Shown here: one piece after another, positions 1-40,548 of the stretch
Numbering within the stretch: the stretch's first letter is position 1
Layout of the letters: each line of letters begins with the position of its first letter
IMG/VR virus record: IMGVR_UViG_3300037156_000040
Span: 1 to 40,548 of that record
Reading direction: 5' to 3' (one strand)
Length of the DNA stretch: 40,548 nt
Source: a virus
Position numbers and translations under genes: made by a program
Notes under the pieces: generated by a model
Told to the model about the DNA's origin: nothing
Databases searched by the model: none
What the model saw: the letters and a program-made list of their open reading frames with translations, nothing else

Positions 1-2
1 CT

Positions 3-116
3 GGGGCTAGGGCTTGGGCTGGGGCTTGGGCTGGGGCTGGGGCTAGGGCTAGGGCTGGGGCTTGGGCTTGGGCTAGGGCTAGGGCTTGGGCTAGGGCTTG
101 GGCTTGGGCTTGGGCT
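3..116 (+). repeat. NGGGCT hexamer array, left-end version (19 units)
   Basis: Nineteen perfect 6-bp units in which only the first base varies (G, A or T, never C). In codons this is (GGG/AGG/TGG)-GCT, order G R W G W G G R R G W W R R W R W W W. It abuts the same unique flank as the 35-unit version at 40230-40439. Confidence 0.95.
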
Positions 117-185
117 TACGACGAAGCACCTTACTGGTCTGCCGCCGCTGAGAAGCTTCTTGCCCTACTAGGAGATACTAAATGA
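3..185 (+). CDS. C-terminal part of the GA/RA/WA repeat protein (5' partial)
   Basis: Reads in frame from the left edge as 19 dipeptides of the form (G/R/W)-A, each encoded by NGGGCT. A unique tail starting [15 protein letters not shown] and ending GDTK follows, with stop TGA at 183-185. The tail is identical to the end of the gene at 39744-40508, so this is the same gene entered from its middle because the circular genome was opened in the repeat. The order of repeat units differs from the copy at the right end (see findings). The stop overlaps the ATG of the YopX-like gene as ATGA. Confidence 0.85.
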   Translation, partial: GARAWAGAWAGAGARARAGAWAWARARAWARAWAWAWAYDEAPYWSAAAEKLLALLGDTK

Positions 186-225
186 GAGAACAACGACCAA
201 TTAAGTTTAGAGCGTGGCATCAAGC
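100..225. repeat. Terminal overlap, left copy
   Basis: These 126 bases are identical to 40423-40548 and end exactly at the window's last base. Upstream of position 100 the two copies disagree. This is the signature of a circular or permuted assembly, not a true direct terminal repeat, which would be identical from base 1. Confidence 0.9.
170..189 (+). repeat. Gene-junction repeat AGGAGATACTAAATGAGAGA, copy A
   Basis: This 20-bp block contains the Shine-Dalgarno AGGAG, the last codons of the upstream gene (..GDTK-stop) and the first codons of the next gene (MRE). It recurs exactly at 39732-39751 and, slightly altered, at 580-601. It sets up ATGA-type translational coupling. Confidence 0.85.
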
Positions 226-601
226 AGGTCTATCAAAGCCAGAGGACAACAGGTACGCAATGACCTATTGGAAGCTTGGTCAAGGATTAGATAATAGCTG
301 GTTCTACACCCACGCCAAAGCAGTCATGCAATACACCGGCCTCAAGGATAAGAACGGGGTTGAGATATATGAGGGGGACGTGATCCATATGAAAGAGGGA
401 AGTTATAGTCCGATTGTCAAAAAAGACGGGCAGACTGGTAGCAAAAATCTTGTTGTTGAGTGGAGTAAAGGACTCACAGGATTTTATCCATTTAATGACT
501 ACGATAGTGACTGTCAAGCATACCCAAACCTCGGCACGGCACTTGTAGTAGGTAACATCTACGAGAACCCTAACCTACTAGGAGATACTACTAATGAGTG
601 A
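182..601 (+). CDS. YopX-family phage protein
   Basis: 139 residues. The N-terminus IKFRAWH, the centre MQYTGLKDKNGVEIYEGDVI and the end VVGNIYENPNLL are the hallmarks of the YopX family (PF09643), a common small phage protein of unknown biochemical function. The ATG overlaps the upstream stop, and AGGAG at 170-174 is a good ribosome site. It is a late member of the operon that begins around 35.8 kb and wraps across the window ends. Its C-terminus (NLLGDTTNE) carries the same junction motif that precedes it, which suggests the cassette ends are recycled. Confidence 0.9.
   Translation: MREQRPIKFRAWHQAGLSKPEDNRYAMTYWKLGQGLDNSWFYTHAKAVMQYTGLKDKNGVEIYEGDVIHMKEGSYSPIVKKDGQTGSKNLVVEWSKGLTGFYPFNDYDSDCQAYPNLGTALVVGNIYENPNLLGDTTNE
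580..601 (+). repeat. Gene-junction repeat, diverged copy B
   Basis: AGGAGATACTACTAATGAGTGA resembles the 20-bp junction at 170-189 with a CT insertion and one substitution. It again combines the end of one gene with the Shine-Dalgarno and start of the next. Confidence 0.7.
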
Positions 602-809
602 GAATAAATCATCGGACTATATTAAGCGCTTAGAGCGTCGCAGGAAGTGGCTGGAAAGTCGGGTATCAGTTTACACAGGTACGAGCGATAGCCACGATCA
701 GGCCGAACTGTCCGCACTTAACTGGGCTATTCCCGTACTGGAAAAAGTTACCCGAGATAACCATATACTAGCCTTTATAGAAGCTGGTATAGAAATGGGG
801 AAGATATGA
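594..809 (+). CDS. Small conserved phage protein, helical
   Basis: 71 residues, charged N-terminal helix (YIKRLERRRKWLESRV), then an Ala/Glu-rich stretch (DQAELSALNWAIPVLEKV). This two-helix pattern is typical of small phage operon proteins of unknown function. The start lies 8 bases inside the YopX-like gene, with AGGAG at 580-584. No catalytic motif visible. Confidence 0.7.
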   Translation: MSENKSSDYIKRLERRRKWLESRVSVYTGTSDSHDQAELSALNWAIPVLEKVTRDNHILAFIEAGIEMGKI

Positions 810-1006
810 GTAACTTAGTCGCTATGACCCAACCAAACAACACCTGTCCCAACTGTGATAACGGTTACTACTACCACAACGGTAACGAGATGAAATGCTC
901 CAACTGCAACGGTTCAGGAGTAGTTACCAGTAAGTCAGATACCCCCTACGGCGAAGTAGCCAAGCCTGGTGGAACCTACCCCAAGTCCAATAACAAGATA
1001 ACTTAA
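806..1006 (+). CDS. Mini zinc-hairpin protein (DnaJ-type CxxC repeats)
   Basis: 66 residues, with CPNC and CSNCNGSG about 17 residues apart, the spacing of one zinc module of the DnaJ cysteine-rich domain. The rest is a short hydrophilic tail. Similar single-module proteins lie at 12328, 36395 and 38688 in this genome. The start overlaps the previous stop as ATGA. Function unknown; protein- or RNA-binding zinc adaptor is the usual guess. Confidence 0.75.
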   Translation: MSNLVAMTQPNNTCPNCDNGYYYHNGNEMKCSNCNGSGVVTSKSDTPYGEVAKPGGTYPKSNNKIT

Positions 1007-1031
1007 CATAATACGGTATTACTGTTATACT
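1003..1031 (+). promoter_or_regulatory. Sigma70-type promoter with operator dyad in the spacer
   Basis: TTAACA (1003-1008), 17-base spacer, TATACT (1026-1031) with extended TG at 1023-1024. The spacer holds the perfect dyad TAATAC-G-GTATTA (1009-1021). A second perfect inverted repeat, TATTACTG (1017-1024) / CAGTAATA (1037-1044), overlaps the -10. It drives the ribbon-helix-helix gene, so autoregulation is likely. Confidence 0.7.
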
Positions 1032-1057
1032 GAAAGCAGTAATAAAGGATACATACT

Positions 1058-1264
1058 ATGAAGAACTTAACACTTACATTAGAATCTGCCGAACACAAAC
1101 TTTGGAAGCAGTTGGCCGTAAACACTGACACAAGCCTCAAAGAGCTAGTTCGCTACGCAATGGCTAATACTTACTTCACCACGGGCGAGTATAAGGGCAA
1201 AAGTTACAATCAAATCCTAGTAGATGCTGGTAAGTTCGCTATCGAGGATAAACAAGATAACTAA
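1058..1264 (+). CDS. Ribbon-helix-helix (Arc/CopG-like) DNA-binding protein
   Basis: 68 residues. The N-terminal strand MKNLTLTLESAEHKLWKQL is followed by two helices (LAVNTDTSLKELVRYAM), the ribbon-helix-helix layout in which the first strand reads the major groove as a dimer. The tail after residue 40 is hydrophilic. It has its own promoter with two overlapping dyads and the ribosome site AAAGGA, so it probably represses itself and possibly the following genes. The fold is inferred by pattern only. Confidence 0.6.
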   Translation: MKNLTLTLESAEHKLWKQLAVNTDTSLKELVRYAMANTYFTTGEYKGKSYNQILVDAGKFAIEDKQDN

Positions 1265-1274
1265 GGAGAACGAT

Positions 1275-2312
1275 ATGCCAAAGTCTGAGTCCAATAAGGC
1301 AGAGACAGAGTACCAGAGCGGCATGATCGAGATTAAGCCAGGTAAGAACAAGAAAGTATTGGAGGTAAGGGTGTTTGGCCAGAAGTTCGTTCCTGAGTCC
1401 CCCCAACCTACAAAGGGACTTCTAAAGAAACTCATCGACGGTGAGATTAAGCCAATGCTAGACGACGAACCACAGAGCCCGATACTGGAGACTACCGATC
1501 CGATATTCAGTTTCGAGGATGTCGCTAGATCAATGATGAATGACCCCGCCGAAGCTCTCAATCAACCTGACGACAACATAGTTGTACTCACGGCGAAAGA
1601 TCTCAAGGCATTAGTTGCCGACCAACCATCCAACCAGGCAGAGACAGTAGACGGCTACAAGGTTCACACCAAAGACCAGTGTACCCCTCCATGCCCGTTC
1701 CACGCCCCGTCAGACCACCCGCTAAAGAACTCACCGATGCTTATAAGGAGCGATAAGAACTTCTTAGTAGAACGACTATGTGAACACAGCATCGGCCACT
1801 CTGACCCCGATTCGGTCGCCTACATGGAGGTTCACGGTATTAAAGCTATGGGCGTACATGGTTGTGACGGCTGTTGTACTGGCGAGACGCTTACGGCGGC
1901 ATTACCGCCTCACGAGGACTCCAAACCTGCAGTAGCTCCCGATGCCAACCCTGCCAAGCTCCCATACAGAGAGGAGTTAGAGGACATACTATATCAACTC
2001 TTGGGAAGACATGTCCGACAAGATATTGATTTAGCTCACCCATTTAGCCACGATAAGGATTACTCCTACAAAGACTACGAGAGCGCAAAGCTGATAAACA
2101 ACTACAAGAACTCACAGTCAAAGGAAATGCCGAGTACAATCGACGCTATCCAATCCCTTATTACGAGAGCCCAAGTAGATGAGCTACAGCAAATAGCGGA
2201 TCTTACGCCCTGTAACGCTCACGAGAAGCCCTCATGTGGCTGTGCGGACTGGATACACGACAATGTAATGCAGCGTATCTCAGAACTTAACCAGGAGAAC
2301 AATGAGTCATGA
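1275..2312 (+). CDS. Cys/His-rich phage protein with HGCDGCC motif
   Basis: 345 residues. The ATG at 1275 is chosen because AAGGAG sits 6 bases upstream; an upstream in-frame start at 1224 overlaps the previous gene and lacks a ribosome site. A central segment (about residues 130-205) has CTPPCPFHAPSDHPLK, CEHSIGHSDPD and MGVHGCDGCC, a block I recognise from hypothetical proteins of phages of Gram-positive hosts and which looks metal-binding. A second Cys pair (CGCADW) is near the C-terminus. The N-terminal 100 residues are acidic and probably disordered. Function unknown. Confidence 0.7.
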   Translation: MPKSESNKAETEYQSGMIEIKPGKNKKVLEVRVFGQKFVPESPQPTKGLLKKLIDGEIKPMLDDEPQSPILETTDPIFSFEDVARSMMNDPAEALNQPDDNIVVLTAKDLKALVADQPSNQAETVDGYKVHTKDQCTPPCPFHAPSDHPLKNSPMLIRSDKNFLVERLCEHSIGHSDPDSVAYMEVHGIKAMGVHGCDGCCTGETLTAALPPHEDSKPAVAPDANPAKLPYREELEDILYQLLGRHVRQDIDLAHPFSHDKDYSYKDYESAKLINNYKNSQSKEMPSTIDAIQSLITRAQVDELQQIADLTPCNAHEKPSCGCADWIHDNVMQRISELNQENNES

Positions 2313-2527
2313 GTATTAAGATTTGCGGCCGACCCGCCACCGTTGAATACGACTGGGCTGGGAAGTTCTACAAGAGTTGCTTGGAGCACGCTAATCAGGT
2401 GGCCACGTTAGGAGAGTTTATCGGGAGTCCGATTAGGGCCAGAGTGATCGATACCGATGAGACGTGCAAAAGCCAAGACGAAGCCCCCGAGGAAGTTCCC
2501 CCCACCCCAGAGGTACCCCATGAGTAA
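2309..2527 (+). CDS. Small hypothetical protein
   Basis: 72 residues, beginning MSIKICGRPATVEYDW and ending in a Glu/Pro-rich tail. Three cysteines may bind metal (CGRP, SCLEH, ETC). It overlaps the upstream stop as ATGA and is translationally coupled. No family recognised. Confidence 0.65.
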   Translation: MSIKICGRPATVEYDWAGKFYKSCLEHANQVATLGEFIGSPIRARVIDTDETCKSQDEAPEEVPPTPEVPHE

Positions 2528-3248
2528 GGGCTGGCACATCATGCACGAGAAGCGAGACGGCTTCACGATCTACTTTGGTAACCAACCTGGCGCACGGTTC
2601 ATTAGTTTTCACTTCCCGCTACACAATGGGTGGAAAAGCTCAAGCTGGCTCAAGGGTGGCTTTGATTACTACCAGCCCGCAATATTGACGGGTCGCTTAG
2701 CGGGCACAAATAAGGAGAGTAAGTGGCATATGCTCCCTGAGTTCTTAGTACCAGCTAAGGCTGCCCATCTGTGGAGAATGAGACGCAAGACCTACAGGAC
2801 TGTGTGGAATAGCGATAACCACGGTGCGGTCAAGAAGCCCAAATCTACCCCCGACTCAAACACTAGAGACCAAGCAGTCATGCAAGAATCAGAATGGTCA
2901 CAGATCAGCGGTCAGCTCATGGTACTGGCGAGAAAAGACCTACCAGCAATGGAGTACGCCCGAGAGTACAAGCGCCTCATATCTAAGCAGGCTGAAATTA
3001 TCTCCCTCCTCCTCCAAGAAGCAGAAGACAGAGGGTATCGTCGTGGTGCAATAGAGGAGCTGGAGAGATTCATTAAAGAAGCGGAACCGTGGTGGAACAG
3101 TGTCATGGAGGGGCTAGTACTGTTTGGTTCACACCAGTTTAACGGTAAGGGCTACAAGTCATGTAATGTTTGTGGTTTTGCTCCACTGGCAATGAAAGAC
3201 CACCTCACCGACAGATTATCCCAGCTAACAGATAAGGAGAGTAAGTGA
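2520..3248 (+). CDS. Hypothetical early-operon protein
   Basis: 242 residues from the ATG at 2520, which overlaps the preceding stop (ATGAGTAA) and has GAGG just upstream. A longer frame from 2457 would run through the neighbouring gene and gives an implausible Pro/Lys N-terminus. The first 90 residues are aromatic-rich (WHIMHEKRDGFTIYFG), the middle is helical and charged, and one CNVC pair lies near the C-terminus. No family recognised. Confidence 0.65.
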   Translation: MSKGWHIMHEKRDGFTIYFGNQPGARFISFHFPLHNGWKSSSWLKGGFDYYQPAILTGRLAGTNKESKWHMLPEFLVPAKAAHLWRMRRKTYRTVWNSDNHGAVKKPKSTPDSNTRDQAVMQESEWSQISGQLMVLARKDLPAMEYAREYKRLISKQAEIISLLLQEAEDRGYRRGAIEELERFIKEAEPWWNSVMEGLVLFGSHQFNGKGYKSCNVCGFAPLAMKDHLTDRLSQLTDKESK

Positions 3249-3754
3249 TGAGTAAATCTGTAGACCAACATTTCCGTGACTGGTTCAATGAGCCATTTGG
3301 CTACGGATACGGAAGCGGTGAGGAATCAATCCTTTATCAGTTGAGGGCAATGGTTGAGCTTCTACATTGGAACGAACAAGGTAAGAACTACACTTATGAC
3401 TATAAGGAGCTTGAGGATGGCTTAGGCGAAGCTACAGCATGGTTATTGATAAACGCTCTATGTAAGAACGGTGATATTGATTATGGTACGAGCCCTCGTT
3501 ATGGATGGTTTTACGGTTGTCGCAAAACTCTGGTTGACTATATTAAGTCACACGAAGTCGAGGATATGTACAACGTGGTCGCTGATTACGATAGTGACTA
3601 CCATCACTGTTCCGAGGACTACTGTGATTGCTACCCTAGTGGCCAGCGTCACGAAAGGTGTAGATTCAACCCCTTTTGGAACGACACCCCAGAGGCAATA
3701 CCGAACACCCACGACTCAGGCTTGGCAGAATCTAACGATGCCAAACAATCGTGA
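3248..3754 (+). CDS. Hypothetical acidic, aromatic protein with Cys/His cluster
   Basis: 168 residues, starting at ATG 3248 in the stop-start overlap TGATG. The N-terminal 110 residues are helical with many Tyr and Trp. The cluster HHCSEDYCDCYPSGQRHERC (about residues 118-137) could bind one zinc. Last gene of the left-hand operon before a new promoter at 3777. Confidence 0.65.
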   Translation: MSKSVDQHFRDWFNEPFGYGYGSGEESILYQLRAMVELLHWNEQGKNYTYDYKELEDGLGEATAWLLINALCKNGDIDYGTSPRYGWFYGCRKTLVDYIKSHEVEDMYNVVADYDSDYHHCSEDYCDCYPSGQRHERCRFNPFWNDTPEAIPNTHDSGLAESNDAKQS

Positions 3755-3773
3755 ACGACTGTAACTGTAGGAG

Positions 3774-3782
3774 TGATATACT
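3774..3782 (+). promoter_or_regulatory. Extended -10 promoter of a leaderless gene
   Basis: TGATATACT at 3774-3782 (TGN plus TATACT) lies 6 bases before the ATG at 3789, so transcription should begin at or within a base or two of the start codon. Confidence 0.55.
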
Positions 3783-3788
3783 AATTCT

Positions 3789-4016
3789 ATGTTAGATGAT
3801 ATAGGGTTTAGAGACTATTGGTTCCGTATCGCACCGCTATGGGTGTTAGAGGTAAGCTATAGGGAATACCTAGAATTACAAAGACCAAACATTAGCTTTC
3901 AATTCAATGAGCGTGCCATCCGTAATCCTAAACAACGCAAAGATCAGATATTAAAACAAGAAATACTAGACTTTAGTAACGCAATTAAGGATGGGTGGTA
4001 TACTAACCTTAACTAA
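3789..4016 (+). CDS. Small protein ahead of the terminase genes, probably leaderless
   Basis: 75 residues, rich in aromatic and charged residues (FRDYWFRIAPLWVLEVSYREYLE). It has no Shine-Dalgarno; a -10 box ends 6 bases before the ATG. A further -10-like TGGTATACT inside its 3' end (around 3997-4005) could feed the terminase genes. Position just before the terminases suggests a role in packaging, but nothing in the sequence shows it. Confidence 0.55.
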   Translation: MLDDIGFRDYWFRIAPLWVLEVSYREYLELQRPNISFQFNERAIRNPKQRKDQILKQEILDFSNAIKDGWYTNLN

Positions 4017-4030
4017 TAGGTGGACAAAAG

Positions 4031-4420
4031 GTGCCGTTTCCTAATCCTGATACCCAGTTTAAGAAAGGTGTAGCCCCCAACCCCAACGGCAGACCAAAGG
4101 GCAGTTTAAGTCTATCCACTCACATTCAAAAGTTACTCAATGATGAGGAGTTCACCCTAGAAAACTTCTTATTTAACGGTAAGACATTTAAGGGCGCACC
4201 CATTAAAGCAATCATTACCGTCGCTATCATGCAGGCCATGCAAGGCGATAACAAATGGGCAGAGTGGTTAGCGAAGCATGGCTATGGAACTGGTGGCGAT
4301 CCTGGTACAGTTAATGTAATCATACCGATTTATGGAGGTATCAGTGGACGACCAGAGGAAGTTAGTGTTTCAGGACACATCAGCAACACGAAGAGTATTC
4401 CAACTCACGAAGAGAATTAG
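4031..4420 (+). CDS. DUF5681-like protein, candidate small terminase subunit
   Basis: 129 residues from GTG 4031. The N-terminus contains GVAPNPNGRPKGSLSL, the DUF5681 signature found in proteins encoded next to large terminases. The helical middle may bind DNA. The gene directly precedes and overlaps the large terminase frame, the usual small-terminase position. The role rests on position and motif and is not proven; the protein would select the packaging site and regulate the large subunit. Confidence 0.65.
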   Translation: MPFPNPDTQFKKGVAPNPNGRPKGSLSLSTHIQKLLNDEEFTLENFLFNGKTFKGAPIKAIITVAIMQAMQGDNKWAEWLAKHGYGTGGDPGTVNVIIPIYGGISGRPEEVSVSGHISNTKSIPTHEEN

Positions 4421-5645
4421 AGCGGTAGCTGGGGGAACCTCGGCTTCTAAGACGATCTCAATTCTTGTTTGGTTAATAGATTATGCCCAAACGAACAACA
4501 ACGAACTCATCACTGTAGTCTCTGAAACTTATCCGCACCTATCAGACGGAGCTATTCGTGACTTTCAGCTAATCATGAAGGACAGAGGTTATTGGAGTGA
4601 TGATAACTGGCACGACACCAAACATGAGTACGCCTTCCACACAGGGTCTAAGATCGAGTTTAGAGCTATTGATACCTATGGTAAGGCGCACGGCCCTCGT
4701 AGGGACATACTATTCATTAACGAGTGTAACAACCTAGATTATAAAATTGCCGACCAACTAATGACCCGTACTCGTAAGCTTACTTGGCTCGACTGGAACC
4801 CAACCCATGAGTTCTGGTTCTATACCGAGCTTATCCCCCACAGAGATGATATAGATTTCATTACCCTAACTTATAAAGACAACGAAGCTCTAGATCCTGT
4901 AGTCATTAACGAGATTGAGTCCCACCGTCACAATAAACAATGGTGGCGAGTGTACGGGGAAGGACAGTTGGGTGAGATAGATTCTAGGATTTACACAGGT
5001 TGGGGGATTATTGATGAGATCCCACACGAAGCCAAACTTGAGCGTAGAGGTCTGGACTTTGGTTACTCTAACGACCCAGCGGCATTGCTTGATATTTACA
5101 AATACAACGGCGGGATTATATTAGACGAGAGATTCTACCAAAAAGGTATGAGTAATCGTGCTATCGCTGAGTACTTAAAGAACTGTGAAGACCCTCAAAC
5201 CCTAGTCTATGCCGACTCTTCAGAGCCCAAGAGTATAGATGAGATCGCAACCTACGGAGTTCCAATTATAGGAGCTAATAAAGGCCCAGGGAGTGTTAAC
5301 CAGGGTATCGCCTATGTCCAAGACCAGAGGATTAGTGTTACCAAGCGAAGTGTTAACTTAATTAAAGAGTACAGAAACTACCTATGGATCGAGGATAAGG
5401 ATGGTACGATCCTCAATAAGCCAGAAGATATAAACAACCACTTAATGGATGCTATGAGATACGGGTTGGAGTCCTTCGTCTACTCGTTCAAGCGAGAAGC
5501 AGGGATCGTAACCCCTCATGCGTTTGATACTAAACCTAAATCGTTTATAGTTAATGAGAACGGAGAGGCTGAGGCTTATCACATAGACCCCAAAGCTATC
5601 GCCGCAAGTAAGCAAGAAGATAATAGGGACTGGATGTACAGATGA
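4344..5645 (+). CDS. terL: Large terminase subunit (PBSX/Terminase_3 type)
   Basis: 433 residues from GTG 4344, preferred over ATG 4332 because GGAGG ends about 6 bases before the GTG while the ATG has no ribosome site. N-terminal ATPase: Walker A GGTSASKT (residues 30-37) and Walker B DILFINEC (about 121-128). C-terminal RNase H-like nuclease: LDFGYSNDPAA, VYADSSEPKSIDE and HLMDAMRYGLES carry the expected metal-binding acids. It cuts and pumps DNA into the prohead through the portal encoded downstream. Confidence 0.93.
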   Translation: MDDQRKLVFQDTSATRRVFQLTKRIRAVAGGTSASKTISILVWLIDYAQTNNNELITVVSETYPHLSDGAIRDFQLIMKDRGYWSDDNWHDTKHEYAFHTGSKIEFRAIDTYGKAHGPRRDILFINECNNLDYKIADQLMTRTRKLTWLDWNPTHEFWFYTELIPHRDDIDFITLTYKDNEALDPVVINEIESHRHNKQWWRVYGEGQLGEIDSRIYTGWGIIDEIPHEAKLERRGLDFGYSNDPAALLDIYKYNGGIILDERFYQKGMSNRAIAEYLKNCEDPQTLVYADSSEPKSIDEIATYGVPIIGANKGPGSVNQGIAYVQDQRISVTKRSVNLIKEYRNYLWIEDKDGTILNKPEDINNHLMDAMRYGLESFVYSFKREAGIVTPHAFDTKPKSFIVNENGEAEAYHIDPKAIAASKQEDNRDWMYR

Positions 5646-5863
5646 GATTCTTTATGACGTTCCACTCTCGTATGTTCCCCGAAGCCCCTAAAATGCAGGC
5701 GTGGCGTTGTGGTTGTGGGCGAATTATCTTTAAGGGAAATACAGAGAACATAGTGGTAGCTAATGATATTGGAGTACCGTGGGAGGCATTTGAGCCAGGC
5801 CAGCAGATGATCGAGATCCAATGTCATAGTTGTAAGAATCTGTACCGAATTTTATTTCAATAA
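5642..5863 (+). CDS. Small zinc-ribbon protein
   Basis: 73 residues, with WRCGCGRIIF and CHSCKNLY about 40 residues apart forming a CxC...CxxC zinc ribbon. The start overlaps the terminase stop as ATGA. Located between terminase and portal; no specific role known. Confidence 0.6.
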   Translation: MRFFMTFHSRMFPEAPKMQAWRCGCGRIIFKGNTENIVVANDIGVPWEAFEPGQQMIEIQCHSCKNLYRILFQ

Positions 5864-5872
5864 GGAGGCCGT

Positions 5873-6163
5873 ATGAGCCGTTTAGCATGTCAAGGTAGCG
5901 ACCCAGTAGAATATCGCTTATTAAATCATGTACGCAGTAGAGGAGAGGGGATTGAGATGATCAATCGCCCTTGTAAGTCAGAGGGCGAGATTCTGATCAT
6001 TGATGAATATGAGACTCGTAAGATATATATACCCCCGAACAGTAAAGCTCGTCGGGAGAAATTGAGGACAGACCACTGGGCGGATGCATCAGAGCGTGCA
6101 GGCGGATCAAGCTACTATCTGTGTATGCGTCATTATAGGGAGCGTGGTACAATACAACCATAG
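5873..6163 (+). CDS. Small hypothetical protein
   Basis: 96 residues, preceded by AAGGAGG. A short beta-rich segment (EILIIDEYETRKIYIPP) sits between Cys-containing ends. No family recognised. Its 3' end overlaps the -10 element of the promoter-attenuator cassette in front of the portal gene. Confidence 0.6.
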   Translation: MSRLACQGSDPVEYRLLNHVRSRGEGIEMINRPCKSEGEILIIDEYETRKIYIPPNSKARREKLRTDHWADASERAGGSSYYLCMRHYRERGTIQP

Positions 6164-6210
6164 GCTTAAGCCCCAATTTTTGAGGGGCTTTTTGTAATTA
6201 AAGGAGTATT
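6145..6210 (+). promoter_or_regulatory. Promoter-attenuator cassette 1 (portal module)
   Basis: TGG-TACAAT (-10 at 6148-6153), 8 bases, AGGC (6162-6165) at the expected start, then a terminator hairpin and AAAGGAG before the portal ATG. One of eight such cassettes. No good -35; the extended TGG probably compensates. Confidence 0.65.
6169..6194 (+). terminator. Intrinsic terminator / attenuator 1
   Basis: AGCCCC (6169-6174) pairs with GGGGCT (6184-6189), followed by TTTTT. It ends about 33 nt after the cassette's AGGC element. Confidence 0.85.
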
Positions 6211-8448
6211 ATGGCCACCTGGGATCAAGGACAAACCGCACCACCGTTAAACGATACGAAGGTAGATCGTCTTAATGAAACTATTAGCGGTGTTATTGAT
6301 GAACTCCCTACACTTGAAATAGACATTCCCGATCATCAGATCATTAAAAACCTAGAACAGAGGATTGATGACTCGGTAGGGTACTGGAACAACCCCGATG
6401 GCTATAACCTACGCACAGCTAGAAGTGCCAACACCAGAACTTACTTAAATAGAGGGATTGATGTTAAGTCCCTTTATAGATTCCAAATTCCCTACCAGGA
6501 GAACCAGATCTATATTGCACAACAGGCCATTCTAGCCTATGTCACCGCCTCAACGCCACAACCTGAGATCTCCCCAGCCCAAGACACACCTAAGAGTAAG
6601 ATCTTCGCCCAAGACCTGGAGAAGATCACTATGGCTCACTCGCTTAAGGTTAACTTAATGCAGGTTATGGAGGAGGCAGTAAGAAACGCTCTCAACCGTA
6701 GGATTGGTTTGATCTATTTAATGTTCGATCCTTCGCACGGTAAGAATGGTGAGATTATCCCTATTGCCATAAATCCTGAAGAAGTTGTTATTGATAAGAA
6801 CGCCCGACTCGGTGAGAACCCAGCCTTTATCTGTCGTTATCTGAAGATGACTATTAACGAAGCCTGTTCAAGATGGCCCGAGAAACAAGAAGATATTTAT
6901 AAAGAGTGTGGAATCGTCCGTGGGACACCAAAACAACTAGACACCGTAATCTCAGTCCGTGAAGTCTGGCTAACACATTACGATAGTGACTACGAGGCGC
7001 AGGAGGCGGTAGTTTATTACATGGGTGAGCTTGTCCTAGAGAAAGATAGAAACCCCAACTGGTTGTATGCAACTCGAAGTAAGAACTTCTTAGAGGCACC
7101 CAAAAAGCCCTTCATCCCCTTAAACTTTGATAATGATGGTCAACATTGGATCGACCAGACCTCGGCCGTTGAACAAGCTACCCCTATTCAACTCGTCTTA
7201 TTCAAGCGTGGCCGACAGCTTATGGAGATCGCCGACAAAGCCAATGGAATCTTGGTCATCGATACAAGATCAGGGATTGATAAAGCCCAGTCTCAAGACC
7301 TAACAGGCGACCCCAACCAGCATATCGTTATTACAGGACAACCAGGGATTAACAATGACAACTTAATCTATAGATTAGATCCTCCTGAGATTCCTGACTT
7401 CCTAATGGCAGATAAACAAGATCTTAGAACTACGGTTCATGCGATCATGGGTACTCCATCCGAGTTCTCGGGTTCTAATGATGGCGATCCTGATAGAGAG
7501 ACCCTGGGAGAGGCTATGATGAAGAAGAACCAAGCCTCGGGTAGGCAAGACCTGTATGTAAGAGCTATCGACAGGTTTATGAACGCCTACTTTAACTTCC
7601 TCGTACAGATGATGGTAGTTTGGTACAACGAAAAGCACTACTTTGTCTACAACGGTGGGGATGGTGAGTTCGACCACTTGGTTATCTCTCGTGATCTAAT
7701 CGAGGATGGCATCGCCGTTAATGTAAAGAGTGGTACTACTCTACCGTTTGATAAGCAACGACAAGAGGCGGTCGTCTTACAACTTCTTAAGATGGGTGAG
7801 GCTATTTCATTACTCGATGCCTACAAGCTCCTTCACTTACAGAACCCACAGCAATTGTATGATAACTGGGCCAAGCAGAAGACCGACCCAATGGCACTCG
7901 CAAGAGACGGGCTAGATGAGATGGACGAGGCTAAGGCCTTCATCGCCTACACCGAGATCATGGGTGGAAAAGAACCCAAAGACCCTGATGACTGTAGTAA
8001 GGAGTTTGTACTATCACTTCGTAAACTAATGATTAGTGATGACTTCCTAAAGGCTCCTCGTAGGTATCAGAACGCTATGCTCAAGTACACTACTAAGGCC
8101 GTTGAGTCCTTAGAGCTTCGTACACAGCTAGATGAGGCTACTAAAGAGGGTATTCAAGCTCTCGAACCCCAGGCTCCACTTCCACCACTTCCTCCACTTA
8201 TGCCGCCGCCAACGCCTATGGGTGGACAGCCACCAATGGGTCAGCCAGGTATGATGCCACCTCCTCCAGGAGGATTACCCCCAGGTATGCCACCAGGAAT
8301 GCCCCCCGCAGGAATGCCACCTCAGACCCCACCGATGGGGGCAGGTATGCCTGGTGGTGGTAATGTTACCGCAGGACTCCCTCTACCTAACCCAGCAGCT
8401 CCACAGACCCCCAGCCCGGGAGATGTTACAGGTATTCCATCCTTTTAA
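6211..8448 (+). CDS. Portal protein
   Basis: 745 residues. The size, the position directly after the terminase and before an acidic scaffold candidate, and the mixed alpha/beta core (for example LVLFKRGRQLMEIADKANGILVIDTRSG near residues 330-360, then the helical segment ETLGEAMMKKNQASGRQDLY) fit a tailed-phage portal. The last 100 residues are a Pro/Met/Gly-rich low-complexity tail, likely flexible. It forms the dodecameric vertex through which DNA enters. Length is that of podovirus-type portals. It follows cassette 1 with AAAGGAG. Confidence 0.8.
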   Translation: MATWDQGQTAPPLNDTKVDRLNETISGVIDELPTLEIDIPDHQIIKNLEQRIDDSVGYWNNPDGYNLRTARSANTRTYLNRGIDVKSLYRFQIPYQENQIYIAQQAILAYVTASTPQPEISPAQDTPKSKIFAQDLEKITMAHSLKVNLMQVMEEAVRNALNRRIGLIYLMFDPSHGKNGEIIPIAINPEEVVIDKNARLGENPAFICRYLKMTINEACSRWPEKQEDIYKECGIVRGTPKQLDTVISVREVWLTHYDSDYEAQEAVVYYMGELVLEKDRNPNWLYATRSKNFLEAPKKPFIPLNFDNDGQHWIDQTSAVEQATPIQLVLFKRGRQLMEIADKANGILVIDTRSGIDKAQSQDLTGDPNQHIVITGQPGINNDNLIYRLDPPEIPDFLMADKQDLRTTVHAIMGTPSEFSGSNDGDPDRETLGEAMMKKNQASGRQDLYVRAIDRFMNAYFNFLVQMMVVWYNEKHYFVYNGGDGEFDHLVISRDLIEDGIAVNVKSGTTLPFDKQRQEAVVLQLLKMGEAISLLDAYKLLHLQNPQQLYDNWAKQKTDPMALARDGLDEMDEAKAFIAYTEIMGGKEPKDPDDCSKEFVLSLRKLMISDDFLKAPRRYQNAMLKYTTKAVESLELRTQLDEATKEGIQALEPQAPLPPLPPLMPPPTPMGGQPPMGQPGMMPPPPGGLPPGMPPGMPPAGMPPQTPPMGAGMPGGGNVTAGLPLPNPAAPQTPSPGDVTGIPSF

Positions 8449-8450
8449 TG

Positions 8451-8459
8451 TGGTACAAT
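8451..8459 (+). promoter_or_regulatory. Extended -10 promoter before the scaffold gene
   Basis: TGGTACAAT at 8451-8459. Predicted start near 8467, giving a leader of about 16 bases that holds only AGGAGA. Unlike the cassettes there is no hairpin. Confidence 0.5.
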
Positions 8460-8482
8460 AACTTTAATTAGGAGAAGCCCAT

Positions 8483-9445
8483 ATGAACGATAAGGCAAAC
8501 GAACTAAACCTAGATGCCAAGCTCGATATGCTAGATGACCAACTAAACCCTATCGAGGATCTAAAAGACGAGAAGACCGATAAAGTGGAAGAGGTAGAAG
8601 AGGCTGTGGGAACAGAAGACAAAGATGAATCTGACGATAGCGGAGATGATAATACTGAATCAGACGAAAGTGCGGCCGAAGAGGATAGCGAGACAGAGGA
8701 AGCTACTGAAGAAGATGGCTACACTATCGACGGAGACGAAGAAGACCCCGTAGATAAACCTGTTGACGAGATTAGGGGTGATACCACAGGTTTCAACCCT
8801 GAACAGAAGTACATTATTGATAACCTCACACCTATCACCGTTCGTGGGCAAGTAGGAGAGAAGGTTGAAACCTTTAAGGTCTTAGACCCCTCCCAGCTTC
8901 CTCAAGGGTTTAAGTTCCTAGACGACCGTGACCAAGCCCTAGCCATTAAGGGTTTTGCAATGCTTGAGACCCAGGCCGAGAAACTACAGGCTGACTTTAG
9001 AGGACAAGAGACCACTAAGGCGGCCACTGAGTTTAAGAAGCGTGAAGATGATGCTGATAGGACTGACATTGGAGCCTTACAACGATCCGGCGACTTACCT
9101 AGATTTAAGGCTGAAGTGGGGTCTAAGGACTTTGCCGACGACCCTGGGGTTAAGCTAGTTCAAGAGATCATTGATTTTAAGGAGACTACAAATACTCGTT
9201 ATATGGAAGAATATAATGCAGGCCGGCCTTATAAGCACATCGGCTTTGAAGAAGCCTTTAGAATGTTTAAGCGGGAGAACCCACAAGAGACAGCCCAGGC
9301 CAAAGAGGACGCAGAGCGTGGTAAGATCGCCAAGCGTAGCTCCCGCAATAAAGGAACGGCAGAACAACCTAAAGACAAGGCTAGGGTTCACTCTGGTTCC
9401 TCATCCCGTGACCTAGATAATTTAATTGAAAGTTTGGATTGGTAA
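8483..9445 (+). CDS. Probable scaffolding protein
   Basis: 320 residues. The first 105 are extremely acidic and low in complexity (runs of E/D/S/T); the remainder is charged and helical with a basic, Ser-rich C-terminus (about 280-312), the part that in scaffolds contacts the coat. Its place between portal and major capsid protein supports the call. It would guide coat assembly and then leave. No direct sequence family recognised. Confidence 0.7.
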   Translation: MNDKANELNLDAKLDMLDDQLNPIEDLKDEKTDKVEEVEEAVGTEDKDESDDSGDDNTESDESAAEEDSETEEATEEDGYTIDGDEEDPVDKPVDEIRGDTTGFNPEQKYIIDNLTPITVRGQVGEKVETFKVLDPSQLPQGFKFLDDRDQALAIKGFAMLETQAEKLQADFRGQETTKAATEFKKREDDADRTDIGALQRSGDLPRFKAEVGSKDFADDPGVKLVQEIIDFKETTNTRYMEEYNAGRPYKHIGFEEAFRMFKRENPQETAQAKEDAERGKIAKRSSRNKGTAEQPKDKARVHSGSSSRDLDNLIESLDW

Positions 9446-9448
9446 ATC

Positions 9449-9763
9449 ATGCATAACTGGTGGATCGCAGCATTAGTAAAATCAGGAGTTTGGACTGAAG
9501 AGCAGGCTCAACATGTCTCAGATAACATTAAGACGACTATTCATAAGGATAACTTCCACGAAGCTCTCAATGAGCTAGATGCTATCTTCTCTAAAGAAGA
9601 GGCTAAGTTTGGGGTTCCAACCGTAGCTAAGTTAGAAGCAGAGGTCGAGAGTCTTAAGTCTAAGGTTAGTGTGTTAACTGAGCACTTAGCGACTAAGGTG
9701 GAAGCAGAGGTATCAAAGACTCCCGCTAAAACTCCTGTTGCAAAAGTAACTAAGACCATTTAA
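9449..9763 (+). CDS. Small coiled-coil head-region protein
   Basis: 104 residues. N-terminal WWIAALVKSGVWTEEQAQHVSDNI, then a predicted coiled coil (AKLEAEVESLKSKVSVLTEHL), then a Lys/Thr/Pro/Ala tail. It starts 3 bases after the scaffold stop. Possible scaffold accessory; function not known. Confidence 0.6.
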   Translation: MHNWWIAALVKSGVWTEEQAQHVSDNIKTTIHKDNFHEALNELDAIFSKEEAKFGVPTVAKLEAEVESLKSKVSVLTEHLATKVEAEVSKTPAKTPVAKVTKTI

Positions 9764-9765
9764 TA

Positions 9766-9841
9766 TATAGTTATTAGGCAAATTTAAGCCCGCTTCGGCG
9801 GGCTTTTTGTATGCCTTAAATAAGTAACTAAGGAGCTTTAC
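9766..9841 (+). promoter_or_regulatory. Promoter-attenuator cassette 2 (capsid module)
   Basis: An AT-rich -10 region (TAATATATA around 9761-9769) precedes AGGC (9776-9779), then a strong hairpin and AAGGAG before the capsid gene. The AGGCA at 9776-9780 can also pair with TGCCT (9812-9816) beyond the U tract. The weakest -10 of the eight. Confidence 0.5.
9786..9808 (+). terminator. Intrinsic terminator / attenuator 2
   Basis: AAGCCCGC and GCGGGCTT close a TTCG tetraloop, followed by TTTT. A textbook intrinsic terminator, sitting directly upstream of the major capsid gene. Confidence 0.9.
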
Positions 9842-10927
9842 ATGGCAGGAATGGTTTTCACAGACCGAGTTGCCGACATCACATACCAGGACATTCTGCC
9901 TAGTATCGTCGACCAGATCAACAACTCGAATGTCTTTTTAGCAAGAATATTAAACAAGCCAGGCACCTGGCGTGGTGTCTATGAGGCACAGCCGATCGAG
10001 ATCGCTAACTCGACCACGGGTGGATCGTTCTCAGGAATGGATACCTTCCCCACGGCTGCTACTAACAACACTCGTCTAATGACTTGGTACTTGGCCGCCT
10101 TCGAGCAGTCAGTCGTTGTACCTGGTATCGAGCGAGCGGTTAACGCCAATAACGAGAAGCAGGTTCTTATGCTTCTTAAGACTCGTCTTGACGAGGCGAA
10201 GGTATCGGCTAACCAGGCTGTCGGTCAGATCGCCTACGGTGTCGGTTCGGGTAAGGACTTCGATGGTCTTGCCTTGATCGTTGACGCTGGTACGAACTCT
10301 AGCTCATACGCTGGTCTCACTCGTTCAACTAACACCTTCATTAACGCTGATGTCACCGCAGTTACCTCGGGTATCATCACCCTCGATTACTTGTCGAGTG
10401 AGATGGACAATGTTCGTGCGGCTTCCTCAACCTCTGAGACTCCAACCATCGGTCTTACCACTAAGACGATTTGGACATACATCGAGGGTTTGATTCAGCC
10501 AATGGTTTCAGCACGATACGACACCCTACAGCTTAGGGGTTATGACCAAGTTGATGGTGGTACACCTAACGGATCGGCTCGTCCTTCCAACAAGACCTCT
10601 GGTTTCGCTGGTTTCGATGCTATCACCTATCGTGCTCGTCCGCTCGTTGCTGACGACAACTGTACCTCACAGACCTTCTTCTGGCTTAACGAGAACTACA
10701 TGGAGTTCAAGCGTCTACAGGACTCTTCTCTCCGCCAGATCTCAAGCACAGTTGAGGTGACTGAGGGTTACTACAAGGATGTTCCCTTCCCATCAGCATG
10801 GCAGTTCCGTGAGATGATCGCCCCTGTCAACCAGTATGGTGAAGTCGGATTACTCATTCTTATGGGTAACTTGATCCACCGTCAGCCTCGTCGTAACGGC
10901 AAATTGACAGGTATAACCAGCAATTAG
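9842..10927 (+). CDS. Major capsid protein
   Basis: 361 residues. Position after portal and scaffold, size, mixed alpha/beta composition, and the spacing to the next gene fit an HK97-fold coat protein; I cannot assign the subfamily. The N-terminus (FTDRVADITYQDILPSIVDQINNSNVFLARIL) is helical. Codons are strongly skewed to AAC, ATC, GAG, CGT and GGT compared with neighbours, as expected for the most highly expressed phage gene. Ribosome site AAGGAG 9 bases upstream. Confidence 0.8.
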   Translation: MAGMVFTDRVADITYQDILPSIVDQINNSNVFLARILNKPGTWRGVYEAQPIEIANSTTGGSFSGMDTFPTAATNNTRLMTWYLAAFEQSVVVPGIERAVNANNEKQVLMLLKTRLDEAKVSANQAVGQIAYGVGSGKDFDGLALIVDAGTNSSSYAGLTRSTNTFINADVTAVTSGIITLDYLSSEMDNVRAASSTSETPTIGLTTKTIWTYIEGLIQPMVSARYDTLQLRGYDQVDGGTPNGSARPSNKTSGFAGFDAITYRARPLVADDNCTSQTFFWLNENYMEFKRLQDSSLRQISSTVEVTEGYYKDVPFPSAWQFREMIAPVNQYGEVGLLILMGNLIHRQPRRNGKLTGITSN

Positions 10928-10951
10928 ATTACTTAGAAAGGATTTACTCAC

Positions 10952-11743
10952 ATGCAAGACGGAATTAGAATATTAACAGAGACAGACTTAAACACTCTGA
11001 CCACAACCAAGCAGACACAGTTCGGTGCTATCGGTGTGACCGAGGATGGTCGCCGCTACCGCTATGTTAGCTTCGGCGGGACTGCCACGATCGCTCCAGG
11101 ACTTGTCGTAACGGCCCCTGCCATTACTGCAAACTTCCAGGGACTTGCGATTACCGCTTCAGGTACAGGTGGACAGGTCGCCGCTAACTACGCTGGTAGT
11201 CAGTCAGGCTTCGGTACTATCGTCCTAACCAACGGTTCGACGGCTATCACTCAGGATCAGTTCGCTGAAGGGTTCCTAGAGATCATCGTCGGTGGTGCTG
11301 CTGCTGATACGGGTTCCTACTCGTACCGCATTAAGGGCAACACGGCTGCGGCTGCCACAACAGGCTATGTCACCGTTTACTTGGCTGAGAACTTCCGTCA
11401 CACGACGGCTCTCGTTCCTGGTACGGACACCGCTAACCTTTTGCTCAGTCCTTACCAGTCAGTGAACACTTCAACGACAGCCGCCCTCCCAGTTGGTGCA
11501 ACCATCATGCCTGTCGTTAACTCATCGACTGTTACTAACTACGGTTGGGTACAGGTTGGTGGAGCTTGTAACCTCCTAAACGATGCTGGTGGTACTATCA
11601 CTGTCGGTGGAGCCCTCGCTCAGAGCGTAACAACTGCTGGTAACATCAAGGCTGCTACAGCCTCGACTGCACCGATCATCGGTTACACTCGTGTAGCAAT
11701 CTCAGCCTCAAACGCTGGCCCAGTCTGGCTCACGCTCGCTTAA
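10952..11743 (+). CDS. Capsid decoration/stabilisation protein (putative)
   Basis: 263 residues, Ala/Thr/Gly-rich and beta-type throughout, with a short conserved-looking N-terminus (MQDGIRILTETDLNTL). It follows the major capsid gene with only 24 bases between and shares its C-ending codon bias, so it is probably an abundant virion protein. Could instead be a head fibre. No family recognised. Confidence 0.6.
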   Translation: MQDGIRILTETDLNTLTTTKQTQFGAIGVTEDGRRYRYVSFGGTATIAPGLVVTAPAITANFQGLAITASGTGGQVAANYAGSQSGFGTIVLTNGSTAITQDQFAEGFLEIIVGGAAADTGSYSYRIKGNTAAAATTGYVTVYLAENFRHTTALVPGTDTANLLLSPYQSVNTSTTAALPVGATIMPVVNSSTVTNYGWVQVGGACNLLNDAGGTITVGGALAQSVTTAGNIKAATASTAPIIGYTRVAISASNAGPVWLTLA

Positions 11744-11768
11744 TTAACTAATTGAAAGGGTACTTAAT

Positions 11769-12326
11769 ATGGCAGTTTCTAACCGAAACAGACTTATAGA
11801 GAAGTACATTCAGGTTGTCCGTGAGGATGGTCTGAGTACAAACAAGAATGTAAACATCGGGACGGCGGGTGCTACTAGCACTGCCACTCTCTCAGTAGGT
11901 ACAGGTGGTATCAACACCACTGGGTCTACTACAACCGTAGGGTTAGTTAACACTGGTTCTACAACGGGTCTTACCGCTCCAGTGGTACAGAGTGCCTTAG
12001 TCGGTGCAACCGTAGTTCTAACGGCTGCACAGTCCGGTGGAGTATTCCAAAACCGATCAACTAGTGGTAGCCCCTCATGGACGCTACCAACTTGTGCCAA
12101 CGGTTTAGAGTACACCTTTACTACCGCTAACACTACGGCTGGTTTTACGGTCACAGGAGCACAGGTAATCCATGCTAAGACTACTGCTACGGGTACAGCA
12201 ATCACCACAACTACAACTCTTACAAACACTCAAGGTACGGCAGTCGTAGGTGATGCGATTACTATCGTCGGAGATGGTACAGCTTGGTGGGTCACAGCTC
12301 AGACTGGTACCTTCGCAGCGAGCTAG
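11769..12326 (+). CDS. Ser/Thr/Gly-rich virion protein
   Basis: 185 residues, beta-repeat composition (GSTTTVGLVNTGSTTGLTAP). The second half resembles a short trimeric fibre or head-decoration domain with ANGLEYTFTT and GDAITIVGDGTAWWVTAQTG. Ribosome site AAAGGG. Structural role inferred from composition and location. Confidence 0.55.
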   Translation: MAVSNRNRLIEKYIQVVREDGLSTNKNVNIGTAGATSTATLSVGTGGINTTGSTTTVGLVNTGSTTGLTAPVVQSALVGATVVLTAAQSGGVFQNRSTSGSPSWTLPTCANGLEYTFTTANTTAGFTVTGAQVIHAKTTATGTAITTTTTLTNTQGTAVVGDAITIVGDGTAWWVTAQTGTFAAS

Positions 12327-12327
12327 G

Positions 12328-12465
12328 ATGAATGTCACCCCTCCATTAAGGGATGCCAAAGGTCACTTTATTAAAGTCACAGTAGAATGTGACCAATGCG
12401 GAGGAACGGGGCTTAAAACCCCCGAACTCCATTGCACTAATTGTAAGGCCACTGGGAAAGTCTAG
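12328..12465 (+). CDS. Mini zinc-hairpin protein
   Basis: 45 residues from ATG 12328, one base after the previous stop; the long upstream extension lies inside the previous gene. CDQCGGTG and CTNCKATG form one DnaJ-type zinc module. Embedded in the virion gene block, so it may be made with structural proteins. Confidence 0.65.
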   Translation: MNVTPPLRDAKGHFIKVTVECDQCGGTGLKTPELHCTNCKATGKV

Positions 12466-12469
12466 TACA

Positions 12470-12489
12470 AGCCACTTTATTGTGGTTTA
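12470..12489 (+). terminator. Weak hairpin overlapping a -10 box
   Basis: AAGCCAC and GTGGTTT are complementary around a TTTATT loop. The short T tract is also part of the next promoter's -10, so termination and initiation are superimposed. Confidence 0.4.
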
Positions 12490-12491
12490 AT
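12483..12491 (+). promoter_or_regulatory. Extended -10 promoter of a leaderless gene
   Basis: TGGTTTAAT at 12483-12491 ends 6 bases before the ATG at 12498, the same geometry as at 3774, 19546 and 33479. Confidence 0.45.
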
Positions 12492-12497
12492 CTAGTT

Positions 12498-12704
12498 ATG
12501 GATAAATCATCATTAGAAAAGAAGAAGCTTGTTATAGAGGAGAAGTTCTCTGAACTTACCCAGCAAATTGATAGTCTTATAATTGAGCGACACAATATTA
12601 ATGGTGGTTATCGGTTACTTAATGAACTTATTGAGGAGATAACTAGTGCCACAGAAGAGCCCACAACAGAACCGTCCAACAGCAACAAGCGTACAGGAAA
12701 ATAA
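12498..12704 (+). CDS. Small coiled-coil protein, probably leaderless
   Basis: 68 residues from ATG 12498; no Shine-Dalgarno. Charged helix (SSLEKKKLVIEEKFSELTQQIDSLIIERHN), then a Thr/Glu/Pro tail. It overlaps the next gene by 59 bases. Function unknown. Confidence 0.55.
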   Translation: MDKSSLEKKKLVIEEKFSELTQQIDSLIIERHNINGGYRLLNELIEEITSATEEPTTEPSNSNKRTGK

Positions 12705-13161
12705 GCGATTTCGAGATCGCTTAAGAGATCGTTACCAACCCCTAGATAATGTTCGAGTAATCAACCTAGATGACGAACCGTTTGAATGGGAGTATTTCCC
12801 TCACGATGGAGAAACAGAAGAGTTCACCGATAATGGTGCGGTTCGTGTCACCACTGGCCGTAAGGCGTTTGTTAACGGTTACTCTCAAGTAGCTCCTGGA
12901 AAAGAACAAATGTGGGAGATCCAGCCTGGTGAGTCAGAAGTATTAATCGGAGCTAACGCCGATCTATTCATCGAGGGGCTCTATAAGAGACTCGTAGCAA
13001 AAAAACGAGTATCTGAGACTAAGGTTTCGGAGACTCAAGCCAGGTCATTTAACTGGAATGATGGACTCTTGCAAGAGCAGATGATCGACAAGATTTACTT
13101 AGGAGTGGTCAAGCCAAACTTCGATGACTTTAAGCCAAGAAAAACTACAGCAGAGAAGTAA
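12646..13161 (+). CDS. Virion-region hypothetical protein
   Basis: 171 residues from GTG 12646, supported by GAGGAG 8 bases upstream. The segment DDEPFEWEYFPHDGETEEFTDNGAVRVTTGRK and later GKEQMWEIQPGESEVLIGANADLFIEGLY read like a small structural or connector protein. No family recognised. Confidence 0.6.
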   Translation: MPQKSPQQNRPTATSVQENKRFRDRLRDRYQPLDNVRVINLDDEPFEWEYFPHDGETEEFTDNGAVRVTTGRKAFVNGYSQVAPGKEQMWEIQPGESEVLIGANADLFIEGLYKRLVAKKRVSETKVSETQARSFNWNDGLLQEQMIDKIYLGVVKPNFDDFKPRKTTAEK

Positions 13162-13936
13162 GGAACTAGACGCTCAAGAAGAGTATCTGGAGTCTCAGAG
13201 GAAGCTTTTAGACAAAGCCCCTATCTCTTTGTCTGTCTATGAGGCTAGAGTTAAGGCTAAAGAAGAACAACTAGAGAGTATCCGTGAGGAAACCCAAGAG
13301 GCTAACAGGGAACTAGAATCCGTCAAAGAGGAGATTAACTCCCAACGAGCAAAAACCCAGTCCCAGCTTAAGTACTCGGCCGAGGAGTTGAATGAGAACG
13401 GAAGCAGGTTATCGGCTATTAAGTCTGAGATAACCCTAGCCAATAAAGAGCTAAAGACTTTACAGGCAGAATCTAGGCGACTAGATGCTTACATGAAGGA
13501 GCAAGACGGGGCTATTACCCAGCTCGTCAGTGAGGGTAATGAAAAGTTACTCGATCTCAAGAGCGAGGTTGCTAAGCTAGAGGATGATAAAGTGAGATTT
13601 GAGTATGAACGAACTACCCTTAAAACTGAGGTTGATGATCTTATCCTAGACACCGATACCTTAAAGGATAATTATGAGCAGATTGAAGATGGTTTAAAGG
13701 ATCAGCAGAGTATTTTAGAGACGAAACTAGCCGAAGCTCAAAAGGAATACATAAAAGAACAACAAAGATATAAACTATTAGGAGAGGAAGCTAACGAGAA
13801 ACTAACCTATCTCGATGAAAAAGAGAAATCTATTATGGCTAAACGAGATGCCCTAATCTTAGAAAGACAAGAATTAGATGAAGATAAACGAAGATGGACA
13901 GGTAAAAAGTCACTCTACCCTCAAGATCTGGTATAA
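13124..13936 (+). CDS. Long coiled-coil protein
   Basis: 270 residues, almost entirely heptad-like charged helix (LESIREETQEANRELESVKEE and onward), with no globular domain apart from the last 20 residues. The start at ATG 13124 overlaps the upstream gene by 38 bases and has a poor ribosome site. A second scaffold, tail rod or core protein is possible. Its last codons contain the -10 of cassette 3. Confidence 0.6.
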   Translation: MTLSQEKLQQRSKELDAQEEYLESQRKLLDKAPISLSVYEARVKAKEEQLESIREETQEANRELESVKEEINSQRAKTQSQLKYSAEELNENGSRLSAIKSEITLANKELKTLQAESRRLDAYMKEQDGAITQLVSEGNEKLLDLKSEVAKLEDDKVRFEYERTTLKTEVDDLILDTDTLKDNYEQIEDGLKDQQSILETKLAEAQKEYIKEQQRYKLLGEEANEKLTYLDEKEKSIMAKRDALILERQELDEDKRRWTGKKSLYPQDLV

Positions 13937-13990
13937 TAAAACAAAGGCACTCAGCCCCCTCAAGGGGGGTTTTATTTATAAAGGATACTC
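13929..13990 (+). promoter_or_regulatory. Promoter-attenuator cassette 3
   Basis: TGG-TATAAT (-10 at 13932-13937), 7 bases, AGGC (13945-13948), a C5/G5 hairpin and AAAGGA before ATG 13991. The best -10 of the family. Confidence 0.7.
13953..13977 (+). terminator. Intrinsic terminator / attenuator 3
   Basis: AGCCCCC and GGGGG(G)T around TCAA, followed by TTTTATTT. It ends about 31 nt after AGGC. Confidence 0.85.
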
Positions 13991-15163
13991 ATGTCTAACC
14001 GATCAGGAAGCCCCTATTCAGCACCGACAGACGCAAACCGTAATCCGCTACTTATAGCGGCCTCAACTGCCGACGGTATCACCCCTGTAGTCTTAGAAGC
14101 CGATCCCGTAACTCACCTACTTCAGGTATCCTCATCTGGGGGAGGGGGTGGAACTCAGTATCAAGAACTAGCTATTACTTCCCCTGCCACGGGAACACTA
14201 GCTCTTGGGAGGTATCTATCGAGTCTCCCTACCCTAACTAATGGACAGATGAATGAACCCTTATTAGATTCCTCTAGTCGTCTCTTAGTGTCTCAACCTA
14301 CAGCAGCGGCACTCAATGCAACCGTTATAGGAACAGGAACCTTTGCCGTTCAATCAACTCTCCAGGCAGGATCAACCACTACAGTTACGCAAGGCACTGG
14401 TACTAACCTGCACACCGTAACCGATTCGGGGTCTGTAACTGCCGCCACACTATCTGCCGAAACTACAAAAGTAATCGGAACTGTTAACCAGGGGACATCT
14501 CCGTGGGTGGTAAATACTGGTTCCGCTACGGGATCTAGTGTACCAGCTAATGCTTTCTACATAGGTATGAACGGTGCGTCGGGTAACCTAACGGGCTGGG
14601 CTAGTTTGGCTCAGGTTGCATCTGATGCTATTGCTGGCGGATCTGTAGGTGCAGTCGGCCCGTGGATTTACAACGGTACGAACTGGGATAGAGTTAGATC
14701 TGCAACTTCAGCCAACAACACTACAGGTACGGGTGTTCTCGGAGCCGCTCCAATGGTGCAATATAAGTCGTCTGCTCCCACAGTGACAGACGGTGATTAC
14801 TACGCCGCCCAAGCAGATATAAACGGTAATACTAAAGTTTATCTCGCAACAAAGATTGACAATGTTAATGATAGTATTACAGCCTATCCATTTGGTCATT
14901 CTTATGCTCATATTTCAACTGCTACCACTACCACGGTAAAGTCGGGTGCTGGCGTATTGCATAATATCAGTGTAAATACACTCGGTACGGTTGCCTCTAC
15001 CTGTACAGTTTATGATAATACTGCTGGATCAGGCACAATTATAGCGGTCATCAATACCCTCTCGTTATCAGGGGCGTTCGTTCTTGATGTTGCTTTCTCC
15101 ACGGGACTTACACTTGTTACAACAGGAACTGTCGCACCGGATATAACAGTCAGCTATAGATAA
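13991..15163 (+). CDS. Fibre-type virion protein
   Basis: 390 residues, Ser/Thr/Ala/Gly-rich beta repeats (STLQAGSTTTVTQGTGTNLHTVTDSGSVTAATL..). The C-terminal 100 residues (HSYAHISTATTTTVKSGAGVLHNISVN..) resemble a compact beta-sandwich often found on phage appendages. A Gly stretch (SSSGGGGG) forms a hinge near residue 50. Likely a head or tail fibre; receptor role inferred. Confidence 0.6.
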   Translation: MSNRSGSPYSAPTDANRNPLLIAASTADGITPVVLEADPVTHLLQVSSSGGGGGTQYQELAITSPATGTLALGRYLSSLPTLTNGQMNEPLLDSSSRLLVSQPTAAALNATVIGTGTFAVQSTLQAGSTTTVTQGTGTNLHTVTDSGSVTAATLSAETTKVIGTVNQGTSPWVVNTGSATGSSVPANAFYIGMNGASGNLTGWASLAQVASDAIAGGSVGAVGPWIYNGTNWDRVRSATSANNTTGTGVLGAAPMVQYKSSAPTVTDGDYYAAQADINGNTKVYLATKIDNVNDSITAYPFGHSYAHISTATTTTVKSGAGVLHNISVNTLGTVASTCTVYDNTAGSGTIIAVINTLSLSGAFVLDVAFSTGLTLVTTGTVAPDITVSYR

Positions 15164-15825
15164 TGGCTAGAACGCTAGCTAGTGGCAGAACTCTTGCTTC
15201 AGGCAGAACCCTTGCCAACCGAGGGCTTATCTATAATGGAGACTTTGAGAATGCTCCACCATTTACAGCTAAAACCGCCACGACGAATCGTTGGATCGAC
15301 GGAACATCAGCTGGCTCTACGACTAAAAGGATCTATGGCTGGTATGCTAATCCCCTCACTAACGGAATGCTTGCTTACTTCGATTCCTCAACTAGCAATA
15401 GTGGGACTTATTCATTGCATCTTGATCCGAACGGTAACTCGACAGCCTCAGCACAGATCATTCAATACTCATCTATCGGGCCGCCGGTTCTAGGGTTTGT
15501 ACTCCCCGCAGTCGCCAACCAGGTAATAACTTGGTCATATTGGATGAAGACGACAGTAAACAGCGGCAGTGCAACCACGGGTGCGTACGCTCAGTTCTAC
15601 GCTAGGGATGCAAGCAGTAACATCATCAGTAACTCCACTGCTACCCAGATAAACTCAACGACGGGATGGACTAAATACTCGGGATCATTCACCGCTGGGG
15701 CTGGTACAGTGTGGGTCACAGCCAAACTTCTCTATGTGAACACGGGTGGGGCGGCTAACTTGAACATGGATGTCTGGTTTGATGATATATATGTGATTCC
15801 CCAGGTTAGCCGAACAGTCGTTTGA
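15163..15825 (+). CDS. Virion protein with carbohydrate-binding-like module
   Basis: 220 residues. After a short triple repeat (LASGR-TLASGR-TLANRG) comes a beta-sandwich pattern, LIYNGDFENAPPFTA ... MDVWFDDIYVIP, the first and last strands typical of CBM4/9-like modules, so it may bind host polysaccharide. The ATG overlaps the upstream stop (TAATG) and is translationally coupled. Confidence 0.6.
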   Translation: MARTLASGRTLASGRTLANRGLIYNGDFENAPPFTAKTATTNRWIDGTSAGSTTKRIYGWYANPLTNGMLAYFDSSTSNSGTYSLHLDPNGNSTASAQIIQYSSIGPPVLGFVLPAVANQVITWSYWMKTTVNSGSATTGAYAQFYARDASSNIISNSTATQINSTTGWTKYSGSFTAGAGTVWVTAKLLYVNTGGAANLNMDVWFDDIYVIPQVSRTVV

Positions 15826-15850
15826 TAGATGAGTACTGATTTAATAAGTA

Positions 15851-15933
15851 TTGGCTCGACTATAAATTAAGAGTACAATCAGTCTATAGGCAAACAAGCC
15901 CCCGAAGGGGGCTTTTTATTATTAGGAGAATTC
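15851..15933 (+). promoter_or_regulatory. Promoter-attenuator cassette 4
   Basis: TTGGCT (15851-15856), 17 bases, TACAAT (15874-15879), 8 bases, AGGC (15888-15891), hairpin, AGGAG, ATG 15934. One of the few cassettes with a recognisable -35. Confidence 0.65.
15896..15919 (+). terminator. Intrinsic terminator / attenuator 4
   Basis: AAGCCCCC and GGGGGCTT around GAA, followed by TTTATT. It ends about 31 nt after AGGC. Confidence 0.88.
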
Positions 15934-16320
15934 ATGGCATATACACCACCTACATTTAAGCAACCACCCGCTTCTGGCCAAACAGCGTCTAACTTTAGTG
16001 GTATTCGTACCGATGGGAACCGTGTCGCTATGACGGGGGTTCTAGGTAATTTTATTCAGACTCAGGACAACACGGGTACTCCTGTAACCTCCCCCGTAAC
16101 AGTTAACACGACTAAAACTATTGTCGTTCCGACTAATGCTGCTCAGTTTATTGTCTCTCCTGTAACTAACCCTGTTCAGGTATCAGAAGACTCTACCCAG
16201 ACTGCCTATTTCGCCGTTCCCGCAGGACAGACAGTAACATTTGATTGTGCTAACATGACCAACATTTACCTAAAGACCAGTGGATCGACTGTAGTATCAT
16301 TTCTCTTTAATATGGTTTAG
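15934..16320 (+). CDS. Small beta-rich virion protein
   Basis: 128 residues. Contains a conserved-looking patch TKTIVVPTNAAQFIVSPVTNPVQVSED and ends in FNMV. This looks like a small capsid or fibre-cap beta protein. It is the first gene of the module behind cassette 4. Confidence 0.55.
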   Translation: MAYTPPTFKQPPASGQTASNFSGIRTDGNRVAMTGVLGNFIQTQDNTGTPVTSPVTVNTTKTIVVPTNAAQFIVSPVTNPVQVSEDSTQTAYFAVPAGQTVTFDCANMTNIYLKTSGSTVVSFLFNMV

Positions 16321-16329
16321 GAGGCTCCT

Positions 16330-16680
16330 GTGGCCGTAAAGAACCCAACTCAATGGACTCCTCAATCAGGATCAGGCTATGTTGTTACTGTAGGTAATGA
16401 GAATTTAGTTACCAACTCAGGTAGTTTCTTGGTAGATAATTTAGGTAACTTTCTCATTACAACCCCCACTAATGTAGTCGGTAAATATAGTACAGCTTGG
16501 ACAAATACAAGTAAGAATGATACTAACTGGGTTGGTAGTTATGTCACCGTTGGAGCGATTAATAATGTGGTAGATCAATCGGGTAACTTTTTAGTCGATC
16601 AATCCTTAAATTTTGTAGTAGACGCTGGTGTAACAGTAACACCTAAAAACGCTACTACTTGGACTGCGAGTGGTTTGTGA
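16330..16680 (+). CDS. Repetitive virion protein
   Basis: 116 residues from GTG 16330, with AGGAGG 6 bases upstream. Internal repeat: NSGSFLVDNLGNFLITTP and QSGNFLVDQSLNFVVDAG, plus paired W-T-x-x motifs (TQWTPQSG, TTWTASG). Small repeat proteins of this kind usually sit on phage fibres. Its stop overlaps the next GTG. Confidence 0.55.
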   Translation: MAVKNPTQWTPQSGSGYVVTVGNENLVTNSGSFLVDNLGNFLITTPTNVVGKYSTAWTNTSKNDTNWVGSYVTVGAINNVVDQSGNFLVDQSLNFVVDAGVTVTPKNATTWTASGL

Positions 16681-17612
16681 GCAATTTGAATATCTCCCAA
16701 TTCCCAGCTGTAACCTCTGCCGATAATTCGGCTGATCTTCTTCTTTTGTGGCAGGGTTCTAGCTCAACAACTAAATCCATTAGTAAATTAAACTATCTTG
16801 GGTTAAACTCTGCTGCGGTGGGACTAACCGACTCTCAAACCCTAACAAATAAAGTCTTAACAACTCCTACTATCTCGGGGCCTACGCTGTCGGGTACGAT
16901 CCTCGGTACCTACACCATAGGCGGAACCCCGACCTTTCCCGCCTCAGTTGTAACTCTCACAGGCTCACAAACTCTCACAAACAAGATTCTAACCGCCCCC
17001 ACTATCAATACGGCTACGATCTCTAACCCTACCTTAACTGTAGACACAGTCTCAGGGTTCTCTAGTGCTTCTGTCGGAACGGTTTATGGACTTAGTGTGA
17101 ATAACGGAGCAATCACCCCGACTACCGTAACCGCAAGTGGGCTTATAACAGCTTCTAGTGGCTTCACCCTATCTAGCGGTACTCTGACCCTACCCAATAA
17201 CACTATCACCGCCCCTATGCTGGCTACGAGTGCTATCACGCTTGGTTATGCTCAGATAACGAGTAGTTTTCCGACATCTTCATCAAGTGCAGTTCAGGTT
17301 ACAGGGTTAACAGTAACGGTAACCATTCCAGCAGGAGGAAGAAAAGTTAAAATAACTGCATGGTGTGATAACTTAAACGGGGCAACCACAAATAGTCAGA
17401 TGTCTATTTGGGACGGAACCGTGGGATCAGGAACTAGGATTACAAACGCTGTAGCTCTTACGGCGGCTGGTACAGTTACGGCTTTAGGTATCGTCACCCC
17501 AGCCGCAGGTTCCAAGACTTATAATGTTGGTCTTTTAGCGGCTGGTGGTGGAACGGCTACTTTGGATGCTTCGGCTACTAGCCCTGCTTTCATCTTGGTG
17601 GAAATGATATGA
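16677..17612 (+). CDS. Fibre protein, paralogue A of a tandem pair
   Basis: 311 residues from GTG 16677 (GTGA overlap with the previous stop); an in-frame start at 16659 is less likely because it lies inside the previous gene. It carries repeated QTLTNK(V/I)LT(T/A)PTI motifs, common in phage tail and neck fibres, and a beta-sandwich C-terminus (VTVTIPAGGRKVKITAW ... SPAFILVEMI). The neighbouring gene 17609-18550 is a full-length paralogue. Confidence 0.65.
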   Translation: MSNLNISQFPAVTSADNSADLLLLWQGSSSTTKSISKLNYLGLNSAAVGLTDSQTLTNKVLTTPTISGPTLSGTILGTYTIGGTPTFPASVVTLTGSQTLTNKILTAPTINTATISNPTLTVDTVSGFSSASVGTVYGLSVNNGAITPTTVTASGLITASSGFTLSSGTLTLPNNTITAPMLATSAITLGYAQITSSFPTSSSSAVQVTGLTVTVTIPAGGRKVKITAWCDNLNGATTNSQMSIWDGTVGSGTRITNAVALTAAGTVTALGIVTPAAGSKTYNVGLLAAGGGTATLDASATSPAFILVEMI

Positions 17613-18550
17613 CCAATATTACTGTAAATGCACTTCCTACTTACTCGGGTTCAACCGACCACTCGGTAGATATTCTTCCTATTTATGATGCTTCCACCAC
17701 TTCTACGGTTGGGGTATCCATTAATAATCTACTTTCGGTTAGTTCACAACCTGTAGCTATTAATGATGTTCAGACATTAACTAATAAGACTATTACTTCG
17801 CCTATAATTAGTGGCCCGACATTTTCAGGAACACTTATCGGAACCTATACTATTGGCGGAACACCGACTTTTCCTGCAAGTGTTGTTACTTTAACAGGAA
17901 GCCAAACTCTTACTAATAAAATTCTCACGAGTCCAACCATTAATTCAGCTACTATCTCAAATCCAACTTTAACGGTAGATACAATCACAGGTTACTCGGT
18001 TTCAACTAATGTCACCGTGGGTAGCGTAACTCTACAAAACGGTGCAGTCGGAGGCACGACAGGGACATTCTCAGGACTCTTAACAGCCTCTAACGGCTTT
18101 ACTATGAGTTCTGGTACTTTCTCAGTACCTAACAATACAATCACAGCCCCAATGCTTGCTACGAGTGCTATTACGCTTGGTTACGCTCAGATAACCTCTA
18201 ACTCAACTGCTACTAGTACTACAGCAGTTGCTGGTAGTGTTCCCATTGGTGTAACCGTAACCATTCCAGCGGGAGGTAGAAGAGTCAAGGTAACTGCTCT
18301 AGCACCTCTCTTCTCTAATGGTGGTAGCACGCAATCTTTCCTAAGTATATGGAGCGGAACAGTAGGGTCGGGTACTCAGTTACAAGAAGTAGAACAGTCT
18401 GGGATTGGTAACACAATTATGGCAGTTGCAATATATACTCCTAGTGCAGGATCTATAACATATAATGTTGGTATAAGATCAGCCGCTGGGACACAGACCA
18501 TAACCTGTAGTTCGACTGCACCAGCCTTCATCTTGGTGGAGGCTATCTAA
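17609..18550 (+). CDS. Fibre protein, paralogue B of a tandem pair
   Basis: 313 residues, overlapping the stop of paralogue A as ATGA. It shares long identical peptide blocks with A (GTYTIGGTPTFPASVVTLTG; NNTITAPMLATSAITLGYAQ) and the C-terminal TVTIPAGGRRVKVTA ... APAFILVEAI, but differs in the central and distal surface parts. Codons in the first shared block differ at most synonymous sites, so the duplication is old. Probably hetero- or alternative fibres. Confidence 0.65.
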   Translation: MTNITVNALPTYSGSTDHSVDILPIYDASTTSTVGVSINNLLSVSSQPVAINDVQTLTNKTITSPIISGPTFSGTLIGTYTIGGTPTFPASVVTLTGSQTLTNKILTSPTINSATISNPTLTVDTITGYSVSTNVTVGSVTLQNGAVGGTTGTFSGLLTASNGFTMSSGTFSVPNNTITAPMLATSAITLGYAQITSNSTATSTTAVAGSVPIGVTVTIPAGGRRVKVTALAPLFSNGGSTQSFLSIWSGTVGSGTQLQEVEQSGIGNTIMAVAIYTPSAGSITYNVGIRSAAGTQTITCSSTAPAFILVEAI

Positions 18551-18617
18551 TGCTATACTTAGAGCACAGGCTTCAGCCCTCTGGCGAAGTCTTTTATTAT
18601 TTGGAAGGGATAACACA
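18551..18617 (+). promoter_or_regulatory. Promoter-attenuator cassette 5
   Basis: TGC-TATACT (-10 at 18554-18559), 8 bases, AGGC (18568-18571), hairpin, then GGAAGG (18603-18608) in front of an apparent AUU start at 18618. Here AGGC itself is part of the hairpin stem. Confidence 0.6.
18568..18600 (+). terminator. Intrinsic terminator / attenuator 5
   Basis: AGGCTTC (18568-18574) pairs with GAAGTCT (18586-18592, one G-U), with an inner GCC/GGC extension, followed by TTTTATTATTT. Confidence 0.7.
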
Positions 18618-19523
18618 ATTATAACTTTTACACAAGCATATACCCGTGTAGCTGATATGACTGGTGTTTCGTTAACTACGAACCTACAGGATATTACCAA
18701 TGCTAAGCAAGATATTAACCAAGCTATCCGCCTGTTTAAGAACTCTGCCCGTAGGTATTGGACTCGAAAAGAAGTTGTAGCAAACCTCGTTGCAGGACAA
18801 CAGTACTATACTTTTCCTGAAGACATGGTTCGTATCACTGAGGTTAAATCTAACACTGGCCCCACAACCTATAACTGGCCATTACAACAGATTGATTCAG
18901 AGGCCTTGTGGAATAGGTATAATGTCGTCCCCTCAAATACCATCATCTCCCCCCAATTCTACTTTGTAAGGGGCAGAAATGAGATTGGACTATATCCCAC
19001 CCCTTCAGCTAATGTCACTGCAGGCCTAATCGTCTCTTATGAGCCTCGTATGACTGATATGACGCTAGATGATACTACAACTACCACTGTGACTGTTACA
19101 AACGGCTCTAACCTTGTCACAAGCCCTTCCACGCCCTTTAGTACCAGTATGGTAGGTATGATGTTCTCGGTCACAGACGGGACAGATGGTAACTGGTATC
19201 CCATTATTGCCGCAACTACCTCCCAACTTACCCTAGAGAATTATTATCAGGGGCCGAGTGAAAATACAGCCCAATGTACTATCGGCTTAGTGCCTGATAT
19301 TCCCGAAGAGTATCATTTAGGAATGGTCTACTATGCCGTTTATAATTATTACCTGAAGCGACAAGATGTTAATTCGGCTGAGGCCTACAAAGCCTTATTT
19401 GAGGATCTTCTGATGAAGTTCACCGAGGTATACGCTGCTAAGACCACAGGTATCGTACAGAAGCCTCTCGGAGATAATGTGATGAATATATTTTGGTTAC
19501 CGCCAAGTGGTTTATCAGGTTAG
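18618..19523 (+). CDS. Head-tail connector-type protein (probable AUU start)
   Basis: 301 residues if started at ATT 18618; the first ATG (18657) has no ribosome site, whereas GGAAGG lies 9 bases before the ATT, and the extra residues (TFTQAYTRVAD) complete a helix. N-terminal helices (NAKQDINQAIRLFKNSARRYW), a central beta part (QQYYTFPEDMVRITEVK) and a C-terminal helical part (YHLGMVYYAVYNYYLKRQDVNSAEAYKALF) match the layout of adaptor proteins that dock under the portal. Role inferred. Confidence 0.65.
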   Translation: MITFTQAYTRVADMTGVSLTTNLQDITNAKQDINQAIRLFKNSARRYWTRKEVVANLVAGQQYYTFPEDMVRITEVKSNTGPTTYNWPLQQIDSEALWNRYNVVPSNTIISPQFYFVRGRNEIGLYPTPSANVTAGLIVSYEPRMTDMTLDDTTTTTVTVTNGSNLVTSPSTPFSTSMVGMMFSVTDGTDGNWYPIIAATTSQLTLENYYQGPSENTAQCTIGLVPDIPEEYHLGMVYYAVYNYYLKRQDVNSAEAYKALFEDLLMKFTEVYAAKTTGIVQKPLGDNVMNIFWLPPSGLSG

Positions 19524-19545
19524 TATCGATGTTAAATAGGTTACT

Positions 19546-19554
19546 TGCTATAAT
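19546..19554 (+). promoter_or_regulatory. Extended -10 promoter of a leaderless HNH gene
   Basis: TGC-TATAAT, with TATAAT at 19549-19554. The ATG at 19561 falls 6 bases later, at the expected start of transcription. Confidence 0.6.
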
Positions 19555-19560
19555 GGATCT

Positions 19561-20130
19561 ATGGCTAGACCTAGAAAGAACGAGTCGAAAATATACCCCT
19601 TTAAGGACTGTGAGAGTTGCCGTAAAAGATTTAAGTCTCGACTCACTACGGATTACTTGGCTAAACACCCAAACTTTGGTAGATTTTGTTCCTCTAGGTG
19701 CGTGCAGGATTGGCGAAGTGTACCGAAAATAGAGAGGATCTGTGAAGTATGTGGTAAAAGCAGACTCATTCATCGGTCAGATTTAACTTATGGGCGGGGT
19801 AGATTCTGTTCCAAACGCTGTAAGGGGCGCTATTTCAGTGGCGAGAATAGCCCTCTTTACAAAAATGGTAATCAGTCGCTGATGGACAAAATACGGCATA
19901 GCCCAGAGTACCGTGATTGGCGTACCTCCGTTTTCATAAGAGACAGTAGGACTTGCACTTGGTGTGGCTCCAAAGAACAAATCGAGGCAGATCATATAAA
20001 ACCCCAGGCCTTCTATCCAGAACTTAGATTCGATATTAACAATGGGCGCACCCTTTGCCATAACTGCCATACATTGACTCCTAATTATATGAACTCCAGA
20101 ATGACTAAAGAGGAGTTCGAGCTGTTATAA
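19561..20130 (+). CDS. Free-standing HNH endonuclease with zinc-finger N-terminus
   Basis: 189 residues. Three Cys pairs in the first 100 residues (CESCRKRF, CSSRCVQDW, CEVCGKS, CSKRCKGRYF) form zinc-binding modules. The HNH core follows: SRTCTWCG, EADHIKPQ, LCHNCHTLT. Such genes sit as mobile homing endonucleases between virion genes, as here. It has its own promoter, no leader and an immediate terminator, so it is a self-contained unit. The target is unknown. Confidence 0.85.
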   Translation: MARPRKNESKIYPFKDCESCRKRFKSRLTTDYLAKHPNFGRFCSSRCVQDWRSVPKIERICEVCGKSRLIHRSDLTYGRGRFCSKRCKGRYFSGENSPLYKNGNQSLMDKIRHSPEYRDWRTSVFIRDSRTCTWCGSKEQIEADHIKPQAFYPELRFDINNGRTLCHNCHTLTPNYMNSRMTKEEFELL

Positions 20131-20187
20131 TAAGCCCATAGGCTATTAGCCCGCTTCGGCGGGCTTTTTATTATTAAAGGAGCGTCT
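20123..20187 (+). promoter_or_regulatory. Promoter-attenuator cassette 6
   Basis: TGT-TATAAT (-10 at 20126-20131, overlapping the HNH stop), 8 bases, AGGC (20140-20143), hairpin, AAAGGAG, ATG 20188. Confidence 0.7.
20147..20171 (+). terminator. Intrinsic terminator / attenuator 6
   Basis: AGCCCGC and GCGGGCT around TTCG, then TTTTTATT; near-identical stem to attenuator 2. Confidence 0.9.
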
Positions 20188-22290
20188 ATGCCAAAAGGCC
20201 CAATAAACAGCAACAAGGATAAGATCCACTTAAACGGATTCGTTGGTGGTACATCTATCGACCCTAAGTATGGTATCGCCAATTCCTTTCAATCTTCCCA
20301 AGCCCTAGACTTTAGGCAGAAAGCTTCGCAGATGTCGGTTCTACCTGGGTTTAGACAACTATCCGGTAATCTCCCTGGTCTTGTTACTGCTATGGTACAA
20401 GATCCCAATGGGGTTAGATATGGTATTGATACACTAGGGAACTTAACTAGATTTTCTACAAGTGGGAATATATCTCAAATAGCTAGCTTAAGCTCTAATG
20501 GATCGGCAGGGATTGTTTATAACCAGCAGTCCGACCAACTATATATTCCAGGCCAACAGACGGTTTCAATGTATGGACAACTTCTAGGAACTCCAAAGTT
20601 TAGATCAGATCAGTTCGGGCCTTCGGCTTCAACTTCTTCGTATGTTGTAGGGGTGTATGACACTACGAATGGTTCGTACGATATTTTAAGAAACAATGCC
20701 CAATCTGTTGGCGGCCAAATCTCAAGTCCCTCCCAAGTCAGTAATACGCTTACTAACACATATGTACTACCAAGTGGTATTTTAGAGGCTACTACAAACT
20801 ATTGTTCCTTTGTCCCAGATATTGAGCCATTCTATTCAGTCGCAGTGTATGTAAATACGGTTGGGACGGGTAACTGGACGCTCACCATGCACGATTCTCT
20901 TAATAACAATCTAGGTTCAGTCACGATAAATAACGGTTCTATGACAACAGGTTGGAACAACTTTATATTCGCTTCTCAGGTAAGAGCAATCATTAACGGA
21001 GCTACAACGGGACAGGCCGCTGGTTATCATTTCCACCTAACCTCATCTGTTGCTTCTACCACGGCTTCTGTTTACACCGTGAATGCCAATGACTTAACGG
21101 GCTGTAACTTCCTACTCTTCGCTTATAGGCTTGTTAAAACTAATAATGGCTGGCATCCTATGACCCTATTTGGCGGGCTAATGTGCATAGGAAATGGCCC
21201 CTATGTTTCTACTTACACGTTTAGCAATGACGCTTCGCCGTCTAATGCGGTATCAGGTCAACATGGGCCTGGGTGGGATAGACATGCGCTAAGTCTCGAC
21301 TTTGGCTATGAGGTATGTGGTCTTACTACAACGAACCAGTACCTCGTAATCGCCGCCGAGAAAAGATCTAAGTCAGCTACTAAAACTTACCAGGATGGGT
21401 TCTTATATTTCTGGGATGGTACGAATAACCAGTATAACTTCAAGATCGAGATCCAGATGGGAGCCCCGTATTCGGTTACAACCATAAACAATGTCGTCTA
21501 CTTTATCTGTGCGGGTTCACTCTTTGCTTGGGGCGGTGGAACCTCGATTATTAAAGTAAGATATATTGCCTACCAAAATACCGATTACTTAGGGGTTGTG
21601 GATCAGACTTTTGTAAATCCTAATATGATGGATGTTAGAGGAAACCTCCTTATGATCGGCTACCCCTCCACCACAACGAATACAACCATTCCTTTTGGAA
21701 TATACTCATGGGGATCGGTAGAACTTACCTATCCGAACTCGTTCGGGTTCTCATATGATACTTCTCTTCTCTCATCACAGGGGATTAATAAATACACAAC
21801 CTCTAATAATCTCCAAATCGGTATGATTAAGAACTTTGTCGATCAGATGTATATGTCATGGCAATACACCGATACAAACTCAGTTACACACTATGGAATA
21901 GATTTACTAGACAATACTTCGGCTCCTGCGGCAAACTTTAGCTGGCAATCTCTAATCTGGGATGGGGGGGTAAGATATAAACTCAAAAAAGCCATGAAAC
22001 TTCGTATTAACTTCCTGCCCCTACCTTCAGGGACGACCCTAAACCTAAACTACACAATGGATAGGGGAGCTATGGTAACGGCCGACCCAGCGACGGGTGT
22101 TGCCTATACCGCCTCAGTAGGCGATACAGCCCTTACTATTGAGTTAAATAACTCTCGTTTTCACGAACTTCAGTGGGGATTTTCAGGGACTTGTACTGGT
22201 GCCACTACCGCCCCTACTTTTACGGGTGTAACATTAGAGGTAGACACATTAGATGAGGAACGATCTATTAGACAGGATAAATTAGGCTAA
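20188..22290 (+). CDS. Large tail protein (putative tail hub/nozzle)
   Basis: 700 residues, beta-rich with recurring short strands (GIVYNQQSDQLYIPGQQTVSMYGQ ...). This is suggestive of a beta-propeller or tubular tail component such as podovirus nozzle proteins. One segment (about 220-330: WTLTMHDSLNNNLGSVTI ... ) looks like an inserted beta-sandwich. No signature motif, so the call rests on size, composition and place. Confidence 0.5.
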   Translation: MPKGPINSNKDKIHLNGFVGGTSIDPKYGIANSFQSSQALDFRQKASQMSVLPGFRQLSGNLPGLVTAMVQDPNGVRYGIDTLGNLTRFSTSGNISQIASLSSNGSAGIVYNQQSDQLYIPGQQTVSMYGQLLGTPKFRSDQFGPSASTSSYVVGVYDTTNGSYDILRNNAQSVGGQISSPSQVSNTLTNTYVLPSGILEATTNYCSFVPDIEPFYSVAVYVNTVGTGNWTLTMHDSLNNNLGSVTINNGSMTTGWNNFIFASQVRAIINGATTGQAAGYHFHLTSSVASTTASVYTVNANDLTGCNFLLFAYRLVKTNNGWHPMTLFGGLMCIGNGPYVSTYTFSNDASPSNAVSGQHGPGWDRHALSLDFGYEVCGLTTTNQYLVIAAEKRSKSATKTYQDGFLYFWDGTNNQYNFKIEIQMGAPYSVTTINNVVYFICAGSLFAWGGGTSIIKVRYIAYQNTDYLGVVDQTFVNPNMMDVRGNLLMIGYPSTTTNTTIPFGIYSWGSVELTYPNSFGFSYDTSLLSSQGINKYTTSNNLQIGMIKNFVDQMYMSWQYTDTNSVTHYGIDLLDNTSAPAANFSWQSLIWDGGVRYKLKKAMKLRINFLPLPSGTTLNLNYTMDRGAMVTADPATGVAYTASVGDTALTIELNNSRFHELQWGFSGTCTGATTAPTFTGVTLEVDTLDEERSIRQDKLG

Positions 22291-22631
22291 TGCAACCAGA
22301 CTCACTACAAGATCAAATAGCTAACATCCCTCAAACATCGATGATGGGGATGACTTATAGTCCTACTTTTGGGAACATTAGCTTTGCTATCCAGCCCTCC
22401 ATGACAGGGGAGGTGTCTAATACTTTTGGCTTAATCGCTAACCCCCCTTCTCTCGAAGGTCTGCTTTATATGCAACAGATGCAGGCTCAAATTACTCCGA
22501 CAAATGTCCTCCCAGGGCAGAACCAGGGCCAGCAGAACATGCAAGGTACTCAAACCGCCATCGATGGTACGGGTAATATAAGAGTTGCTATTAGTGGCGG
22601 TGGCACGAGTGTATCTACCGGTAGTTTCTAA
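22290..22631 (+). CDS. Small Gln/Met-rich virion protein
   Basis: 113 residues, with QLQ-type low complexity (GQNQGQQNMQGTQTA) and a Gly/Ser end (ISGGGTSVSTGSF). The start overlaps the previous stop (TAATG). Likely a tail accessory; no family recognised. Confidence 0.55.
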   Translation: MQPDSLQDQIANIPQTSMMGMTYSPTFGNISFAIQPSMTGEVSNTFGLIANPPSLEGLLYMQQMQAQITPTNVLPGQNQGQQNMQGTQTAIDGTGNIRVAISGGGTSVSTGSF

Positions 22632-23518
22632 TGTCGGCTGGAATCTTTATCACCCAAATTGGGGTATCTGTCCCTACAGCGGCCGACTACCAGTTTGTCT
22701 TTAATTCAAATTGGCCATCTCTGGCGTGTGCTTACGACAATCTAGTAACGATTGGAGCTGGGGCTTCAATGACTCTTCCGCATAACCTCGGTTTCCCTCC
22801 CTTTACCCAAGGATTCTTAATTCAAAATGGAGTAAGTATGGGCAGGATATTCGCACAATCTGAATCGTTTGAGGGCTATCAGTCTAATGTTACCTTAAGT
22901 TTTGATAAGACCAATGTTTATCTAACCAATAATGACACCGTATCGTGGACAGTAGACGTTAAATGTTACAACTTAGACGTTACACAACAGGCAAACTACA
23001 ATCTCCCAACCTATCCCACTTTTACTAAAGTTTATGATCCATCAGTGGGAATTAAAGTATCAAAGTTTAACAAGGGCATCACCTCAACTGACTTAAGGGA
23101 TTTTATCCTCCACTCAAGGGCGCAGTCTCCTGCAACCCTTGCTGTTGTTACTGGTAATTCTCCCTTAGTTACAGGGGCTACCCAAGGTGAGATCATTTAT
23201 GTGAACCCAGCAGCAACTGCTATCGTTAGCAATACGGCTGTCCCCTATATCCCCTGGACGTTTGCTTTTTACTCATTAGATGGAAATATCTATACCGGCC
23301 TCGCCCCAGGCAACCAACAAACGGGAGTATTATTCTCTTTGTCTCAAGATATTCTAAACTTTATAACAGGGTCTTCAAACCCAGGAGCATTACTCAATAT
23401 CTCCAGTCTTTATTCTTCCTACCCTAACGCCAACGGTTCTTTGGTGGTACTCCGAGATCCACTTTTAGTACCCTCAAATGCCCAGGTAAACTACACGGGG
23501 AGTCCGATTAGTGGATAG
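22631..23518 (+). CDS. Virion protein with beta-sandwich head domain
   Basis: 295 residues, one-base stop/start overlap with the gene before. The N-terminal 120 residues (FITQIGVSVPTAADYQFVFNSNWPSL ... GASMTLPHNLGFPPFTQGFL) read as a compact beta domain of the type seen in phage fibres. The second half is long and irregular. A related domain is visible in the next gene (SFAHGYTYVPSTWFLVSVNG). Confidence 0.55.
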   Translation: MSAGIFITQIGVSVPTAADYQFVFNSNWPSLACAYDNLVTIGAGASMTLPHNLGFPPFTQGFLIQNGVSMGRIFAQSESFEGYQSNVTLSFDKTNVYLTNNDTVSWTVDVKCYNLDVTQQANYNLPTYPTFTKVYDPSVGIKVSKFNKGITSTDLRDFILHSRAQSPATLAVVTGNSPLVTGATQGEIIYVNPAATAIVSNTAVPYIPWTFAFYSLDGNIYTGLAPGNQQTGVLFSLSQDILNFITGSSNPGALLNISSLYSSYPNANGSLVVLRDPLLVPSNAQVNYTGSPISG

Positions 23519-24014
23519 TCCTATTCAAGTCTCAGCCCCCGGAACGTCAGTCCTTGGAGCGGTAGGGAAAGATATTACCTTCTCTACTAAATATCCCTTT
23601 GCTAAAATTGACTCCACCAAATCAGTAAGTTTTAAGATTACTAATATCTTATTCTCGTCCGATACCGCAAACCCCGATGGAGTCACAAACACAACTAATT
23701 CAGTCCTCATCTACTCGTTTGCTCACGGTTACACCTATGTCCCATCAACTTGGTTTCTCGTATCAGTGAATGGATTTACCTCAGTTGCTGGAACGGAAGG
23801 ATATTTCTTAGTAGGAGGTGGGGATATTCCAGCTAATGGCTCGGCCTATTTAAGTGTCCAGGTAGACTCGACTAATGTTTATTTCTATATCAATAAGATA
23901 TGGCAATCGTCCCTCGGGTTCTCAGCTCCTAGTGTGTTTGGTCTTACCTTGGCTATTAGATCTTCTATCTTCGTGAATGATTTATTGGGAATGGATGTAC
24001 CTAGCCAAGCCTAG
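23511..24014 (+). CDS. Small beta-domain virion protein
   Basis: 167 residues from GTG 23511, with GGGGAG 8 bases upstream. The beta domain (VLIYSFAHGYTYVPSTWFLVSV ... AYLSVQVDSTNVYFYINK) parallels the N-terminal domain of the preceding protein, suggesting divergence from a shared module. Probably tail fibre or tip. Confidence 0.55.
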   Translation: MDSPIQVSAPGTSVLGAVGKDITFSTKYPFAKIDSTKSVSFKITNILFSSDTANPDGVTNTTNSVLIYSFAHGYTYVPSTWFLVSVNGFTSVAGTEGYFLVGGGDIPANGSAYLSVQVDSTNVYFYINKIWQSSLGFSAPSVFGLTLAIRSSIFVNDLLGMDVPSQA

Positions 24015-24024
24015 AAAATAGTAG

Positions 24025-24084
24025 TAGTATTTAGTCAAAGGCAATTAGCCCCCACCAGGGGGCTTTTATTATTTAGGAGATTTT
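24025..24084 (+). promoter_or_regulatory. Promoter-attenuator cassette 7
   Basis: TAGTAT (-10 at 24025-24030), 8 bases, AGGC (24039-24042), hairpin, AGGAG, ATG 24085. Confidence 0.6.
24046..24070 (+). terminator. Intrinsic terminator / attenuator 7
   Basis: AGCCCCC and GGGGGCT around ACCA, followed by TTTATTATTT; ends about 31 nt after AGGC. Confidence 0.88.
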
Positions 24085-25101
24085 ATGAGTCCACAAGACA
24101 CCGCAGCCCAGAATAACCTACAACAGATGGCCGCTGCGGCTAACACCGAGGGACAAGCTAACTATCAGCAGTATACAAACTCAGCTAACCAGGCTAAGCA
24201 GGATTATAGTAATTATCAGAATCAAGATACTAACTATCAAAATCAAGAGAATGCTAACACTCAGTATATGCAGGGAGCTGGGTCTGGTACTAACCTTTAT
24301 AACCAGGGAGTAAGTCAGTCACTCGCACAGCAAGGTTTAGACCCATCCCAGATTACGAGTGCCAATATGAACTTACAGAAGCTACAGAATGCCCAGAGTC
24401 AACTAGGCCAAGCTGCTAATTCGAGCGCAGGTGGATATGGTATGTCTGCCTCTCAGTTGGCTAGTTTCTATGCTCCACAGTCTTCACAGTTAGGTTCGGC
24501 GGTTACAGCAGCCGGTAATACGGTTGGTGCGCTAAATAATGAGTACAACTCTGCTCTTACCAGTGGTAACCAATCTGCGGGAGCGGGTCTTACTAGTGAG
24601 CAAAACAGTGCCCAGGCATTAGCAGCTCAAGTTACACAAGCTCAAAATGATATGACGATTGCCGCCAAACAGATTACAGATTACCAGACCCTAGCACAGA
24701 ATCAGGGTAACTTAAACGCTAGCGAACAAGCTAACCTTGCAGCGGCTATTCAAGGCTATACAACGGCTGCTGCAAGTATGGCACAAGCTCAGGCAGCCCA
24801 GACAGCTGCCCAGGGTACGCTTATGCAGGGTCAGGCTGCACTTGGTCAGTACAACCTTGCAAATGCTGCGTCTAAGACTAAAGCTCCAACAGGTTATACT
24901 GCTTCACCAAATAGTTCAGGGGGATCAAACTACTTCTATAACGGCAAGCCTGTTACTGTCCAGCAATATGGTTCAGGTGAGAACTGGAACCCTAGCCAGA
25001 TAGCACAAGCTGCTGCGGCTGGACAACCTACCGCAAAGACAAATCAATCTAGCTCTACCTGGGGGCCATCTATTCTTAGCGGTATAAGGCCATTATCATG
25101 A
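24085..25101 (+). CDS. Gln/Asn/Ala-rich helical protein (putative ejection protein)
   Basis: 338 residues dominated by Q, N, A, S (QDYSNYQNQDTNYQNQENAN; SMAQAQAAQTAAQGTLMQGQ), long helical repeats without Cys or Trp-rich cores. Together with the next gene it occupies the place of internal virion or ejection proteins in podoviruses. These enter the cell with DNA and help it cross the envelope. Inferred from composition and order. Confidence 0.5.
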   Translation: MSPQDTAAQNNLQQMAAAANTEGQANYQQYTNSANQAKQDYSNYQNQDTNYQNQENANTQYMQGAGSGTNLYNQGVSQSLAQQGLDPSQITSANMNLQKLQNAQSQLGQAANSSAGGYGMSASQLASFYAPQSSQLGSAVTAAGNTVGALNNEYNSALTSGNQSAGAGLTSEQNSAQALAAQVTQAQNDMTIAAKQITDYQTLAQNQGNLNASEQANLAAAIQGYTTAAASMAQAQAAQTAAQGTLMQGQAALGQYNLANAASKTKAPTGYTASPNSSGGSNYFYNGKPVTVQQYGSGENWNPSQIAQAAAAGQPTAKTNQSSSTWGPSILSGIRPLS

Positions 25102-27143
25102 ATCCATCGGACTCTACTTATAACCCTTTACCAGTATCAGGTCAGACACCTGCCCAGCCACAAGGCAATTGGCTAGAAAAACTACTTCCTACCATCGGAG
25201 GTATTGGCGGTGGAGTTCTTGGTGCATTAATTCCAGGACTCGGCGAAACAGGTATCAGTGAGGTTGGTGGTGCTTCGGCGGGGTCAGCTCTCGGCCAAAA
25301 GTTTGAGAATATGCTAACGGGTTCTAAGGGGTCAACTCTTGGTGCAGGCGTACTCGGTGGTGTCGGGACATTAGGCGGTATGGGTCTTGGGAGAGTTATC
25401 GGCCAGGTTGCAAAAGATGCCGTCCCAGCTACCGAACAAGCTGCTGGGATAGCCGCTAAACCCGCTACGGGTATTGTCGGTATGATGAGTCGTAGAGGGG
25501 CGGCAGCACAGGGAGCTACCGACCAACTAGGCGAAACCCAAAACCTTGTAAACGAGTTTGGCGGGGCTATGCCAAGTGGAAATGAACAGGCCACTAGGGC
25601 TTTTGGAGATGTATTAGATCACGCCAGACAGCTAGGAATTGATACCACAAAGCCTGGTGTGCCCCAGGCTATGTTAGACCACTCTAACCAGGGTCTAGCT
25701 TTATATGGCGGTGCTAAGAGGGCTATTTTAACTAACGCTGGCCCTGTTGATATGAGCCAAATGGATCAGGTATTAAAAGATGCCGTAGAAAAGAATGTCG
25801 GCGCAATTGGAGCTAACGGTAAGAATATTTCTGCTGGACAACCCGTCTATGAACAGCTACGTGGTAATTTTCAGTCGGGTGTTGTCGGCTCTAAGGCTGG
25901 AAGTGCAGCTAGTGGGGACATTACTGGCGAAACTGCGGTTGACCCTCAGACTGCTTTTCAGTATGTAAGTTCACTCGGTAAGCAGGTAGGACAAGATCAA
26001 GCTAAATTATCTGCCCAGACAAGGAGCCTAGCAAGTGGTGGAGTTCCCGACCCAGGCTTAGAGAAGCAACTTCAGCTATCACAAGACCTCTATAATGGGG
26101 CCAAAAATATACTTTATAAACGCCCCGAAGTAACTCAGGCGATCTCGGACTTTAAGGCAGCTGCCCCTGGTGGAGTCATTACCCCTGATATTATATCTGC
26201 CACTGCTAAAGCTGGCCCCGCAGATACAGGTATCCCGATTGGCGACATCAACCCAAACAGTCCCTTAGCAAAACAGGTAGCAGATAACCTTAACAATGCT
26301 ACTTCAGGGCAAGACATTCTTACCGAAGAAGCTAAATTAATAAGAATGAATAGTATTGCTAAAGATGCAGTAAACCATAATACACAGGCACTAGCGACAC
26401 CTGCGGCACTTCAACAGGCAAAGGCAGCTGCTGGGCAAGCTACAAACACGGGATCAAACTTAGTTAATACAGCTGGAGCAGTAGTTAATCCCCACGCTGG
26501 TCTGGTTAAGGGTGCATTAAACGTAGTAACGGGTAAGAACCCCGCCGTAGACCGAGTAGGAGCAGGGCTACTTGGTCTATTAACCAAATCTGTTGGCCCC
26601 AATAATTCAGGAAGTTTAATAAAAGTATTAAGTCAGGCAGCAGCACTGAGTCCAACAGTAGCTAACGCAGGAGGAACAACTATGCAGAATCAACCAAACG
26701 GACAAAGTACTGATGCTATGCCTGGTGGCCCACAGTTAGCTACTGGTCAGCCAGCGAATGTCGGTAATTTAATCTCACAGCTAGACGCTATGCTACAAGC
26801 AGACCCACTATTGGCTTCGTCGCTTGCACCAGTAATACAGGGGCTTATTGCACCACAGCAGAAGATCAACGTCGCTCAGGGGGCATTACAAAACTACGAT
26901 AGAACCCTCCAGCAGGCTGGCGGGGGTCAGGGTACTCTACTCGGTGGGTTGTCACAGCTAGGCGGTATGCTTACTGGTGGCCCGCAGGCACAGGTTGGCC
27001 CACAGGCAACAGCACTTCGTCAGGCTCTTGATGCCGCAGGTTACAGCAACGCCTACATACCAACACAAACAGCGACCGCAGGTGCAGCCGCTGGTGGTAT
27101 GAGTAACCTACAGAGTATCTTAGGACAGCTACAAGGTCAGTAG
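25098..27143 (+). CDS. Large Gly/Ala-rich protein (putative ejection/internal virion protein)
   Basis: 681 residues, ATGA-coupled to the gene before. Residues 30-100 are a hydrophobic Gly-rich stretch (GGIGGGVLGALIPGLGETGI ... GGVGTLGGMGLGRVIG) able to insert in membranes, followed by a long helical body rich in Q, A, G. This matches the largest ejection-type protein of short-tailed phages. No lysozyme motif visible. Last gene of the rightward virion block; its stop is only one base from a convergent small gene. Confidence 0.5.
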   Translation: MNPSDSTYNPLPVSGQTPAQPQGNWLEKLLPTIGGIGGGVLGALIPGLGETGISEVGGASAGSALGQKFENMLTGSKGSTLGAGVLGGVGTLGGMGLGRVIGQVAKDAVPATEQAAGIAAKPATGIVGMMSRRGAAAQGATDQLGETQNLVNEFGGAMPSGNEQATRAFGDVLDHARQLGIDTTKPGVPQAMLDHSNQGLALYGGAKRAILTNAGPVDMSQMDQVLKDAVEKNVGAIGANGKNISAGQPVYEQLRGNFQSGVVGSKAGSAASGDITGETAVDPQTAFQYVSSLGKQVGQDQAKLSAQTRSLASGGVPDPGLEKQLQLSQDLYNGAKNILYKRPEVTQAISDFKAAAPGGVITPDIISATAKAGPADTGIPIGDINPNSPLAKQVADNLNNATSGQDILTEEAKLIRMNSIAKDAVNHNTQALATPAALQQAKAAAGQATNTGSNLVNTAGAVVNPHAGLVKGALNVVTGKNPAVDRVGAGLLGLLTKSVGPNNSGSLIKVLSQAAALSPTVANAGGTTMQNQPNGQSTDAMPGGPQLATGQPANVGNLISQLDAMLQADPLLASSLAPVIQGLIAPQQKINVAQGALQNYDRTLQQAGGGQGTLLGGLSQLGGMLTGGPQAQVGPQATALRQALDAAGYSNAYIPTQTATAGAAAGGMSNLQSILGQLQGQ

Positions 27144-27144
27144 T

Positions 27145-27216
27145 CTAACGACCGAATAGTGCTAGAATGCCGAATGTGATAATCACTATAACAAATAGTG
27201 AGAATAGTATTGCCAT
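27145..27216 (-). CDS. 23-residue membrane peptide
   Basis: MAILFSLFVIVIITFGILALFGR: a single hydrophobic helix with a basic end. AAAGGGAGAG lies 4 bases before the ATG, an excellent ribosome site, which is why I call so short a frame. Last gene of the leftward groE operon. Possibly a lysis- or membrane-modulating peptide. Confidence 0.5.
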   Translation of the reverse strand: MAILFSLFVIVIITFGILALFGR

Positions 27217-27245
27217 TGGTTCTCTCCCTTTACAGGGTAACTATA

Positions 27246-27506
27246 CTACTTACCTAACTCTTTTTCAATAACCTCATTTGGTACGATCATTACTTTTAGC
27301 TTGGGTTCTTCGGAATCTAGGTCAATCTCAAAGCCTAAGTTCTGATCTTCAGGATAACCAAACTGATTAATACAGATCTCATAGAAATAACCTGAGATTA
27401 TTCTATTCTTGAGTTCGTTATAGTTAAGTGCAATATTAAGTAACCTAACTTGGTTAAGTTGTCGTTCTGATAGATCGTGTAATTTAGACTTGTCTTTAAT
27501 TCTCAT
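27246..27506 (-). CDS. Small hypothetical protein of the groE operon
   Basis: 86 residues. Basic helical N-terminus (MRIKDKSKLHDLSERQLNQVRLLNIAL) and an acidic C-terminal half (FEIDLDSEEPKLKVMIVPNEVIEKELGK). Overlaps the upstream gene as ATGA. No family recognised. Confidence 0.6.
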   Translation of the reverse strand: MRIKDKSKLHDLSERQLNQVRLLNIALNYNELKNRIISGYFYEICINQFGYPEDQNLGFEIDLDSEEPKLKVMIVPNEVIEKELGK

Positions 27507-27721
27507 AGATTCTCCTTATATTCTTTAGCTTCGTCAGGCCATGCCTGGGCAAAGTCGGGGTTTATCTGCCCGTCCTTGAACGGCTGTACAACTTCACGGG
27601 CGTAGTCTTTTCTCTGTCTCAAATGATCCCAGTCCTTCCAGCCTGATTGCTGGTTTCTGCGTAGTTTAGAGGGGTCTACCGATCCTTTATGATAAATACC
27701 AGCAGAATCAATATAACTCAC
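27503..27721 (-). CDS. Small hypothetical protein of the groE operon
   Basis: 72 residues if started at GTG 27721, which overlaps the preceding stop as GTGA; an ATG at 27772 would force a 55-base overlap. The sequence (SYIDSAGIYHKGSVDPSKLRRNQQSGWKDWDHLR in part) is basic and hydrophilic. Possible minor structural peptide; unknown. Confidence 0.55.
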   Translation of the reverse strand: MSYIDSAGIYHKGSVDPSKLRRNQQSGWKDWDHLRQRKDYAREVVQPFKDGQINPDFAQAWPDEAKEYKENL

Positions 27722-27984
27722 TGTCTTGGTACCTTTATCTGGGCTTCTCGTAGTCTCTCGGCTTCCTCCCATTCAAGTTGCTCGGGGGTTTTCGGACGGG
27801 AAGCTCCCGTAGCTGTCGGAGTCATTGTAAGGGAGTTCACATTCCCATACGAGCCTTGTGTTGGCCCGACCTCTTGTTTATCCATCTTATCGTGTAAACC
27901 TTTAATCTCTTGGCGGAGCTTTTGGTCGTACTTACCTAGCCCCACTCCTGCCGCAAACGCAACGATAGTGAGTAGGTACAACAT
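27718..27984 (-). CDS. Membrane-anchored small protein
   Basis: 88 residues. Transmembrane helix at the N-terminus (MLYLLTIVAFAAGVGLGKYDQK), then a coiled-coil stretch and a Pro/Thr-rich tail ending in a charged helix. The start overlaps the groEL stop. The shape resembles small inner-membrane lysis or spanin-like proteins, but there is no specific signature. Confidence 0.55.
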   Translation of the reverse strand: MLYLLTIVAFAAGVGLGKYDQKLRQEIKGLHDKMDKQEVGPTQGSYGNVNSLTMTPTATGASRPKTPEQLEWEEAERLREAQIKVPRQ

Positions 27985-29537
27985 CAGTCTGCTTTGTTTT
28001 CTCGGTCAATATATGTTATGCCTGTAGTAGTTGTGATGAGAGTTCCTACAACCGAAGCTGCGTTTCTAATCGTCTCCTTAATAACCTCAGCGGGGTCGAT
28101 GATCCCTACCTTTAACAAGTCGACAATCCCCGTCGGGTTTCGTAAGTCGTAGCCTTTCCAGATATTCTCCTCGGCTAAGACTTTATACAAAGCTTCTTTA
28201 GAATTGATACCAGCATTTTCAGCTAATGTTTCTAATGGTGCTTGCCAGGCTGCCTTAAAGTTATCGGGTGCGATACGGGCTAGGGCTACCCCACCACCAG
28301 GAACAACACCGTCTCTAAGAGCTGCTTGAGTGGCGGCGATAGCATCCTCTACTCGTTTACGAATCTCACCTCGGTTTACCTCTGTTGGCGCACCGACACG
28401 AATAATAGAGATCTTACCCGTTAGCTGGGAGATACGCTTACTAATAGCCTCTCGATCTATTAATGATTCGGCCTGTTTTAACTGGTGTCTTAAATCTGCA
28501 AGTCTCGCATTAACGGCTTCTTGATCGCCTTCTCCTCCGATAATCGTTGTCGAGTGGGAGTTAACAACAACCCTTTCAGCTCCACCTAACATCTCAATAT
28601 CAAACGAGCTGGCTTTAGCGGCTATTGGGAATACGGTCGCTCCTGTAATTGCGGCAACATCATCTAGAAACATTCCCCTCATTGGCCCCTGTACAGGAAC
28701 ATCTACTAGAGTCGGATTAATATTCCCGTGTACTTTATTAAGAGCCAGTGTAGCTAACGCTTCGCCATCTACTGTACCAATGATTAAGACCTCACAGCCC
28801 TTACCTCCTGCTCGGACAAGTTTATCTAGAATAGGAGTAATGTCGGGGCCGTTAACTAACGGTTTCTCAGTGATAAAAATATCAACACTGTTTAATCTAG
28901 ACTCAAGGTTAGATAAATCGTTAATTAAGAACTTCTCAGTGAAGCCCTTTCTAAACCAAAATCCCTCTACTTGCTCATCGTACGAACCCACACCGTCGAA
29001 CTCCTCAACAATAATGTTTCCTTCCTCGCCTACGGTATCAATGACATCAGCTACCATATTGCCAATATTCTCATCGCTTGCAGATACTTTAGCAACGGCA
29101 CGGGCTAGTTTAGGGGTAGTTTCGATCTTTAACTTATCCACACCATCAATAGCTTCTTGGGCAGTTTTATCTAAGAGGCGTTTAATTTGCATACGATTGT
29201 TGCCAGCCGAGATTAACAAAGTAGCGTCCCTATATAGGTGCTTGGTTAGAATAACCACGCCGGTAGTCCCATCCCCAACTAACTTATTAGACTTCTCAGA
29301 TCCTTGAACTACGATACGAGCTGCCATATTCTCGTTAGGGTCTTCTAGGTATAGTTTCTGTAGGTTGGTCACACCGTCTCTTGAAACATCAGGAAAGCCA
29401 TAATTAAGTTCAATAGCTACATTCCCCACCGAGGGGCCGTAAGCAGCCTTAGCAAGCTCGTACGCCGCCTCTACGCCATTATCTTTAGCTGTTTGGAACT
29501 CCTGACCGTAAGTAATCTTTCTTGATAATTTTGTCAT
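27984..29537 (-). CDS. groEL: Phage-encoded GroEL chaperonin
   Basis: 517 residues, slightly shorter than the usual 540-550 and lacking the GGM-rich tail. ATPase residues are in place: SRDGV with Asp54, GDGTT (88-92), and VEDAIAATQAALRDGVVPGGG near residue 400 with the catalytic Asp. The apical part is strongly diverged from bacterial GroEL. It assembles a double ring that encloses folding proteins with its GroES lid, encoded just upstream. AAGGAGGT gives a very strong ribosome site. Phage chaperonins usually help fold capsid or other bulky phage proteins. Confidence 0.93.
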   Translation of the reverse strand: MTKLSRKITYGQEFQTAKDNGVEAAYELAKAAYGPSVGNVAIELNYGFPDVSRDGVTNLQKLYLEDPNENMAARIVVQGSEKSNKLVGDGTTGVVILTKHLYRDATLLISAGNNRMQIKRLLDKTAQEAIDGVDKLKIETTPKLARAVAKVSASDENIGNMVADVIDTVGEEGNIIVEEFDGVGSYDEQVEGFWFRKGFTEKFLINDLSNLESRLNSVDIFITEKPLVNGPDITPILDKLVRAGGKGCEVLIIGTVDGEALATLALNKVHGNINPTLVDVPVQGPMRGMFLDDVAAITGATVFPIAAKASSFDIEMLGGAERVVVNSHSTTIIGGEGDQEAVNARLADLRHQLKQAESLIDREAISKRISQLTGKISIIRVGAPTEVNRGEIRKRVEDAIAATQAALRDGVVPGGGVALARIAPDNFKAAWQAPLETLAENAGINSKEALYKVLAEENIWKGYDLRNPTGIVDLLKVGIIDPAEVIKETIRNAASVVGTLITTTTGITYIDRENKAD

Positions 29538-29797
29538 TAGACCTCCTTGTAACCACGCACTTCGCTATACTTAATAAGAGCGTATTTCTTATCTCCTTCG
29601 TCTATTTGGGTGCCATCCTCAAAGTCTTTGAAAAATACCTTCTTACCCAGTAACTCTTCTTGGTTTATAACACCAGTATCTACGGCTATTACAATCCCAC
29701 TCGTCTTAGTACTGTATTGTTTATCGACAGTTTCGACAAGCTCGTACGCCTCGGTTAACTCTACTAACAGACAATTGTTTATAGGTATGATGTTCAT
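29537..29797 (-). CDS. groES: Phage-encoded GroES co-chaperonin
   Basis: 86 residues (normal about 95). N-terminal IIPINNCLLVEL corresponds to the IRPLxDRVLV strand, a mobile-loop region (VDKQYSTKTSGIVIAVDTG) precedes, and KKVFFKDFEDGTQIDEGDKKYALIKYSEVRG matches the GroES core. The last base of its stop is the first of groEL, so the two are coupled. No Shine-Dalgarno; TATAAT lies 9 bases ahead of the ATG, so the mRNA is almost leaderless. Confidence 0.88.
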   Translation of the reverse strand: MNIIPINNCLLVELTEAYELVETVDKQYSTKTSGIVIAVDTGVINQEELLGKKVFFKDFEDGTQIDEGDKKYALIKYSEVRGYKEV

Positions 29798-29806
29798 ATT
29801 GGGGAC

Positions 29807-29812
29807 ATTATA
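29807..29812 (-). promoter_or_regulatory. -10 box of the groES-groEL promoter
   Basis: TATAAT on the minus strand (29812 to 29807), 9 bases before the groES ATG. It overlaps the divergent plus-strand promoter of cassette 8 (TATAAT at 29816-29821), so the two directions may compete. Confidence 0.5.
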
Positions 29813-29815
29813 CTA

Positions 29816-29866
29816 TATAATTCTTTTATAGGCACTTAACTAGCCCCCAGGAGGGGGCTTTTATTT
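29816..29866 (+). promoter_or_regulatory. Promoter-attenuator cassette 8 with the ribosome site in the hairpin
   Basis: TATAAT (29816-29821), 8 bases, AGGC (29830-29833), hairpin, and then directly ATG 29867 in the U tract. The only Shine-Dalgarno is AGGAGG, formed by the hairpin loop and 3' arm (29849-29854). Confidence 0.65.
29842..29866 (+). terminator. Intrinsic terminator / attenuator 8
   Basis: AGCCCCC (29842-29848) and GGGGGCT (29853-29859) around the loop AGGA, then TTTATTT running into the start codon. Confidence 0.85.
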
Positions 29867-30163
29867 ATGAGTACAGTAAAGTCACTAATGAAGAAGAAGT
29901 ATCATGGAGTGGTTCCGCCTACGAAAGAGGATGCTGTGCTTGCGAAGAGTCACTTGAACAGAACCTTGAAGTTAGAGAAGACTAAGATCGCCGAACATGA
30001 AACCCAAAAGGCTAAAGCGAAGAAGGCTAAGAATAAGAAGTCCATTAAGTATAATGAATCTCATATCGCCAAGCACAAAGAAGATATGAAAGAGCGTGAA
30101 GATTCTAAAAAAACTATTAACGAAGTCTGGGACAGACTACAGAGTTTAAGGAGTAAGAGATGA
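29867..30163 (+). CDS. Lys-rich helical protein
   Basis: 98 residues, about a quarter Lys, long charged helix (HLNRTLKLEKTKIAEHETQKAKAKKAKNKK). May bind nucleic acid or be structural. The start codon follows the attenuator's U tract without a separate ribosome site. First gene of the lysis module. Confidence 0.6.
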   Translation: MSTVKSLMKKKYHGVVPPTKEDAVLAKSHLNRTLKLEKTKIAEHETQKAKAKKAKNKKSIKYNESHIAKHKEDMKEREDSKKTINEVWDRLQSLRSKR

Positions 30164-30336
30164 GTAAAGTAAGTGAGTTAGCGAAGAAGAGCAAGGGTGA
30201 TGATAAAGCCAAGATGGATAAAGGAACCGCAGGGACTTTGGTTAAAGACTTGCTCTCTAAATCCCTTTCTAAGGGGGGTAAGTTAAAGGCCATTAAAATT
30301 AAAGCTAAGTTTGGCAGCGATAAGAAAGACAAGTAA
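30160..30336 (+). CDS. Small basic protein
   Basis: 58 residues, Lys/Ser-rich (MSKVSELAKKSKGDDKAKMD ... KIKAKFGSDKKDK). Overlaps the previous stop as ATGA, and its own stop overlaps the next ATG (TAATG). Ribosome site AAGGAG 6 bases before the start. No family recognised. Confidence 0.6.
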   Translation: MSKVSELAKKSKGDDKAKMDKGTAGTLVKDLLSKSLSKGGKLKAIKIKAKFGSDKKDK

Positions 30337-30629
30337 TGGCTACTAAATCGGAGAATGTTGAAATCGCAGTTTTACAAGAACAAATGGAGACGGTTAAGGA
30401 TGTTCTCAAGCAGGTGTCGAGTGATACCAAGTCTATTCGTGTCTCAGTGGACAATCTACCTACGATTTACGCAACTAAGGCAGATCTCACAGATCACGCT
30501 AAAACCGTGAAAGATGATCTGACAGCCCACCGAAAAAGCCAGCTCGCCCAAGCCATCACCTCAGTCCTTATAACCGCCATTATTACCGCTCTGGTTTATT
30601 ATTTCATTACCCATACGGTGACAGGATGA
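30336..30629 (+). CDS. XhlA-like holin-associated membrane protein
   Basis: 97 residues. Coiled-coil N-terminal two thirds (VEIAVLQEQMETVKDVLKQVSSDTKSI) and a C-terminal transmembrane helix (AITSVLITAIITALVYYFI), the topology of XhlA-type proteins that act with holins in Gram-positive phages. Lies upstream of another membrane protein and the endolysin. Confidence 0.65.
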   Translation: MATKSENVEIAVLQEQMETVKDVLKQVSSDTKSIRVSVDNLPTIYATKADLTDHAKTVKDDLTAHRKSQLAQAITSVLITAIITALVYYFITHTVTG

Positions 30630-30895
30630 GAAACTTCAACGACTGGTTAGGACTTAAGATTACAAATGCTGTCGCAACGATGTGGGTTGCTTATTTATTC
30701 GCTCTTATCGCCTTAGTCGGTTTTCCTTACGGGTCACACGATCCGAAAGTTATTGTTCAGTGGTTTGCTCAAGAGTTCCTACAACTAGTCCTCCTATCTA
30801 TTATCTTAGTGGGTCAGAAACTTCAATCCCAAAAAGCCCATGAGGTGCATGAAGATATTAAAGCTATTCATAAACATCTAGGAATAGACAAATGA
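30626..30895 (+). CDS. Two-helix membrane protein (holin candidate)
   Basis: 89 residues, with two hydrophobic segments (VATMWVAYLFALIALVGFPYG and FLQLVLLSIILVGQKL) and a charged C-terminal helix ending HKHLGIDK. Consistent with a class II holin or its regulator. Start overlaps the previous stop as ATGA. Confidence 0.6.
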   Translation: MRNFNDWLGLKITNAVATMWVAYLFALIALVGFPYGSHDPKVIVQWFAQEFLQLVLLSIILVGQKLQSQKAHEVHEDIKAIHKHLGIDK

Positions 30896-31416
30896 ACACC
30901 GAAGAAGTACACACTACTGCCGATGAAGAAACAAAAGGTCTACTAGAGTTCTACCCCCCTCACCCCCCTCGTGAGTCTACACCTGAATATAACGCCACCC
31001 ATAAACTCTTAACCCATACTCTTGATATGCCTTGTAGAGATTGTGGGGTAAGACTCTCTACTATTGGAGATCCTACCAAAAACCCTCTTGGTGCTAAGGA
31101 TTTAGAAACACACCATTGGCCACTGCAACGAGAGTTTGCCGATGCAATTGATCCCGTAAAAGTACAAAAAGAATACCCAGAGGTGACAGACCGAAAATCG
31201 TTGAACAACTTTATTGATTCACCAAAGAATATGCTCGTACTCTGTGACATAGACCATCGAAGTAAAACAAGAGGCATTCATCATATTGGAGATGCACTAG
31301 AAGCTTGTAAGCGTTTCGTCCTAGACGGGTATATACTAAACGATATAGGTGCTAACATAGTAACAGATGAAGCAATAGACACTAAGATTACCGCTGGAGA
31401 AACAGACCAGATATAA
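30892..31416 (+). CDS. HNH-type nuclease in the lysis cassette
   Basis: 174 residues. CRDCG, then DLETHHWPLQ (metal-binding His pair) and NMLVLCDIDHRSKTRGIHH make an HNH/beta-beta-alpha-metal core. It sits between holin-like and endolysin genes and is coupled to the upstream gene (ATGA). It may aid packaging or host DNA cutting, or be a selfish insert; the coupling argues it is established in the operon. Confidence 0.7.
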   Translation: MNTEEVHTTADEETKGLLEFYPPHPPRESTPEYNATHKLLTHTLDMPCRDCGVRLSTIGDPTKNPLGAKDLETHHWPLQREFADAIDPVKVQKEYPEVTDRKSLNNFIDSPKNMLVLCDIDHRSKTRGIHHIGDALEACKRFVLDGYILNDIGANIVTDEAIDTKITAGETDQI

Positions 31417-31435
31417 TTTACAAAGGGGACATATT

Positions 31436-32287
31436 ATGTTATACGGATGTGACATTTCCGAGTTTCAGGGACAGATCAATTGGGATCTTCTTAATTCAGT
31501 AGCTAACTTTGTGATTATTCGTGAGGGTTTTGGAACTTCTAGACAAGATCTTCAATACCAGAGGAACCGATCTGAAGCTCACCGTGTTCGAGCATCGGCA
31601 GGGCCGCTAGGGATTGGCTTATACCACTTTGCTTACCCTCAATATAATTCTCCCGAAGCCGAGGCTCATTTCTTCGTCGCCAATGTCCTCCCCCTACAAG
31701 AAGGTGAACTCCTGGTTCTAGACTTTGAGCAACCCTCGCCAAATACTCCACCCGTTGAATGGTGCTTGAGATTCTTGCAGACAGTTGAGAGTGCCACGGG
31801 GGTAAAGCCCTTAATCTACTTGAACCAATCACAAGTTACAGGTAATGATTGGTCTTCGGTTATAAACGGTGGATATGGATTATGGCTCGCAGAATATGAT
31901 GGGCAAAAGAATATGAACACTATTGTCGTACCCTGGTCGGTGGTCGCCATTAAACAGTGGACAGACGCAGATGTTGTACTGGGTATCTCAGGTAAGGTGG
32001 ATGGCGATGTCTTTAATGGTGATTTTAACGCTTGGGACGCTTACGGGTATAAAGTTGCTCAGGCTTCTCCGCCGCCCGCCCCAGTAGAAACGCCACCAGT
32101 AGCACAGCCAGTCCCAGCACCATCACCGACCCCCACACCAACACCACCAGTTGTAGAAACTCCCACCCCAGTTGCACCGCCTGTAAAAACACCATCTAAG
32201 ATTCCTGTTACTACCCCTCAGCCTACGCCCAAACAAAGCTTATGGCAATGGATTGTCAAAGCGTTTAAGAGTATCTTTAAGTGGTAA
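31436..32287 (+). CDS. Endolysin: GH25 lysozyme with Pro-rich linker and amphipathic tail
   Basis: 283 residues. GH25 muramidase domain (1-200): GCDISEFQG with Asp6, LLVLDFEQP with the catalytic Asp/Glu pair, YLNQSQ, GLWLAEYDG and AIKQWTDADVV. A Pro/Thr/Val linker of about 60 residues follows. The last 16 residues (SLWQWIVKAFKSIFKW) form a cationic Trp-rich amphipathic helix instead of a usual wall-binding repeat. It cleaves the MurNAc-GlcNAc bond of peptidoglycan after holin opening. No signal peptide. Confidence 0.9.
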   Translation: MLYGCDISEFQGQINWDLLNSVANFVIIREGFGTSRQDLQYQRNRSEAHRVRASAGPLGIGLYHFAYPQYNSPEAEAHFFVANVLPLQEGELLVLDFEQPSPNTPPVEWCLRFLQTVESATGVKPLIYLNQSQVTGNDWSSVINGGYGLWLAEYDGQKNMNTIVVPWSVVAIKQWTDADVVLGISGKVDGDVFNGDFNAWDAYGYKVAQASPPPAPVETPPVAQPVPAPSPTPTPTPPVVETPTPVAPPVKTPSKIPVTTPQPTPKQSLWQWIVKAFKSIFKW

Positions 32288-32299
32288 AAGGAATAAATT

Positions 32300-32497
32300 A
32301 TGTTTAAGATTTCAGCCCCAACTAAAGATCAAGTAATTCATGGCGTAGAGCGTACCGTTGCGGTTTTTGTTGTAACCGCAATCACAACCTGGCACTTGAA
32401 TGGCGACCAGTTTAGTAAGGCCGCTCTATGGGCGGCAGGACTTGCTGGAGCTACGGCCGTCTACCAGGTACTTGTATCGAGTTTCACAACCTTATAA
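32300..32497 (+). CDS. Small holin-like membrane protein
   Basis: 65 residues with two hydrophobic helices (TVAVFVVTAITTWHL and ALWAAGLAGATAVYQVLVSS) separated by a short polar turn. It follows the endolysin with 12 bases between, as r1t-type holins often do. Ribosome site AAAAGG. Confidence 0.65.
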   Translation: MFKISAPTKDQVIHGVERTVAVFVVTAITTWHLNGDQFSKAALWAAGLAGATAVYQVLVSSFTTL

Positions 32498-32530
32498 TAT
32501 AGTAGTGTGAAGTACTGTTGGTAAGGAGTT

Positions 32531-32553
32531 AGCCACCCGAAAGGGTGGTTTTC
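32531..32553 (+). terminator. Intrinsic terminator after the lysis genes
   Basis: AGCCACCC (32531-32538) and GGGTGGTT (32543-32550) around GAAA, then TTTCTC. Ends the lysis transcript. Confidence 0.8.
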
Positions 32554-32556
32554 TCG

Positions 32557-32565
32557 TGGTATACT
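32557..32565 (+). promoter_or_regulatory. Extended -10 promoter of the putative small RNA
   Basis: TGG-TATACT (-10 at 32560-32565) directly after the terminator; start predicted near 32572, with no coding frame until 32715. Confidence 0.55.
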
Positions 32566-32571
32566 TATTAC

Positions 32572-32655
32572 GCTAGGAGCCTGTACTAGTGTTCCTCACC
32601 TCACTAGAGAATTGTCAGCCCAAACCCCCTACAGGCGGGAGTTTTTGTTATTGTT
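32572..32655 (+). ncRNA. Putative structured small RNA
   Basis: Outer stem GCCTGTA (32579-32585) with TACAGGC (32630-32636) and inner hairpin CTAGTG (32586-32591) with CACTAG (32602-32607), followed by a T-rich end (GGGAGTTTTTGTTATTGTTTTT). Its own promoter precedes it and a terminator insulates it from the lysis genes. Could also be the leader of the gene at 32715. No known RNA family recognised. Confidence 0.5.
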
Positions 32656-32714
32656 TTTATGGTTATACGAGAGCAGACTTTAAGTAAGCCCTTTAACAAT
32701 TAGATTGGAGTCAC

Positions 32715-33065
32715 ATGGATGTGTGTGAGTATTGCGAAATTCAGCACAACTTTGACCCTGATCTTGGGGACAAAGTTTACTTCTTTCTCGACAGTAACTG
32801 TCACCATATAGAGACTACTTGTCCCAACTGTGGCACTCAGTCCACGGTCTACGCTCCCGAATGGGAGCAGATGTGGTACTTGCTTGTAAGCTGTCTGACT
32901 TTCGGGATTACCATCACGATGGTGAGAAATACTGATCCTGAGACCAGGCATGGGTACGAGGAAGCTATCGGGAGAAGCCAGTTGGAAGATGCTATCTCGT
33001 CAGAGTTAGAGTCGATGTTTATGCGACACCTACCTGAACTGGAGGCCGGAGATGACCTACCGTGA
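32715..33065 (+). CDS. Zinc-ribbon membrane-type or adaptor protein
   Basis: 116 residues. CEYCEIQH near the N-terminus and CPNCGTQSTVY around residue 35 form a zinc ribbon. A moderately hydrophobic stretch (MWYLLVSCLTFGITITMV) follows, then an acidic tail. Function unknown; adaptor to host proteins possible. Confidence 0.6.
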   Translation: MDVCEYCEIQHNFDPDLGDKVYFFLDSNCHHIETTCPNCGTQSTVYAPEWEQMWYLLVSCLTFGITITMVRNTDPETRHGYEEAIGRSQLEDAISSELESMFMRHLPELEAGDDLP

Positions 33066-33234
33066 CTTTTCAGATGAGGTTCTTCATCAACTCTTTCACG
33101 CCAAAATAGAGGAGGCCCACGAAATCGCTACCGAAATTCTCAAACGAGAACGAGAGGAGGGACAGAATGAAAACCTATCACGGAGCCTTTGGCTTCCTGG
33201 CGAAGTGCTTTTTAGAGGCCAAGAAGGAGGCTGA
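33052..33234 (+). CDS. Small hypothetical protein
   Basis: 60 residues, acidic helix (EVLHQLFHAKIEEAHEIATEILKREREEG), then a less convincing C-terminus that overlaps the next small gene by 68 bases. Overlaps the upstream gene by 14 bases with GGAGG nearby. Confidence 0.5.
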   Translation: MTYRDFSDEVLHQLFHAKIEEAHEIATEILKREREEGQNENLSRSLWLPGEVLFRGQEGG

Positions 33235-33274
33235 AGAACCGACTCTTTGGAGCTATATGAACTGGCCGATCTGA
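33167..33274 (+). CDS. 35-residue hypothetical protein
   Basis: MKTYHGAFGFLAKCFLEAKK and on to YMNWPI, stop at 33272-33274. GAGGAGGG sits 6 bases upstream, a strong ribosome site, so it is likely translated although it lies inside the end of the previous frame. Amphipathic helix composition. Confidence 0.5.
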   Translation: MKTYHGAFGFLAKCFLEAKKEAEEPTLWSYMNWPI

Positions 33275-33286
33275 GGAGGTGATCCA
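33274..33286 (+). promoter_or_regulatory. Perfect complement of the 16S rRNA 3' end without a start codon
   Basis: AGGAGGTGATCCA equals the reverse complement of the universally conserved bacterial 16S 3' terminus over 13 bases. Only a GTG fused into the motif follows, with a 21-codon frame, so an ordinary ribosome-site role is not evident. Confidence 0.45.
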
Positions 33287-33289
33287 CTT

Positions 33290-33391
33290 CTACGCAAGTC
33301 TAATCAGCTTGTACACTTCTAGCCGTTTCCCCCGAACGGCATAGACCCAGTTATGGGATTCTGGGCAATAAAAATCTTCAGTGCTGGGCAT
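33290..33391 (-). CDS. Possible 33-residue minus-strand protein
   Basis: The sequence MPSTEDFYCPESHNWVYAVR and on to LIRLA has protein-like composition, and the frame stays open upstream for another 20 or so sense codons (WQTSFYHSKKSGQFIV precedes) without a further good start. No ribosome site before the ATG. Either a small or degraded gene or chance. Confidence 0.3.
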   Translation of the reverse strand: MPSTEDFYCPESHNWVYAVRGKRLEVYKLIRLA

Positions 33392-33451
33392 CACTATAAA
33401 CTGTCCACTTTTCTTGCTATGATAAAAACTGGTCTGCCATAGACTAAAAAG

Positions 33452-33479
33452 AGACTCCCCAATTGAAGGGGTCTTTTTT
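33452..33479 (+). terminator. Terminator abutting a leaderless promoter
   Basis: CCCC and GGGG (with flanking AGA/TCT) around AATTGAA, then TTTTTT. Its U tract touches the extended -10 of the endonuclease VII-like gene. Confidence 0.75.
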
Positions 33480-33487
33480 GGTATAAT
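33479..33487 (+). promoter_or_regulatory. Extended -10 promoter of a leaderless nuclease gene
   Basis: TGG-TATAAT (-10 at 33482-33487); the ATG at 33495 lies 7 bases downstream, exactly where transcription should start. Confidence 0.6.
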
Positions 33488-33494
33488 AGGTAGT

Positions 33495-33887
33495 ATGAGT
33501 AAATGGATTCACAGAATAAGCAATGTAGACTCTTTGACCAAAACGGGAGATTGCTCCAACTGTGGAAGGGTTAGAGTGCGATTATATCGTGATAAGAAGA
33601 GGTGTACCCTTGCTATAAATGAATATAAGAAGAGAACGAGACCAATTCCTAAATATAGGTGGGGTGGATCAGAAAAATACCTGAGGAATAAACTTAGGCC
33701 ACCATTGGGAACGCCTTGTGCTATATGTACCGGGAGAATGTCTGTTCTATGTTGGGACCATGATCACGATACAGGTGAGTTTCGAGGTTGGATATGTAGC
33801 AAGTGTAATACGATGTTAGGCTTCGCCAAGGATAATGTGAAAACCCTCAATAATGCCATCAAGTATCTACAGAAAACCCCCGACTAG
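33495..33887 (+). CDS. Endonuclease VII-like Holliday-junction/HNH nuclease
   Basis: 130 residues. The C-terminal half has CAICTGRMSVLCWDHDHDTGEFRGWICSKCN in essence (two CxxC pairs, DHDHxTG, RGxxC), then LGFAKDNVKTLNNAIKYL: the recombination endonuclease VII family (PF02945), which resolves branched DNA before packaging. An N-terminal CSNCG finger is extra. No Shine-Dalgarno. Confidence 0.85.
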   Translation: MSKWIHRISNVDSLTKTGDCSNCGRVRVRLYRDKKRCTLAINEYKKRTRPIPKYRWGGSEKYLRNKLRPPLGTPCAICTGRMSVLCWDHDHDTGEFRGWICSKCNTMLGFAKDNVKTLNNAIKYLQKTPD

Positions 33888-34019
33888 TCTTCCTCTCTGC
33901 GTTTGCTAGGAGAGGGGGCCGCTTTCGGGAGTTTCTAATTGATACCCATTTGGCTAAGTGAGGAGGGTGCATCACTTAACACCTACAAAATAACACACAC
34001 CCCCTAAACTGTCAAGAAG
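33888..34019. other. Gene-free spacer between convergent genes
   Basis: Only short G/C-rich and A/C-rich stretches (GGAGAGGGGGCC near 33910; ACACACACCCCC near 33993-34004). I see no convincing terminator for either the endonuclease VII-like gene or the Rpf-like gene. Confidence 0.4.
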
Positions 34020-34610
34020 TCAAGAGTTTGGTGGGTAGTTACTGAGTCCCATTTTTACATAACAGCCTGGATTTTGAGTAGATAGTCCGGCTGTAGCTAA
34101 GGTATTTTCTATTATTGTTGCATCTTGTACGGAAGCGGGAGCTAGATCTGCTCTGGCGTATCCTGTATTCCAATGATTCCATGTAGCAATAGAGAATTGG
34201 TACGCTCCGTAATACCCGTTACCTGTATTCTCCGCATAATTACCCCCTGACTCACAAGTCCTCAGTCTTAGAAGCCAGTCTGATAATCCGCTATTGCCTA
34301 TAATCGACGCTGTAGGAGCCGTATAAGCGATTATAGGCGTTGGGGTGGGGGTTTGTTCTACCTGCGTTGCTTGCGCTTGTTGTGTAGCCTGTAGAGCGGT
34401 TGAAGCCGCCTTTGCTTTTTGGTCTGCTACCATCTTCTGATAATTGGCGGTCATATCTTTTGGTTGAGGAATAGGTTTTAGCTTCAATGCAGTAGCGACC
34501 ACATTTGCTATGTGAGGGTTAATCTTGGTATCGGGTTTGGCGGCCGCTCTCGGTGTTAGGGTCAGGGTTAGCAGAAGAACCGAGAGAACCGCTTTGGAGC
34601 TGATACTAAT
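34020..34610 (-). CDS. Secreted Rpf-like transglycosylase (probable AUU start)
   Basis: 196 residues if started at ATT 34610; 160 from GTG 34502. The extra N-terminus reads SISSKAVLSVLLLTLTLTPR-AAA-KPD, a complete signal peptide with an AxA-type cleavage site, which makes the upstream start convincing. A Gln/Ala/Thr/Pro linker follows, then WLLRLRTCESGGNYAENTGNGYYGAYQFS in part, the transglycosylase-like domain of resuscitation-promoting factors (PF06737) with its catalytic Glu in CESGG. It cleaves peptidoglycan outside the membrane. Isolated on the minus strand with its own promoter: possible superinfection or host-growth factor. Confidence 0.75.
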   Translation of the reverse strand: MSISSKAVLSVLLLTLTLTPRAAAKPDTKINPHIANVVATALKLKPIPQPKDMTANYQKMVADQKAKAASTALQATQQAQATQVEQTPTPTPIIAYTAPTASIIGNSGLSDWLLRLRTCESGGNYAENTGNGYYGAYQFSIATWNHWNTGYARADLAPASVQDATIIENTLATAGLSTQNPGCYVKMGLSNYPPNS

Positions 34611-34639
34611 AAAAGGTCAATCCGTTTACGAGGAGTATA

Positions 34640-34668
34640 GTAGAGGCATATCAATTATCAGTCAATAG
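34640..34668 (-). promoter_or_regulatory. Promoter of the Rpf-like gene
   Basis: On the minus strand TTGACT, a 17-base spacer and TACTAT, with TATACT overlapping 3 bases further on. The start would lie about 20 bases ahead of the AUU codon. Confidence 0.45.
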
Positions 34669-34676
34669 GTGAATAA

Positions 34677-35048
34677 ATGCTTGCTAAAGGTAAAAAGGTT
34701 AATAAGTCGGCCTTAAAGAAAAAGTGCGACACACTTGCAAGTAAGTATTACAGGGCTGAGACGCCCTATTGTGAGTTACAAGGTAAAGACGGAGTTAATT
34801 GTGGAGGTAATCTCCAATGGGCGCATATCTTTAGTAGAGGTATCCTACATATCCGCTACGAGCCGTATAACAAACTTATATTATGTGCCGGCCACCACCG
34901 TTATTACACATCTAAACCGATTGAATGGACACGCATACTAGAAAAAGAATACCCCGACCGTTTAAGTGAGGCCGAGGCTAATCGTTATGGGTATCTGAAA
35001 ATGGACTACGAGTATTGGATAACGAAGTTCTCTCACTCCGTGGATTGA
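34677..35048 (+). CDS. NinG/HNH-like nuclease
   Basis: 123 residues. A basic N-terminus (KKVNKSALKKKCDTLASKYYR), then C and GVNCGGNLQWAHIFSRG, HIRYEPYNKLILCAGHHRYY: a His-metal finger pattern like NinG-type phage recombination nucleases, here with LQWAHIFSRG as the motif with the catalytic His. It probably nicks branched DNA in recombination. Weak ribosome site AGGTG. Confidence 0.65.
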   Translation: MLAKGKKVNKSALKKKCDTLASKYYRAETPYCELQGKDGVNCGGNLQWAHIFSRGILHIRYEPYNKLILCAGHHRYYTSKPIEWTRILEKEYPDRLSEAEANRYGYLKMDYEYWITKFSHSVD

Positions 35049-35111
35049 TAAGTTCCAAACATAAAACCGCCTAGCCTGGTTTTCGGGAGAGAAAATCTAC
35101 AGGCCGACCCG

Positions 35112-35300
35112 ATGGGTACTAAGCGGTCTAGGTATTATACTAAATCGTTGACTGATTATAAAGTGGAGCTTATAGTAGATAATAACAACAAAAGACGAGA
35201 TATGCCCTCGCCTTTGTTTACCTACAAGGTAACACAACGGCAGAACAAGTCAAGCTTTAGTTGGAAAAGGTCTAGGAAGCCGTACTGCTACGGTACTTAG
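35112..35300 (+). CDS. Possible small basic protein
   Basis: 62 residues, very basic (MGTKRSRYYTKSLTDYKVELIVDNNN..). Weak ribosome site. The 60 bases before it contain a partial dyad (ACCGC at 35064 with GCGGT at 35124). It may be a real small gene or a structured leader; uncertain. Confidence 0.35.
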   Translation: MGTKRSRYYTKSLTDYKVELIVDNNNKRRDMPSPLFTYKVTQRQNKSSFSWKRSRKPYCYGT

Positions 35301-35455
35301 GGACTATAAACAGCTAAGTAAAAGGATAGCGGCCAACCGACCGATAATCCGACGGAGTATGTATAGACTAAATATCTATACTCCAGAGGGGAGGAGGGAG
35401 GGAAGGGAACAACTAACTAACACAAGCGGGAGCCTATTAAGGGGAGGGGGAAACT
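35301..35455 (+). other. Gene-free leader with hairpin and G-tract
   Basis: Perfect hairpin GTATAGA (35361-35367) with TCTATAC (35375-35381), then the purine tract GAGGGGAGGAGGGAGGGAAG and onward (about 35386-35408) that meets the four-G-run rule for a quadruplex, and GGGGAGGGGG just before the next ATG. No coding frame of note. Confidence 0.6.
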
Positions 35456-35605
35456 ATGCCTCAGTATAAAATAAGAATAAGAAACCTAGACACAGGACTT
35501 ATAGATCATGTATCGGTGTGGACTAGCGACAAGCGTTCAGCTGGGCTAGAGGCTGTAGCTAAAGCAAAGCAATTATTTAAGACCGACAACATAGAACTTG
35601 CTTGA
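35456..35605 (+). CDS. 49-residue hypothetical protein
   Basis: MPQYKIRIRNLDTGLIDHVS then WTSDKRSAGLEAVAKAKQLF. This beta-then-helix layout resembles small phage single-domain proteins of the early region. Ribosome site GGGGAGGGGG. Its stop overlaps the TTGACA of the next promoter. Confidence 0.55.
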   Translation: MPQYKIRIRNLDTGLIDHVSVWTSDKRSAGLEAVAKAKQLFKTDNIELA

Positions 35606-35630
35606 CACTGCATAAGAGGTATGCTAGTAT
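35602..35630 (+). promoter_or_regulatory. Strong early promoter with operator-like spacer
   Basis: TTGACA (35602-35607), 17 bases, TAGTAT (35625-35630) with extended TG. The spacer carries CATAAGAGGTATG (35611-35623), an inverted repeat CATA/TATG around five bases, repeated in the next promoter. Confidence 0.8.
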
Positions 35631-35652
35631 AAGAGGGTAAAGGGAGAGATAA

Positions 35653-35799
35653 ATGTTTAAGAAAACCACATACTACACACTTCGTTCAGGCCGTAGGATC
35701 GTTGCTGGACAAACCAATAGACCAGAAATTATAGGCTGGTTCTGGCTACTAGCGTTCGGTGCAAGCCTAGTTTACCTAGCTTTTGAGCTAACTGCATAA
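35653..35799 (+). CDS. 48-residue membrane protein
   Basis: Basic N-terminus (MFKKTTYYTLRSGRRIVAGQ), then one transmembrane helix (IIGWFWLLAFGASLVYLAFEL). Preceded by AGGGAGAG. First gene behind the strong early promoter, so it could be an early membrane-acting or superinfection-exclusion peptide. Function not known. Confidence 0.6.
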   Translation: MFKKTTYYTLRSGRRIVAGQTNRPEIIGWFWLLAFGASLVYLAFELTA

Positions 35800-35805
35800 A
35801 AAGTA

Positions 35806-35835
35806 TTGACAACCACATAAGGGGTATGAGACAAT
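35806..35835 (+). promoter_or_regulatory. Second early promoter with the same operator-like element
   Basis: TTGACA (35806-35811) and a weak GACAAT -10 (35830-35835, spacer 18). CATAAGGGGTATG (35816-35828) matches the element in the previous promoter except for one base. Confidence 0.65.
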
Positions 35836-35859
35836 ACAAGTGTTAAAGGGAGAGAGATA

Positions 35860-36093
35860 ATGTTAACAGAACTAACCAACCAATTTATTAACAACTACGG
35901 ACTAACGCTCGGAGCTAAGTGTAGCTTCTGCGAGAAGCCCATTAGCCCGATTCCAAGCGAGCAGTACGGAGACGATGACTTCCCCGGTGAGGCATTTTGC
36001 TCTAGCGAGTGCGTTATTAACTGGGACAGCGTACAAGTAAAGTACGAAGAGATTGACTGGGACAATGAGTTAAAGCGACAGGAAGGATTTTAA
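35860..36093 (+). CDS. Small zinc-binding early protein
   Basis: 77 residues. CSFCEKPI and CSSECVINWD pairs about 32 residues apart make a zinc site; the rest is acidic. First gene of a run in which nearly every gene overlaps the next by 1-4 bases. Ribosome site AGGGAGAG. Confidence 0.6.
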   Translation: MLTELTNQFINNYGLTLGAKCSFCEKPISPIPSEQYGDDDFPGEAFCSSECVINWDSVQVKYEEIDWDNELKRQEGF

Positions 36094-36395
36094 TGGGAGC
36101 TTTCAAGCACATAACAAACGAGTCATACGACGATATTAAAGCCTTGCTAAGTTATGGTATTACCAACACAAAGGTAGCGAGGATCACAGGATTTTCACCG
36201 TCTACGGTAGGTAGAGTCAAGGCCACTAAGGACTACGCAGACTTTAAGCGTTACCTAAAAGAGATCTTTAGTAAAGACGAGATCCCTAGCTCACAGATTT
36301 TCATCGAAGGTGCGGACTATGACATAGTAGCCCACTCAGAACTCCTATCGAACGGTTATCGAACGGTTATCGTGCGCTCTACGGAGGGCTTGTAA
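36093..36395 (+). CDS. Helix-turn-helix regulator
   Basis: 100 residues. DDIKALLSYGITNTKVARIT then FSPSTVGRVKATKDYADF is a resolvase/MarR-like helix-turn-helix with a clear turn (NTKVARITGFSPSTVGRV). The C-terminal 40 residues are a small alpha/beta part. A candidate reader of the CATA-N5-TATG elements just upstream, or an antitermination or transcription switch; that link is inference. Confidence 0.65.
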   Translation: MGAFKHITNESYDDIKALLSYGITNTKVARITGFSPSTVGRVKATKDYADFKRYLKEIFSKDEIPSSQIFIEGADYDIVAHSELLSNGYRTVIVRSTEGL

Positions 36396-36577
36396 TGAGT
36401 AAGATCCAAACCGCTATTAAGATCTGTCCCGAGTGTGAGGGTGAGACACCAATCGTATACTCGTGTGAGGTATGTAAGGGAGCAGGGGTAGTCTACATCG
36501 ATAAATACAGCCTCTCAGAGGCTATCGGTTACGACCCATCATTATTAGATAACTTAACAGTAAAGGAAACAGTATAG
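36395..36577 (+). CDS. Mini zinc-hairpin protein
   Basis: 60 residues. CPECEGET and CEVCKGAG form a single DnaJ-type zinc module, followed by a short helical end. Third member of the family in this genome. Overlaps both neighbours by one base. Confidence 0.65.
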   Translation: MSKIQTAIKICPECEGETPIVYSCEVCKGAGVVYIDKYSLSEAIGYDPSLLDNLTVKETV

Positions 36578-37029
36578 TGAACGACAATAACTTTCAGACA
36601 GTAGAGATCAACGGCGTAAAGCTTGAGGTCGATATGAGAACAGCCCGTAAGATTGAGAACTACCGTGTAGGCGACCGAGTAAAGGTACTCGTTAAGGACT
36701 ACAGTACCTATAAACCCTACCCTGGCGTAATCGTAGCGTTTGACCTGTTCGATGCTATGCCAACCATCACGATTGCCTATCTCGATACAAGCTATTCCGG
36801 AACCGACATTAAGTTTGCATACCTCAACGGTAAGGAAGATAACGCCACCGAGATTGCACCCTATAATGATGACATTCAGGTAGATAAGGCCACCGTACTT
36901 GACAAGCTAGAGGGCGAGATCAATAAGAAGCGTGCCGAGATTGAAGACCTAGAGAGCAAGAAAGCCTACTTTAACAAGAACTTCCAGAAGTACTTTAGCG
37001 ATTACGAGTTAATCGAAGGAGCGAATTAG
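36577..37029 (+). CDS. Hypothetical protein with SH3-like and coiled-coil parts
   Basis: 150 residues from GTG 36577, which overlaps the upstream TAG. N-terminal beta part with YRVGDRVKVLVKDYSTYKPYPGVIVAF, an SH3-like barrel pattern, and a C-terminal coiled coil (KLEGEINKKRAEIEDLESKKAYF). Plausibly binds nucleic acid or a partner; no family assigned. Confidence 0.55.
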   Translation: MNDNNFQTVEINGVKLEVDMRTARKIENYRVGDRVKVLVKDYSTYKPYPGVIVAFDLFDAMPTITIAYLDTSYSGTDIKFAYLNGKEDNATEIAPYNDDIQVDKATVLDKLEGEINKKRAEIEDLESKKAYFNKNFQKYFSDYELIEGAN

Positions 37030-37404
37030 ATGGATTTGCAAGCAAAACTACTTAAATTATCTTTTCTCAAAGAGGAGATTAATGCCCTATCGGAAAAGAA
37101 AAAAGAGTTTGATGATCTTAAATCTGAAATCATGTTTGATATGGCAGCAAGTAAGTCAAAGCGCACCGAGTCCGTCAATGGTATATATGCCGTAAGAGCA
37201 GAGCGTACCGACATAAAAGTGATAGACCAAGAACAGGTTAAACAATGGCTCACGGACAATGAGTTTGTCATAGACGAATATGTACGGTTAGATTTGACAC
37301 GAGTCAGCCCATTGGTGAAATCAGCTCTTAAGGAAACTGGCGAGCTTGTACCTGGGACAGAAGTGCAGACCAATGAATACATAAGTGTAAAGGAGGACAA
37401 GTAA
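37030..37404 (+). CDS. Coiled-coil protein ahead of the SSB-like gene
   Basis: 124 residues. N-terminal coiled coil (KLLKLSFLKEEINALSEKKKEFDDLKSEIMFDM), then an alpha/beta tail (LDLTRVSPLVKSALKETGELVPGTEV). The shape recalls Gam-like or Gp157-like phage proteins found beside single-strand binding proteins, which modulate recombination nucleases. Similarity judged by eye only. Confidence 0.5.
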   Translation: MDLQAKLLKLSFLKEEINALSEKKKEFDDLKSEIMFDMAASKSKRTESVNGIYAVRAERTDIKVIDQEQVKQWLTDNEFVIDEYVRLDLTRVSPLVKSALKETGELVPGTEVQTNEYISVKEDK

Positions 37405-37895
37405 TGGCAGAGTATAAGGTAACTAAAGTATCAGACAAGGTTAGGACTTGGAACGGCCCGAATGGAGCAATCTACTACCACAAAGTAATGCTGGAAGGCC
37501 ACGATAGACCTGTTTCTATCGGTAAGAAAACACCCAACTCAATTACGGTTGGACAAACGGTAACGGGTGATATTACGGATGATCCAAAGTTTGATGAAGA
37601 TAAGTTTAAGGCCACGAGTACACAGAGCCAAGATAGGCAGTTTAAGGGCGACCCCGATACCAGGAACTCTATCGAATGGCAGACAGCTCTCAAAGCCGCT
37701 ACAGAGACCGTACGAGACTTCTGGGGCTTTAAGGTTGTATCTTCATCTATGACACTAGAGGACTATCGTAATCAAGTAATTGATACGGCCTCCGTCTACG
37801 CTAAGACCGTCCAAGATAAGCCAGAGGTATCACAGGTGCGTGAGTTTTCAGATGAGGAAGCAGAGGAGGTCGTCGTAGACGATATACCATTTTAA
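37404..37895 (+). CDS. Single-strand DNA-binding-like protein with acidic DDIPF tail
   Basis: 163 residues. N-terminal beta-rich part compatible with an OB fold (TKVSDKVRTWNGPNGAIYYHKVMLEG ... SIGKKTPNSITVGQTVTGDI) and an acidic end EEAEEVVVDDIPF, the classic SSB tail that recruits repair and replication partners. Ribosome site AAGGAGG. It would coat single-stranded phage DNA during host-driven replication or recombination. Lower certainty for the fold than for the tail. Confidence 0.7.
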   Translation: MAEYKVTKVSDKVRTWNGPNGAIYYHKVMLEGHDRPVSIGKKTPNSITVGQTVTGDITDDPKFDEDKFKATSTQSQDRQFKGDPDTRNSIEWQTALKAATETVRDFWGFKVVSSSMTLEDYRNQVIDTASVYAKTVQDKPEVSQVREFSDEEAEEVVVDDIPF

Positions 37896-38233
37896 TGCTT
37901 GGTAAAGTAAGAAAAGTACAAAAGACGGTAGAACGAGTCTTATCGGAGAACACAAAGACTCGTGACTCAGACCAACTCCTCATCCTAGAGGTATGGCAGA
38001 AGCAGGGGCTTGTTCTAACCCTAGAACAACGCTACCACTTTATGAGCGTTGCAAACCCTGAGAGTATTCGCAGAACGAGGCAGAAGCTCCAACAAGAGGG
38101 TAAATACCTACCGAGTCCAAAGATCGCTAGAGAACGAAAGCTCAGATCATACGAGATGGAACAGGCCATACCAGCCTTAAAACCCCGAATGAAGTATAAC
38201 GAGCAAACGAGAACGATGGAGATATACGAATGA
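37895..38233 (+). CDS. Conserved basic phage protein
   Basis: 112 residues. The stretch NPESIRRTRQKLQQEGKYLP matches a motif common in small phage DNA-binding or replication-region proteins. Highly basic throughout, so nucleic-acid binding is likely. Overlaps the SSB-like stop as TAATG. Confidence 0.6.
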   Translation: MLGKVRKVQKTVERVLSENTKTRDSDQLLILEVWQKQGLVLTLEQRYHFMSVANPESIRRTRQKLQQEGKYLPSPKIARERKLRSYEMEQAIPALKPRMKYNEQTRTMEIYE

Positions 38234-38340
38234 ATATCTACTGTATTAAATGTCTATGGTTAATTAAAAAAGGAACCCTCCTGCAACATTATGCAGATTG
38301 TCATCCAACTAGATTTCAACAATACGAAAGGGATAAATAA
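38230..38340 (+). CDS. 36-residue C2HC zinc-finger peptide
   Basis: MNIYCIKCLWLIKKGTLLQH, then YADCHPTRFQQYERDK. CxxC followed by HxxxxCH fits a single small zinc finger. The start overlaps the previous stop as ATGA, and its stop directly precedes the next ATG. Confidence 0.55.
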   Translation: MNIYCIKCLWLIKKGTLLQHYADCHPTRFQQYERDK

Positions 38341-38553
38341 ATGGCTGGAACAAAACTTGGAGGCCAGCGAGCCGCCGCAACTAATAAACAACGCTACGGC
38401 CTTGATTTTTACAAAATGATCGGCAAAGCCGGTGGTACAAAGTCTCGGGGAGGAGGTTTTGCCTCAGAGAAGATCGGTAAAGATGGTCTAACGGGACAAG
38501 AACGCTCTGTAGTTGCTGGGAAGAAGGGAGCCTTTAGGAAGAAGCATGAATAA
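38341..38553 (+). CDS. Small KGG-like conserved phage protein
   Basis: 70 residues: LGGQRAAATNKQRYGLDFYK and later IGKAGGTKSRGGGFASEKIG. This recurring phage and bacterial pattern (GGxxAAxTNKxRYGxDFY, KGG motifs) is related to small stress-type proteins; it is disordered and basic. Starts immediately after the previous stop. Confidence 0.65.
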   Translation: MAGTKLGGQRAAATNKQRYGLDFYKMIGKAGGTKSRGGGFASEKIGKDGLTGQERSVVAGKKGAFRKKHE

Positions 38554-38674
38554 GATCACGCCCGCTTTTCACTACCTTGCTTGCCTTACGGCGATCATCT
38601 TTGGGGCCATGTGGATAACTGGCTATATTACCTCTTTACTACTTATGTTATATAGCGTACACTTAGGGTACTAA
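38546..38674 (+). CDS. 42-residue membrane peptide
   Basis: MNKITPAFHYLACLTAIIFG then AMWITGYITSLLLMLYSVHLGY: one long or two short transmembrane helices. It overlaps the upstream gene by 8 bases. Ribosome site AGGAAGAAG. Role unknown. Confidence 0.55.
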   Translation: MNKITPAFHYLACLTAIIFGAMWITGYITSLLLMLYSVHLGY

Positions 38675-38687
38675 GGGAGAGAATAAA

Positions 38688-38855
38688 GTGAGTAAGCTAA
38701 AACCAATTGATTGTCCGACCTGCGAAGGTCACGGTGTAGTAGAAGGGGGAACCTGCACAGAATGTAAGGGTTTAACCTATGTTTATATCGAGGACGAACC
38801 AAAGCCCAAGCGTAAACTTAAGATCGGTAACGATCACTACGAGAGGTTGAAATGA
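38688..38855 (+). CDS. Mini zinc-hairpin protein
   Basis: 55 residues from GTG 38688 with GGGAGAG 6 bases upstream. CPTCEGHG and CTECKGLTYV form a single DnaJ-type zinc module, then a Lys-rich helix. Fourth member of the family; ends in an ATGA overlap with the repeat protein. Confidence 0.6.
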   Translation: MSKLKPIDCPTCEGHGVVEGGTCTECKGLTYVYIEDEPKPKRKLKIGNDHYERLK

Positions 38856-39568
38856 AAACCAGATATAAGTTCCTAAATTTAAAAGGTAAAAAGATAGTCT
38901 CAGCTCATGGAGACACCGCCTGGAAGATCGGAGAATGGCAACATGTCAACGGCAAGATCATACCCTGCGAAAACGGCCTACATAGTTCTAAACTGATTTT
39001 AGATGCACTGAGTTATGTTAATGGTGAGGTTTTCGCCAAAGTTGAGATCAAGGGTAAAACCGTAACCGAGGGTGATAAAGAAGCCAGCTCAGATATGCGA
39101 ATAATTAAAGCCTACAAGTGGACGAAAAAAGACTCGGTAGCTTTGTCAATTTATTCGGCTGAGAAGTGTTTAGACAACTTCGAGAAGATTTTTCCGAATG
39201 ATGACCGACCTCGTAAAGCAATTGAGGCTGCAAAACTATGGTTAGAAAAGCCCACTAAGAAAAATGAGTCTGCTGCTAGGTCTGCTGCTTGGTCTGCTGA
39301 GTCTGCTTGGTCTGCTGCTAGGTCTGCTGCTAGGTCTGCTGAGTCTGCTAGGTCTGCTGAGTCTGCTAGGTCTGCTGCTTGGTCTGCTGAGTCTGCTTGG
39401 TCTGCTGCTAGGTCTGCTGCTTGGTCTGCTGCTTGGTCTGCTGCTAGGTCTGCTGCTAGGTCTGCTGAGTCTGCTGCTTGGTCTGCTGAGTCTGCTGCTA
39501 GAGAGAGAACCCTAAAAGACATTAACAAATGGCTCGTCAATCACATTGAAGATATGGAGGAGTTATGA
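38852..39568 (+). CDS. DUF7666-like protein with a Ser-Ala-(W/R/E) array
   Basis: 238 residues. N-terminal domain (1-130): GDTAWKIGEWQHVNGKIIPCENGLHSSK and ASSDMRIIKAYKW, resembling the DUF7666/Imm5-like phage family, then NDDRPRKAIEAAKLWLE. Residues 139-216 are a perfect-codon array of (SAAR)/(SAAW)/(SAE) units, followed by RERTLKDINKWLVNHI. The array should form an Ala-rich helix studded with Trp and Arg. Function unknown. Confidence 0.65.
   Translation: MKTRYKFLNLKGKKIVSAHGDTAWKIGEWQHVNGKIIPCENGLHSSKLILDALSYVNGEVFAKVEIKGKTVTEGDKEASSDMRIIKAYKWTKKDSVALSIYSAEKCLDNFEKIFPNDDRPRKAIEAAKLWLEKPTKKNESAARSAAWSAESAWSAARSAARSAESARSAESARSAAWSAESAWSAARSAAWSAAWSAARSAARSAESAAWSAESAARERTLKDINKWLVNHIEDMEEL
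39266..39499 (+). repeat. In-frame SA(A)(R/W/E) codon array
   Basis: 78 codons made only of TCT, GCT, AGG, TGG and GAG. Units are TCTGCTGCT-AGG/TGG and TCTGCT-GAG, in irregular order. No synonymous change anywhere, so the array is young or homogenised. Confidence 0.95.
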
Positions 39569-39747
39569 AACTCGATTACGAATACATAGAGAACCAAGAG
39601 GATGTTCGCAAACATATCCAAGATTGTGAGAGTCGTCATGTCCAACAAGTAGCCTACTCAACTTTCCATGATAGCCTCACGCAGATCTGTTATGGGTGCT
39701 TAGTAGTAAGAAGTAACATCGTCCCTAACCCAGGAGATACTAAATGA
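39565..39747 (+). CDS. Small protein between the two repeat genes
   Basis: 60 residues. LDYEYIENQEDVRKHIQDCE and CYGCLVV with a further Cys/His set (CESRHVQQ) suggest metal binding. It ends NPGDTK with the junction repeat shared with other gene ends of this operon. Overlaps both neighbours as ATGA. Confidence 0.6.
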   Translation: MKLDYEYIENQEDVRKHIQDCESRHVQQVAYSTFHDSLTQICYGCLVVRSNIVPNPGDTK

Positions 39748-39751
39748 GAGA
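39732..39751 (+). repeat. Gene-junction repeat, copy C
   Basis: Exact 20-bp match to 170-189 although it joins a different gene pair, again encoding GDTK-stop and MRE-start. Confidence 0.85.
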
Positions 39752-40508
39752 GATTACTATGAAAGCATATTTAGGCAAAGAGTCGGTTAAAACTAAATAC
39801 ATTAAACGAGTAGAAGCTCACGCTAAGGCCGACGAGATCGTTAAAGGCCAGTATTGGTCAGAGGGTAAGGGTTGTGCTGTTGGTTGTACGATTGAGGGAG
39901 CCGACCACAAGAAATACGAGACTCAGCTTGGTATCCCCGCCGAGGTAGCTTATTTAGAGGACTCGATATTTGAGGGTCTGCCTAATTCCGAGGCGATGGA
40001 GTTCCCCTTAAAGTTCTTACAGGCTATCCCCGTTGGAGCTGATCTATCTCTCGTTACGGCCAAGTTTATGATCTGGCAGTTTGAGGACAAGAAGTTTGGC
40101 CTATCACAGATTAAAGAGGTAAAAGCAGACAAAGAGCTAATGAAGGTCTGTCGTGATCTTGTTGCTCTCTATCAGCGAAAAGTAGATGGTGGAACCGTTA
40201 CCGATAAGGAATGGGACGACCTGTATGAAAGGGCTGGGGCTGGGGCTAGGGCTAGGGCTTGGGCTTGGGCTTGGGCTAGGGCTTGGGCTGGGGCTGGGGC
40301 TGGGGCTAGGGCTAGGGCTTGGGCTAGGGCTTGGGCTGGGGCTTGGGCTAGGGCTGGGGCTAGGGCTTGGGCTGGGGCTTGGGCTAGGGCTGGGGCTTGG
40401 GCTAGGGCTTGGGCTGGGGCTGGGGCTTGGGCTTGGGCTTACGACGAAGCACCTTACTGGTCTGCCGCCGCTGAGAAGCTTCTTGCCCTACTAGGAGATA
40501 CTAAATGA
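39744..40508 (+). CDS. Conserved phage protein with a hypervariable GA/RA/WA array
   Basis: 254 residues. N-terminal 160 residues ([44 protein letters not shown]-like [14 protein letters not shown]) are a conserved phage family that often carries Ala/Trp-rich extensions; its function is unknown. Residues 163-232 are 35 (G/R/W)-A dipeptides, then [22 protein letters not shown]. The array version at the left end differs, so length and order are uncertain. Confidence 0.7.
40230..40439 (+). repeat. NGGGCT hexamer array, right-end version (35 units)
   Basis: Thirty-five perfect units, order R G G R R W W W R W G G G R R W R W G W R G R W G W R G W R W G G W W. The first base is G, A or T, never C, and GCT is invariant. 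Runs of GGG every six bases fit the G-quadruplex rule along the whole tract. Confidence 0.95.
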
Positions 40509-40548
40509 GAGAACAACGACCAATTAAGTTTAGAGCGTGGCATCAAGC
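40423..40548. repeat. Terminal overlap, right copy
   Basis: Identical to 100-225; it marks the circularisation join. Confidence 0.9.
40505..40548 (+). CDS. YopX-like protein, start only (duplicate by overlap)
   Basis: Begins [14 protein letters not shown], the first codons of the gene annotated in full at 182-601. It is cut by the window end. Confidence 0.85.
   Translation, partial: MREQRPIKFRAWHQ

Follow-up and report, generated by a model that had tools for sequence, protein, structure and literature searches.

In attenuators of the LicT/SacY type, as in riboswitch expression platforms, a terminator hairpin is set against an antiterminator hairpin. The put RNAs of phage HK022 provide RNA-based antitermination in a phage, through much longer structured RNAs and in a processive manner. 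For lambda Q and 21Q at pR′, a late promoter is followed by an intrinsic terminator that has to be passed, and Q recognises the DNA between the −35 and −10 elements (PMC6606751). AlpA of Pseudomonas aeruginosa also recognises DNA between −35 and −10, its binding element being GGGACGN5GGTA, and acts processively at two loci (PMC7969949). As for late-gene control in phages of Patescibacteria, no study was found in the open-access literature.

The window analysed here is the whole 40,548-base virus record IMGVR_UViG_3300037156_000040 (G+C 45.6%), in which family searches located the genes for terminase (4332-5645), portal (6211-8448) and major capsid protein (9842-10927); a GH25 lysin is encoded at 31436-32287. 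The nearest named relative is the TM7 phage DolZOral124_53_65, with 54.6% identity in the capsid and 37.9% in the portal protein, and because of this one relative the host is probably a Saccharibacterium or a related Patescibacterium. Saccharibacteria are tiny parasitic bacteria. When bacterial and archaeal genomes were scanned for the cassette pattern described below, the matches listed spanned many unrelated taxa in a chance-like manner, and no host was indicated. As with lambda Q and 21Q, the cassettes of this phage place a terminator between late promoter and late genes.

The eight cassettes of the window

An earlier note on this DNA had described a family of eight sites, and all of them were recovered: each has a −10 box, the tetranucleotide AGGC and a GC-rich hairpin with a T tract behind it, a late gene follows at a short distance, and all eight lie on the plus strand. 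The first (6148..6200) combines TACAAT (6148-6153), AGGC (6162-6165) and the terminator AAGCCCC/GGGGCTT (6168-6190), and precedes the portal gene at 6211. In the second (9761..9812) the −10 box is either TATAGT starting at 9766 or TAATAT starting at 9761, followed by AGGC (9776-9779) and the terminator AAGCCCGC/GCGGGCTT (9786-9805), ahead of the major capsid gene at 9842. The third (13932..13977) has TATAAT from 13932, AGGC (13945-13948) and the terminator AGCCCCCT/GGGGGGTT (13953-13971) in front of a gene at 13991, and the fourth (15874..15925) has TACAAT from 15874, AGGC (15888-15891) and the terminator AAGCCCCC/GGGGGCTT (15896-15914) in front of a gene at 15934. In the fifth (18554..18602), TATACT starts at 18554 and AGGC (18568-18571) lies within the terminator stem (18568-18592); it precedes a virion protein gene that probably starts with an ATT at 18618. 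TATAAT from 20126, AGGC (20140-20143) and the terminator AGCCCGC/GCGGGCT (20148-20165) make up the sixth (20126..20175), followed by a gene at 20188, and TAGTAT from 24025, AGGC (24039-24042) and AGCCCCC/GGGGGCT (24047-24064) the seventh (24025..24074), followed by a gene at 24085. The eighth (29816..29866), with TATAAT from 29816, AGGC (29830-29833) and AGCCCCC/GGGGGCT (29842-29859), stands before the presumed lysis-region genes, which begin at 29867 and include the GH25 lysin gene.

In 40 windows simulated from the first-order base-to-base transitions of the real one, a strict scan found no site of this kind; in the real window it counts seven and misses the site at 18568. A search of the window against Rfam 15 at the gathering score gave 0 matches. 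The −10 box and AGGC are separated by 8, 4 (or 9), 7, 8, 8, 8, 8 and 8 bases at the successive sites and mostly by 6-10 bases across the relatives, hence the spacing is not strictly fixed, contrary to the original description. Two further details of that description need amending at single sites. AGGC does not lie 3-9 bases before the terminator at 18568, where it is itself part of the stem (AGGCUUC/GAAGUCU) of an imperfect hairpin, and at 29830 the interval from terminator to ATG has no AGGAG of its own, an SD-like AGGAGG being found inside the hairpin instead.

A better consensus for the family is [CT]AGGCAA...AGCCC. At 38 of 42 sites a pyrimidine directly precedes the A of this tetranucleotide, and since this holds despite the varying distance from the −10 box, it supports the A as +1, which we infer to be the transcription start. 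The U-run of the terminator sets in about 25-30 nt past this A, and the predicted short RNA would be about 30-36 nt long, in agreement with the earlier estimate. Such RNAs, with a common 5′ AGGCAA and a hairpin, might themselves be the product, acting as decoys or regulators while the late genes are read from elsewhere; however, the hairpin sequences vary by site and a late gene starts directly after every cassette in the window, so that we regard this possibility as extremely improbable.

Conservation of the layout in related phages

A capsid protein search yielded 42 loci with 68-97% identity, and a capsid alignment search added further loci down to 52%. About 60 related IMG/VR contigs (capsid identity about 52-97%) keep the layout in front of the same genes; in full-length relatives, cassettes are found ahead of the portal and capsid genes and of the orthologs of the genes at 13991, 15934, 18657, 20188 and 24085. 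Several related records have cassettes near the GroES-side end of the late region as well, and cassette orientation matches gene orientation, including in one divergent back-to-back pair in G003. Flanks and stems vary between orthologous sites, indicating that the layout is maintained while the remainder drifts. The conserved positions in relatives, together with the strand of the following genes, uphold the proposal of an attenuator-like regulon before the late modules. Judged from sequence, attenuator-type late promoters are likely to stand ahead of nearly every late operon.

The elements of the cassette are also strongly associated with each other. Where AGGC is accompanied by a terminator, a −10 box is present in 49 of 59 cases, compared with 119 of 941 for AGGC without a terminator (Fisher p 2.5 × 10⁻³¹). 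In the 42-locus set, 50 of the 78 clean plus-strand terminators have AGGC at most 14 bases upstream, where it is the commonest tetramer, versus 1 of 28 with AGGC upstream on the opposite strand. The pattern TANNNT-N5-10-AGGC-N2-12-AGCCC gave about 70 matches in 20 related records, against 2 for the reversed pattern used as a control. Within the phage family 40 of 84 terminators have an upstream −10, compared with 15 of 254 in viral contigs outside it, and a control scan of viral contigs with the −10 left out of the pattern brought up mainly AGCCC...GGGCT terminators of the ordinary kind, with no −10. As the reading in the earlier note required, the relatives keep the −10 box and AGGC along with the terminators, and not the terminators alone.

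Upstream of the capsid gene, the order −10, AGGC and terminator is also seen in the distant relatives L402 and L399 (capsid identity about 55%) and in L111 (about 30%). L394, L399 and L402 had been classed as cassette-free by a scan that required perfect short-loop stems; this was discarded, as −10/AGRC/terminator is present in their sequences. In the TM7 phage L110, and in L398 and L400 as the phages most closely related to it, inspection by eye revealed no terminator in the interval from the promoter-like sequence of the capsid gene to the start.

Predicted pairing of the leader with the terminator 5′ arm

In the cassettes, it can be seen that the GGC at bases +2 to +4 is complementary to a GCC in the terminator 5′ arm (at 15898-15900 in the fourth cassette), and that such a GCC lies within reach in 90 of 97 AGGC sites. 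In window-type cassettes the terminator 5′ arm contains AGCCC, with AGGC a few bases upstream of it. In L379, L381, L384, L390 and others the terminator is in a different register, with AGGC at the stem base and AGCC at its apical end, and both elements have been retained despite the change.

The complementarity extends to sites in which the leader triplet differs. Leader AGAC occurs with GTC in the arm or loop in L406, L408, L036, L042 and L394, and leader AGGT occurs with ACC in L374 and at one of the three L401 sites, the other two being GGC:GCC. The variant triplets (GAC:GTC or GGT:ACC) are complementary at 11 of 12 sites, versus a mean of 1.4 and a maximum of 8 in 20,000 permutations, for which the 12 sites had been chosen beforehand by inspection and relatedness was ignored. 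At other AGNN tetramers, mostly chance occurrences, a complementary triplet is rare. Since the variant lineages L036, L406, L408, L374 and L401 are scattered among GGC lineages on the capsid tree, the double change must have arisen independently several times. A constraint on pairing of AGGC with the terminator 3′ arm (GCTT) was weighed as well and rejected, because such pairing fails at several GAC-class sites where the 5′-arm pairing holds. At most GAC-class sites GTC is matched perfectly by the leader GAC but by the terminator 3′ arm only imperfectly or through wobble, so it is the leader-to-5′-arm pairing that looks like the constraint. The GCC partner is absent in the deep relatives L402 and L399, though AGGC and the terminator are kept, and L391 has one mismatched site; the layout may be older than the pairing, or the pairing may have been lost in the L402 and L399 lineages.

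Like the layout, its conservation and the gene positions, this complementarity and covariation are read directly from the sequences, and the evidence that base pairing of +2 to +4 with the terminator 5′ arm has been selected, in the form of a hairpin (P1) that would exclude the terminator, is strong but not final, the covariation coming from few variant lineages. It is conceivable that AGGC and GCC are instead inverted half-sites for a repressor or activator bound over the start site, with the hairpin as an ordinary terminator, and half-site recognition could yield both the inverted-repeat symmetry and the covariation. The distance between the halves, however, varies from 4 to 15 nt, which is unusual for a protein dimer on DNA, and the 3′ half is nearly always inside the terminator arm; a DNA operator is considered very unlikely.

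In addition to the comparative evidence, folding predictions indicate when P1 could form. Leaders cut at 12-16 nt fold as P1 with about −2.0 to −3.1 kcal/mol, in longer prefixes the terminator displaces P1, and the full-length leader adopts the terminator fold at every site. With only 3 bp and loops of 4-15 nt, P1 always loses by equilibrium energy, and something must therefore favour it if it is an antiterminator. At seven of the eight sites P1 ends 13-14 nt before the U-run, as worked out from the sequences. This is about the length of RNA covered by RNA polymerase, meaning that P1 would clear the enzyme on its entry into the U-run; it would have only a brief time window in which to act.

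Proposed gating of the late operons and known antitermination systems

In the mechanism that we propose, each late operon would be read from its own host-type promoter, with a near-consensus −10 and with the A of AGGC as first nucleotide. By default, an intrinsic terminator reached about 30 nt later would limit the product to an RNA of about 30-36 nt. The GGC at +2 to +4 would pair with the GCC of the terminator 5′ arm to form the 3-bp hairpin P1, which would emerge ahead of the terminator 3′ arm and could not coexist with the terminator. If a bound factor, a paused polymerase or a polymerase altered late in infection tipped the balance towards P1, the terminator would fail and the operon would be expressed, and the cassette set would form a dispersed attenuator regulon gating the late genes. 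The start, the termination, the antiterminator role of P1 and a regulator are all deduced in this scheme, and we hold the chances to be evenly balanced that minimal P1-switched attenuators at the late promoters gate each late operon; P1 as the switching element is likewise about an even bet. A more specific claim, somewhat doubtful and put forward tentatively, is that in a Saccharibacteria/Patescibacteria phage lineage a whole late regulon is controlled by an RNA attenuator only about 30 nt long, present in up to eight copies per genome. The terminator 5′ arm would pair with three nucleotides at the transcript 5′ end, and selection would act on the pairing rather than the sequence. To our knowledge, no smaller RNA attenuator has been described.

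Among the complete relatives compared, no non-structural early gene is common to all; what they share are the structural genes, a 73-aa zinc-ribbon protein and a minus-strand block of GroES/GroEL with three small proteins. The zinc-ribbon gene (5642..5863, plus strand) lies between terminase and portal and is a weak candidate for a trans-acting factor: it resembles Mu Com-like or ribosomal zinc ribbons weakly at best, its family matches are generic, and its predicted model (pLDDT 78) had no significant structural match. The protein was also considered as a marker that tracks the cassettes, the TM7 phage L110 having neither, and dropped when a broader search found it almost throughout the family, L111 showing a weak trace. 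Nor does it follow the triplet, since L406 and L408 of the GAC class share the zinc-ribbon type of L405 and L407 of the GGC class. No dedicated antiterminator gene was found, and the zinc-ribbon protein stays a candidate only, a host factor or no factor at all being equally possible.

The want of a universal early regulator gene would suit an insulator that needs no regulator, in which the terminator blocks transcription from the upstream operon and the cassette's own transcripts escape, the terminator being too near the start. Escape could come about because sigma is still bound, because NusA is not loaded or because P1 covers the 5′ arm, so that P1 would aid fresh transcripts, and every terminator does also end the preceding module. 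However, the usual order of terminator and then promoter insulates without cost and is used in this phage family too, where 16 of 84 terminators have a −10 downstream, and published promoter-proximal terminators stop transcripts in the absence of their antiterminator (PMC7969949, PMC6606751). We regard an insulator as unlikely.

If P1-switched gating does operate, it shows that selection can make a termination switch out of a 3-bp hairpin in nascent RNA and employ it repeatedly within one genome, and the cassettes would be compact, portable attenuator parts. No description of such a cassette set was found in the open-access literature, which is weak evidence of novelty. The mechanism makes definite predictions from DNA alone, namely exact start sites, terminated RNAs of about 30-36 nt, and base-pair swaps that alter read-through.

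The earlier note had favoured a phage antitermination factor of the lambda Q kind, and this part of it was not supported. Such a protein would load on polymerase at each late promoter, with AGGC as a loading or pause signal, and the terminators would then be ignored. The order of promoter, close terminator and target genes is the same, AlpA is a published protein working in this mode at two loci (PMC7969949), and the conservation of AGGCAA, in the initially transcribed region, exceeds the needs of pairing alone; compared with a sigma pause element, AGGCAA has no resemblance to a −10. Q and AlpA, however, read DNA between −35 and −10, and in the 40 nt upstream of the sites in six genomes no QBE-like motif was found, that is, no convincing common k-mer beyond A+T-rich words, nor was the AlpA element GGGACGN5GGTA seen in these upstream sequences. 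The window proteins tested had no Q-like PHROGs or Pfam match, by which a diverged Q could be missed. One gate would also be enough for a processive factor and eight are present, and the covariation from GGC:GCC to GAC:GTC is not predicted, pointing to a decision in the nascent RNA instead. A Q-like phage factor could exist, though it is not indicated, and processive antitermination is judged improbable on the whole. Taken together, the observation in the earlier note is confirmed and extended by the GGC:GCC element, and its interpretation is partly supported.

Compared with lambda Q and 21Q, whose logic is matched only in a loose way, this phage has eight gates and not one, a terminator about 30 nt from the start and a covarying RNA element. 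AlpA is similar in that terminators separate promoter and first gene at more than one of its operons (PMC7969949), and differs in that its conserved element lies between −35 and −10, whereas that of the phage lies at and after the start. With HK022 put the phage would share RNA-based antitermination, but the cassettes contain no put-like long structure. The features of an alternative-hairpin attenuator are present, namely an intrinsic terminator in the leader and a covariation-supported pairing that excludes it (with L402, L399 and L391 as exceptions). As in LicT/SacY-type and riboswitch attenuators, a leader segment can pair with the terminator 5′ arm and so exclude the terminator; the differences are that P1 has only 3 bp and sits at the extreme 5′ end of a leader of about 30 nt, with no aptamer, and that it stands before most late operons. 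By its presumed logic, the system is closest to attenuators with mutually exclusive hairpins, of which it would be an unusually small and genome-repeated form.

Translation starts behind cassettes 5 and 8

From the sequence comparison, the virion protein gene that follows cassette 5 (start region, window 18604-18660) probably begins at ATT 18618 and not at the listed ATG 18657, since IITFTQAYTRVADMTG matches MITFTQLYNRV... of the related virus record G008. A GGAAGGG site precedes the ATT, which would be a rare start codon. Behind cassette 8, the SD-like AGGAGG of gene 29867 sits within the predicted terminator hairpin (window 29842-29867), so that this hairpin would hinder translation of the gene as well as stop its transcription.

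Conserved neighbouring genes

The homologs of GroEL and GroES, together with three small proteins, form a conserved minus-strand block (window 27246-29797) that is kept in the complete relatives, and GroEL-like genes are also present in the TM7 phage (record L110) and in the more distant relative L111. Record L110 annotates the major capsid gene of the TM7 phage (18550-19626) as a homeodomain-like protein. A zinc-ribbon protein of 73 aa (window 5642-5863) lies between terminase and portal in almost all members of the family, and the searches gave no confident homolog for it.

Variants of cassette orientation and order

In the related record G003, two cassettes stand back to back and divergent, near 18014 (-) and 18060 (+) of the oriented record, each facing its own genes, at a place where one late module is inverted. 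The related contigs L391 and L409 carry promoter-terminator leaders unlike either the AGGC or the AGAC form. At the right-arm site of the window (33450-33495), the order is the ordinary one, terminator first and then the -10 (TATAAT); in contrast to the late cassettes, the terminator thus lies upstream of the -10.
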